DNA of 64,000 nt from Fomes fomentarius (taxonomy: Eukaryota > Basidiomycota > Agaricomycetes > Polyporales > Polyporaceae), in assembly GCA_022606135.1 (NCBI GenBank), contig JABYQN010000006.1, positions 310,001 to 374,000 of the forward strand, written 5' to 3'. The position numbers were made by a program, and so were the translations under genes. Of the stretch, positions 1 through 64,000 are shown piece after piece; the stretch's first letter is position 1; every line of letters begins with the position of its first letter. The notes beneath the pieces are model-generated. The model was not told the DNA's origin. It saw only the letters and a list, made by a program, of their open reading frames with translations, and made no database searches.

Positions 1-2
1 AA

Positions 3-2094
3 AAAGGCCGCAACGGGGAGGAGTCGCGACGCGTGAGATGGGCTTCCCTCGAGCTCTCTATGGAGTGCAAGCTCGACGCCGTCTCCCAAGATCCTTTTGA
101 CGAGACACTTCCTGACAACGAGCCCGTGAGCATTGAGCGGAGGGCCGTTCTCGGACAGATTCTCTCCTACGCTGAACTGGTCTTCAAATACCAACAGCGT
201 ACATGCCACTACATGGTCCTTTTCTTCTCCACCTCTGCACGCATCATCCGCTTCGACCGCTCTGGGATCGTCGCCACGGAGAAGATGCCGTATAGTACTC
301 ATGGTCAAGAGCTCAGCACCTTTCTGGTTCGCTACGCCCGTCTCGGCCTAACAAACAAAGGTCACGACCCCACCGCCGTGCGCATTCTCCCTGAAGACCA
401 GCTTTATAAAGATGCCCTTGCCCACGCTCAAGCTGTCATGGTGGAGCATCCTGACGACTATGCGGCCAAAGCATTCCATGATACTCTCGTCAACCCCGAG
501 GTGTCGTGGAAGATGAAGGTGTACGACGAAGCTACGGACGAATATCATTGGTTCTTAGTTGGCAAGCCTCACTTCGACGCCGGAGGTGTCGCCGGGCGCG
601 CAACGCGAGGCTACATCGCCCTTCCTCTGACGAAGGACGACCGTGGGGGATTCGAAGTCAACAAAGCGTCCTCCGACTTCGTTTACCTGAAGGACGCTTG
701 GCGCATCGATCACGTCAGCTTGGAGAAGGAGGGGTCCGTTCTAGAGAAGCTCAACAAGGCCAAGGTTCAGTATGTTCCGACTATTCTATGTCACGGCGAT
801 ATTCCTGGCCAGCACACCTTGTCTCACGAGAAATGGTCGACTTGTGTCGCCGAAGAACCCAAGGACGGATGCCCCCTCAAGGCGCATTGCCACTACCGGA
901 TGGTTGTCAAGGAAGTCGGCAAACCTTTGGCTGAATTCACCACTGGGTTGGAGTTACTCATGGCTGTGTATTGTTGCATAACAGGTAAGTTCGCATCCTC
1001 TTCCCCCGAAATTGCATGCAACTGATTGTATGTTAGCGCACGAGGAAGCTTGCAAAGTTGGATATATCCACCGGGATGTCAGCGCTGGTAACATCCTTCT
1101 CATCAATATCGACGGGGGCTGGTTTGGAATGTTGAACGACTGGGAGCTTGCCAAGCGGTATCCGGAGGATCAGTCCCACGTTGGACAACAACTCGACCGA
1201 ACAGTGAGTGCTCCTCTGTCCATCGAGCGTGGCTATCGCTGATTTAAAAGCAACATCTAGGGTACCTGGCAGTATATGTCTGTACACGCGCTCATGAATC
1301 ACGCCAGGGTGATCACCATCGCCGATGACCTGGAGTCTCTCCTGCACGTGACCATCCACTTCGCTATTCGCTTCCTACCGCACAACTGCGCAGACGAAGC
1401 AGTCGGGAACCTCCTCTATTACTATTTCGACGACTATATGGAAGGTACGCTAGGACAGAGCTGTGGACTCACCAAGTTCTTGGCCATGAAAACGGGGAAG
1501 ATCTACTTGACCGTCGTTCAGGGCAACAATGGGCGGGCCTCCATCGACGAGCAAGGACCGACGCTCAAGTTCTATGCCCCTTCCTTGCCCGATGAACCAC
1601 GCGCTACTCACCCTATCAATGCGGTCATCTCGACGCTCCTGTCATGGTTCCAGGCGCACTATGCCAGAGACGATAAAGAGACAGAGGATCACGCCATGTC
1701 CAATAGACACAACACGAAGCAACCGGAATCCGTCACCAATGCGCTCAAGCATCTCCTGCAGAAGAGGAATGAGTCGGACCAGCCACTTCCCCCACCTGCA
1801 CTCCCCGTCGAAACGGGCCAGTCTACCCAGAGTTCCTCATTGAGTAAGGAGGACGGTGCCAAGTCGGAATTAGTCCTGACTCATGCAGCAATGAGCGAAC
1901 TCATCTTGAGGAGCATGGCCGAATCGAAGTGGCCAGCCGACGACAAGCGGCCAGACAAGCGGCCGAAACTCAAGTACAAGCCCGTTGCCGTCAAAGAACC
2001 CGCTTCCGCTACTTCTGCTCAGACGAACTCAAAGAAGCGGCCGCGCGACGTCGCCGACACGTCCAAGGCGAAACGGGCTCGTAGTGGCTTGTGA
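3..2094 (+). CDS. Fungal-type protein kinase (FunK1-like), 5' end outside window
   Basis: Three exons: up to 984, 1037-1203 and 1261-2094, giving about 660 residues in the window. The frame is open to the left edge with no ATG, so the true start lies upstream. The protein-kinase core is visible. A catalytic-loop motif HRDVSAGNILL spans the exon 2 region, followed by DWELAKR, the usual FunK1 replacement of DFG. An HGD-containing segment (about residues 260-265 of the visible part) and a W-x-S-x-E-L-S-M-E-C-K lead-in also fit the family. The C-terminus is basic and ends with nuclear-localisation-like KKRPRD and KAKRARS patches. FunK1 kinases are expanded in mushrooms and their substrates are mostly unknown. 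The gene converges on the minus-strand gene ending at 2872. Family assignment is firm; function is not known. Confidence 0.9.
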
Positions 2095-2871
2095 TCCGGC
2101 GACGCATATCGCCAGGGGAGCGGATAGAATTTCCCCTGTTCTTGTTATCTCTGCGCTTTAGTGTTTTCTTTTGCATCTCTTCGCCTCTTCGGAACACATT
2201 CACTCCAGTACTACGCCGCATGCACACACCTCTATCATTGAGTTTCTTCAATTGACTTGTCTCATATTCGTGTTTTGGTGTGCCCTATATACTGACAAGG
2301 ACAACAATAGAAGATCTTGTTCTGGTACGTGTCGTGAGATCCGATAGTACCATAGTGGGTACCTGTGCAGTCTCTCGCTGTCGATGTGTCCAGTTACGGC
2401 GACTCTACAGGTCTCGCCAGAGTTCAAGGTAGGAGGGCCAACGTGAACGCAAATTGGAGCTGCTCCACAGAGCAACTTGAAGCTGTTTGGACTGCAGAGA
2501 CTGTGTTGATAGCCCGTCTCGACCGGAGATTCGGAGAGACATAGTAGAACAAATATGTCCCAAGAAATGTCGCGTGTTGACCGTGCAAGTGTACACGCGC
2601 CCGCAAATTGAGAGAGAGGCCCTTAAGCTTCATAACGAGTGACAACAGAGAGTCTATGTTGTGTAGTTCCGACACGCTCAGCTTCGCTCCAGGTTACTAC
2701 CACTGTGGCCTCACTCTATGATAATTGTTGGTTCGAATCTCAGTCCCGCCTAAGGCAGGACCAGACACCGCGTTTTGCCAGATCAGAGTATCCCATCTAG
2801 CTTGTTGCAGAATATTGACATACAACAAGCGAGAGGAAAAGCAGTGCGACGTATGCACGTACCATTCGGAG
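2095..2871. other. Intergenic, between two converging genes
   Basis: This stretch of 777 nt should hold the 3' untranslated regions of the kinase gene and of the minus-strand gene ending at 2872. Only short unconvincing reading frames are present on both strands. A GGTTCGAATC string near 2730 resembles a tRNA B box but has no matching stems. I see no repeat or gene here. Confidence 0.6.
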
Positions 2872-5800
2872 CTAGAGAGGAACGAGAGTAGCGGGAAATT
2901 TCTTCGAAAGCATACCGCGGTCATGCACCTCCACCGCCGAAGAGAGCTCCTGGCAAATCTCCTGATTCACCTTCACCCAGTCCTCCGTCCCGTGGATGAC
3001 GTGCCTTCCGACCGTAGCATACTCCGCTTCAAGGTCGACGAGTTGGTTGAAATGCGCCACGCTTTAGGGGCCGTTGTCAGAAGATGTCATATGAGCCACG
3101 AATATTCGTACCTGTCAGCGCGGATTGCGTGTAGATCGTCTGCAGCGCGGCGCAGGAGCTCGTCCCTCCCGACGCGGGCTTCGTGCCGAACAGCTTCAAA
3201 CTTGTTCTCAATGCTGCGCACGACAACCTGAAAGCGTTGCTGCGAGGTCAATTCATATATTCGAATCAAGACATATTGAAGCGGACCTGGTGAATTTCGT
3301 CCAACACTTCCACAATGCGTTGCATCCCAGGGTCACTATGATACACAGGCCCCTCTTTCAACGCTGTTCCTCTGGACTCTGCTGCGATCTCCTGCTTGCG
3401 GCGCGTGAGCTGCTTGGATGCGGTGGCGACACCTGAAGGGGCCACATCAGTTGTCGAAATCAAAGCTCGAAACATTGTCTACCCACCTGGTTTGGGCATA
3501 AGTTGAGGCACGTGCGAAACCCCGTCATGCCGCCCATCGTCGTCTTGGGTGGATTCCGATACGGATCTGACAACTTGAGGCTGGACGCGCTCTCGTGTTT
3601 TGGGGATATATTCTCGAGCTTGAGCTGCATTGGACTCGTCATCGGCGCTCTGAGCATCTTTGACCTCTTGGATAGAGGGGGCAGGAGGCAGAGCGGGAGG
3701 CGGCCGACGCGCAAGCCTAGGACTAGTTCTTCGTTTCACGGGCTTCGAAGGAGAATCGACAGTGAGATCGATTGTTTCGACTTCTGTTTTCACAACGGGT
3801 GCCAGAAATTTGACGGCGATAGGTGCAGGTTTGGCCACGGCGGGAGGAACGGCCTTCACGACCTGAGGGAAAGTGACTATAAGTGTACGTTCCTTGATTA
3901 TGCGAGAAGACATACTGGAGAGCGCGACGATGAGGATTCAGGCGGAGGGCCGAGCTTACGCTGCAACTTGAGTGAGCTGATTCACTCGTCCAGGGAGTAG
4001 AAGGGACGGATCACCTGAACGCTTGCAGGCTTGATCTTCTTAGTGACAGACGTCCGCGCCTTCGACAGAGGAGGCGTAGGTCGAACAGCCTGTGGTTTGT
4101 CTAGTTCTGGAGTTGGTGGCTGCACAAGGGTGACGTCTCCGATGATAGTATCGGCGGATTCATCATCGACGGGTACTACATCATCCGTAAACGCAATAGG
4201 TTGCATGGGCTCGGAGCTTGCGTTATCTTGCTGCTGTAATCTCTGATCCGCAACGGCGTCCCAGGGAGTCTGCTTGGACTTCTTTGACGAAGGGTTCGCC
4301 CGTGTCTTCGAGTCCCACGACGGTCAGATGAAACCATCGAAATTAGGGAATAGGCACACGCATACCTTACGAGCTGAAGCATCGCTCTTCGCTGGAGGCG
4401 TCATCTCCTTCGTCTTCGACGCGCGGGGGGCTTTCGATTTCTGAGGTGAGCAGAAAACGAGGAGGGGAACCTGCACATCCGGTGAGCTCAGAACCAGTAG
4501 CTGAGAATAATTGTACTTGCGTCAAGCTCGACGACAGGCTCCGTAGTGATTTTGTCGACGAACTCATGCTGAATACTTTGATCATTGTCGGTGCGCGCAT
4601 TCGTCTCAGTTTTCGCATTGTCGCCACCCTTTTCGCGCTTCGCAGCAGCAGTCGCAAGTCGTCTTGAGATCCTTGCTGGAGCGCCCGGTTCGCTGGATGG
4701 GACCTCCGCCTCTACTGCTACCTTCTCCGCCGGCCTCGCGCCGTCTGAGGTCTTGACCTTGACCTTGTCTTTCGCTGCGCCGGCACCCGCTCTACGAGGA
4801 CGGGGAGGGAGCCGACGCGATGGTGGTGCAGGGGGCTCATCATCCTTATCGTCATCTTGCTTCGCCTTCTCAGTCGCAATGGTCGCATTCTCGGGTTGCT
4901 TGGCCTTGTGCACCTTCTCAGTCTTCGTCTCTTTGTCCGACTTCTCCTTGTCTGGCTTCTCGATAGTCTTCGTTGACGCGTCCTTTGTCTTGTTGGTTGC
5001 GTCCCTAGTCTTCGCAGACGCCTTCTTCGCGGCAACTTCCTTCTTGTCGGTCTTGTCCACCTTCTCAAGCGGAGGGACAGGGTCTCCCTTGGCAGCTATC
5101 TTGACCTTCGTCGCTTTCTGTGTCTTCGTACCTTTCTCCTTCGTGATCTTCTTGCCGTCCCTGATTGGAGTAGGAGAGCCCATGGTAGCGAGAGCAGCAG
5201 AAGCTTTAGGAGGACTAGGCAAAGCGTCGTAGTCGATCAATCTCCCCTGTCCAATAGTCGGACTAGCGGCAGGCGACGAGGTTCTCCCCTTCTTCGCACG
5301 GTACTTTCTGAGTGGACGGGCGGCCGGCCGCGAACGCCCATCTGTGAGCTTCGGCTTAACGTCAACCTGCTCTGGAGGGCCAACGGAAGAAGTACGAGCA
5401 CGCTTAGTCGGCCGAGGTGAAATAGTAGCATCGTCGACTAGAGGAGCAGCAGCAAGGATGTCCTCGTCGTCAGGTTTTTCTGCAAGAGCTTTGCGCTTGA
5501 TTGGCTTGCCCGTCGTGGTCTTCTGTTCGACAGCCTCGTTCTTCTTGCGAAGCCCTGCCTTGACAGACTTGGCACCAGGGGTTGGTGAGCTCGACGGAGG
5601 CGCTATAGGAGATGCAATATTCAATATCGGGGTACGATCTCGCATACAATGTTCTCACCTAAGTCACGAAAGATGTCGTTGGTCTTTGCCATAGTAGACT
5701 TGATAGGCAGATGTGTACGAACATGAGGAGGCGAAGGCTTTAAAAGAGCATCGTTGTCGGCAGCACCGGGCAACAACGGTTTATTGACCATAGCGCTTTT

Positions 5801-8360
5801 CAGGATAGCCCTTGGAGCAACAGGAGGAGATGACAGCGCAGCGTTGAAGTTTGGAGCAGGAATTTCAACGTCGGAGAAGCGCAAAACTTTCTCGTTACCA
5901 GAGCGTAATTCAGTGGCCGTATCGCTGTGTACGTTTCCCGCTTGTTGCGAAGGTGGAGTAGAGGGAGCATCAAGCGCTGCCAGAGAAGTCGCAGACACAA
6001 GGGGAACAAAAGGCAGAGAAGGTGCAGGATCTTCAATGTCCTCGAGGGTTACTTCGCGTATCATCGTTCTTGTCACAGATCGAAGCTGTTGGGGTGTGGG
6101 AGCTGTAAGCGAGTCATCTTCCGAATCCAGGACGACGTTGCCGAAGCGGCCACGAATCAGACGAGCAGCAGACTTCCCAGTTGAGGCAGGCGCAAAGGAG
6201 AGTCGTCCACGGATTAAGCTGGCAGTGGAAGTTACAGTGGAAGTCCGCCTGAGCATACGGGATTTATCTGTGGGGCTGTCGGGTTCAGATATGTCGGAGA
6301 GGTCATCTTGCTCAGTGCCAAACGCTGTGTCGCGTATGACTTGACTACGAGTTCGACCTTCGATCTTAGCCGCGACCTTGCCGCTCGCCTGCTGGGACGG
6401 CTCGCCAGAAGTAATGCACCCCTGTTGCTGTCCCGATCGAGTGGCAGGAAACGCGTTGATAGGTTGAGTAACAAGTTCCACAGCGTCAATGAAGCCGTCA
6501 GAGTCGCCGTCACACTCGATGTCGTCGCTTGGTTCGTCAGTACGGTAGACTGCGAGAAGCTGGTCAGACAAGAATTACGCGTAGATAGGTAATGACATAG
6601 CTACACACATTGGGAAACGTTCTCAATGCGCTCGAGGTCTTTCAGACGTTGGTTCTTACTCGTTGAGAGGCTGGTGACTTACCTCGCTCTGGCTCAGTGA
6701 CTCTACTATCCTTCCCGTGCTGTCAAGTTCGAGTTTCGCGGGTTCTACTGCGAGAGAAAGCTTCGGCACTGATGGGCAACGAATGTCTGCGCATACGAGA
6801 TTGCCCTGCAAACGATTACTAAGCACGTCTTCGAGCAGCTAACAGATGAGTCACACCAAATTTCTGCTCTCAAGCGCCTTCGTGAGGTTGGTTAGATCTT
6901 GCGCGTCGATGTCAAACGTCGCAGCAGGTATGCCATCGTTATGCTTATTCTCTGCCTTCGGCTGGATGATGTTCTTTCCGAGCCTGGGAGACAAGCGTAT
7001 ACTGATTGCGACTTGAGCCACGTCGCCAGAGGACCGAGTCAAGCTTATCCGGTTGATAGTGGAGTATGCAACCTCTAGTGTCTCGTACAGGTCCTCCTAT
7101 GACTTGGAATCAGGTCTACTATATTTGACGACAGAAACAGCCACGCACCTCGAGCAGAACGTTGGCGAGGAAGGCCTTGTCATCAGCATATATGCGATCA
7201 GACGGATATGAATCCCCATATACAAAGACTTGTTTGACGGTGAAAGGTTGTGGACTGATTGAATCATGTTGAGAGTGCCCTTTCGCATGCCAGAAATGCA
7301 CTTACTAGGCGATACTTCCGCTGGCCAACACGTCGATCATCTTGGCTGAAGTCGCTTCCCAATCACTCGTGGGTACGTTCTCCAGTATATGCGCTATCTC
7401 ATCTCCAATAGCAGCTGCTTCGGGCGATGCGGTGTTTTTGAAGACAGAATGAATAAAAGCGGTCCGCCGTGTGCGACCAGCAAGAGAGTTATTCGTGGAT
7501 GGCAGTATACGGGCGAAAAGGTTGAGTAGTCCTTCAAGCGCAAGATAATCTAGAAACTCTTCAGTTTGGACACGGATGGTGTCCGTCAAGGCGCGCACCT
7601 CTCGTCCTCCAAATACAGGATCCCAGCCGTTCTCCACCCAGAACCTTCGCGTCCCGCAATTTATTCTGATTTGCTGGATGAGACGTTGCAGCGTCAATCA
7701 AGATATTGTAGGCCTAGTGTTTGGCGCATTTATTGAGCATGGCGCGACGCGAACGCCGAGAGAACATTTGCCGCACCGTGCACCTCAAGTCTACACCTGT
7801 CCTTGGGGCAGAAAGGGAGAAGCACACATCGCACAATATGGGAAACAGAGTGTCGCCAACAACGTCCTTGGCCTCCTTGGTCTTGGCAATGTCAAGGAAG
7901 TCCTACTCGCCCGATATATCGGTATCCGTACGCGATCGCACGCAAGCATGAAGTAGCCTCACCAATACGCCTGACAGAAGCGCATACAGCACTGACTCCC
8001 ACAGCTCCTTTTGATCTCCCGGCGTTCCACCAAGGGCTGACAAAATACGATTGTGGTAAACCGATTCGAAGATCGCAGCTGCTAGTTGCAGCGTCGAGGT
8101 TGGGACACCGATGTAGAGCACTCCGAGGGATTCGCGTAAGAAACTAGAAAGCTTCTGGCTAATTTGCTGAGATATGGTAGAGAGCCTCTGTATATTACGT
8201 TCGTCAGCATGCACACGCATATAACGACCCAATGTCTTACCAGCAACACAAGATGAGTTGAGACATGGCCCGCCGCGTCGCTCAGCCGCTTCCTTTCCTT
8301 CGCTTTCACCTTTGCAATCGCACTGTTCAACGTCTTGAGCGCGCTGTCCACACCGTCCAT
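2872..8360 (-). CDS. Large protein with Red1/SYCP2-like layout (candidate meiotic axis core protein)
   Basis: Supported exons: 8360-8241, 8187-7963, from 7881 (junctions unresolved to about 7600), to 7306, 7254-7149, 7096-6857, 6805-6683, 6559-5659, 5602-4517, about 4440-4366 (unresolved), to 4015, 3960-3916, 3862-3487, 3432-3287, 3227-3112, 3061-2872. The N-terminal ~350 residues are helical and armadillo-like, with a LIDAATSHPANQNKLRD segment. A beta-rich part follows (FTVKQVFVYGD...), which could be a PH/Spt16M-like fold. Then come roughly 700 disordered residues, very K/T/E-rich at 5100-4700, with a SUMO-interaction-like motif IDLTVDSP near 3790. The last ~170 residues are predicted coiled coil (VVVRSIENKFEAVRHEARV onward). 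This order matches Red1, SYCP2 and ASY3, which build meiotic chromosome axes, but sequence similarity in that group is minimal. The identity is inference from architecture; that it is a real, spliced gene is well supported. Confidence 0.65.
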
Positions 8361-8566
8361 CGTCGAAAGAAGAGGAAAGAAGGAGAATGCAGAACTCAAG
8401 ATGATGGTCAAAGCAAAAGTGGAGAGCGCGTACGACCCTGAGCGCGTCTCTGTCGCGTCGCGCCAACCCCGTGACATGACCCAAGCAAAGACAAACAAAA
8501 GGCGTGGACAACGTTGGGGACCGCGGTAGATCACAACTCGTCCTTCTACCACCACCATCGACTTAC
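8361..8566. promoter_or_regulatory. Short divergent promoter shared by the axis-like gene and RNA14
   Basis: Only 206 nt separate the two start codons (8360 minus, 8567 plus), so both promoters must lie here or inside the genes. No clear TATA element is visible, which is common for housekeeping fungal promoters. Confidence 0.6.
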
Positions 8567-11500
8567 ATGTCTGAATCTCATCCCCCCGAACCCATGGTTG
8601 AAGATCCCCCGCAGAATGGTCAGAGTGAAGGCAACCCAATCTCGGCAGATATCTTGAACACTCTTCGAATGCTGCAAGAGTCTCAGGCTACACCTGCACC
8701 CCCGCCTTCCGAGACAGCAACTATTCCAACTGTACCAGCAACACCGACACAGCCAAGCAGTCAAGAGTCACAGAACAATGTCCCAATGCAAGATCATACC
8801 CCTCCCCCACAGTCAGAATGGGATCAGCTGCGTGCGCAATTGCGTGAAAAACCCGTCGATGCTGACAGTTGGCTGAGACTCGTTGAACTCGCGGAGGGCT
8901 CGAACGACATTGAGAAGATCAAGGACACTTACGAGGGCATACTCGAGACGTACCCAAACACTGTCAGACTAACGTGTGCATTCCTTCTGCCGAGTTCGCT
9001 GTCTGACTGCTATTGTGTAGCCTTCTGTCCAAATCGCATACCTCCAGCATTTCCTCGATGATCCCTCTCAGTTCAGCTACGCCGAGCTATTATTCAAAAA
9101 GTTCTTGCTGAGGACAACACCTTCCGTAGAACTCCTCAAGTTCTACCTCACTTATATCAGGTACGGTGACCATGTGCTTCGTATTCTTTCGCCCATTCAC
9201 ATTACGACATGTAGGAGAATCACGACTGGCCCGAACGCACGTGAGGTCATTCGGAAATGCTATGACTTCGCTCTCGGTCACGCGAGTCAAGACAAGGACA
9301 GCTATGACATCTGGCAGGATTACATCAATTTCCTGAAGGCTGGAGAGGTACGCTTATTCTCATTCGTTTTCACTCGTTCCTGTGTGCGGCGAATCTCGCA
9401 ATGTGTCTCGACGGTCATAATAGGACCGAGAGTTTCCTTGAGAATTGAAGGCTTGCATCTCTTGCATACATGCGCTTCTGGGAAAAACATCAGGCGCTGC
9501 TGACGGCAGCCCGGAATATTCATTGTCGTTCCCGACAGTGTCATGTTGTGTACGGCTGTCATTACGATGGGCTCGGTTTTGTCGCTACAACCGCTGTACC
9601 ATTCTGTAGTTATTGTGTACTTATTGCATTCCCTTCGCCCACTTCCATCAGCGTGTGCCCGAGATCGCGTGATGAGTTGCGAGATTTGCCACTTATGTTC
9701 TTGGTTGGCTTTGATATGATCATTGTATACCACGCAGAGGAGAGCTAACGAGATGCGTCAGACCAATACGACCTGGGAGGAACAGCAGAAGATGGATGCT
9801 GTGCGACGTGCGTATCAGCAAGCCGTTCAGATTCCAATGGAGAACGTCAAGCGGCTTTGGGAAGACTACCAGGACTTTGAGAACAGCTTGAACAAGATAA
9901 CGGTGAGCAGTGTGGCGTCAGATTAGTCAATTCATGTGTTGATTCGGCCGTCATGGACATTGTAGGCGAAGAAATTCATTTCGGACTTGCAAGTGAACCA
10001 CATGCAGGCACGTACCGTCTTCAACCAGCTGCAAGAGCACTTGTCGGTCCTGTTCCCTCCCGTTTCCCAGAGAGGCAGCCGTCCTGCAATCGCGCTGCCC
10101 CGCCCGCCGACCTTCAATCAGGGTGACAAGGCTCTCATTGCACGCTGGCGACAGTACCTCAAGTGGGAGGAGGGCAACCCATTGGAGATCGAGGAGAGCA
10201 ACCGCGGCACGTTCATCCAGCGCGTGCAGGGTGTGTATAAGAAGGCTGTCGTGCGAATGCGGTTTTACTCGGAAATCTGGTACGTCTTTCACGCGGAGTG
10301 ACTATGACAACGGACATCTATGAATTTACGGTGTTCGCAGGTATATGGCGTATGCGTGGACGAACAGCATCGGTAAGACTGAGGAAGCACTAGGGTTGCT
10401 AAAGGCTGGCATCGAGGCGAACCCGGCCAGGTGAGGTTGCTTCGTGGACGATGTCACTTTCTCGTGCTTACAACAACGACAGCTTTGTGTTGAACTTCGC
10501 CTATGCTGAGGCTCTAGAACTGCAAGGTAACTTTGCAGAGGTACACGCAGTGTATGAGAAGTTCCTTGGCATTCTCCGCAAGGACCTAGAAGCGATCGAG
10601 GCCAGGATCAACGCTGCAAACTCGTCCAGTAGTACAAATGGCTCCCAACAGAGAGACAGCCAAGCGATGGATGTGACTCCTCAGCCAGGAACGCATTCGC
10701 AGCATTCGTCATTCAACACGCAAGCGTCAGATGATAGGCCTCCGAAGAACAAGGAATTGACTGACAAGCGCACTGATTACGGAATTGCGTGGATCATGTA
10801 CATCCGGTTTGCGAGACGTGCTGAGGGTCTGAGATCCGCTCGCAATGTTTTCGGTAAAGCGCGACGAGATCGCCTGACACCTTGGGAGGTCCATGAATCG
10901 GAAGGTACGTCGATCGCTGACAATGAAGTTCGCATGCTAACGTTGGCACGACGGATCCTATTAGCGCTCATGGAGTACCATTGTGGCAATAAGGACGTGC
11001 AAGTAGCCAGCAGAATCTTCGAAAAGGGTATGGAACAGTTCGGTGACGAGGTCGAATATGTGCTCCGTTACCTAGGCTTCCTCATCTCCATCAACGATGA
11101 GAACAGTGAGTGCTATTCGTTCTTCGTCATCCAGTAGCTGGCTGACTTTTACCTCCGTGTAGATGCGAGAGCTCTGTTCGAACGAGTGATCGGTACTTTC
11201 CCGTCAGACAAGGCTCGCTCGTTGTGGGAGCGTTGGGCTCGTTATGAGTACCAGTATGGCGACCTCGCGACAGCACAGAAACTTGAGAAACGCATGGCAG
11301 AAGTCTACCCGAATGGCGCGTCTTTCTATTCCTCTCTCTCCTGAACATGACACTTACCAATACCTACAGATCCTCCAATCAAGCGCTTTGCAGAGAGACA
11401 CAAGTACATGAACATCGACTCTATCGCAACGCGTGATCTCGGCTTTGTGCTCAATTCGCGCAGCGCTGCCGCGCGTGCAAACGGCAACAGCAGCAGCAGC

Positions 11501-12162
11501 AGCAGCGGGCTCCTCGGCCGCACAGAGACACTGCAGTCCATCGTGTCAGAATCAGCGAAGACCTCGTCCCAGACCCAGAGTTCGTCCTCCAAGCGGGCGT
11601 CATCGCCTGACCACCGTAGGCGTGATGAGAGCCGCGATTATCCGTCGAAGCGTGCTAGGCCGGGCAGCCCGAGCAGGGGTCGCGACCGCGATAGGTGGGA
11701 TGGATCTTCGCATAGACGCCATGGATCTCCTGCGTGGGACCAGAGAGAGCGCGAGCGTGATGGGCCGCCGTCGACATCGAGAAGATTCAAGGACGAGAGG
11801 GAAGAGAAAGGCGTACAATTACCTGTGGTTATCTCAGAGTTCATCGGCACACTCCCGGCTGCGAACACGTTTGATGGTGAGTGACATGCGTCCTGGACTC
11901 GTACGAATAGCGTGTTAACGGCCGGTTTTCCAGGACCCGTCTTCCGCACCGACGATCTCATGCAACTGTTCCGTACTGCTGTGATTCCCTCCATTTCTTC
12001 AGCTCGAGCCCGCTCTCCACCTCCCGCTCCTCGCCCTGGTATGTGGACGACTCTTGGCCATGGCGTACGTCACTGATTCCGGTCTACGTAGGTGGTGGAA
12101 GACCTCCGCCCGACTACGGACCCTACCAAGGTCCTAACAGTGGGCGTCGAGGGCGTTGGTAG
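8567..12162 (+). CDS. RNA14: mRNA 3'-end processing protein RNA14 (CstF-77 homologue)
   Basis: Eleven exons: 8567-8962, 9021-9160, 9215-9347, 9738-9902, 9966-10279, 10341-10430, 10483-11105, 11163-11315, 11370-11876, 11934-12038, 12092-12162, giving 898 residues in continuous phase. RNA14 is a subunit of cleavage factor IA, which couples pre-mRNA cleavage to polyadenylation in the nucleus. A disordered S/T/P/Q-rich N-terminus of about 95 residues leads into HAT (half-a-TPR) repeats covering most of the protein, for example [18 protein letters not shown] and [20 protein letters not shown]. The conserved Suf-domain end [17 protein letters not shown] is formed across the exon 8/9 junction. That intron appears to start with GC, not GT. 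The C-terminus is R/D/S-rich with GRRGRW at the end. Intron 3 is unusually long (390 nt). Confidence 0.95.
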
Positions 12163-12396
12163 TCGCACTCATACTCTCGTAGTGTAGAATCCCTCTGTAG
12201 TTCGTCGCTTGTCGTAACAAAATCTTGTCTTCCCCTAACAGTTATGCGTACACAATGTCATGCCCTGCCTGCGACGACTTTTAGCCTGAGCGTTCTCTTG
12301 TAGTCATCCATCATCGGAGTTTGAACCGTGACTGACTTGGGCAGCAGCCTTCCTTTACTCAAAGATACTGTTCTTTCTACGATCATCTATGCGACA

Positions 12397-14980
12397 ATGC
12401 CAATTAGAGGGAGTACCCACACGCAACAAGTATCCGACGAAGCGCCGTTCTTCCGATCTCTCCTTGATCTAGACCAATGGGCAGCGACGCCTACCGCCAG
12501 ACTGGAAAGCGTCCAGCCTTACGTTCCTCGCAGTGATGACTTCGCCGATACCGCAGCAAGAGGAAAGTTGCTGGTAAGGAACCTGTCTTAGAACCGAAGA
12601 GACAGAAGCTGAATCACTCTAGGTTTGTCATGACTACAAGGTTCGATGCTTGGGGACAGGGATCCCCGCCGCGCTGAGCTGAACAGCGTCGTCCATAGGG
12701 AGGTTACATAGAGTCACCTACGGCGCCATCTTATACGTTCAACTTTTGGAATTATTGCGAATCGTTCATTTAGTACTGCGTCATCGAGTCTTCTACCTAC
12801 TCTAGCATTCTAATCATTGTTTCTGCAGCTTTTCCCATCATAGAGTCACCATCCCACCTTCCGGTTGGACAACCGCTGCCCACCGTCATGGGGTGAAGAT
12901 GCTTGGAAATTTGTTGAGTCTCAGTCTCTCTCCCTCTCTTTTCGCAGTGCATTCATTCACCGTTCCTGGACGTAGGATCTTTGAGCATACCGATGCCGAA
13001 GCGGACATTCTGCGCCTACTCGTCGGAGCTCTTCCCAAATCATTGACCGGCCCTGCAAAGCCTAACACGCACACGCTCCCGATTTCGCCTCACTATGCCC
13101 GGCTACTGGCCGATCTTGCATACCAGAGGGGATTCGATGGCTACCTTCTCAACGTTGAAGTGGCTCTTCGCGGAGGGATCGAACAGACGCGCGCCTTGAC
13201 TTTGTGGATCGCTCTCCTAGAGCAGGAGCTGAAGCGCAAGGTCGGTGCGCATGCAGAAGTTGTGTGGTCAGTCCTCCTATAGTATAGAAGGATTGGGAGT
13301 AGCTGACTTCTGCCGCACAGGTACGATAGTGTCATCGTAGACGGACGACTCCGTTGGCAAGACAGGCTGAACAGCGTGAACCTGCCGTTCTTCCTTCCAT
13401 CGACAGCGTTCTTCTCGAATTACACTGTGAGTACTGACCCGTATAGTCTGCTCTCGCATCCGCTAATTTATCACCAGTGGCCCTCTCCATTCCCGTCTAT
13501 GACGGCACAATATCTCCTGGGCCTCGACCAGAAACATTATCCCCGAGCGAAGCAGCTAAAAGACCTCTACATTGGTGTGGACGTCTGGGGGCGCGGTTCG
13601 CACGGCGGAGGCGGTTTCGGTGTCTATAGAGCCATCTCACATATCGACCCAGAGTCTCTCGGACTCAGCGTGGCACTCTTCGGGCACGCATGGACCTGGG
13701 AGAGCGAGCAGGACAAGCCCGGGTGGTCATGGAAGACATGGTGGGACTACGAACGCAAGCTCTGGCTTGGCCCCGCGAAACTTGGAGAACACGTACCAGT
13801 TCCGGAGCTGAAGTTGCGAAAGGGCGAGCCGGCATGCGAGCATGGGTCTTTCAAACCCATCGCTGATTTCTTCCCAAATCTCCCTCCGCCTAACCCTGCG
13901 CACCTCCCGTTCTTCACGACGTTCTCTCCCGGTGTTGGCTGGGCGTGGTTCGTGCGTGGAGCTGAGGTTTTGCACTCCGAAACTGGGTGGACAGACTTGA
14001 GCAAGACGACGTCCATTGGTGACCTTGTGTTCCCTCGACCGACGCTCGCATGGGAGAACGGCGAGCGCGACGAGGCCGTCCCACAAGCCACCTCGGAACT
14101 TTTGATGGAGGATGCGTGGCTCGGCGGAAGCTCTCTCGTCGTCACGGTGTCGGCACCTGGCTCTGAAGCGGAAGACGCGCTCTTCCGCTGCGTCTGGTTG
14201 CCCATCCAATCTCTGGCTATCACACCACGCAAGCCATACCGCATGTCCATCGTGTACAAGGTTGACGGACCGGTCGACACGGATGTCGGCGCCGCCGTGA
14301 AGTCGCTATCGAAAGAACATGGGGGCGCGGAGTTCGACGTCAGCGCTATATCCGAAACGTCCCTTCCGCACGGATGGAGTGAACTGAGTCTAGACTTCAC
14401 GTTACCACTCCCAGCCGGGACCGACACCGACATCCTCACGGCAGCCGGGCTCGTCATCGGCTTCACATGCGAGGACCCCTCCCAGCAAGTAGAGTTCTCC
14501 ATGCACGTCGGACTGCTCAGCGTCTCCGCAAACCCTCCTTCCTCTGCACATACAACGCTCAGCCCGAGGATCATTTGGGCGGACTTCGCTGCGACAGAAC
14601 CTAATTCGGAGAAGCCATTCGCAGGCACGTTGACATGGGATACCGGGATCTCTCTGGGACCGGTACCCGCCCTCAGTATCACTTCGCCGGAAGACACGCG
14701 CCCGGCATGGATCCTCGACCACCCGCCGCCTCGTTTTGCGTGGTTCAATGTGTATGCCCTGCCGCGCACGGGAGAAGGCAGTGGCATGCCGCCTGAGGAG
14801 GCGGTATTTGTTGGAACGACTGGGTATGATGGAAGGGCGAATAGATTCTATGTGGATCCTGCGTGCATACCGGATGAGCTGAAGGGCGCTGCTGGGGCAA
14901 GGTTCTTCGTGCAGGGAGTGACTGATAAGGGGAAGGTGTTGGATTGGGAGGATTGTGCGTTCGTGGACGTTAGTGCATGA
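12397..14980 (+). CDS. Endo-beta-N-acetylglucosaminidase, glycoside hydrolase family 85
   Basis: Seven exons: 12397-12573, 12623-12640, 12699-12772, 12829-12912, 12976-13266, 13321-13426, 13478-14980, giving 750 residues. GH85 enzymes cut the GlcNAc-GlcNAc core of N-glycans. The TIM-barrel landmarks are present in order: VCHDYKGGYIESP, FIYFSHHRVTIPPSGWT, HRHGVKMLG, GFDGYLLNVEVAL with the N-x-E catalytic pair, VVWYDSVIVDGRLRWQDRLN, then DVWGRG and an aromatic-rich W-TWESEQ segment. The start was placed at the first in-frame ATG. No signal peptide is visible, so a cytosolic role in free-oligosaccharide or misfolded-glycoprotein turnover is likelier than secretion. Exon 2 is only 18 nt. The C-terminal ~300 residues look beta-rich, as in other GH85 proteins. 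Confidence 0.93.
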
Positions 14981-15369
14981 ATGACCTTTGGATGTGAAAC
15001 AGGGATGCAGTTGTGATGTACGATACGAGAGTTCGGCATGTGTACGTATATATATATGATCGAGCGAGATGATCCTTTGGTTCGTAGTGAGTGGCACCCT
15101 ACAGCTCTGCCCTGAAGTCTAGAAGATACCCCATCCATTGTCTGGAACGCAGCCTAGTAAAGGCGGAGATTCATCAGCCCAGCCGTGTGTCTAAGGACCG
15201 GCGGGGCTAACGCACACTGGCAGAAGAGCGTCTGACAACGGGTACCGGTCCCGACTTCTGTACCACTTGGGAATTGACAAATGGCAGGAGGACTCTCCTG
15301 AGACTCGCCAGTGTCCTACCAAGGTGCTATCCAGTATCTTTCCGAAACACTGCTATTGGTAGAGGGACA
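14981..15369. other. Intergenic with one copy of a short degenerate repeat
   Basis: This holds the 3' region of the GH85 gene and, at about 15205-15280, a segment resembling 17019-17085 in the same orientation. Shared words include CAACGGGTA, CGGTC and AATTGACAA. The two copies bracket the carboxypeptidase pseudogene. The repeat's origin is not known. Confidence 0.4.
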
Positions 15370-16500
15370 TGGACGCTGCAGCGCGATGACGACAGTAAGC
15401 ACTGGAAGACTACATTGAACTGGACCTTGGGCAGAAATGTATAGCTTCTTGCTCTTGAGCTCGGAGAAGATATCAACGAACTGCCGCAGAAACCCGACGA
15501 TTTGCTCTGCGATGTCTTCCTCGTCCTATTCCGCACCTGTCAGTCCCAGTAACACCAGAACAGCGTGTCAGTCCAAGTCGCAACAGGATAGCGTGTCAGC
15601 GGTAGACACACCTTGGCAGTCGCCTTGCCTTGCGAGAAGCTGGTGCCAACGGGCTGCTCCAGGTACAGCACATTCGAGAGGTTCGTCCAGCTGAACTCAT
15701 TCTGCGTCGGGAGCGCTTAGTCCCATGCCCACTGTAAAGGCTACATAGAACACGAATACATTAGTTTGAGCATTCATTTGGTGATCAGCATGTGGGAACG
15801 CCTGAACACCTACCCCGTTTTCCTGCAGGAGTCCTTCCAGAGACGAGCAACCGGGTCCGCCAACTGTCCTTGAGGACCATAACCGCGGAGGTCATCGTAA
15901 TGGTCAGGCAGAGGTTTTGGGGCTGGGGCTAATGACATACCAGAAGATGAGGTCTTCGTCACTACCTTGAGGTCCAGGAGGGAAGAGCCAGAAGAAGGGC
16001 TGAAGATGCAGGGAAATGTGGCGAGATAGACGCGAACATGGAAGGACTGGGCAACGCGCGGTAAGCACTAAGCTTCTTCGTTCGGACGCGCCCACAGAGA
16101 GAATGATAGTAAGGGAATGTGGGATGAGGCGCGACGCACCTTCCGGTCATTGTCGAGATCATCGCTGATGTGCAGGAGCCCGGTGTAGCTGTTCCCAATG
16201 TCCCAGGTGATGTTCGGAATGCTCTTGCCATCAACGAGTAAATCTAGTAGAACGATTACACATAGCAACGCTGCTAGTCAGTATATGTGAAAACGGCGGA
16301 GAGCTGATGTGCACGCCTACTATCGGTGCGTGGGTCATTGAGAGTGACGTCCTTCGCGCCTGGACCAATCGCGGCTAAACGAGGGAGGGCGGCGTGGAAC
16401 TGGACTGCGGCCTCCATATGCCTGGCGTGCAGCTCGGCCTTGCTGAGCAGTTGCCCGCGCGCCAAGGTGGCAGTAAGAATGCTTGCGTAACGCTGATTCT
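15370..16500 (-). pseudogene. Serine carboxypeptidase (peptidase S10) pseudogene
   Basis: Recognisable S10 pieces appear in the right order on the minus strand. They are an N-terminal helix (LSKAELHARHMEAAVQFHAA), then WDIGNSYTGLLHISDDL, FPPGPQGSDEDLIFW, GGPGCSSLEGLLQENG, NEFSWTNLSNVLYLEQPVGT and DIAEQIVGFLRQFVDIFSEL. The frame does not carry through: the join into GGPGCSS is out of phase by one base. An in-frame TAA lies just before the LPTQNEFSW segment, near 15722. The sequence then breaks off before the GESYAG active-site serine, and no Asp or His region follows. It is therefore a non-functional remnant of a secreted or vacuolar protease gene. Confidence 0.85.
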
Positions 16501-18051
16501 AAGCATGCTGAAAACTGCGGTAGGCGGCCTGCGAGGTTAGATGGCAGTGATGGCTGGTTTCATCAACCACCTCTCGAGCTTTAGTATCCGTTCGGGCCCC
16601 GTCTTGTATTACCTGGGTCCCCTGATATTTGGAGACAACACTCCATCGAAAGGCCATGATGGCTACTGCGAGCCATAGAGCAGTTTTCGGAACAACTTGG
16701 CAGGTCGAAAGCATGGGTCACGAGGCGTGGGGATTGTAGAGTCTCTTTCTGTCCTCTCGAAGGTGGAGACAACTGTACGTGAGTCTAAGATGAACATTGT
16801 GATACAACATTACTGAACTAAGTTGACATACCACACGTTCCGAAATAGTAGTCCTTGGGCCGTCCGCACAACGCACACTGTCGACGTTTGCATCGAAGAA
16901 CAATATGTCGACGCCAAGGAACGATTGCAAGCGCTATATGTAAGGGTCCTTGCAGGCTGGCGTGCCTCGTGTGTGGAGTTGAGTGTGCTGGTGGTCTAGA
17001 ACGGGGCTATGAGGTTGCGAACAGAAGAGATGCGTCTGCCAACGGGTATCGGTCTCGACTACTTGGAAATTGACAAGCGTCGCACAGTCGGTGAGCCACC
17101 CACCAGATTGCACGAGGTGGAATGAGCATCACTGTCAGTACAGGTTTGGACGCAATGTAGGACATTGGTACTCAATACGACACACGAAGAACTCCACCGC
17201 GCCCTCAAAGTCAAGAACTCACATACGCTGGAGTGTCTTGTGCTCGACCTTCTCCTGCAAACTGCTGAGTCGAAAAGGACTTGCCACTGTCAGCAATCTA
17301 TCGTGTGGGGCTGACTCTACGTAGTCACGGTTTGTGGTTCGCCCAAGGTGTTTCGACTGTATATGCAGGCCCAGCAAGGTTGTTTGGGGTATAAGATTGT
17401 TGTTGTGATACCAATACAAGTATGACACGACCTAATGCATACACAGCATCTACCTATCACAGGTATTTGGGTGGCGAGGGGAAGCAAGGACAGTATTTAT
17501 ACGTACCTTACACTAAGGCGGGATCTGCCCCCGGGTCCTAGGATGTGCGCTCTTCTTAGTGCTCAATCGTCCACGTTGTATCGACACGAAGTCCGAACGT
17601 CCAAGCGTGGAGAGAGCGCAGTCAATCTTCCACTTCACAAGTAAAGGAGACGAAGGCATTGAACGCCATGTCCCTAGGCATGAGCGAGTGGGGGCGAGAT
17701 CATCTCCAAGAGTGACCAAGTTGAACGGAAGACAAACCGACGACAGATGGGTACACAAGAGCACGGAAGATATGGATTGGAAGAACTAACGAACGTCTCC
17801 CGGACATGGACATGTTGGGGCACATGAAGAGAGGAACATGTTGATTTTATTCAAGCTGAAATTCTTTAGTGCGCGAATGGGCCTGCCCTGAAGCACCCCT
17901 CACGTGACTAAACACGCGCAAGGACCGGACGCGACTCGCTTGACCTTCGCGTGTGTACTGGGCCGCTCAACCAACAGGCAGGTTGACCTTGAACCACTTC
18001 CATCACTCTGACCACCACCTTCATCGAGTTCTTTACCCTCGCACATCTAGG
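16501..18051. other. Gene-poor stretch, probable gene remnants
   Basis: No convincing gene. The second copy of the degenerate repeat lies at about 17019-17085. A short minus-strand hydrophobic frame near 16715-16600 could be a decayed signal-peptide exon of the carboxypeptidase, but this cannot be shown. The last ~150 nt are the 5' region of the gene starting at 18052. Confidence 0.4.
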
Positions 18052-19780
18052 ATGATCTTGACTCCGTGTACCGCCCCGCCACCTCTCCGGACGGCTCCTG
18101 TCGAAGCCCAACCCATCAATCGCCCCGTTCAAACACTGCCAATAACCGCAGAGGATGCATTCGTGGAGAATGCTCAGAACGCTGACCACGGAACGGATGG
18201 ATTCCTGGAAAGGCTCAAGGTACCAACTGTCATCCTCGAATCTCTCTCAATATCACATACCATGGCCGCCGGGCTCTCACTTTCGTTACTCGGCCATACT
18301 CTGTTCCTCAAGAACCAAGTGCCTTTGTGAGTCTCTCTTCGTACAGGCGCAAGTCTTGTCCGCGATGCTCACATGATTCTAGTCCCGTTGCGCAACTATC
18401 GCGCATGCCGGGAGGCAAGTCTAATCCGAAAGCGACGAGAAAGCGCGATGAGCTCCTCGCTACGTTCGACATCCTTGAATCCCACCTCCGCACCACGTTC
18501 GTCGCGCTGTCGACCGCATATGCAAGGTGCAAATCTGCAAGCTCTTTGACTACATCTGGTGGCGAGAATGCGCTGATCAAAACTGACGTGAGCACTCCGG
18601 AAAACGCTCCCCGAGGAACCGCACATCTCCTGTTCGTCCTCGGCTCGAGCGTGGGCACCGCACGCGCACGTATCCTACTCACTATCGATGGGTTGGACGT
18701 CAAGATATGGGGGTCCCGTGACCAGACCCGTGAAGACGATGAGCATGAGGATGGTGGCGAGAGCCAAAGTGAAGAGGACGAAGAGACCATTGAGGATGAC
18801 GAGAGTGGCAGCGAGGGGAACGGGAGCGAAATCAGCGATGAGGACCTATCGGGCTCTGACGACGAAGATTCCGACATGAGTGAAGCCGAGTCCTCTGGGC
18901 TAGGTTCAGGTCCACCTCCCTCCCGAACTCCATCTCCCGAACCACCCGCAGTGCGTTCCCTCGCGCCCTCCCCAGAGTCACTCCCCTCCCCTCTAGTACC
19001 CCAAACTCCCCTCGGTGCACCTCCGACACCGTTCTTTTTCGCCCCACCTGCCCCGCCGCCCCTGTCCAGTATTAGTGCACCGAAGAAGCGCACATTCGCA
19101 GACGTACCAACAGCTACAACTCCACATGCCGAAGCCAAGATTGCTCCTTCAATTCCAACTTCGCCGGAAGAGCTCGCGAGCAATCCGGCGTCCGAATTGT
19201 CGTATGCGCAAGAACAGCAAGCGCTCCGCGCAGCCGAACGATTGCTGTCACGTACGCTGATGAACGCCTGGGTCGACGGCGACGGCGACATGTCCAGCGA
19301 ACTCGGTGCGTCGCAAACATTCATTCCTCGTTGGTTCGCATGACGGCATCTGACAGATCTTCATCATTTTTTTTTGTCATTGGTGTACTTTCACGATATA
19401 CGTTGTACGTGTACACTGCAGCGCCGACACAGACGCATATATACTTGCGCGCCCCGCGGCGCTTCATGCATCCCGCGTGGGCGGCTAGGCAGAACTTGAC
19501 GCGCACCCTGGACGGGGTGCTGGACGCTTTCCTTGAGGATGCTGATGCTGTACAATCGAAGACGGTACCTGGATTGAAGCAGAAGAAGAGGAGTGGGGTG
19601 AGGACGGAAGGCGCGTGGATAGGGTGTCGCAGTGGGTCGGCGTTTGTTGGCCACAAGCGCCCTCAAGTAGGCGCGGATGAGGTTCAAGAGATAGAGGGAG
19701 AAGGTCAGGTAGGAGATGAGGAGGATGAGGAGATCTGGTGGGCGTGGGAGGGGAAGATCGTTGGCTTTGCGGACTGGTGA
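18052..19780 (+). CDS. Acidic protein of unknown function
   Basis: Three exons, 18052-18326, 18383-19305 and 19422-19780, read in phase to 518 residues. The ATG at 18052 was chosen as the first in-frame ATG. I do not recognise the family. The N-terminal ~230 residues look folded (for example ILESLSISHTMAAGLSLSLLG, then a charged helical part with DELLATFDILESHL). They are followed by a strongly acidic S/D/E tract at 18724-18890 and a proline-rich linker with SP/TP dipeptides. A C-terminal folded part spans exon 3 (FMHPAWAARQNLTRTLDGVL) and ends in an acidic, tryptophan-rich tail. No signal peptide or membrane segment is clear. A nuclear or cytosolic role is possible but not shown. Confidence 0.75.
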
Positions 19781-20497
19781 TGTTGTTACTCTTCCTCTGA
19801 CCCCGCTCCCGTCTGCATTGACTTGTATTATCTACAACACAGTAGTATCACAGAATAGTTCCACGCAATATAACTTGAAGTTCATACTCCAGATCTGCAA
19901 GGAATGGTGTGTTGTAAGATCTTTGCCAACAACCGACGTCAACCTTTGGTCTTTGTGGCGTTGCTGTGGTGCAAGGACCCACATGCGCTCTCCCCTGTCG
20001 ATGCGTCGCAACCCGCTCCAGTCGGGTTCGAACGCTGCGCATGCGCTGTCTCACTTGCGCCGCTGCACGCATGGACCACACTCGCTGTTCGTCGGGGAAC
20101 CCGGTGGTCGTGGCGCTGACGTTCTCACGGACAGCGCGGCCTGCAGAAACCTCTATAGTTCTATAGTCTCGTCTGGCGCATCAAGCGCATCAAAGCGACG
20201 GTCTGAGAATCACGGGCCCTCGCTTTGCTTTTGCGCCAAGGTCTGCGTACAGCCCCCACGTCAAGCAGAGTTGAAGGTTCGCATAGCGCCGTTGTATCGG
20301 AGAACGGAGAGGGGCTTCGGGGGTGGCTCAGGCTGCTCGATCTGGGCAGGAAGACCATCCGGAGCCGGCCGGGTCTATGGGACGCTTTGGCTTTGTGGAA
20401 TGGCGTGGGTGCATACACAGGCATTGGTCTCAATGCCGTGGCATACAGTCAATGCGAGGACGACGCGTCCGTCTCAGCCCCATGGAGGTGCGATGGG

Positions 20498-20506
20498 GAT
20501 AAAAGG
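20498..20506 (+). promoter_or_regulatory. TATA-like element of zinc-module gene A
   Basis: GATAAAAGG lies about 140 nt upstream of the ATG at 20641. It is followed by a pyrimidine-rich leader (CTCTCTCCTCATCC...). Most other members of the family also have a TATA element 70-145 nt upstream. The rest of 19781-20640 shows no gene. Confidence 0.55.
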
Positions 20507-20640
20507 TAGGTTTCGGGAAGTGGAAAGGTGGGCCATTCTCTCTCCTCATCCAATCGTCCTCTCGCTCACTCGAAGTCGCCTCGTGTGGCTCGCTCCCCTC
20601 AGCTTATACCTCATAGACTATACACCATCCGAGCCAAGTC

Positions 20641-21922
20641 ATGTCTACCAGGATGTACGACAACTTGGCCACCTCGTCTTCCGACTCCATGTTCTCCTTC
20701 TCGTTCCCGTACAACGGGTACGGATACGACGGGTGAGTCTCCTTACCTGCACTCATTCAAGTCTGACGGTCGTGCTGACTCTCTCTGGTCTCGGTCTAGG
20801 TACGTCCACCCGCAACAGCCTTCTCACTCCCAGGCGTCCGCTCAAGTTCTGAGCGGGCCGCAGTCTCAAGAGTTGGCGGGATTCGAGGACCTGCTTAACC
20901 CGACCTTCCAGTACGCCGACCCCGCTGACTGGAATACCGGTCTTCATACCCAGTCCGGCTTCGATTTCCCGTTGGGCCTCGGCTTCGGTAACATGGATAT
21001 AGGCGTTGAGGGCTGGAACGATGTCCCGGCCGCGCCAGCCGCTGCGATCATGGATGAGGCGACCCGGGCGTGGCAGGCTCAGGAGCGCATGCTCCAGGAG
21101 CTTATGGGGCCAATATCCACGGGCGGACCGTGCTCCATTGACTTCGGATTCGATACGGAGTTGTTGACGAGCGAATCGCCTGCCACCATCCCCTCCCGGC
21201 CTTCGTCTGCGGGCTCCGCAGCGACGTCGTCCTCCTCTGGCGTCTCCTCTTCATCTGGAGCGTCGTCCTCGTCCCGCGGGAAGAAGCGCAGGCGGTCTAC
21301 TGCCGAGAGGGACTCACCCTCTTCCTCTTCCTCTTCCCGTTCCCCCTCTGCTTTCTCGGGAGACGCGCCCTCTGAAGCCTCCTCCCCCGAAGACTCGTCC
21401 TCGCTTCCCAGGAAGAAGCACAAACTCTCTGACGCTCCGCGAGAGTTCACCATCGACACTCGACCTCTGTGGCGGCAGGTGGACCCAGAGGACCCCAGGG
21501 ACATAAGGGAGGAGCCGGTCCGGGATCGGCCAATCGTCAGAGACCGCCGGGTGCTCGCCCAGGGCCACGTCTATGTGAGTCGTGTGCACTGGGACTCCCA
21601 GCCGCCGACGTGGAATGGGGAGGTCATTCCGAAGATGCCGATCGACGACGTCTGGCCGTACCTGCTCGCCAAGTACAGGGTGGGGAAGATGACCCAGTGC
21701 CACATGGACGGGTGCACCAAGGATCATGGAAAGAAGAAGGGGTGGCTCAAGAATCATATCTTGGGTGCAAGTCATCTGCATGTGCGCACGCTGTGCGAGA
21801 AGTGTGGCTATAGGTGTCGTTCGGACAACTTCGATGAGAGGCATGCGAAGCAGGAATGTGAAGCGGCACTGCCATGGGAGCGTCAGGTGAGACCCAAGGC
21901 CAGACGCAGGCGTGCTGATTGA
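20641..21922 (+). CDS. Zinc-module family member A (two-finger protein, novel family)
   Basis: Two exons, 20641-20732 and 20800-21922, phase 2 junction, 404 residues. The N-terminal half is low complexity (a Y/G/F-rich start, then S/P-rich). It includes a basic patch GKKRRR near residue 215, a likely nuclear localisation signal. The C-terminal ~110 residues form the family module. It opens with HWDSQPPTWNGEVIPKM, then finger 1 with C-x4-C (CHMDGC) and H-x5-H (HILGASH), then finger 2 with C-x2-C (CEKCG) and RSDNFDERH-x4-C. Zinc binding is inferred from the Cys/His spacing. The first member of a same-strand array reaching to 39.0 kb, and closest to truncated member E. DNA or RNA binding is a guess; no known family name could be attached. 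Confidence 0.85.
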
Positions 21923-24719
21923 CCCTCGCCCTGCTGGTGGCAATGATGGCGAGGAGGATTTGAAGTCTTGTTTGGCTATTATCTGAAGCTGGTGTATAGT
22001 ATCGTGCAACATCCGTCTTGTCTCCGTTTCCATTCTCGTATATGGTCTATGCTCTATGTTGACATCATGTCTTGTATAATACCCCGATCTTGTGCACAAG
22101 TTTACATACCCATTGTCTCCGTTACCAGTTGTATACTCCATGACATCCGTTACCCATAGTACATAATCGATGTATGACTCTCTGTCCTTGTCCGTCACCT
22201 TTAATGTTGCTTGCACTTCTGGTAAGTCGAGGCCGGTCAATCTCCTGTGTTACATTTTCCACGATTTCGCCGAATCCCAAACGAACCCAGACGGCTCGCA
22301 TGCAACCTGCGACGATCAACGGCGCGACGAGGAGCATCAAGACGGCGACGGGGCTGAGTCCGCCGTCCGGACCTGGCAACCAGAAGCGGTTAAGTCCAGG
22401 CGCCTGGTGCCGGCCCGGAGAGAAGCCTGCAAAGGCCCAGACCGTGCGCCACCGCCACGAGGGTTAGGACTGGGCGCTGTCCAGAACAGGCAGGAGGTTG
22501 ACGTGTACGTCGTCGCGCGTCCAAACTCTATAGACCCTGCGATGCCAGAATTTCGCCCAAAGTTGCAACCTTGCCCAAACCACTCCTGTTCCCGCGCTGT
22601 TTTCCTGTCCAATGACCAATACATGTTCGATCTTCCCGGAACGTGGGGCCTCCTGGATGCCCCGAGTTCAAGTCTTTGATGACCCCGCCGAGCCGCTTCG
22701 TTAGCCGTTACGAGGGAGGGTTGCCAGTCGATCATCTTGGTGTGGTTTCGGTGCACATGGTGAGTGCGGTTTAGCTCAATTTTGTTCCCAAGACTGACGC
22801 GCGACTGTCGGGAACGCGCTCCTTGCCGAGGGCCAGACGCGCCAATGTCCCATTCAGCGACATGCATGGCCGCAACAGAACGTGAACAGCGCGCACTGGT
22901 CTCCATATGCCACTTTGAGGATCGCGCTGTGGCCACCGAAAGACTCGTGTGTGGCGGTGGCTCTATACAACAAGCGATAAGCGTCTTTGTGGCAAGTGAG
23001 TTGGGAGGTCGTCGTAGGGATCCTTAATGGCTGCGTAACCTATCCTTCAAATTAACCAATTCACAACCTCTCAGGAGTGTTGCGCCACATACACGGTGGC
23101 GGAACTTACTTGAGAGGGCAAACCTCGTGCAGACACACGTAAGTCAGCCATCAAACTCCTTATTCAGCGTGTGCGTTACTCACCGACCTCAAAATTAGGT
23201 TCAAAGATTCAGTTTACCCATAAAGTAGAGTGAGTGCTTTGGTTTCGATGGCGGCAAGGTATGTGCATATCTAGTCTGCGCCCGTAGTAGTACTCTCAAT
23301 CCTCTCATGCTCAGAGATGGAACACGGACACGTGCGAGTCGAGTCTTACCTAATGACAGGGGGAGTGCAGGATGGTCTGCCATAGAAGGGCGTCGCGGAT
23401 GTTTGCAGGGCGGTATAGTTCGTTTCTTGCCATCTCCTCGACATGATGACAGGACGAACACCCCCCCCCGTTTCATCCGAGGCAGACTTGCCCACAGTTC
23501 ATTCGCCAAAGTCGCTTGTGTCTGTGGCGGCGCGGATGAATCCACGAACAGAGCAGACGAATCCAGACGACGAGAGCCAAACAACGACAGGCGATGGTAT
23601 GTCGTACAATGTGAATTCAGACTGATAAAAGACTTTTCGCAAGGAGAAATTCGACAATGTACAACCGAAAGCCCAGAAGAGAGTGCACTTCATGGTCGCA
23701 TCCGCCCACGATGATACTTTGCGCGAGCGACGACCTCTGTTCCAATTGTAGGGACGACGATTACCATCCCAGGGGAGAAGCGGAACTTCGATTCCACACA
23801 GGGCCCCGGCGGCCGAAACGCGCAAAACGAACCCCAAGCCGATGCGGCATGGGGGGTAGGGGCGCCACTTAGGGGACATGAGGAGGGGATGGCGCGATCG
23901 AACGATGCGTGGCATCGGGGCGTTTAAGGGGAGGTGGTTGGAACTTGGAAGATAGCTGATAACCTCACGTCACGACGTTTTTGCCCGGGACGGAGATTTT
24001 CACTTTCGCCCCTTTAGGTAGTTGATGTTCTCCGAAAACATCGCCACTTCTTGTATACTGTTGATTAGCCGAGAACGGCGTTGCGTTGCTACGGGTGGAT
24101 GTGGAGAAACGGAGAACATGGGACTCCGGACGAGACTTTGTAAGCCATTGTTCCTCAGCATGAACTCCAGGAAGTCTGCCCTTAACCTCGGCCGCACTTG
24201 GCAATTTTGATCTTTGATGCGAGCAAAAAGTTTTTATCTCCGACGCCTCGTTGCACCGGCGAGTTGTTACCACACTTACCATATATGGCAAGATACGAGA
24301 GGCCCAACGTGACCATCTTGTTCTTTTCAACAAACCAACACCACCGACCCATCTGAGCCCCATTCCGTCCCCTCTGTGGCATTCATTTGGCCTCATTCTG
24401 AGAATCAGCTTTGACAGGGAGTGTCTTCATCTCCCTTTCAGTGCTGCTCGCCACGCTCAGCCGTGACACATCGATAACCACAGTAGACGCCCGGCAAGGT
24501 GCGTCTGCTTTGTGTTTTGCGCTGGCAACGTGTGAGACGCGTTTGGCGCATCTTTCGCTTCCACACCTCCTTGACTTCATTACTCACGTCGTTTGTGGAC
24601 AGCCTGGGAACGAATTGGCCTATCGGAGAGATCCGGCAAGGAGAGGATATATAGAGCGCAGGCCTTAACCACCAGGTCGCCACTCTCTCCCCGCGTTGCT
24701 AACCAGCCAAATCCTCACC
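21923..24719. other. Long intergenic stretch in the zinc-module array
   Basis: Nearly 2.8 kb with no gene I can support. A minus-strand hydrophobic frame at about 22450-22240 (LSPVAVLMLLVAPLIVAG) has no clear start or partners. A run of nine or more C lies at about 23461-23470. Other frames are short and frame-inconsistent. The final ~80 nt are the promoter of member B. Confidence 0.45.
24648..24654 (+). promoter_or_regulatory. TATA box of zinc-module gene B
   Basis: TATATAG lies 66 nt upstream of the ATG at 24720, with a C/T-rich leader between them. Confidence 0.6.
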
Positions 24720-26824
24720 ATGCGTGCTGGAAAGAACCTTCCCCGTGCTAAAAGTGATGCAAGCTCACGAAACGGCACTTCCGATGGCAACAAAGGCCTC
24801 CCGGTGGCGGGAACGAGGAACAATCTCTCTTCGGAATCAGACGACGATAACGTGAGACAACAACTTGCGCTCTCTCCGTGAGTCATCGGTGGTTTCAGCT
24901 CGAGAAACCTGTCTTATTCGAGTTACGTAGTGCTAGCAGAAGGACCAGGTCTCGTTCAACCACTGCGCACAGGCAGGTGGGTCGTCGGCGGAACGGATTA
25001 ACCGTCGGCCCGGGTAGCGACAGTGATAACCGTGGCTCAGAGTTGGAGCACGACCATCTCAGGCAGACGAGGTTCGTGTGACGTGGAGGGTACGTGGTGC
25101 GGAGGTTAACTCGACGTTCCCAGCTCTACACGGAATGGTGTTCGCCGTGCCGGCACGGACTCCCCGGCGGCGACGCCCGTGAGATCTGCGAACCAGACAC
25201 CGGGCCCCGCCACCTCCTCGAGCGAGGGCGTGTCCCGACAGCCGAATGGGATGGATGTGGACTCTGAGGGGTGAGTGGAGGGTGGGTTTTGTGTTCGCGC
25301 ACTCGCTAATCTCGCTTCAGCGATGACCCGGTTCGGCGTTCTTCGGACGAGAGACCCGAACGCGGGCCTGATGCTCGTTCAAGTGACACTCGTGCGACTG
25401 AAGCTGGTGTGCTCGACGAACCATTCAAAATTGCGTTCATACCGTGCCACACGTTCCCTCCGTGTGCGGTGTGCGCTGGCATCGCTGGGCAACCTGCTCC
25501 CAAAGTGGCCGTTTCAAGCTTCATGGTAACTCGCCACAAACAACTTGCTCTTGCTCGCGAGGCCGCGCGTAACGCTCCTGTCATTCGTCCAATGGGTAAT
25601 GGTGCCAACATGAATGCCAATATTCCGCCAACCTTGCGCCCGCCTCCCCTCGCGCGACCCTCTGATCCATCTGTACGTCCGGAGTTCGTTCCGCCACCGC
25701 TCAGTCCGCCACCTATGCCCTACGACCCGCCTCCTGCGCATTCGTCCCGCCCGACAGAGAACACTCGCTCAGAAGCCTCGATTGCGCCTCGGACTGCTTA
25801 TCCTGCGAGTGTATATCCACCTCCTCCTTCGAGCTACCCTATGGAACCTTTGTTCGTCTCAGCGGGCGTTGCGCCCCAGGGCGGACGTACAGCTACGACC
25901 GTGTATCAACGAGGCGCTATGGGCCAAGTTGCTACTGCGGGCATGCATCCACCACCGAGCACGTCGGTGCAGCATGTCATACGACAGGTGACACTCTCCT
26001 CGGTGTCTGCGCACGTCCGCCACAGCCCTTACGTTCGGCCACAGCGCACCCCGCAACAGGCGCAACAGCAGCCATCGTCGTCGTCACTCAGGATCGAGGA
26101 CATACGCACGCCTCAAAACGCGAGCGGGCCGCGGCTGCGCGGGCGCGGGAAGCAACGATCGAAGAAGGTGCGCGCGAAGAGGTATAACCGCAAGAAGCGC
26201 GAGGAGTGGCCGCCTGAGGGGTGGAATCCCATCTGGGAGGAGGAACGCCCGCGGAGGTGGGAGGGATACGATCTCCCGGACGACGTCCCCACGGACAAGG
26301 TGTACGAGCACCTTCGCAGGAAGTTCGACCTCAAGTCAATGGGCCACTGCAAGTGGGAGGGATGCATCCCGACTGACGCGTCGAAGGATGGATACAAGAT
26401 GCTGAAGCGCCACGTCGAGACTGTGCACCTTGGCCTCAAGTTGGTTTGCAGACTGTGTGGCGTCCGGAAGCGCGCGGATAACCGCAGGAAGGCTACGCAT
26501 AAGCGTGGGTGCCCTGAGCGCGAGGACGGAACTATCGCCATGCCGCCTGAAGAGGGTGGTGCCAGCACTAGCACGGCTACTCAAACGAACTTTGCTGATC
26601 CGTCGCAGCAGCCAACGATTGATGCGGAGGGAGATACGCAGATGGTGGACGACATGGCTAATAACGACGATGGGGAACATGATGGCGACGAGGAGGGCTC
26701 AGGCTCGGGTGAGGAAGAAGATGAACTAGAGGAGGACGAGCTGGAGGAGGATCAATATGGCGACGAGCAAGAGGGTATCCCAGATCACGCGATGGAATCC
26801 GAGTTCGAATCCGAGGACGACTAG
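24720..26824 (+). CDS. Zinc-module family member B
   Basis: Four exons, 24720-24877, 24931-25071, 25124-25270 and 25321-26824. All three introns are phase 2 and the model gives 649 residues. It has a long disordered N-terminus rich in R/S/P, with an isolated CxxC segment (FPPCAVCAG) near residue 195. A long P/S/A-rich middle follows, then a basic patch (RGRGKQRSKKVRAKR). The family module starts at about residue 475: RRWEGYDLPDDVP lead-in, finger 1 CKWEGC with HVETVH, finger 2 CRLCG with RADN and H-x3-C. The protein ends in a ~90-residue acidic D/E tail, unlike the other members. Architecture suggests a nuclear regulator or chromatin protein, but this is inference. Confidence 0.85.
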
Positions 26825-27906
26825 ATTCCGGGCGGGATGGATACACGCTGCTCCAACGACGCTATGAAATTGTCAAATAGTCTGATGTACGAATGGTGCT
26901 GATAGCTTTTATCTATGCCTCGCTATGTAAGGAGCTGCACCCAGGACCGTCTTTGAGGCCAGGTTCCGTGCCAGCGTCTGCTCGACGTGACACGCGAAGC
27001 CCGTTACGGCGTTACTCGTGCACGTGCGCTCCACATGGGATCATGCTGACAGTACGGAACTCCACGGAGAACTCCATTTCCGGTGCCACTGGTTCGAGGA
27101 ATCGTCTCTTCCACTGGCTCCCAACATGCACTAGGACGTATAAGAACTTTTCGATCTTGACTCAAATACAGCTATGTTCTGCAGAAGTGTAACAGCATTG
27201 CCAAGATGTCACTACCCATACTTACTATAAGTACCAGCAGACCGTCCCGCAAGCTGCCGGTCTAAGCATCAGGATGATCTGGTTGTGGGGAGCGATACCC
27301 GCTATTCATGTTGACTGTGCGCAATCAGGCTAACAAGGTGTGTTATATCACAATCATATACGTAGTGCGTATGCGTTCCTCACTACTCATCACTAGCTCA
27401 CCACGCAGCGATTACCGTCTCCCGGGCTACGAGTGGAATATGAAATGGTCAGGCTATGGGCCTTGAAGTTTCTTGCGTCAGCAGTACGCCAAATGATTGT
27501 CATAATCCCCGCGAAAACAGGACACCTTTGCCTTCCGGTGGTAGCAGTGGTACTTGCTCAGCGCTCAGGGCTGGCCGGTCGACCAACGTGGCCTACGATA
27601 ACGCAGCTTCATGTATGACTAAAACCTCACACGTTTCAGTGCATTCTTGGTTTGTGGTGACTGTGCCGCTTTGGTTTGTCCCTCACGCTTTGACCAGACA
27701 CAACGCCACCGGAAACAGCTCCGCTATGGTTGCGGCTGACGCGTGTGGTGACATTGTGGCCAGTATAAATAGCCATGGTTTTTGTTGTCTCCTTCTCCAT
27801 TCATAACCAAGACTCAACAACTACTGCGAATCGTAGCCACACATCTAGTACATCTCACGCTGTCGCGCGGATCTTGCCTCGTCTTCTGCTACTTCGCTCA
27901 ACACCA
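26825..27906. other. Intergenic between members B and C
   Basis: The 3' region of B followed by the 5' region of C. No gene, repeat or RNA gene was recognised in this 1.1 kb apart from the TATA element of C. Confidence 0.5.
27764..27770 (+). promoter_or_regulatory. TATA box of zinc-module gene C
   Basis: TATAAAT lies 137 nt upstream of the ATG at 27907, just 3' of a GTGGCCAG context. Confidence 0.6.
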
Positions 27907-29470
27907 ATGGCTTCCTCATCTCAGTCCGTCGCAAACGAGAACATGCTCGTTCACGGTCACTCGAACCATCACCCCAACATCGACAACGCCCAGGCGCAAG
28001 CGTGAGTATTCCGTTTGAACTTGTGCGTATAGTAAAGGCTAACCACACCGCGCAGTCGAACTCACGGAGCACCTACAACTCCGGCTTGGAGATTCTCCGG
28101 AGGCGCAACCGCGTCGAGTGCATGCAATGATTCTCAAATGCAAGACTTTCCACAAGGAGCGATCGGCCAAGAGAGTGTTCAGGGAACATCCGGAAGGTGA
28201 GTGGCTCGCCTTGGTCCTCGACCTTTATGCGCATCTGACACACCAGTGGCAATGTCTATGATATACAGTCACCTGCAACCTCGCTCTGCAATCAAGATCG
28301 CACACCCTTCAACGGGTTCGGCTCAGGGGAGGTCCGGACTGACAGGTGCGTTCGGCGCATTTCGTCCTCCGGAAGCCACGCCTGGCCGACCTCGGGGACC
28401 TCCATATCTATGGCAGATACGTCAACCTGGAGATCCAAAGTTCTCGCGGAACCCGTTGCGCAGAGGGAAGAAATCATCGGAGGACAGTGAATCCGATGAC
28501 GACACTCCAATCAGACCCGGACGTCGTCCCACCAGAGTCAAGAGAGTGGTTACAGATGCGGCTCCTGGAGGAGCCGTATCCAACTCGGATAAGAAAGATC
28601 TAGCATCAGGACAAAGTCGATCGTTGTGAGTTGCTATCAAATTGATCGCCGCCGTACTCGCTCATACAGACTAAATACAGGTACCATCCTCCCTCCGCTC
28701 CCTCTCTTCCCTCTGCTACCTCTGCTACCTCTGCTACCTCTGTTCCATCTCTTCCTCCTACTCCCTCTCCTCGTTCTCTTCCTGTTCTTCCTTCTGCTCC
28801 TTCTCTTCCAGCTCCGGCTCCGGCTCCAGCTCCCTCTGCTCCTTCTCCTCCTTCTCCTTCTCCTCCCTCTGCTCCCTCTGCTCCCTCCTCCCACGCTCCT
28901 CCCCCTCTTCCGCGCGGTCGAAAAATCGCACGTGCCACGCCTTCGCACGACGGAATTGCGTGCACATCGGGGAACACGAATGTACGCGCGTCGGGGCCCT
29001 CACGCAGACGCGAAGATTCCGCGGCCATGAGCGTCACAAAATCGCGCACGAAAGAGAAGCTCTCTGCAGATCGCTCTGCCCGCATCCAGGAGAGAGCCGA
29101 AATATCGACTCGGAACGCCGGGGGTCGGACGAGGGCCTGGAATCGCAACACCGGCCGAGGGGATTTTCCTCCCGAGGGTTTCGAAGTGTTGCAAGTTAAA
29201 GTCGACCTCGAATCGCGGGTCTGGGACGACTACCTCGTACCCCAGTGCATCCCGCAACACGAGGTATATCCGCACATCCAAACCAAGTTTGCCCTCGGAG
29301 GCGGGGGCGTGTGCCGGTGGAAGCGATGCAAGGCGGGATACCAGACGAACTTCCGCCGACATGTCGAGTCGGTGCATCTTCTTCTCAAGTTCAAGTGCTT
29401 GAGATGTGGTGCACGGCTCCGTGCAGACCATTGGAGAGACCATAATAAACAGAAACACCGAGGCGATTGA
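27907..29470 (+). CDS. Zinc-module family member C
   Basis: Four exons, 27907-28001, 28056-28196, 28269-28625 and 28681-29470. All introns are phase 2 and the model gives 460 residues. For exon 3 the ACAG at 28265-28268 is the only acceptor tested that keeps the frame open. The N-terminus is disordered with a basic RPGRRPTRVKR patch. Exon 4 opens with an S/A/P-rich tract encoded by imperfect CCTCTGCTA-type repeats. The C-terminal module has an aberrant lead-in (VWDDYLVPQCIP) but keeps finger 1 (CRWKRC, HVESVH) and finger 2 (CLRCG, RADHWRDH, ending in H rather than C). The protein stops two residues after the last module residues (KHRGD). It is a diverged but open member of the array. Confidence 0.8.
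28685..28920 (+). repeat. Low-complexity CT-rich coding repeat in member C
   Basis: Tandem-like repeats of CCTCTGCTA and CTCCTTCTC units encode a run of P, S, A, T and L. The opposite strand is an almost pure G/A tract. This is a simple-sequence expansion inside an exon, and a likely length-variable site between strains. Confidence 0.7.
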
Positions 29471-29958
29471 TATTCAGAGCGACGAACCCGGCATGTATGA
29501 TTGTAGTCACGCAGACCCAGCTCGAGGAATATACTCGTTGCTGAGTAAATCTGTACAGCTTCGACTTCCTCCCAATCGGAGGTAAAGCATTTTTACCATA
29601 TATGGATGACCATTTGCATGGCTATATCAAGTTCCCGAGAAATCGAGGAAGATACATATATTCCGCACCAATGTCCTCCTCTAGTCTAGGGTAACTGCCT
29701 TTGTCCGTCATGAGATCTGGGGAATTCCTGAGGGGCTTCCCCACATCTTTTTGTGCTGATATGCTTGGAAGCGGTGATAAATTCATTCCTTGTACGCAAG
29801 ATTTCTCAGTAGTGATCATCTAGATTGTCCTAACCTGCACGGTATTGAAGCGAGCGCTAGTCTCTCTCACTTCAATCCTCCACCTCACTCTACGTCCGTC
29901 TATAAACTAGTTCAGATGCCCATGCTTTACTTCATCCATACTTCCCCGTACTTCCAGC
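29471..29958. other. Intergenic with a TATA-like element
   Basis: The 3' region of C. A TATAAA-containing word (CTATAAACTAG) near 29899 lies about 60 nt upstream of an ATG at 29959 and may be the promoter of the next, uncertain gene. Confidence 0.4.
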
Positions 29959-31369
29959 ATGCCAAGGAACAAGTACCGGGGTTTCGCAACTCGTTGCTAT
30001 GTGCAGCATGTCTCACGCTCAGGTGCTCAAAATGGGAGGGCGGGAGAGCGGGAGGGAGGTCAACACGGCGAGCAGTCGTGTCTACAGGTTGCAGAGTCCC
30101 CTGTTAGTATCCTACACTGCGATTATGTCTATTATCACGCAGCCTTCAGTCGTGAGTAGCAACGTTATGTGGTTTTCACTTCTTTCCCTGTCTCCTCCTT
30201 CTCGCTGTTCCTTCCTGCTCCTCCTCCATGACCGGCAACATCGTCGCTCCTCTACCCCCGCTATCCTAGACTATCCATGAGCCATATCCCGAGCGCCCTT
30301 GCTCGTCATCGCATCGTCCTCCGCCAGTCGGAACAGCTCCAAAATATCTTGTCTATTCATAACAGCCTCTTCACGCACGATCATGAATAAGGAGGGAGTG
30401 TTCATGGAAAGCTCTGTTCTGCATCCGTACGGCTCGAGTTCTGCGCCTGGAGGCCAACTTCCCAACTATTCTGCCCCTTCACTTGGCGTATCGCCCGGTC
30501 ATACGAGTGATCGACTCCAGGAATTGATCAACGAAGGACTGAGGCTGATCGACGCTATGCACCACCAGTATGACTCCTTGTAAGTGTAATTGTTCCATAC
30601 TCACCTCGACCGACTCTTAAAGACGACATTGCCTACGGCTCTAGCGCTGCGCCTGGAGGCTACCCTCCCAACTATTCTGCCGCGCCTCTTAGAGATCGTC
30701 TCCAGGAATGGATTAACGAATGGCTGAGGCTGATCAACGCTATGCACCAGTACGACTTCTCGTAAGTGTAATCGTCCCATGCCTCACCTTGTCCGGGTCT
30801 CAAAGGAAAGACGACTTTGCCCCAAGTGGTCAACCCAATCTCGTCTATCTCATAACCGGCATACAACAATGTCTCCAGGCTCTACTATCGCGTCACATGG
30901 GGATGCCCACCCCTTCTCTATCTGGCAGCGCATTCGCAATGGAGACGTCAAGGACGACTGAGGGAAGTGCTCTTGGACATATACAGTATGTGTGCTCAGC
31001 TATACCTTCGATGCCTAACTCAGTACGGCTAGGCTCGGAAACCCAGCCGAAGGGCGGCCAGAGGATATTGTTCATAACGAAGACGAACTCTTCCAGTACA
31101 TTGACTTCGAGGGCTCCTCAATGGAGTGTCAAAGGTATAAGTGAATATAGCTCAAGGTTATGTCTATCTGACCATATTCCAGGTCTGATCTCAGCTTTTC
31201 GGGCGTGGTTCGTGACGAAGCTGAACGCATCGGCGTGTAGGAAGGTGATTCATAGGCCCCGTGAGTTTCTATGGCTCGACGTGACGTTCATATCGCTCAC
31301 TAGCTTATGTTTGAACAGCGGCGGGCCTGTGCAGAACACCTCAAACACTCTACCCGAGGAGGTGTCTGA
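29959..31369 (+). pseudogene. Probable decayed zinc-module family member with a duplicated exon
   Basis: Several coding-like exons are visible but no single clean model was found. An ATG at 29959 opens a 5' exon to about 30149. A second part starts near 30337. Exons at about 30421-30582 and 30645-30762 are clear duplicates of each other (DRLQELINEGLRLIDAMH and DRLQEWINEWLRLINAMH), including the start of their introns (GTAAGTGTAATYGT). They resemble the helical second exon of members D and F. Downstream, the words IDFE (one frame) and APQWSVKG (the next frame) near 31100-31130 match the family lead-in (IDWEHTAPTWAGE in member F) but are split by a frameshift. No finger cysteines follow. The family link is inference. 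Confidence 0.4.
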
Positions 31370-32850
31370 TACGTGGCAGAGTTTCAATTGAGAGAAGACT
31401 AGGCTTTGACCTCCTTGTACTTGAATAACTTGCTTTGATATATACATTTCCTGCTCTCCTGTACCCCTTCCTTTTTGTCCGACTGTCTAGTTCGCAAGTA
31501 TCGACATCCAGCCTATATCCCAGTGCCTAGCTCGATCCGGGCATCCATAAGGGGTATTCTCGCACTGAGCGTTGCTGTCCAAGCACTGTGAGTGGCTTGA
31601 ATCTGCATCCGTTCGCCAGTGTTCATGCATTTTGATTTACCGTCCAGCAGCAAGACATGTCGAGAGCTGCCTCAAGCGTCGGCGCCGCTGAAAGTTCTTT
31701 CTCATGTCACAAGCAGTACGACTGCAAGAATGTTCGAAGTTGGACACCCTCCAGCCAGGACGTCCTGAGCTAGGGTAAACATCCACCGCGCCGATGGGGG
31801 GACATATGGCATTCCTGAAACCCTGTGGAGCGACGCGCTTTACTACACATCGGGGCGACGTTCAATCCGAACGGTCCTGGTGGGTGATTGTCCGCAAACG
31901 AACTCCAATCGTGTGTTGAGAACGCATGTCAAGACCATGTAGCTCGGTTGTCACTGGCAGGGACATGGGATCAAGTTGCGCGCTGATAACAACTGGACCA
32001 AGAAGCGCCATCTGGGGTATGCGCGCAAGACGTTGAGCATTCTGTCGCATGGATTGGTGGTGAGTTGTGTCGTTCCTAGATCTGTCTTCACTGTCGTGAC
32101 CTCCATTCTGCGTTCCACTGTGTAACTAACACGTGCACTCGAGCAACAAGTGTGCGCAGCGAGCTTCCATCATCCCTCAAACCAAATTTCTATAGTTGCG
32201 TTCCTAGTCGCGATCCCCCGAACGTTGCTTCCGACATCACAAGCTTCGCAATTCGACATGAACCGCCGCCCCACCGCGAAGTAGGCAATTCGAAAGTCAC
32301 AACAATGCGCGATCAATTTGCGTCAATGTCGTAGTTGCATCTCAGGAAGATACTTTTGGCACCGGGTTGGTGAGACGAGATGAAATACCACCCCCGTGCA
32401 GTGTATGCTGATGCTTGTGAGTGACGATTGTAGATCGTGAGTCAATGACGCGAGCACACCACACTGTAGGCTTTCATCTGCATCTAATGCCAGCGGTCCA
32501 GGTCCGAGCTTTGCGGAGTCAGCCGCACGCGTAATTGTGGATGTGCATACTATGGCGCAGCTTTGGCCATCCACTAGAGAGGCTTTGAGGCTGGCCAACC
32601 ATAACAGATACGGAAATACCAGACACCCGGGCAGCGACTAACGGCGTCGCTCGGCTGTGCTACCTTTGAAGAGGCTTTGTGGAGGAACAATAACTGAATA
32701 TCAATGCTTCCCGTGGATCGGTCCCTTAGATTCCTGTTGCGTCGTCTGGATATATAAGTCGTCCCTATGGACGACCGTGTGGTATTCTCGTCTACTCTCT
32801 TACTCCTCAGCATCACTTCTGTGAGGTCTTCGTCGTGAATAAACTCTAAT
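31370..32850. other. Intergenic between the decayed member and member D
   Basis: About 1.5 kb with only short frames on both strands and no recognisable gene. The last 100 nt hold the TATA box of D. Confidence 0.5.
32751..32758 (+). promoter_or_regulatory. TATA box of zinc-module gene D
   Basis: TATATAAG lies 93 nt upstream of the ATG at 32851. Confidence 0.65.
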
Positions 32851-33992
32851 ATGACCCGGCCGGTCGCATATATGTGAGTACTGTTCGTCTTTGACCACGC
32901 GCCGAACACTGAACACTGGACGCGCCCCAGCCTCGTCGAGGAGTCATACCCCTCCCTCTCCGACGCCATACTTGGTGTGGAAGAGCAGCTTCTCGCAAAT
33001 GAGACACGCTTTGCGGAAGATCATGCGCATATAATCGATGAAGTTGCTCCTGGGCCTGAGTACGTCGCTGCCTGACTTGACCGCTCCCTGCAGATTTACT
33101 CACCCTGGTTATATCCCAATCAGTCCGTTCGCATTGATGTCATGTCGTTCGTTTGATTCTACCGCGACTACGACCTCGTGAGTCCTGTCAGGCTTTTCTG
33201 TAATGAGCATACCCCTCAATTGCTCCTAGTTCCTCGAGTACGATTCCCAGCGCACCTGCCGCCGTGGTGGATGAGAACACGTCCTCTACTGGCGATTCCG
33301 TAGCGATATCCTCAGCTGCGGTGTCGGGACGCGCTACCTCCGGTCATCCTCTCGCACCGCTAGACACAAATCTCCCTCCATGCTCCTTCTCCTTTTCGGC
33401 TTCATCCCCTTCGATCTCGAAGAGATCTCATGATGCATTTGACAATCACTCTGCCAGCGACTACGCGGACGTTTGGGCTACAAGGAATGCGCGAACGCAG
33501 GCGATGAATATACCCGAGGATGCTAGCGAATCCACGACACGGGACGGAGATGAGGACGGCATGGAGAGCGACGATGACGACGATGGAGCAGTTGGGAACG
33601 ATGAAGGTCGTGAAGACGACGATCGTGAATCGACTGGGCGCAGCGATGCGGACGAGGCAGAAGATACGAGCGGAGCGGACAATGTCGTGGACAACGGAGA
33701 CGGCACCCTCACTACCCACAGCATCGACTGGACCACCAATCCACCGAGGTGGCATGGGCGCACGATCCCTCTAATGGACCCCAAGAATATTCCTAACTGG
33801 ATCTCCGCTAATTTCGAGCCATACTCGCGGATCACAGTGTGCGGACTGGATGGTTGCGGGGGTAGATTCGGGATGGGCGCGTTGAAGAATCATATGTACA
33901 GCATGAGCCACTTCAACTATCGGAGGAAGTGCTCGAGCTGCAAATGGTCGACGCGGGCTGACAACTTCAGCGGTAGGCACCGCTGCCAATAG
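32851..33992 (+). CDS. Zinc-module family member D
   Basis: Four exons, 32851-32873, 32931-33059, 33094-33177 and 33230-33992, all three introns in phase 2, 332 residues. Exon 2 encodes a short amphipathic helix (SLSDAILGVEEQLLANETRF) ending in APGPE, closely matched in member F. An S/A-rich stretch and a strongly acidic D/E segment follow. The C-terminal module is complete: IDWTTNPPRWHGRTIPLM lead-in, finger 1 CGLDGC with HMYSMSH, finger 2 CSSCK with TRADNFSGRHRC, ending at the last cysteine plus one residue. This is the most compact complete example of the module. Confidence 0.85.
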
Positions 33993-34920
33993 CACGTCGC
34001 GAAGATGGAGGTGACCCCCTGAACTTTCACTACAGTGGGGTCTTGACTCGGAGCACGCTGCACTGGTCGCCGCCCTGAGGCTGCCGGCGCGCGTCTTGTA
34101 ACACATTTCTTCCAGTATGATCGGGTTAGAGGTTATCGATCGTATTGCTCTATGAGCTTGCATGTAATGCCATTGCTCCCTGAATTACCATTCGCGACGC
34201 GACCTGACGCGACTGTGTGACTGAAGTCACGTGAACGCGTGTCTTAGTAAGGTGTGACCCGATGTGCGTCTTTGGTCCTTTCAACTTGGTCCTGCCAGCG
34301 CTGATCGGGGCACAGTCTGGGTGAGCAATACATGCTGAAATTCAGTGATCACTTGTGACTCGAATGTGCGTATGTCGGTGGAGAGAAGAAAGTCAGGTCT
34401 TGAATCATGACTCGTTGCAAGCCCATCGCCACTGAGCAGCGTGGTGCATACTAACAATCACCTTTCGAGCTGCAGACAAATGGACCGTTGTATATGGTGC
34501 CACAGATGGTGCCGCTCAAACTTGCCACACCTTGGCACTAGAGGTCCTTTGTAATCTCGACGGCGGCGTATGGGGCGAATGGATTTCTATTGACGTCGAC
34601 ACAGACAAACGGCCATGGTTCACAGAGTTACAGGCGCATATATAAGCACGGGTGTGCTCACGCAACCCACCGCCTCTCCACACCACATCTTGTCCTCCAT
34701 GTTATCCAGCTCACTGTATGCAAGCTTCACGCGATCGCGCGCCACTAAACCTATCGGTCAGAACAATGCGGACGTAGTCAGCCTCACGCTCGGGACAATG
34801 CGTCGACCTCGCTACAGGAACACGGACTCCGATCCGAGTGTACACACCGACACTCTCAACTGTGGTGACGGTAACTGCAACATCGATATTGGCGTTGCGG
34901 GAAGGCGAGTCATTTCGCTG
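33993..34920. other. Intergenic with orphan TATA box and leader
   Basis: TATATAAG at 34639-34646 is followed by an ATG at 34699 that opens about 75 codons (MLSSSLYASFTRSRATKP...). These run into the duplicated leader of member E. It may be the orphan promoter and first exon of another member, now placed upstream of E. Nothing else was recognised. Confidence 0.35.
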
Positions 34921-35645
34921 TTTCCTCTCATCCAATCGTCCTCTCGCTCACTCGAAGTCGCCTCGTGTCGCTCGCTCACCTCAGCTTATACCTCATAGAA
35001 CATAGAACGTTCGAGCCAAGTCTTGTCTACCAGGATGTACGACAACTTGACCGCTTCGTCCTCCGACTCGATGTTCTCCTTCTCGTTTCCGTATAACGGG
35101 TACGGATACGACGGGTGAGTCTCCTTAACTGCACTCCTTTAAGTCCGACGGTTGTGCTGACTCTCTCTGGTCTCGGTCTAGGTATGTACACCCGCAGCAG
35201 CCTTCTCACTCCCAGGCGTCCGCTCAAGTTCTGAGCGGGCCGCAGCCTCAAGAGCTGGCGGGGCTCGAGGACCTGCTTAACCCGACCTTCCAGTACGCCG
35301 ACCCCACTGTTTGGAATAACGAGTTCGTCGATTTCAACACCCCGTTGGGCCTCGGTAACATGGATATAGGCGTTGAGGGCTGGAACGATGTCCCGGCCGC
35401 GCCAGCCGCTGCGATCATGGATGAGGCGAGCCGGGCGTGGCAGGCTCAGGAGCGCATGCTCCAGGAGCTTATGGGGCCATTAACCACGGGCGGACCGTGC
35501 TCGATAGACTTCGGATTCGATATGGAGCTGTCGGCGAGTGAGCCGCCTGCCACTTCACCCTCCCGGCCTTCGTCTGCTGGCTCTGCAGCGGCGTCCTCTT
35601 CCTCTCGTGTATCCTCTTCATCTGGAGAGTCGTCTGCGTCCCGTC
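34920..35645 (+). repeat. Segmental duplicate of member A (leader to mid exon 2)
   Basis: From about 34920 (TCTCATCCAATCGTCCTCTC) to about 35645 the sequence closely matches 20545-21280, including leader, intron 1 and the first half of exon 2. A small deletion removes the second GFG motif region. Similarity stops abruptly after CGTCCCG. A's TATA element is not included. Confidence 0.8.
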
Positions 35646-35674
35646 GCCCAGAGAATCCATTTGACATCACGTAG
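35035..35674 (+). pseudogene. Zinc-module family member E, truncated copy of A
   Basis: Two exons, 35035-35114 and 35182-35674, phase 2, 190 residues. A's first ATG is TTG here, so translation would start four codons later at MYDNL. The protein follows A closely through the S-rich region, then ends in nine or so unrelated residues (RPENPFDIT) and a stop, where the duplication breaks. The whole zinc module and the basic patch are missing. If expressed, it would be a module-less fragment; more likely it is a dead partial copy. Confidence 0.75.
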
Positions 35675-36554
35675 GATGGATGGGACTATGGCATCATCAT
35701 TTCCGTCGGCCTTCGTGGAGAGTCCTCATTCTCGTCCCATCAGGTGGGGTCGCTATCATGAAAAGGAAGAGCGCCGCTGATTTCTAGCTTTCACAGGCAT
35801 ATTCTGAGTTTGCGTTCGCGCAATCACCAATGGCCTAACCGTCCACATTCATCATGAGGATTCTTCGAGGTCAAGGAGCTTGTTTATGTCCAGCGGCGCC
35901 AGTCCGGGATCCCCCAGCCATCAAAGACCCCCTTGTCACCAACGAAAACTCTGAGGATTCCTCGCTCGGAAGAAGCTACACTTCGTCAGTACATCCTCTT
36001 GTTGTAGCATCAAACAATGTCGTCTTCAATCGACGCTTGCTGTGATCGTATGTTGCCCTTCCACATTCTCGAGCTCCTGAGTAATCATACCACGCTCCGA
36101 CCTGCAGTCAACAGCTATAACTTCAACCCGGTGACATACAGTTTCGCTCGGGAGGACGAAACAATGCCGCCGTCACAAGCATTGATCCTGACGACGGTAT
36201 GGAACCGACCACTCCTTCCAGTGGCCCTTTGGCTTTGGCCGTCCACGCCTCGGACTCCACCGGAGTGGCGACGATTGCCTACATTGGAAATCACAGACTC
36301 CCGGTCCAAGTTCGACATCGCTTCACTTTTGGCTTTGTGGTCAAACAATACCTGCCCACACAATGCCTAGCCACGTCCATACAGCCGCAACCACGTTCTC
36401 GCAATGCAAAGCTCATCCCCTTACCGAGATAAATAGGCCTCCCCCGGAGCCGTTGGACTCGCCCACAACCATCTCCTCGTTTCCCCTCTTGCCTTAATAC
36501 GCACACCTGTCGTCGCAAGTCTCAAACTTCTCTCAAAGCATTCGCTGCAACAAG
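35675..36554. other. Intergenic between members E and F
   Basis: No gene recognised. A TATA-like GATAAATAGG at about 36428-36437 lies roughly 120 nt before the ATG of F and is followed by a C/T-rich leader. Confidence 0.5.
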
Positions 36555-37439
36555 ATGTCTGCTCCCTACATGTGAGTAGTCCTGCGCTCTGTACCGTCAA
36601 CTGCGTCGTTTCGAACTCATCCTTCCTGCCACAGTGTCGTCGATGAGCCGTTCGACAGCCTCGCCGAGGCTATCGACGACCTCAAGGACCAGCTCCTCAG
36701 CAATGAGGGCCGCTACATGGAGGACCTATTGTCCTCAGTGGATCAGGCTGCACCGGGCCCAGAGTACGTCTCTCATTCTCGTCCCCATCATCCACCGCCA
36801 CTTACCAAGGAGCTCGTAGTCCCTTCGTGGCCGCGCCTCTGGGGTCGTCAGACGCAGAAGGCACGGAGGACGACCCGATGTCCATAAAAGGCAATGCACA
36901 AGCATCCTCGTCGGCCGCGACGCGATCGTCTGCGGATCCAGGTGAATGCGACTCAGTCTCTTACCGCCACGACACAGACGATCTGACACAGCAGCCGGTA
37001 CTCTCCAAGGGCAAAAGAAAGCGCGAGGCCGAGGACGTGGTCGAGGACGTGGCCGAGGACGCGCCTCCCGCCAAGCGGGCCGCGGTCGCGGTCGCGGCGG
37101 GCAATAAGGAGAACCTGCAGTACCCCGGCGAGATCGAGGAACTGGACGACATCGACTGGGAGCACACCGCGCCGACGTGGGCGGGTGAGCCGATCCCTCG
37201 GATGTCGGGAAAGGATGTTCTATGTTATCTGAGGAGGAGGTATGGGTTCAACGACACCAGGGACGCGGTCAGGTGCAGGATCGACGGGTGCAAGGAGACG
37301 GAGAGGGAGCCACCTGCAGGGAAAGACGCACTTCAACATCAAGAAGAGGTGTACACGATGTGGGTTCTCCGGTTCCGTTGCGAGAGCGAGGCGCTTTCAT
37401 TCACATCCTGGGGGTCGGTGCTCCTTCAACACTCCATAG
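36555..37439 (+). pseudogene. Zinc-module family member F, frameshifted in the finger region
   Basis: Exons 36555-36571, 36635-36763 and from 36820, all phase 2. Exon 2 encodes the helix FDSLAEAIDDLKDQLLSNEG ending in APGPE, as in D. Exon 3 gives an acidic/basic linker with a KGKRKRE patch, then a well-kept lead-in (DIDWEHTAPTWAGEPIPRM), YLRRRYGF and the first half of finger 1 (CRIDGC). Near 37290-37315 the frame shifts by one base: finger-like sequence continues in another frame (HFNIKKRCTRCGFSG, ending at a stop about 37439). The original frame stays open by chance for another ~230 codons to 38011. Most likely a recent pseudogene; a sequencing error at one base is the alternative. Confidence 0.7.
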
Positions 37440-37911
37440 AAGAGCTCGGATGTTTCTACAACATTCAAAACTCGATCCTGGGCCACATCTTGTGCGTACT
37501 CGACAGCGCACTACTAGTACCATTCTGCGACTGTTTGGACTCGAGCAGCAAGGTTACCCATCTCTCCGTCCGGCTCAATATGTACGACATGCCGGTCATA
37601 CTTCGTTGGATCAACGAGACAGTGGGACTCTCTCTCCGGATGGTTAGCTATCTCCTCGAAGAAATATGGTGCACAGATGCAGGACCGGCCGGGCGGGTCA
37701 GACTCTCCCATCATGCTCTGCACAGACCTGCACGATGTCGCATGGGGAGTTTTCTTGGGAGCTGGCTGGGTGTTGGACAGACGGTCGAGGGCACGGAGAC
37801 CAAGCATTCCCTGCCCTACCCGTCGCTCCCGACGACTACGTCTTTCTACTCTTCGCCTCTTCGCACACTCTACAAGACACCTCTCTTCTCTATTCTAGAA
37901 CACTCGCCAAG

Positions 37912-39019
37912 ATGTCCTACAACTACGACACCATCTTCGACGCTTTTGCTCCCCTGTCTCCGTAAGCCTAACCACCATCCCGACTCCCCCTCCCGACGCG
38001 ACACAATCTAACCCTTCCCTGCCACAGATCCTCCCGCACCGACACCGCGCTGTCGGACTTCATCGAAGAGTTGCCTCGCGGGTGAGCACGATAGGATGAC
38101 GTTCGGCGAAGGAACGTACGATGGGATGGAGGACAATGGGGCCAGGTACGTGCTCCGCCTTCGGTCTCCGACACCAACGGTCTCCCTAACCAAACGATGC
38201 AGCAGCTCGGAGTGGGCCTACTGATCCCACTACATCGCCGTCCGCCGTGGCACCTCCGACGGGCCTCCCTTTTCCTGAGCTGCCGGCCATCTGGCCAGCG
38301 GCGTTCGCGCAACCATGGACCGGGGAGGACATCGCCACCCAGTTCATCCCACCATTCAGCCCCTCCATTCCCCTTGGTGAGTTGGAAGACCCTATCGAGG
38401 TCTTCACCCGTATGATCACGATATCCCCCACCACGGACACGCACCCCGCAGCCATGCCCACTTTCTCGTCAGGCTTTGCGACGGACTTCTTCGCGTTCAG
38501 CGCGGCTCCTTCTCCTTCGTACACCTTCCCTGCCTTCCCCGTCATTCCCGACGACTATCTATATCAGCAAGCCGACCCTGTGCCCGCGCCACTACCACCC
38601 GAGCCCGCCGTCGGTGCTGCTCCTCCTACTCTTGTCCTGCCCGATGTCATCGGCAGTCTCGTCTGGGAATCTCCCGACACCGTCAAGACCTACATCTGGG
38701 ACGGCTATCAGCTCCCGCCCATGCCTGTCATTGGCGCTATCTGAGGGTTGAGTTCCGAGTCCTCGAAACCTCGGTTGGGAAAGATGACAAAGACAGGTCG
38801 TTGCATCGCTGTCTGTGGCCGGATTGCCACCACGATGACATGCTAAGGGACAACCTCCGGAAGCATGTCCAGACGGTCCACCAGAAGCTGAAGAAGCGGT
38901 GTGAGAACCCCGGATGCATGTTCACCGAACGCTCGGATATGTTCAACACGCGGCATAGGAACTGTCCGCATGGTGCTCCGGGCGTTCGTCCTGAGGGCGT
39001 TATGCTTGCTCCGTACTAG
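37912..39019 (+). pseudogene. Zinc-module family member G, pseudogene close to H and I
   Basis: Exon 1 (37912-37961, MSYNYDTIFDAFAPLSP) matches members H and I. Several lesions follow. One extra C near 38077 shifts the frame in the helix exon. Missing bases after GSEWA near 38218 create TGA. Indels at about 38733-38755 remove the segment before finger 1 and end the frame at ...PVIGAI. The finger region itself (38801-39019) is still open and well kept: CLWPDCHH, HVQTVH, CENPGC and SDMFNTRH. No TATA element is visible upstream, unlike H and I. An older, non-functional copy of the same subfamily. Confidence 0.8.
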
Positions 39020-39739
39020 TCTGTCTCGATATCTGGTGAGGCTGGTAAGGCTCTGTGTTTGCTTCGGTTTCCTCTTGTCTGGTCTCGTCGTTGCTTACTA
39101 TGTCCGTGTTTCTCATTTTGGTTAAGACATCCTCTCACTCCATTCCAATATCGCACACTAGTCTCTTCCTATACCTTCCAATCACCTCACCATACCTCAC
39201 ATCAGTCCCGCTATACCTATACCTCACTCAAATGTCCCGGTCATCTCACTAGTATGAACCCATCCCAACCACAACCATAATCTGATTATGTACCTTAAAA
39301 CCGCATAATCACAGCATCGATAGCTCTGTTTCCGTTGCACACAACCAAAGTGACCATCGCCCGCAAGATGGACCGGTGCCAGTGAATCGGACGACCGTGA
39401 CGTCGCGCCCCTCCGAGTCTTCAATGCATGCGCATGAACTACTGACAGACACTTGCACGTAGTATCTCCAGCCTTGATTGATCTTTCCTCCTAGTAGTCA
39501 TCTCCCTCGATGTCCTAGAGCATGTGTAACCACAATATTGAACGTGAAGGAGGGAATTTCGGACCACTGTGAAGATTGTAGCCTGATACTTGACAACTCG
39601 TCAGTCGTACAGTATTCCGACCTTGACCAACGGTACCCGCCAGCAGCGCTTGCATGTCCAGGCCAAGTCCACCAAGCACTATGCTGCTTTGCAGTAACGG
39701 TGAGCGGGCGAGCTGTCGTCGAAGTGATCAGGAAACACC
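39020..39739. other. 3' region shared with members H and I, then intergenic
   Basis: About 39020-39290 is recognisably similar to the 3' flank of H (51735-51480) and I (56690-56950), so the duplicated unit included the downstream region. The rest shows nothing. Confidence 0.5.
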
Positions 39740-40313
39740 TCAGTTGGCGGTGGCGATAGGCGGATGTACGATTGCGTCGTCGCGGTGGGTCGGAGGCGCA
39801 GCAGCGTCCTCGCCGTCAAATGAATACTGGTCGAGGTACTGTTCCAGGTACTGGGGCCAGTCCACTCGGAAGACACCGAGATCGAAGCGTCGAAGGAATC
39901 GCCACAGTGGTCGTCGTCGTCGTCGATGGAGGTGTTCACGATGGTCGCAGAGAGCTCGCCGCACGAAGATTTACCAAGTCGTCCGCAGTATAGAACGAGT
40001 CGCAGGAAGCGAGCGAGCAGAAGGTGTCACTAGACCGCAGAGAGGCGAAAGACGCGAGGCTGTTGCTTGAGGCGGACGAGTAGAATGTGCCGATGCTGTC
40101 CGTGCTGTCCGTGCTGCAGAGCGCTGCGCGCCGCTTGCTCGACTAGTGGCTGAGGGCTTGAGTAGAGCGTGAGGCTCGCGGAGAATCTACTGGTCGACGA
40201 GCCACACCACTGCGCTCGAGCTTGAAGGTGTTGGAATCGCACTGGGCGAGCAGCTCAGGCCCGGGCATTGAGGCAATGAGCCTGGCTGCCAATGACAATG
40301 ACCATCCTCTCAT
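39740..40313 (-). CDS. Small serine-rich hypothetical protein
   Basis: An ATG at 40313 opens LAARLIASMPGPELLAQC, followed by an intron (GTAGAT...CACTAG). A serine/threonine-rich exon comes next (STDSTDSIGTFYSSASSNS...), then either an aromatic/acidic end (DWPQYLEQYLDQYSFDGED, stop near 39740) or an overlapping S/T-rich frame. The last junction is not resolved. It lies just downstream of the DUF6534 gene on the same strand. I do not recognise it. Confidence 0.35.
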
Positions 40314-40427
40314 TGTGACTGCGATGGTGTTTGAGCGCCCACCGGGAATTCCTGCTGACGATCCTCGGAGAACGTGGACGCTGACCGGTGAATAAGGCGA
40401 ATGTCGCATATCATAACAGATGGCCAT

Positions 40428-42569
40428 TTACAGCAGTCCTCTGTCCCCCTTCCCATCATCCCACCCTCCAGCACTAGCCACTCCAATCACAGCAGACTTC
40501 CGAGAGTCCGCGTTGCACGAGTGTCCGTCCTCGTGCGTGATGACCGTCTCTCGCACCACCGTCACCTGGAGCACCATCCCGGATCAGTCAGCGCATCGCT
40601 CTCCCTCGTGACAACAAAACTTGGATGCGCAACAGCCAGGGAGACACCAGAGGAGAGAGGAGAGAGTAGAGAGTAGGGACGGACGTACGTTCGTAACATG
40701 GCCCGGGCCGAAGTGCAGATGCGGCAAGTGCTGCTGCCGGAGTTGGTAGGTCGCGGATTCAGCGTCACATGTGTGGCTGTTGGAGAGCGCGCGGACGTTC
40801 AGGCTTCCTAGGAGGCAGTTGGCGTAGACTGCGTGGATGGGTGGGTGGGTGGGTGGTCAGAGATACTCATGAGGAGGTCAGGGCAACAAGGAATGCCACG
40901 CACGCTTCGTCTGCATCTCGATGAATCCGAGAAAGACTAGGTTATGCTGCTGTGTTCCGAACTGATGATGGAAAGGGAGAGGAATGAGTGAGGTCTGTGC
41001 AGGGTAGACCAGCGGGGCGGCTCACTAGTATGACGCTCAGTAGCGAGAACACTCTGAAGAAGAGATAGTGAGCTGCCTGTAAGCATGGTCATCCCAAAGT
41101 GCTGCGAGGAAGACGGCTTACGCTGTTAGGGCGCCAGTGTCGACCGTGTATGCTAGCACGAGATTCGCGCGGTTCCTATATTGGCTCTCTCCTCTGCACC
41201 AAGCGCGATAAAATCCGTGGTGAGGATGCATTGGCGCAAAACGACAGGAGAACGCACCCTGCTTCTGCGCGCCAGACATAGTACATCATTATCAGTGCGA
41301 TGAGATTGTCGACGACCGCGGCACAGGTGAGGCCGACAGTCATCACCGTCTAGATGTGGCGGTGCCACTGTCAGTTTGCGACGGTTCATGCCAGAGAGGG
41401 GTATTGGGTACACACGGATGACGAGATGGCGAACCGGAACACTGCCCAATCTTTGTCTAGACTGCGAAAAGACGTCAGCAAGATCGCTAACGGGATACAG
41501 GTTGGAGCGAGATGGCTGCGGCTACCTGAGTGCGAAGGACGCGAGACCGCAGCCTGCAAATTTGTCAGTGATCATGTTCTCTGCCCCTGTATGTCGCGGG
41601 GGACATACCGAAATGACAGAGAATGAGGAAGACCTGTGCGATCGACATGTCAATAAAGACTATTCAAGACTGAAGACTGACTGATCGCACCGACGTACCA
41701 AGGCGGGGGTGATGACCCTGTTCCCTTTCGTCGCTGGGTGCGGACCCCTGTTAGTCTCTACCTCGAATACTCACTGGACAGTGCGTACTTGTCCAGACCT
41801 TACGCATGTAATAGCTGCAACGTTGTCAACGAGGTCCATGCTGAGAAACGGATTGTGAACCTACATATGTGCGATAGTGGAGATTGAGACCTGCACGAGA
41901 TATTGTGAGTACTCGAGTGCGATGCCCACCCAGGGAGAGAACCGACGCACGTAGGTGAGTATAGTACCCTATGATCCAGTGCATGAGCTTTGGGTGACTT
42001 GTGACGCTCGAGAAGAACAAATCATACGCACCGCAGCACCCCTAGTTACAATTGTGTCAGTAATGGGGAATGAATGCATGATCAGGACAAAAGCTAGCGC
42101 ACCAATTGATGCGGGCAAGAGCGCGGTAGTCTCCGAAGTGTTGAATGGTGTACGCATAGAAGAAGTCTATGCAGAACGCGGTGTGAAGGGTTTCTAGGAA
42201 CCTAACAACAGTGTGGATGGTCAATCGGCAGCCAGCCTAGTACTAGGGAGTGATGGATGCTCACCAGATCGCGCCCACCATCAGCTTCATCCGCTGAGTT
42301 TCCTTCCAAGTGAAAGTACGATAGTAGACGAAGCATTGGATAGTCGTGACTCCGTACAGACTGGAAGAGATTGGTGAGTACCGTACTACATACTCCGGTT
42401 TACCAAGCAGGGGCATGTGTACTTGGCAAAGTTGGCATGACCGGCAGGTGTTGCGCCGGAATTCGCCGGAGATACGGTGTTGGAGGACTTACGCGCATGC
42501 CAAGGAAATCTCGATGAACATCTCGCCGAGAAGGGTGTGGACGTAAGAGCGAGTCACTGCGTCGGCCAT
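40428..42569 (-). CDS. DUF6534-type multi-spanning membrane protein
   Basis: Family-typical exons appear in order on the minus strand: MADAVTRSYVHTLLGEMF (start 42569), SLYGVTTIQCFVYYRTF, ETQRMKLMVGAIW, LETLHTAFCIDFFYAY with IQHFGDYRALARINW. Then come KGNRVITPAL, VVDNLIALIMMYYVWRA, LVLAYTVDTGALTA, NLVFLGFIEMQTKLYANCLL and GSLNVRALS. The C-terminal tail ends at 40428. These are the usual six to seven hydrophobic segments of DUF6534 proteins, which are abundant in mushrooms and of unknown function. The segment between 42100 and 41700 is hard to splice cleanly, so a lesion there cannot be excluded. Confidence 0.75.
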
Positions 42570-43580
42570 GGTCAGAAACCCTCCGTCAAGAACAAGCTGG
42601 GGGGAGTTAGAGCAGAGGGCGACGGGCTGGAGCGGAAGTAGCCTTTTACTTATCATCTAGTTTTCCTGAGCCCCCGGCGGCGGGTGAGGGATCTACCGTG
42701 AAGTGCATCAAAAGGGGTGGCGTATTAATACATCACAATCAGCAACATTTTTGAGTGTCTTCAAATTGACGGCACATAGGAGCTTCTTTCTGTAAGTCCT
42801 AATAAGTTGGTTCAATGGTTGCGCCGCAGTCCAGTGGTGCAGGAGACCGACCATGCGCATAATTCCCGTTCTCTACTCAAGTGGTTGAGGAGATGACTTG
42901 CGGTGATGGCAGGACTTTACGAGCTTGAGGTTGTGACCTTCAAGTTGCTTGACAAGGCCTATAAGATGAGCTGAAGCCAAATTCCGACCAAGTCAACGCC
43001 TACGAAAACCGGCTCTATACTCTGGGTCTGCTCTGAGTAGCTGGCGCGGGTTAGGTGAATTGAGGTGGCTGCGTTTTACTTGAATTGGTCTGTGTTGGCC
43101 TCGGCCCCAGCCCCTAGCGGCCCGCTGCCCCCGACGCCACCCGGCGTTCTGTTCGTACGACGACGACTCGATGTGCATTCCCTATGGCAACGATCGCCGC
43201 AAACCTGAGACCTGAGATTGACGTTGGTATCACAGTAGGTTCAGCACAAGTCGCCTTCTCCGCTCAGGTTTTCGTGCTCGCTGCGAAGCAAGCGTCGGAG
43301 CAAGGGCTTCTAGTGTCACAGCACCAGAGGACATCCATTATGATTGAGCGCAGGCGCTCTCTTTCAAGGTCATGATACAGTGTCGCAGATAGCCATTCAT
43401 TTCAAGACGGGGGCAAAAGCATAACATGACCTCATATTGCTGAGACGGTGAACGACACAATGCACAAGCCTGAGTAGGTAGACATGTACAGTGGCTCGAA
43501 ACCGCAGGGAAAACGGGGGCGTCTCCGCAGACCGTTCCCACCCTCACTCACATCCTCGCATCATTAACAGGTCCTCGATT
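42570..43580. other. Intergenic between divergent genes
   Basis: About 1 kb between the DUF6534 gene (minus) and the APH-like gene (plus). One 63-codon frame at 43184-43375 (MATIAANLRPEIDVG...) has no other support. Nothing else was recognised. Confidence 0.5.
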
Positions 43581-44556
43581 ATGACGAGCGTATCCCAAGA
43601 GGGATTGGTCAGAAAGTGCATATACCTTATGAACGAACTAAGATACTAATGAGTTGGCGTTGTAGCTTCCATCGTGGGCAGAGATCTCGCACCTATCTGA
43701 CGAGGAACTCTGGAAGATTTTTCAGACGTCAGACAAATTTCCCTCTTCCCCACTGAACACAGTCAACGTTCGACGTATCGCCACCGATGCTGTCATGAGA
43801 GTTGGCCCTGCGGTTCACGAATCCGAGGTCCTCACTATGCGTCTCGTTAGCCAGGCTTCATCCATACCTATACCCGCCATTCGACGAGTCGTCTATTTGG
43901 GAGGTTCACGAGCAATTATCATGGACTACATTCCAGGAAAGACCCTCGACAGTTGTTGGTCGAGGCTCAGTTTCTGGCGGCGACTTCGTATCATCTGGAC
44001 ACTTCGCGGCTACGTCAGACAGTTGCGACGCATTCAGGTTCCCAGTGCGCTGCGAAGCACGATGTTCCCTGGTCCTATCGCAAGCCAACCACAGGTCTGC
44101 TACGGCTCGATGTTCACCGAATATGTATGTTCCCTCTTTAGACTACATCTTCGCGCACAAGCGCCTACGACTTGACTGTATCAGGGTGCAGGTCCGTTTG
44201 CATCCTATGAAGAACTCACGGCCTGGTATATGCACAAGCTCGACGTCAACCGCCGCATCAGAAAGTACCCCCCCGGACCAATGACGTTTGACGCTTCGCT
44301 GCCGCTGGTGCTGACCCATCTTGACATCCATCCGGGCAATATCATTGTGGGTGATGACGACCGGGTGTGGTTGATTGATTGGGAACTCGCAGGATTCTAC
44401 CCACAGTGGTTTGAATATGCGGGCATGGTGGAAGGATGGATTATTCTTGGGCGATGGGAGCGGTTAGTCCTGGGCTTTGTGGCTGGTTTCTACGAACGGC
44501 AGCTTCAGTTTATTGCCAGTGTTGGATGGGCCCTGAACACTGGTGTACTCCTATGA
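43581..44556 (+). CDS. APH-family phosphotransferase-like protein
   Basis: Three exons, 43581-43607, 43666-44124 and 44185-44556, all phase 0, giving 285 residues. The protein-kinase-like fold of the aminoglycoside/choline phosphotransferase family (PF01636) is recognisable. IRRVVYLGGSRAIIMDYIPG is the hinge region, LVLTHLDIHPGNIIV the Brenner-type catalytic loop with H-x-D-x4-N, and VWLIDWELAG the metal-binding Asp. The closing segment is a helical YERQLQFIASVGW. Such genes are numerous in mushrooms and are not evidence of antibiotic resistance; substrates are unknown. It lies 80 nt upstream of the P450 gene on the same strand. Confidence 0.85.
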
Positions 44557-44636
44557 CATATGTTGTTCTCTGTCCTACTGGAGAACTTCATCTCGTAGAA
44601 TCATCGCATAGTCCGAGCGTATATGTCCGTCGGCTC

Positions 44637-47098
44637 ATGCTCTTAGCGTACTTGCACGCCAGCGCAAATACCATAAGCGCCAGCACTGCTTTAGGGTCAC
44701 TCTCTCCCATCATGTTGACCGTGTCCTTTGTCGTTACTGGGCTCATTGTGCTACTTCTCATCAAGGAATTGGCAGAGCGACGGCGTAAAGCTCAACGTCT
44801 TCCTCCAGGCCCACAGTCTCTGGCTCAGGCGCTCGCCAAGGTTGGTCCAAAAGCACCACAGTGGTTCATCTTCGACGCACTCAAGGATGATTATGGCGAG
44901 TATGGTATCGCCCAGGACAAGTTCCGCGTTGATGACAGTCTCGCAGGCCCAATCTTCTCGTTTTATCGTGGCACCTCTCCTGTCGTTGGTGTGTCTCGTA
45001 TACATCCCTTCTGAGGGAGACAATGGTGATAACGCACAGTTCCTCACCTACAGTCATCAACAAGGCCGACATCGCGTTGGATTTGCTACAGAAACGCGGC
45101 GACATCTACTCCAGTCGCCCTCGTCTCATCCTCGCTCATGAGATCGTCTCGAGGGGCTTGCGTGGCCTTTCCATGCCATACGGCAAGCAATGGCGCATGT
45201 GGAGGAAGGTGGCTTGTGTTATCTAACTCTTGACAGACTGGCGGCTGATGCTCAGAGCGACCCCGATATAGATTCAGAACACAGGCATGAGTGGTCGCGC
45301 GTCGCTCGCGTACTGCGAACACCAGGCTCTCGAGTCGACACTCGCACTTCGCGGGCTGCTCCACAGTGCGGCGCAATTCGACTATCATCTGAGCCTGTGC
45401 GTGGCGTACTTGCCATCCAACATTGTCGGAGCGGACACTGATGTATTGTGTCAGGTTCTCGACATCCGTGGTGCTGTCTATCTCATATGGCCGTCGTACT
45501 GCTGATTTGGACGACCCCGTCTTCAAGAGAAATCAGCAAGCGGGATCAGGTCCGTGTGATTTGTTCTTGCTACATATTTGTCAAAACTCTCTGACGGATG
45601 GTCTGTAGACTACCAGAGGGCAAAGTGAGTGCACCCTTCATTTTCTCCGCTCGTCCAGTTTGAGTGACTCGCATACTGTATAGCATCCCGGGGAACCCTG
45701 TCGAGAAAGTACACTTGTCCCCTTTCGAGCCCATTTTGACGTATGCTGAATTGCTACCCACAGTATCCGGCCCTTCTCTACCTCCCTGTAGGTCTCACGG
45801 CCTCCCTCTATAATATCCTCAATAGTTACACAGCCCAATAGCGAGCCCTACAATGGTTCCGCGGCGATGCAGACAAAGCTTACCAGAGAGCCGAGTCGCT
45901 CTACATGGAGCTCTTGAACGATGTGAAGCAGCGCATAGAGGCAGGGACAGCGAAGGAGTGCATGGCAACGCGCGGGCTCAAGGATCAGGCGTCGCTCGGC
46001 TTTTCCGACGTCCAGCTTGCGTTCGCGCTCAGCGCGCCATTCGGTGCGGGAATTGATACTGTGAGTATGCGCCCGCAAATTTGGGGTGTAGCCCCCTTGT
46101 TTTTGTTTTTTTGTTCGACGTTGACGCGAGCTCGCTCGTCGCAGACGTTGGCCACTCTCGAAGTCGCATTGTGTGAGCGCACTTCCTCTCGGCGGCTGCC
46201 ACCGCATATCCAGTCACTGATGAACGTTCGAACGCTCCTTGGACTTGTGTATTTGGACAGGCGCGATTCTCCACAGCCCCTCCTCGGCGCGCAAGGCGCA
46301 AGCAGAGCTCGACCGCATCGTCGGCCGTGACCGCCTCCCAAGCTTCGCCGACGAACTTTCCCTGCCGTACCTCGGCGCATTCCTCAAGGAGGTGTACAGG
46401 TGGCAGCCCGTCGCGCCTCTCGCGGTCCCGCATGCTGTCACAAAGGACGACGTGTATGAGGGCTGGGTCATTCCGAAGGGAACGACTGTCATCGGAAATC
46501 TATAGTGCGTGCTTCACGTTCTCTGCTCGCGGAGGATCTGCGAATCTTGAAGGTCGCGGACCGCAAAGCTGACTTGTCTTGTCTTGTGCTAGCACGATGC
46601 TGCGGGACCCGGACATGTTTCCGGAACCAGAGACGTTCCGCCCGGAGCGGTTCCTGGAGACGGACGACCCGCGCCTCGACGACTTCTCGCTGCACTTTGG
46701 TTTCGGCAGGCGGCATTGTGTGGGCATGCACGTCGCGCAACAGTCGGTGTACATCGTCATCGCAAGGTGCGCGGTGCCGCTCTCTTATCCACTCCCACTT
46801 TCCTTTATGCCTCCTTTTTACTGCTTGTAAGTTATTCTTATCGCTTGATGCTGACTTGGCACAACCCCGCGCCCGGGATTGTGTGGTATTTAGGATCCTG
46901 TGGGCATTCGACCTCGAGCCAGCCAAAGACGAGGCCGGGAGTGCGGTCTTGCCAGATATGAACGCGATGATCGCGCTGGGGCTGACGCGCAAGCCGGGCC
47001 CGTTCAAGTTTGTCGCGCGCCCGCGGTTCCCCGAGGCCGCGAGCATCATCGAGCGCGAGGCGGCGGAAGCGGAGAAGTTGCTCAAGGCGTGGGAGTGA
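44637..47098 (+). CDS. Cytochrome P450 monooxygenase
   Basis: About 16 exons, first from 44637 (or ATG 44712) to 44904, then 44947-44988, 45054-45208, 45272-45396, 45455-45549, 45609-45624 (16-nt exon), 45684-45708, 45764-45787, 45842-46060, 46145-46172, 46261-46504, 46593-46766 and 46894-47098. Landmarks: an N-terminal membrane anchor (VVTGLIVLLLIKELAERRR), LPPGP, C-helix GKQWRMWRK, I-helix AGIDTTLATLE, ExxR in LGAFLKEVYRWQP, PERF, and heme loop FGFGRRHCVG with the axial Cys. The usual PLIGN segment after the proline hinge is missing or altered. The frame is continuous through the junctions given, so the gene looks functional. An ER-bound oxidase of the mushroom B-group clans is likely; substrate unknown. 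Confidence 0.9.
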
Positions 47099-47335
47099 AT
47101 GTGTGTTGGGTTGTATCTTATTCTTTTGTGCTGGTCCCTAGACGGACGGGTTGCGTTTGATGATTGGATGGCGTCTTGATACTCGACTCATCATGCTGTA
47201 GTGCGCGGATAGTGTATGTATGCTTCTCGCAATTGGACTATCGAGGATGTGCACTACACGACCAGACTGCAGCGACGATGGAGCTTAGTGGCGCAATTCA
47301 TATGAACGTAACACGGTCATGAAGTCAACTGTGCA

Positions 47336-48823
47336 CTACACCGTGGGCAAGTCAAGACCAATGTCATCGCGCAGTAACCGCTCGGTGGTCTCCCACAGCT
47401 CCGTCCACAGCTCCTTCCTCTCTACAAGACGGCTGGTCCTGTCAATCGCGCACGACGGTGAGAGGTAGGCTCCGCGGTACTTGATGGGCTCGGCGCGGGG
47501 GATGGGAGAGGCTGCACAGAAAATCGTCCCGAGGGCACCAGAGGCGGGAGACGCGAATGTCAGGCGAGCGATTAGGCGATAGAGAGGTCCGAGGATGGGG
47601 CCGACGGATTCGGTGTACGCGTGCACACCCTCTGCAAAGATCACGTTTGGGGGAGTATCATTTGTGATTAGGGAAGGGATGAGACTGGCTTGCAGGGGAG
47701 GGAGGAGGGCGCACCAGTCTGGACTCGACCCGGATCGGTTGAGATGCAGAGGATTGGGACACCGGCGTCGTCGAATCGGCGTTGCAGTTCTTGCATGAAC
47801 ATGAGCTGCATCGTCTTGGAGAAGGCTGCGAGGGCAGAACAGTCAGCGCAAGCGATTGCGTATGAGTGTGAGGGCCGTCATCGTCTCGGAGCGCGCGCAC
47901 CGTAGCGGAGGTACTGGGGCGACGTGGTGTCGGCGAAGTCCCGGTTGAGGTCGTCGATGTTGCGGAAGCGGACGTCGGAAGGGCAGAACTTGTGGCTGAA
48001 GAATATATCGGCATTATGATCATGTGGAGTGACCATGAAGCGGGCCTGAGCAGGGAAACGTACGACTTGCTGTTGACGGCGATGACCCGAACGTCGCTGT
48101 TGGGCTCTTGCGCAGTCCGCTTCAAAATCGGAAGGAGAGCCCGAGTGAGTAGATAGGTGCCGATGTAACTGTTGTTGAATTGCATGTCAAGACTGAACCG
48201 TATTCAACGAGTGCAGGGATCCACTCACTTCACCATCACGATGTTCTGGATATTGTCGTGGTCCTTGGCGTAGGGCACCAACAACCTATGATCTGATGGG
48301 TCAGCCATCTTGTTCAGGTTATAGCCCTTGCGTTCTGCAGTACTCACACTGCTGCGTTGTTGACTACAATGTGCCATCACTTGTCAATCGATCGACCATC
48401 CACAAGCCAGATGCTGATACCCACCCAATACATCTAGGCGTTCTTCTCCCTGCATGAACTCTTCCGCGGCAGCTACGACCTTCCGCGGATCACTCAAGTC
48501 AAGGCTCAGCCATACGACTTCGCCATTACCCGGCCCGAGCCCTTCTGCGTGCAGACGTACAATAGCGGCTCGAGCTTTCTTCTCGTCGCGGGCACCCATG
48601 TAGACTTTCGCGCCATGACGGGCGAGCCGTTGTATGGCCGCAAATCCCACACCGGAGCTGTAGTAAAATTCCATATGTATGTTAGCGAATATGCGTCACG
48701 GTGTACCCGCGGGGCGTGTGTGTGTACCTACTTTCCTCCGGTGACGAGGATGACCTTGCCCGACATATCCGCTGGGATGTCGGTGTCTGGGTTGAATGAT
48801 CCACGGGAGAAAAAGGACCCCAT
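47336..48823 (-). CDS. Short-chain dehydrogenase/reductase
   Basis: Start ATG at 48823 (MGSFFSRGSFNPDTDIP), a lead common in fungal retinol-dehydrogenase-like SDRs. VTGGNSGVGFAAIQ is formed across the first intron and gives the TGxxxGxG NADP-binding motif. LDLSDPRKV, VLVNNA (across an intron) and DVRVIAVNSKSYV follow in order. The catalytic YxxxK is YAFSK, again across an intron (near 47905/47825), then STDPGRVQTG. The C-terminal part ends at 47336. All core motifs of a classical SDR are intact. It converges on the P450 gene with 237 nt between the stop codons. Confidence 0.88.
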
Positions 48824-49163
48824 CGTGCTGGAAGGGGCTGTGATCACTACGTGAGAGCCATCCACCTATTTATCGGAGCTGGGTCATATAACAAGGCTCC
48901 GTGGGATTTGTCGGCGTCGGAGAAGTGCCTCGTTAGGCCTAGGCCGGAGCATGGTCACACAAGTAGCGTTCAATTGGACTTCGCTGTAAGCAAGATTTAG
49001 GCAGGAGGAGCCTCCTTGAGTTATCGGTATCGTCGCCTCCCGCCAACCGGTACAGTAAAGGATCCCAGTAAGTAGTAAGAACTTTGTCGAATGGCAGGTC
49101 CGATAGGAAAAAGAAGCGAGCATCCATGATAACTATGACTACATAAAAAGAACGGGCGAGGAG

Positions 49164-49247
49164 GCCCCCATTGTCTAATGGTTATGACGTCAGACTTCTA
49201 CCTTATCAGTGATCTGGAGGTTGTGGGTTCGAGTCCCACTGGGGGCT
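49164..49247 (+). tRNA. tRNA-Arg (anticodon TCT) with 11-nt intron
   Basis: The acceptor stem GCCCCCA pairs with TGGGGGC (49240-49246), discriminator T. The D arm contains AATGGTTA. The anticodon stem TCAGA pairs with TCTGG. The loop is CT-TCT-A followed by an intron CCTTATCAGTG (49201-49211) at the canonical 37/38 site. The T arm GTGGG-TTCGAGT-CCCAC is perfect. A TTTT Pol III terminator follows at about 49261. It lies about 300 nt outside the left arm of the inverted duplication. Confidence 0.95.
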
Positions 49248-49706
49248 CTGGCAGACATGATTTTCATTTTACTGTGGCCTTCTCATCCCCGAATTCGCTC
49301 TGTGCCAATCCCCCTAGTCATCCTTTGGGGAAAGTCGTGACAAATACGGGTAGTTGTCAAGGTTCCCGTTTTGATCCTATCTTCGATTGTATTCGTTCTG
49401 TCTGGTCAATGACTGCCACGTGATATGGCCTGGTTGGCCGCGCCTCCTATACTAACATCCCGGCGTCCTGCCAGCTACACTACTTTACTTATCTGTTTCG
49501 AGGTACTACTGACTGTGCTCTGCTCCTAAAGAACAGACTCCGTGTATACGAGAGTCTTGTTTGCCTCTTGGGCAAATACATCTTCATCGCTGACTCCTCA
49601 TGTCACCCTGATAACACTCTATATATGTAGCCATGCCCTACCGTTCCCTTTCCAAACCACACTTCCTCCCCACACTCGGCGCCGAGTCTTGCATCGAACC
49701 CTTGGA

Positions 49707-51329
49707 ATGTACGCCCGGAGCCGCGCGGACCATACGCGCATCACCAGCTTCCTAACGCGTAAGTATACTCAGTTTCTGGAATAAACTATGTAGATCCAGC
49801 CTTTGGATGAATAACAAACCTACCACGTGTTCTTCTCATGTGGGTGAGGCTCAATCTTTCATGAACTGGTGCTTGGGAACGTCACACACTGCGGATCTTC
49901 GACTCGCATCCCGGGTCATTGGACATCATGTTGCGACGCTTCGTGAAATGAAGCCTACGCCACGCACTACGATGTTCCTCGCAGTTACACTGCATCACAT
50001 ACGCTGAACAAAGCATTCACTCTCTCAATGTCCCACTCCCTCAGGGACGCTGTCTTATCCTGGGCGGCTTGCGAGCATTCCTGTGCGCGTGAAGAACACG
50101 CGTCAGTAGCGGGTCACTCGTGCCGCTAATTTGTGTCGTGACCGGCTTCTGACAACTAAACCAGTGATCCTTATGGGCACCATTTGGGCGCCCGTCTAAA
50201 TCTTAGCCACACCCAGGTTGATAGTCGACTTTTCGGGAATAGTTTTTATCTCTCGATATCTCATTGGAGAAGTGCTCTGATCATCACCCATAGTCACTAT
50301 CTCTTCTCTGGGTAAGTGCTTATATTAATTGTCAGGCACTCATTGATTACTTGGTGATCGGGACTGCGCTGATGTGTGAGTGCGAGCTACCTCCCTCTAT
50401 CGCTCGCTCGCTCAGAGGCATTCTCAGACATCAACAACGTTGGCGCAATATCACAAGCACTGTTCGCGTTCAACAACCCCGACTACGATGAACGACAAGC
50501 TGCTCAATGGCAAGCCACCCAAGTATCCACCGTCAGCATCATGAACTGTCTCGGACGCATCAGCATCGGTACGCTGTGTCCGGTTCCTCCTCGATGGTCT
50601 TTTTTTCATGCCTTGATCGGCGCAGGTATCATCGCGGACTTCACAAAGAGCCGACTGGGCCTCCCGCGCTCCTTCTGCGCAATCATAGTCGCGACCCTAT
50701 TTAACATCTCCCAAATCACCTATTTCTTCATCGAGGACATCTCCAACCTATGGAAGGCCAGTGCCCTGCTCGGTCTTGCATACGGTGGGCTGTTTGGGCT
50801 GTTCCCCACGCTCGTCATCGAGTGGTTCGGACTCCGTGAGTATACATGCTCCCTCTATCGATACCTAACTACTGACCGTCGACCGACAGAGCACTTTTCC
50901 GAGAACTGGGGCTTCGTCTCGCTCTCGCCCATGCTCGGCGGGAACGTCTTCTCGATCGCATTCGGGCGCAACCTTGACTCACACGAAGACCCAGACCCCA
51001 CACCTTCCGCGGCCGACACCACCCTCCTCGCTACTGCAGCCACCGCGCTGTCCACCATCCTGCCTTCTTCCAATTCCCCTTCCACCCGTTCACTCTCGGC
51101 CTCGGTTGTCGCGACAGACGTCACACGCGCAGGGATACCGTCTCCGCACCACTGCATCATCGGGCGCGCGTGCTACGTCGACAGCCTGCAGATGACGATC
51201 GCGGCGTGCTGCGTTGCGCTTGCACTGGGCGTGTATGCAAGCTGGCGCGACTTGCGGAAGCAGCGGCGCTGGGCGAGTCGTTATGCTGCCGAGACGCCTG
51301 CGGTGGTGATTTGGGAGAGTGAGGAGTAA
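49707..51329 (+). pseudogene. MFS transporter pseudogene (left arm copy)
   Basis: A diverged copy of the complete gene at 57094-59727. The first-exon region (ATG 49707), the long first introns and the LGARLNLSHTQV exon are all recognisable. The sequence then jumps from the end of the following intron (CACCCATAG, near 50290) straight to TCACTATCTCTTCTCTG, deleting the exons for most of the N-terminal membrane helices. Downstream exons are largely open (INNVGAISQALFAFNNPDYD, then FTKSRLGLPRSFCAII, HFSENWGFVSLSPMLGG), ending at 51329. No functional transporter can be made. Confidence 0.85.
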
Positions 51330-51735
51330 CGAGCGTAGCGTAGCGTTCTAGGCGATTTTGAGCCTTGATACTTACGGGTCGTGGTTACGGGTCGCTTTTG
51401 TCGGTCTCAAATGACGGTCTTTTTGATTGTGTATAACCAAGATGGAGGTATAGATGTGGTAATTATGCGTCTTAAGGTACATGGTTAGAATGTGATTGGG
51501 ATGGATACATGCTAGTGAGACGAGCGAGACAGAAAAGTGAGGTATAACGAGGTGTGAGGTATAGCGGGACTGATGCGGGGTATAGATAGTGAGGCGATTG
51601 CAATGCATAGAAAGAGACTGGTGGTGCGGTATGAGATGGAATGGTGTGATAGGATGACTTGAGAAACATGGGAATAAACAATGACGAGACCTGACAAGAG
51701 AAAGTGAAGCAAACACGGAGCCTTACCACATACTA

Positions 51736-52897
51736 CTAGTACGGAGCAAGCACAGGAACGCCCTTAGGACGAACCCCCGGAGCACCATGCGGGCAGTCCC
51801 TATGCCGCGTTTTGAACATATCCGAGCGTTCGGTGAACATGCACCCGGGGTTCTCACATCGCCTCTTCAGCTTCTGGTGGACGGTCTGGACATGCTTCCG
51901 GAGGTTGTCCCTCAGTATGCGATCGTGGTGACAACCCGGCCACAGACAGCGATGCAAGGTCTTGCCTTTGTGATCTGTCCCAACCGATGTTTCGAGGACT
52001 TTGACCACACCCATCAGATGGTTCCAAAGGAGGATGGCAGGCATGGGCGGGAGCTGGCAGCCGTCCCAGATATAGGTCTTGACGGTGTCGGGAGATTCCC
52101 AGACGAGACTGCCGATGACATCGGGCAGGACAAGAGTGGGAGTACCGGCACCGACGGCGTGGGCGGGGGCAGGGGCAGGGGCGGGAGCGAGGGCGAGGAC
52201 GGGTGGTAGTGGGGCGGGGACAGGGTCGGCTTGCGGATAGAAGTAGTGGTCAGGAGCGGCAGGGAAGGTAGGAAAGGTGTATGGAGACGGAGCGGCGCTG
52301 AACGCGAAGAAGTCCGTCGCAAAGCCTGACGAGAAAGTGGGCATGGTTGCGGGGTGCGTGTACGTGGTGGGGGTTATCGTGATCATACGGGTTAAGAAGT
52401 CGATAGGGTCTTCTAACTCACCAAGGGCAATGGAGGGGCTGAGCGGAGGGATGAACTGGTTAGCGATGTCCTCCCCGGTCGATGGTTGCGCGAACGCCGC
52501 TGGCCAGATGGCCGGCAGCTCAGGAAAAGGGAGGCCCGTCGGAGGTGCCGCGGCGGACGGCGATGTGGTGGGATCGAGCCAGTTGGCCCACTCCGAGCCG
52601 CTGCATCGTTTGGTTAGGGAGACCGTTGGTGTCGGAGACCGAAGGCGGAGCACGTACCTGGCCCCATTGTCCTCCATCCCATCGTACGTTCCTTCGCCGA
52701 ACGTCATCCTATCGTGCTCACCCGCGAGCAACTCCTCAACGAAGTCCGACAGCCCGGTGTCGGTGCGGGAGGACCTGTGGCAGAAAAGGGTTAGATGGTG
52801 TCGCGTCGGGAGTCGGAGTGGGGAGTGGGGATGGTGGTTAGGCTTACGGAGACAGGGGAGCAAAAGCGTCGAAGATGGTGTCGTAGTTGTAGGACAT
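51736..52897 (-). CDS. Zinc-module family member H (intact, left arm)
   Basis: Three exons, 52897-52848, 52774-52658 and 52600-51736, both introns phase 2, 343 residues. The protein starts MSYNYDTIFDAFAPLSP, then a helix exon (TGLSDFVEELLAGEHDRM). A P/A-rich middle of about 150 residues has an (AP)n tract, then a diverged lead-in (TYIWDGCQLPPMP). Finger 1 is CLWPGC with HVQTVH, finger 2 is CENPGC with SDMFKTRHRDC. GTGAGT...TCAG inside exon 3 (96 nt, both ends phase 1) could be an optional intron. It converges on the MFS pseudogene, with TATAAAT 109 nt upstream. The only intact member of its subfamily (G, H, I). Confidence 0.85.
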
Positions 52898-53005
52898 CTT
52901 GGCGAGTGTTCTGGAATGGAGAAGGGGTAGTAGAGTGTACGAAGAGTAGAAGAGGCGAAGAGCGAGGTGCTGAGTGCTGGAGAGCAGCGCAGAAACCATC
53001 GCGGA

Positions 53006-53012
53006 ATTTATA
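53006..53012 (-). promoter_or_regulatory. TATA box of zinc-module gene H
   Basis: TATAAAT on the minus strand, about 110 nt upstream of the ATG at 52897. One base near here differs from the matching element of copy I (an extra T in AAATTCCGCG). Confidence 0.6.
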
Positions 53013-54114
53013 TGTTGGGAGAACGGCATCCATCGAGGCCATGAGGCGGGGACAGAGTACTGGTGTGACGGTGTGCGTCCAGCACGCGGCAGTTGTCTGC
53101 ACAAAGGCGGATTCGATTCCTGGACACGTATCTGAGCGACGACTCCGTCCAGAACGCGCGATACGGGATGCACAAAGGAGCGCTTCCTTGAGCCGCGGGC
53201 CAAAGCGGTAGCTGCGTCCATGGTTGAGCTTCGGCACGCGTGCGGCAGATGCCGCACTTCATTTCCGCCATGATTTCTGTGTTTTGGGGGCCTGTCCGTG
53301 GAGGTTAAGCCTCGCGCTGATGTCCTCTCGATCGTCGGGGACCCTGGCAACCCTTCCTGGCTCTCCTCGTGGATGACAAAGGATGCGATTGTCCAAGAAA
53401 GACGCTGCGGTGCTTATCGTGGCTCTGCTCAGCTTTGACTATTTGATGGCTACACGCCTGGTTCGCGGTCACGCACAAAGCGGTGTGGGTCGGACAGCTT
53501 CTGGCTGATTGTTCAGCTCTTTGTGCACCGTACCGTCCTTTGGTGGCCTTCATATACAGAATGTGATGCACGTTCACGGTGACTCGAATCTGCCATATTC
53601 GTCATCGACTGAACACGGAGGATCGGCGGCAGTTGTTGCTCGCACTCACCCCACTGTAACATCACCATGTCATCCTCGTCACAGAACCTCATGATACCGC
53701 GTCAATGATGCAGTGCGTACGCATGGAAAAACCGTTCAACGGCGTACACCGTTATAGGTTAAGTTCCCGCCCCTGGCATGCAGTAAGACTAAACTGAGCT
53801 TTAGCAACGCGATAACGCTCACTCACAGCAAATTGTCATTATAATTCAATGAATCTATAAGCCTATAACAACTAAATATGTTAATGGATCAGTCGCTGAC
53901 ATCTACGAGGAAGCGTCGGATACTTGAGTACTCGCCTGCTGTGAACACCGTCGACGTACTACTAGTACATCACACTGATGAACTTCAATGACAGCCAGTT
54001 GATCCAAAACCTACTGGGATTTGTTTGATTGGCTCCCCTATGGACTAGGAGACCTGTAAGTATCGATGCGCCTACGTATGCTTTTTCACTCTCAAATTTC
54101 GAGCGCGGCGTCTG

Positions 54115-54317
54115 CCCGATTTGGAAGTGGAAGCGCCGGCGGGAGAAAATTCGGCGTGTTCGCAGAATTATGGCACGTCGCAGCGAGGTTAACATCCAAG
54201 CTACTGAGTAGTATGTGTCCGAGGGACCTCCGGTATGTATGTGCTTCGCACTCCTCAACGCTGCCTTTCTGATCGCTGAACGCTGGCGCCATGTAAGTTT
54301 GCCAGTGAGACTAAAGT
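54115..54317. other. Spacer (loop) of the inverted duplication
   Basis: A non-repeated segment of 203 nt between the two arms. No gene is visible and no long reading frame continues from either arm. Confidence 0.85.
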
Positions 54318-55419
54318 CAGACGCCGCGCTCGAAATTTGAGAGTGAAAAAGCATACGTAGGCGCATCGATACTTACAGGTCTCCTAGTCCATAGGGGAGC
54401 CAATCAAACAAATCCCAGTAGGTTTTGGATCAACTGGCTGTCATTGAAGTTCATCAGTGTGATGTACTAGTAGTACGTCGACGGTGTTCACAGCAGGCGA
54501 GTACTCAAGTATCCGACGCTTCCTCGTAGATGTCAGCGACTGATCCATTAACATATTTAGTTGTTATAGGCTTATAGATTCATTGAATTATAATGACAAT
54601 TTGCTGTGAGTGAGCGTTATCGCGTTGCTAAAGCTCAGTTTAGTCTTACTGCATGCCAGGGGCGGGAACTTAACCTATAACGGTGTACGCCGTTGAACGG
54701 TTTTTCCATGCGTACGCACTGCATCATTGACGCGGTATCATGAGGTTCTGTGACGAGGATGACATGGTGATGTTACAGTGGGGTGAGTGCGAGCAACAAC
54801 TGCCGCCGATCCTCCGTGTTCAGTCGATGACGAATATGGCAGATTCGAGTCACCGTGAACGTGCATCACATTCTGTATATGAAGGCCACCAAAGGACGGT
54901 ACGGTGCACAAAGAGCTGAACAATCAGCCAGAAGCTGTCCGACCCACACCGCTTTGTGCGTGACCGCGAACCAGGCGTGTAGCCATCAAATAGTCAAAGC
55001 TGAGCAGAGCCACGATAAGCACCGCAGCGTCTTTCTTGGACAATCGCATCCTTTGTCATCCACGAGGAGAGCCAGGAAGGGTTGCCAGGGTCCCCGACGA
55101 TCGAGAGGACATCAGCGCGAGGCTTAACCTCCACGGACAGGCCCCCAAAACACAGAAATCATGGCGGAAATGAAGTGCGGCATCTGCCGCACGCGTGCCG
55201 AAGCTCAACCATGGACGCAGCTACCGCTTTGGCCCGCGGCTCAAGGAAGCGCTCCTTTGTGCATCCCGTATCGCGCGTTCTGGACGGAGTCGTCGCTCAG
55301 ATACGTGTCCAGGAATCGAATCCGCCTTTGTGCAGACAACTGCCGCGTGCTGGACGCACACCGTCACACCAGTACTCTGTCCCCGCCTCATGGCCTCGAT
55401 GGATGCCGTTCTCCCAACA

Positions 55420-55426
55420 TATAAAT
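55420..55426 (+). promoter_or_regulatory. TATA box of zinc-module copy I
   Basis: TATAAAT lies 115 nt upstream of the ATG at 55541, in the same place as in copy H. Confidence 0.6.
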
Positions 55427-55540
55427 CCGCGATGGTTTCTGCGCTGCTCTCCAGCACTCAGCACTCAGCACCTCGCTCTTCGCCTCTTCTACTCTTCGTA
55501 CACTCTACTACCCCTTCTCTATCCCAGAACACTCGCCAAG

Positions 55541-56689
55541 ATGTCCTACAACTACGACACCATCTTCGACGCTTTTGCTCCCCTGTCTCCGTAAGCCTAA
55601 CCACCATCCCCACTCCCCACTCCGACTCCCGACGCGACACCATCTAACCCTTTTCTGCCACAGGTCCTCCCTCACCGACACCGGGCTGTCGGACTTCGTT
55701 GAGGAGTTGCTCGCGGGTGAGCACGATAGAATGACGTTCGGCGAAGGAACGTACGATGGTATGGAGGACAATGGGGCCAGGTACGTGCTCCGCCTTCGGT
55801 CTCCGACACCAACGGTCTCCCTAACCAAACGATGCAGCGGCTCGGAGTGGGCCAACTGGCTCGATCCCACCACATCGCCGTCCGCCGCGGCACCTCCGAC
55901 GGGCCTCCCTTTTCCTGAGCTGCCGGCCATCTGGCCAGCGGCGTTCGGCCAACCATGGACCGGGGGGACATCCCCAACCAGTTCATACCACCATTCAGCC
56001 CCTTCGTTCCCATTGGTGAGTTGGAAGACCCTATCGAGGTCTTCACCCGTATGATCACGATAACCCCCACCACGTACACGCACCCCGCAACCATGCCCAC
56101 TTTCCCGTCAGGCTTTGCGACGGACTTCTTCGCGTTCAGCGCCGCTCCGTCTCCATACACCTTTCCTACCTTTCCTGCCGCTCTCGACGACTACGTCTAT
56201 CCGCAAGCCGACCCTGTCCCCGCCCCACTACCACCCGTCCCCGCTCCCGCCCCCGTCCCCGCCCCCGCCGTCGGTGCCGGTACTCCCACTCTTGTCCTGC
56301 CCGATGTCATCGGCAGTCTCGTCTGGGAATCTCCCGACACCGTCAAGACCTACATCTGGGACGGCCGCCAGCTCCCGCCCATGCCTGCCATCCTCCTTTG
56401 GAACCATCTGATGGGTGTGGTCAAAGTCCTCGAAACATCGGTTGGGACAGATCACAAAGGCAAGACCTTGCATCGCTGTCTGTGGCCGGGTTGTCACCAC
56501 AATCGCATACTGAGGGACAACCTCCGGAAGCATGTCCAGACCGTCCACCAGAAGCTGAAGAGGCGATGTGAGAACCCCGGGTGCATGTTCACGGAACGGT
56601 CGGATATGTTCAAAACGCGGCATAGGGACTGCCCGCATGGTGCTCCGGGGGTTCGTCCTAAGGGCGTTCCTGTGCTTGCTCCGTACTAG
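55541..56689 (+). pseudogene. Zinc-module family member I, single-base frameshift (right arm)
   Basis: Exons 55541-55590, 55664-55780 and from 55838, as in H. Near 55965 the G run reads GGGGGGAC where H and G have GGGGAGGAC, a one-base loss. The original frame then ends at about 56054. The remaining coding sequence (from DIPNQFIPPFSP through both fingers to ...VLAPY at 56689) stays open in the shifted frame, so the lesion is recent. Apart from this it is nearly the same protein as H, with a shorter (AP)n tract. An assembly or base-calling error is the main alternative. Confidence 0.8.
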
Positions 56690-57093
56690 TAGTATCTGGT
56701 AAGGCTCCGTGTTTGCTTCACTTTCTCTTGTCAGGTCTCGTCATTGTTTATTGCCATGTTTCTCAAGTCATCCTATCACACCATTCCATCTCATACCGCA
56801 CCACCAGTCTCTTTCTATACATTGCAATCGCCTCACTATCTATACCCCGCATCAGTCCCGCTATACCTCACACCTCGTTATACCTCACTTTTCTGTCTCG
56901 CTCGTCTCACTAGCATGTATCCATCCCAATCACATTCTAACCATGTACCTTAAAACGCATAATTACCACATCTATAGCTCCATCTTGGTTATACACAATC
57001 AAAAAGACCGTCGTTTGAGACCGACAAAAGCGACCCGTAACCACGACCTGTAAGTATCAAGGCTCAAGATCGCCTACTAGAACGCTACACGCC

Positions 57094-59727
57094 TTACTCC
57101 TCGCTCTCCCATATCACCACCGCAGGCGTCTCGGCACCATGACGACTCGCCCAGCGTCGCTGCTTCCGCAAGTCGCGCCAGCTTGCATACACGCCCAGTG
57201 CTAGCGCAACGCAGCACGCCGCGATCGTCATCTGCAGGCTGTCGACGTAGCACGCGCGCCCGATGATGCAGTGGTGCGGAGACGGTATCCCTGCGCGTGT
57301 GACGTCTGTCGCGACAACCGAGGCCGAGAGTGAACGGGTGGAAGGTGAACTTGAAGAAGGCAGGATGGTGGACAGCGTGGCGGCTGCAGTCGCGAGGAGG
57401 GTGCTGTCGGCCGCGGGCGGTGCGGGGTCTGGGTCTTCGTGCGAGTCAAGGTTGCGCCCGAATGCGATCGAGAAGACGTTCCCGCCAAGCATGGGCGAGA
57501 GTGAGACGAAGCCCCAGTTCTCGGAAAAGTGCTCTGTCGGTCGACGTTCAGTAGTCAGGTATCGATATAGAGGGAGGACTGAGGTACACTCACGGAGTCC
57601 GAACCACTCGATGACGAGCGTAGGGAACAGGCCAAACAGCCCGCCGTATGCAAGACCGAGCAGGGCACTGGCCTTCCACAGGTTAGAGATGTCTTCGATG
57701 AAGTAACAGGTGATTTGGGAGATGATGAACAGGGTCGCGACAATGATTGCGCAGAAGGAGCGCGGGAGGCCCATTCGGCTCTTTGTGAAATCCGCAATGA
57801 TACCTGCGCCGATCAAGGCATGAGATAAAGACCATCGAGGGAGGAACCGGACACAGCGTACCGATGCTGATGCGTCCGAGACAGTTCATGATGCTGACGG
57901 TGGATACTTGGGTGGCTTGCCATTGAGCAGCTTGTCGTTCATCGTAGTCGGGGTTGTTGAACGCAAACAGTGCTTGTGATATAGCGCCAACGTTGTTGAT
58001 ATCTGGGAATGCCTGTGAGCGAGCGAACGATAGAGAGAAGTAGCTCGCACTCACACATCAGCCCAGTGCCGCTCACTTCATGCAGGTCAGTAATCAATCA
58101 GTGCCCGACACTTCATATCAGCACTTACACAGAGAAGAGATAGTGAACAAGAGCCAGAAGTCGATTGTAGTGAACAACCTCTTTCCGTGTATGTTGACCG
58201 TCCCTTCAAAGGACTTGTTGAATTGGCTTCTCGTGCTGTTCCGCGAAAGCGATCGTGAATTGTGCGATCGGTGCCGCGCAATGCCCGTATGCGGCGGACT
58301 GAGCATCACCGAGTCCGCCGCAGCCGGCGCGACGTATTCTGAAGTCGGCTGAATATGTGAAGGCGAGACCAACGGAGCCTCTTCATCCAACTCGAACTCC
58401 GGGTCACGGGCCATCTCATCCTCGTCCTCCTCTCGCGACAGCAGGTGCGTATGGCTAGTGTTGTTCGCTGAGTACGTCGTTGGAGAGCCGCCGCCGAGAC
58501 CTTCGCCGACACCGTAGTCGGACGAGCTGTCCCCATCGGCATGCTCGAGACGCGCGGTGGGGTCGAGATGCGGAGGCGGAATTGGGCGGACGAAGAGGAA
58601 GCCGAGAATCATGGGGAGTGCGGTGCCGAATGCGAGGAGGAGGAGGAACTCGGATGTATTGCCCGGGAATAGAGTATGCGCGATGGTGGAGAAGAGGAAC
58701 GCGGACAGCCCAAAGCCGGAGATGACGATACCGTTGGCTGTGGCGCGCTACACACATTTTGTCAGGAAGCGCACTTGGATACAACAATCGCAGCTCCTCA
58801 GGTACTCACATTGCGATCTGGCCAGCTCTTCGCAGTTGCGTTCATCGAGCCGACCAAGCCACCATTGCCGCCTATGCCAGTGAGAAAGCCGCAGAAGACG
58901 AGAAGAGCAAAGGAGGTCACACTGATGGTCTCTCCTGCAGGAAGACCTGTGTCGAAGAAATGGCGGATGCCGAGGTATCCTGACAGGAGGGCGAAAAACG
59001 CGATGACCATCATGATCCGTGGACCTTTACGGTCGACAATGCCACCCCATATTGGCGCAGTTCCGTATACACCGACTGTGGGTGATGATTAGAGCACCTC
59101 ACAATGAAATAGCGAGGGATACAGACTATTGCCCGAAAGGCCAACGATATTAACCTGGATGTGGCTAAGATTCAGACGGGCGCCCAATTGGGGCCCATAA
59201 GCTGCAATAAGTCCGATCAGTCAAGGTTAATAGCCGGACACGACACAAATGAGCGGCACGAGTGACACGCTGCTGACGCGTGTTCGTTCATTCCCGCCCA
59301 CGGGAATGCTCGCAAGCTGCCTATGATAAGAACAGCGTCCCTGGGGGAGCGGGACAGTGGCAGGCCAGAGAGACAAGGCGTTGTTCGTATGTACTATGTG
59401 ATGCAATCTAACTGGGAGGAGCATCATAGTGCGTGGCGCAGGCTTGGAATTGACGAGCGTTTGCGATGACTCGCCATCCGAGTTGAAGATACACAGCGTG
59501 TGACGTTGCCAAGCACAACTGAGTCTATGAGAGATCGAGCCCGACGAACCTGAGAAGACCTGAAGGACGCGTGTCAGGTTGATGAATCCATACACTTAGA
59601 CAAGGCCTGGGCCTACATAGTTGGTTCCGGAAGCAAGCGCAACGAGTATACACGTCAGGAAGCTGGTGATGCGCGCAGCGCTGAAGAGCGGCGGAGGGTG
59701 CTGGTGGTCCGCGTGGCTGGTGTGCAT
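57094..59727 (-). CDS. MFS transporter (nodulin-like / Mch1-like), intact copy
   Basis: Exons: 59727-59617, a 10-nt microexon 59559-59550 (GTCTTCTCAG), 59201-59127, 59075-58810, 58747-58129, a 21-nt exon 58075-58055, from 58002, then two further introns, ending at 57094. The splices rebuild conserved motifs across short exons: GTNYVFSAYGPQLGARL, LSGNIGVYGTAPIWGGIVD and LSGTGLMYINNVG. Twelve hydrophobic segments are expected; a long acidic/S-rich cytosolic loop sits between helices 6 and 7 (LLSREEDEDEMARDPEF). The family holds fungal monocarboxylate-like and nodulin-like permeases whose substrates are rarely known. This copy has all exons that the left-arm copy lost. It converges on copy I. 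Confidence 0.88.
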
Positions 59728-59880
59728 TCCCAGGGTTCGGTCTAGGACTGGGGACAAGTGGAAAGGGGGTAGGTTATGGCTAGAGCGAGGTTATGGCGAC
59801 ATTCAGCGAGTGCACACGTGTCTAGATGGGTGAAGAGGATGAAGGAGCGTGTGTCCACGTTGCCAGACTGGTCACTGTAC

Positions 59881-60375
59881 ACACAGGCCGCCGCAGTGCT
59901 ATCATTACAGTCATCCGGCCCGGCGCTCCGGTCCTTAACGCCGCACCGAGTCATTGTTGGAAAACCAAGAGACGCGTTCGAAAAGCAGCACAGCATATAG
60001 AGAGCACGATAGCAACAATACAAACATGGGCATAATCAAATGCTAAGATTGTCTACAGGAGGGAAAACGAGCTATGCTACACGTGAGCAGGTGGCCTAAC
60101 GAGACAACGAGGCTATGGAAACACAGGGCGCTGACGAGCGGTGGGAGGACTAGGCTGTGGGTTTTTGGCAGATGCAAAGGTAGAGTAATAATGTCAATCG
60201 AGGGCACACGTCCGCCGGCCTATAAGACACCCGAAATCCGAGTGTCAGGCCGACTATTACTAGAGCGCGAGAACGGGCCAGGGTCCGAGAGACGGGAATA
60301 GCGCACGACTAGCGTACGCATATCCGGGAAGCACGAATAAGGTGTCGACTATAGGAGATGGAGTATGTGAGGCGC
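59881..60375. other. Intergenic upstream of the MFS gene
   Basis: The 5' flank of the MFS gene beyond the duplicated segment and the 3' flank of the small secreted-protein gene. Nothing recognised. Confidence 0.5.
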
Positions 60376-60940
60376 TTAGGCAGCGAGGAGGATTCCTGCG
60401 ACGACGGAGCCAACCAGGACCGTCGTGCTGCCCAGGACGCCAATGTGCCCTGCGGCGTTGGTCTGGTCGAGATGCGGTTTCGCGAGGGATGTCTACGAGG
60501 GAGTCAGACTATACTCATGAGAGCATGTGAAGAGATGTACATACGGGAATGGAGGAAACGGCGGCAGTGACTGCAACAGTCTCTGCATCATCAATGCCTG
60601 TTTCGGCTACGGAGGTAGGTTCCGCCGCATCCGACTCAGATTGATGCTCTTCGACGACTGGGGATGTCTCTGTTGCGGCTGGAACGTCCGCACCCAAGGA
60701 TGCAGAAGCGTCCAAAGCAGAGACAGATACCAGATTGGCATCCGCATTTGCGTTCTCAGCGTCGTCGGGGATGACGTCGAGCATGTACCGCGAGAGCGGG
60801 AGGATGAAGGCGCTCACTGAATATCATATCGCATGTCAGATTAGGCTCAATGGCTCAGAAGTGTATAATGTAGACATACCTTGGGCCACGAAGGCAACAG
60901 AGACAAAACCAATGATGAAAACAGCGCGGAAGAGGAACAT
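60376..60940 (-). CDS. Small secreted, probably GPI-anchored protein
   Basis: Three exons, 60940-60880, 60816-60545 and 60492-60376, in phase, 149 residues. The N-terminus is a typical signal peptide (MFLFRAVFIIGFVSVAFVAQ). The middle is low complexity, rich in A, S, T, V, E and D and without cysteines. The C-terminus is a hydrophobic stretch (TTVLVGSVVAGILLAA) directly before the stop, preceded by small residues, as in GPI-attachment signals. It probably sits on the plasma membrane or cell wall. I do not recognise a family. Confidence 0.72.
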
Positions 60941-63900
60941 GACGATAGCGAAGATACAGACGAGCGGGGTAAGATGTGGTGTGGTCGGAAGAGTGAAAGA
61001 ACGTGGGTCCGAGTAGGCAGTAGGGGAGAGGAATAGATACAGAATAGCTTAGGGAGTAGGCAGAGGTGCAACGAACCGCACAAGCCTAAGTAGACAGCGC
61101 AAAGAAAGTTCAGTGGAGCGTTGAATGCGAGCACAAACGCGAACTCCTGTGCTGGCGCGCTGGGTTGACAAGCAGCTACGAAGGCGAAGGGCTGTGGACA
61201 CAGTGGACACTGGTTGCAGTAGCAACGAGTGGCGCTGCGTCGTCCTTATAGACCTCGCATAGTACATACGAATACGCACACGCACCCCTACGTGCGGGCG
61301 GACGGACTCGTGGCAGAGCATACCGTTAGGGGAGTCGTTGTAGTCTGTACGGCAATATGCCAAAGGTACCGGCCGATATTGGAAGACGAGAAGGCTGAGA
61401 GCGCGGGGCAGGGCGGCTTGAGCACTCCCAGCCCGAGAAATACTAAGGCTAGACCATAATCGGACATATGTCAGCTTACGGACAGTCTATCGAGTAAATA
61501 GGAAAGAACCTCAGCCTCGGGGAAAGCTCTCATGCTCCCTTTGTACTCGGCTGGCCGAACGATGGCCCCGGCGGATGCACTGATTAGATAGAGTCGCTGG
61601 TTATGAAGGTCGTTGCCTAATCGGTCGACAACGTATAAGTTAAGCGCCATGCCGATACTGCCGTGACTACAGAATTCCCACACGGTCGTCCCGCCTTCCG
61701 AGTATGGACGCCCAGTTGTTCCCCGATTCGTCCTTAACCTTGTTCGCTCACCTCGACGCTCGCTGCATCTAGAATCGGGCGATTCGCTCGTTGTGTGGGT
61801 ACCGAGACACAGAATATGAGACCTTCTGGACTATGGGTTCCACGATGAGTGCCTTGCGCGGCGAAGCAATGCATGCATCGGCATCATGCAGCATGGACTC
61901 GGAGGAGTGGAAGACTTTCGATGGACCTACCACGGCATTGCCAAAGAGGGTATCCCTTCATGTCGAGAAGCTTACCCGTGACCATGGTAGGTACAGTACA
62001 AGGCATATCTCCGCCATAACAAGCGGCCAAGACTGTGCGTACGCACGATGCATAGCCTGCGCTCCGGCAGAGCGGGTGAGTTGAGATGAACGTTATACTG
62101 CTTGCCTGGTATCTTTTGACCAATGCTTACCATATATTCTAGAGTGTGTGGCGTCTATCATCGGGCTTTCGAATGTGACGATGATACTTGTACTTACTAG
62201 ATACCCACGACTAACACAAGCCGAGTACCCAAGCGAGCGAGACTTACAGCAGTTACGCGCGTGATTTGCGCAGGAAAATACGCCCTCTTCTCAAGTTATG
62301 AGTCCTCCAGATCAGGAGCTTGTGCTAGCTAGAGCCTACAAGTTCTCCATGACGACACTCCCACCGGAAGGTCGAAAGGCGACCACACATTCAGTCACTG
62401 ATTATACCGCTGTATGTCTTCTATGTCGTCTCTGACATCTGTTTCTCTTGGGGCTAAAATCAGTTGCAAATTTTGTGTTCTGGAATATTTGCCTTGGTCC
62501 GGTGTCTGTTCGGCATCAGAGGATCTCCAGCGGCCGGCAGGACCCTTGTTCTCCTTTGGCATCCTAGTACTGTGATTTCAGGTCAACATAATCTTTGTAT
62601 AATGTGCATTGTGCCTCAATCGCATGTGGCGCGTTGTTCGTTGCAGATCACTCGCCCAGGTCTAATGTACTGTGCGGTCGAGCGCTTGCGATCGAGATAA
62701 GCGTCTTACGACTCAGTACTCAGCACGCGGGTGCAGTTAGTGGACTGAGTTTTGTGGGTATTGCGGTGAGTGGTGGGGCTTTCAAACCCAAAATTCACCG
62801 CTGACGTGGACATTTTCCTCTATAGCTATCAGAAGTTCGCGGCAAAGCAGTCAATAAAGGTGCGTCGTTTGCTCGCGGTTGGTCTCCGAGTCTGGAATGA
62901 GCGGTTACGAAACGTCTTTCAGCCTGAATCGGCAGACATGGGATGTGCGCGTTTTCGCGTCATTTGTAAAGGTGCAGGTCTTCTGAGTGTTCGCAAGATT
63001 TGATGTACTGGCGGTTGACTCTTTGTGATCCTGCGCCGCGCCGTAAAGGAGGCATTCCGCGATGATGTCAAGGTCCTGCACGTTCGGCTGGTACCCCTCA
63101 GTTCTTTGCAGTATTGTGCCGATATCATTCCGCCCACTGCGGACGCATGTCGAAACGATCTTGCCGTCCAGCCAAAGGAAGCTCCTAAAAAGATGACACC
63201 GGATGGAGTCCCCCCTATGCTATGGGAGAAACGACCTGGTAGTGTCATGACGAAGGAACCAGTCGGGGCCCTGTCCAGGATATCGACGGAGAAACAGAAG
63301 ATTCGGGCAGGCGGCGATTCGTAGCGATGGAATAGTGAACCTCACCAGGGATCTTCCACGATGCTGTCCTCTCCTTTCCCACCATCACTTAGCCCTCGAA
63401 TCGCGGACGCCATCGAGCCAGTGTTGGGTGACATGAAGTACACCACTCTTCACGCAGGGCGAGGACGATTTCACGCGGAGGTTTGGCATGAATGATGATC
63501 GAAACCTGCACCCACAGCAAAGACACTGTCTCTGTATGAGTATTAGCATCGCCCTTCCTACGTACGCTAGTCGAAGCGAGCAAGCGGGCACCCAGAAGCC
63601 AGTGCCGTGCCCGCTCCTGAGTCCTCACCAGGCTCACACTTCCTCCTACGCCCCCAGGGCGTCGTCCCACAGAAATACACACTGTCCTACTCTACACCGG
63701 TGCCCAACAAAGCCGTCCTAGCTGACGTCGTCTTAGCAATAACTAGGGACCTGGATGTGAAATGTCTTGCAAGATGTCATACATTCGACTCACTTTTTCC
63801 TATCACTAACCGTCGCAGAAGTCCATCCACCTCCGGCCAGAGGGAACATGTCAGCCTTGAACACCACCAGACTCTCGTGACATAGACAATCTTGATCTTC

Positions 63901-64000
63901 ACACCAGTCGTTATAGACGGCGAGGATCGTTCACGCCTCGAGTAACAAACTTTCTTCAGCTTAGTATAGATGCGATGGAGAATGGCTCCGGTCTGTACAG
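60941..64000. other. Gene-poor right end of the window
   Basis: About 3 kb without a supported gene. Short coding-like frames exist: minus strand 61683-61471, plus strand 61791-62084, and plus strand 63025-63324 (VKEAFRDDVKVLHVRLVPL...). Codon pattern and splice signals do not join them into a model and I recognise no family in them. They could be decayed gene fragments or the edge of a gene beyond the window. Confidence 0.4.

Follow-up and report, generated by a model that had tools for sequence, protein, structure and literature searches.

Organization of the gene cluster

A stretch of 64,000 nucleotides (the window), lying within the 40.9-Mb genome of Fomes fomentarius, in which TTAGGG repeats are present, was analysed. 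This polypore, commonly called the tinder fungus, causes white rot. Judged by its sequence, the locus is a gene cluster made up of one slowly changing gene (B) and strongly diverged, partly broken paralogs (Table 1). Eight loci, not nine, carry sequence of the C-terminal module: A, B, C, D, H and I, together with the frame-broken G and the degraded F. E, which the first-pass annotation had counted wrongly, ends ahead of the module. In a six-frame pattern scan the two-finger pattern matched 6 times in the window (A, B, C, G, H and I) and gave no match in 30 base-shuffled windows, bearing out the earlier description of a C-terminal two-finger module with a Trp-containing lead-in; the lead-in pattern gave 7 matches in the window, against 0.73 per shuffled window. 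The fingers of D, whose last spacing is too short for the scan pattern, and the first Cys pair of F were added by eye. A W, a P, four Cys, two His, an R and a D are invariant in the alignment of six modules. The arrangement reported previously was also confirmed, with all seven copies A-G on the same strand and H and I in the two arms of an inverted duplication. Five copies (A, B, C, D and H) are open in the window, A and H as exon models and B as its last exon, while C and D were read as single frames only.

Table 1 Features of the cluster and its relatives. Positions are those of the window unless a contig is named.
Feature	Position	Strand	Description
Window	C6:310001-374000		Stretch analysed
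A	20653..21922	+	Two exons, 20653-20732 and 20800-21922; 400 aa
A module	about 21590-21859	+	C-terminal
B candidate start	24720	+	ATG, putative
B last exon	25321..26824	+	Module 26222-26512; acidic tail ends ESEFESEDD
C	28646..29470	+	Open frame; two-finger part 29312-29458; best match B
D	33207..33992	+	Open frame; lead-in 33729-33779; acidic N-part
E	35035..35674	+	Exons 35035-35114 and 35182-35674; duplicate of the A N-terminal part, truncated, module-less
F	36707..37400	+	Degraded; retains lead-in (37157-37204) and first Cys pair
G	37912..39016	+	H-type copy; three frame-breaking indels
Inverted duplication	50294..58146	.	Arms 50294-54114 and 54318-58146, 96.1% identical; 203-base spacer
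H	51736..52897	-	Exons 52848-52897, 52658-52774 and 51736-52600; 343 aa, open
I	55541..56689	+	Copy of H in the opposite arm
Distant finger proteins	contig C9		L019/L040, L041, L038, L018, L048, L029; from genome search

Intact, truncated, frame-broken and degraded copies thus stand in one cluster, and the birth and death noted at first reading are indeed visible. E corresponds to the GenBank protein C8Q74DRAFT_1368163 (190 aa; P0015), by similarity to which exon 1 of A was placed, and is 88.7% identical to the 5' part of A over 732 bases. F has lost all ligands beyond its first Cys pair (partly judged by eye), and in I a one-base gap relative to H, G and one further intact H-type copy on contig C8 (L025; the same three exons as H, 328 aa) has put the N-terminal half and the module into different frames. 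An upstream exon of B ends at 25270, followed by an intron of the form GTGAGT...CAG (by eye), and further B coding sequence probably lies upstream of the last exon. The earlier statement that the N-terminal parts are unrelated had to be given up for two groups with small introns: one type of N-terminus is common to A and E, and a second type to G, H, I and the C8 copy. Both types are acidic-aromatic, with 20 D/E, 3 K/R and 19 W/F/Y in 160 residues of A and 24, 3 and 26, respectively, in 210 residues of H (raw counts without a background comparison); A also carries two basic patches resembling nuclear localization signals (by eye). Between the two gene groups (43666-48700), kinase-like, P450-like and short-chain dehydrogenase-like frames were seen by eye, two of which, scanned as single exons, had no match in Pfam.

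Relationship of the fingers to known families

By their spacing and alignments, the fingers of the module are of the C2H2/C2HC kind. The tandem spacing of such fingers (C-x2-5-C ... H-x3-6-H/C) was found, with finger 1 present in A, B, C, D, H and I and finger 2 of the C2HC type (C2HH in C, H-x1-C in D). In Pfam, the A, B and C proteins had no row at E<=1, D had a zf-POGZ row below the cut-off (E 0.085), H and I had chance-level rows only, and no zf-C2H2 row at E<=1 was obtained for A, B, C, D, H or I. The profile of the finger pair scored 54.0 against fingers 2 and 3 of proteins from the same genome that combine tandem-CWCH2 and C2HC fingers (best of 100 column shuffles, 17.4). Among PDB profiles, the finger pair aligned locally with GLI fingers (E 1.3e-5), and GLI and AEBP2 fingers were among its best matches. 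Of the claim that these putative nucleic-acid-binding proteins belong to no known family, the part concerning Pfam therefore stands, but the fingers are not apart from known kinds, since they align with tandem-CWCH2 and C2HC fingers. A description of the two-finger family was not found among the listed titles and abstract openings of papers on Fomes and on basidiomycete C2H2/CWCH2 fingers.

Tandem-CWCH2 proteins comprise the GLI/ZIC, Zap1/ZafA, PacC and Fungl classes (Hatayama and Aruga 2010; PMC2837044) and are described by the pattern xCxWx(2,35)C...CxWx(1,3)C.... This pattern, in strict and loose form, was absent from A, B, C, D, H, I, L025 and 12 B-type proteins, and was present in three of the six relatives tested from contig C9 (P0004, L029 and L048), the first two fingers of which constitute a known tandem-CWCH2 (GLI/Zap1-type) unit. 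Like tandem-CWCH2 proteins, the module has a further finger close behind finger 1, which reads C-x-W-x2-C in B, C, H, I and the C8 copy (A, D and F having M, L and I, respectively, instead of the Trp). Unlike them, it has a single CWCH2 finger, the other being replaced by a lead-in free of Cys ligands, and Trp is missing from its second metal finger. In the three-finger C9 proteins (P0004 is C8Q74DRAFT_1449905), fingers 2 and 3 align with the two fingers of the module, including the R-x-D of the last finger; these proteins, however, keep a zinc-liganded finger 1 and have no W-x-G-x2-[IL]-P lead-in. The lead-in occupies the position of finger 1, is predicted to form a strand-strand-helix without zinc ligands and contains a Trp that is invariant in 16 of 16 rows; on marginal evidence, it is read as a probable metal-free descendant of the tandem-CWCH2 finger 1. 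The modelled finger pair of A superposed weakly on the DNA-bound pairs of the classical C2H2 factors KLF4, WT1, CTCF and EGR1, from which the module differs in its lack of a TGEKP-type linker (by eye) as well as in its C2HC second finger and the missing zf-C2H2 match. At C9:550546 lies a fragment (L041) matching the last fingers of the C9 three-finger protein with 66% identity across 41 residues; it is apparently a decayed copy, and birth and death would then occur among the tandem-CWCH2 relatives also.

Conservation of gene B and spread of the other types

Protein searches scored only candidates sharing most 5-letter words with the query, and the first was confined to candidates of about 65-206 aa. 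A profile search admitting long candidates (7,989 scored; rows consisting of A at full length, placed first, of modules, and of P0001 as a whole) produced 14 proteins, read as A, E and 12 B-type proteins. Across 133 residues around the module, identity to B was 71-95% for eight B-type clusters on other contigs (P0008-P0014 and P0016), compared with 62% for P0001, which looks decayed, and 38%, 30%, 21% and 33% for C, A, D and H, respectively; P0007, almost B itself by eye, was left out of this alignment. All eight keep the acidic tail, which lies outside the module and ends in E-[FY]-E-S-E-D-D. B also has a conserved basic stretch ahead of the module, and its last 100 residues hold 39 D/E. By this measure B is a conserved gene, as yet unnamed and without a Pfam domain match, with about 100 near-invariant residues in its module; conserved unnamed genes of this sort often have basic roles.

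The Fomes fomentarius genome alone yielded proteins of the A, C, D and H types, an absence elsewhere that is weak evidence because of the word and length limits of the searches. The proposal of a fast-evolving, lineage-specific family accordingly fails for B, with its near-invariant modules on other contigs, and is retained, within the scope of this limited search, as a restriction of the other types to their own genome. A recent lineage-specific origin of the family as a whole was rejected on the strength of the B-type relatives on other contigs. In the module tree, end branches were 0-0.13 for the B-type proteins, 0.18 and 0.21 for H and the C8 copy (common branch 0.9), 0.58 for A, 1.63 for C, 1.73 for D and 2.46 for the part of F; 1 of 15 inner branches was well supported, and the order of duplications is not settled by the tree. 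The diverged paralogs A, C, D and H may have arisen from B as tandem offshoots. Whole-genome searches with seven single queries found the C8 copy and the more distant finger proteins on C9; weak matches on C1, C2, C4 and C11 (L034, L014, L052 and L030) were all excluded from the counts, and no two-finger module was seen by eye in the frames of L034, L014 and L030. A scan of viral contigs with the B-type alignment gave 243 pattern matches and no relatives.

Selection on paralog pairs

Two pairs of paralogs could be compared. For H and the C8 copy (324 codons), dS was 0.41 and dN 0.16 (ratio 0.39), with dN/dS values of 0.37 for the N-terminal part (bootstrap 0.25-0.55), 0.43 for the module (0.24-0.78) and 0.22 for the fingers; the lead-in was an exception to the average (0.98; 7.5 synonymous and 23.5 other changes). 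For A and E, ahead of the truncation, dN/dS was 0.32 (0.18-0.53; 177 codons). The ratios of 0.39 and 0.32 indicate past purifying selection, on average, on both pairs, contradicting the earlier impression of fast evolution across the copies. They also bear on the explanation that B alone matters, with A, C, D and H as mere relics still open by chance. The breakage of I, G, F and E would fit such relics, as would the decay of extra copies elsewhere, which follows from B-type P0001, P0002 and P0017 being decayed or truncated (by eye). Average ratios well below 1 for the two pairs compared speak against it, as does the fact that, between H and the C8 copy, differences in exon length are multiples of three whereas the introns differ by 11 and 2; we regard it as improbable.

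Inverted duplication and exchange between copies

The inverted duplication carries H and I together with transporter-like frames, and complementarity is 100% over the 215 bases of each arm that the scan covered. At the junction, a stretch (about 54107-54172; L056) had ten matches of 35-67 bases on eight other contigs, as expected of a dispersed element, and the two on contig C3 lie in the inverted ends of an element of roughly 620 bases. Such a putative transposon end at the junction suggests that a transposon may have taken part in the duplication. This end, like the tandem and inverted order of the copies, would also fit an origin of the fingers themselves from a domesticated transposon, of the BED or transposase type. 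We consider that origin highly improbable: among the proteins scanned there was no transposase or BED match above the cut-off (weak rows below it were obtained for C9 relatives only), A and H have introns and regulator-like N-termini, and no gene of this kind, or any other, was seen by eye in the C3 copy of the element. Pfam scans of the module proteins and their relatives yielded no row above the cut-off, and a transposase or BED origin was rejected.

H and I were 97-100% identical in 22 of 24 alignment windows of 100 columns, the exceptions being those starting at 55971 (85%) and 56159 (91%). The stretch 55948-56044 holds 18 columns at which the two differ; G agrees with I at 10 of these and with H at 8. 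Variants in this patch and in a second (56184-56265) are partly common to G or the C8 copy, and the divergent patches may result from exchange with another copy. The transporter-like frames (MFS-like by eye) at 49735-51326 and 57097-59675 are repeated in inverted orientation; the frame at 50373-51326 had no match in a Pfam scan. The outer stretch of this repeat is just 72% alike, and duplication or exchange may therefore have been stepwise.

Proposed function of the module proteins

From the features above we infer that the module proteins are probably nuclear, sequence-specific DNA-binding proteins and putative transcription regulators. The module would comprise three finger-like units: the lead-in, a strand-strand-helix without metal, would be followed by a GLI-like C2H2 finger and then by one of the C2HC type. 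Zinc binding and DNA contact would fall to the two metal fingers, and the invariant Trp of the lead-in would pack on finger 1 and cap the finger pair, much as finger 1 packs on finger 2 in tandem-CWCH2 proteins. The N-termini of A and H resemble those of activators and would, as activators do, recruit the transcription machinery, while the basic stretch and acidic tail of B may point to another mode of action, perhaps that of a factor bound to chromatin. Tandem and inverted duplication would have increased the number of paralogs, and truncation and frame breaks would have reduced it again.

A rather unlikely alternative is that the module serves chromatin or RNA-processing factors by binding protein or RNA, its fingers not reading DNA, with B acting as a scaffold and the paralogs as decoys or adaptors. 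Against it, A and H look like activators, and the finger pair aligns with a CWCH2 finger followed by a C2HC finger whose helix starts with R-x-D, as is typical of DNA-reading fungal fingers. In its favour, near-invariance of the B module over about 100 residues is more than we would expect if two fingers merely read DNA, B has an atypical finger 2 and the end of B is strongly acidic; moreover, the first tandem-CWCH2 finger of GLI1 makes no DNA contact and has been proposed to bind protein (PMC2837044).

Under the preferred DNA-binding reading, a more specific history is possible, if doubtful: a conserved fungal lineage would have turned a GLI-like CWCH2 finger 1 metal-free while retaining its capping role, and the resulting three-unit DNA reader would then have seeded activators that diverged by duplication and patchwork exchange, the parent remaining nearly frozen. 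If this is true, a metal-less finger keeping its place is a route by which zinc-finger arrays shed zinc. The cluster offers a compact case of a putative transcription-factor family with one copy kept nearly constant while others drift.

Ahead of the B module (25427-25474), the short motif CHTFPPCAVC, kept as CHTWPPCAVC in P0016, was observed as a possible small metal site.
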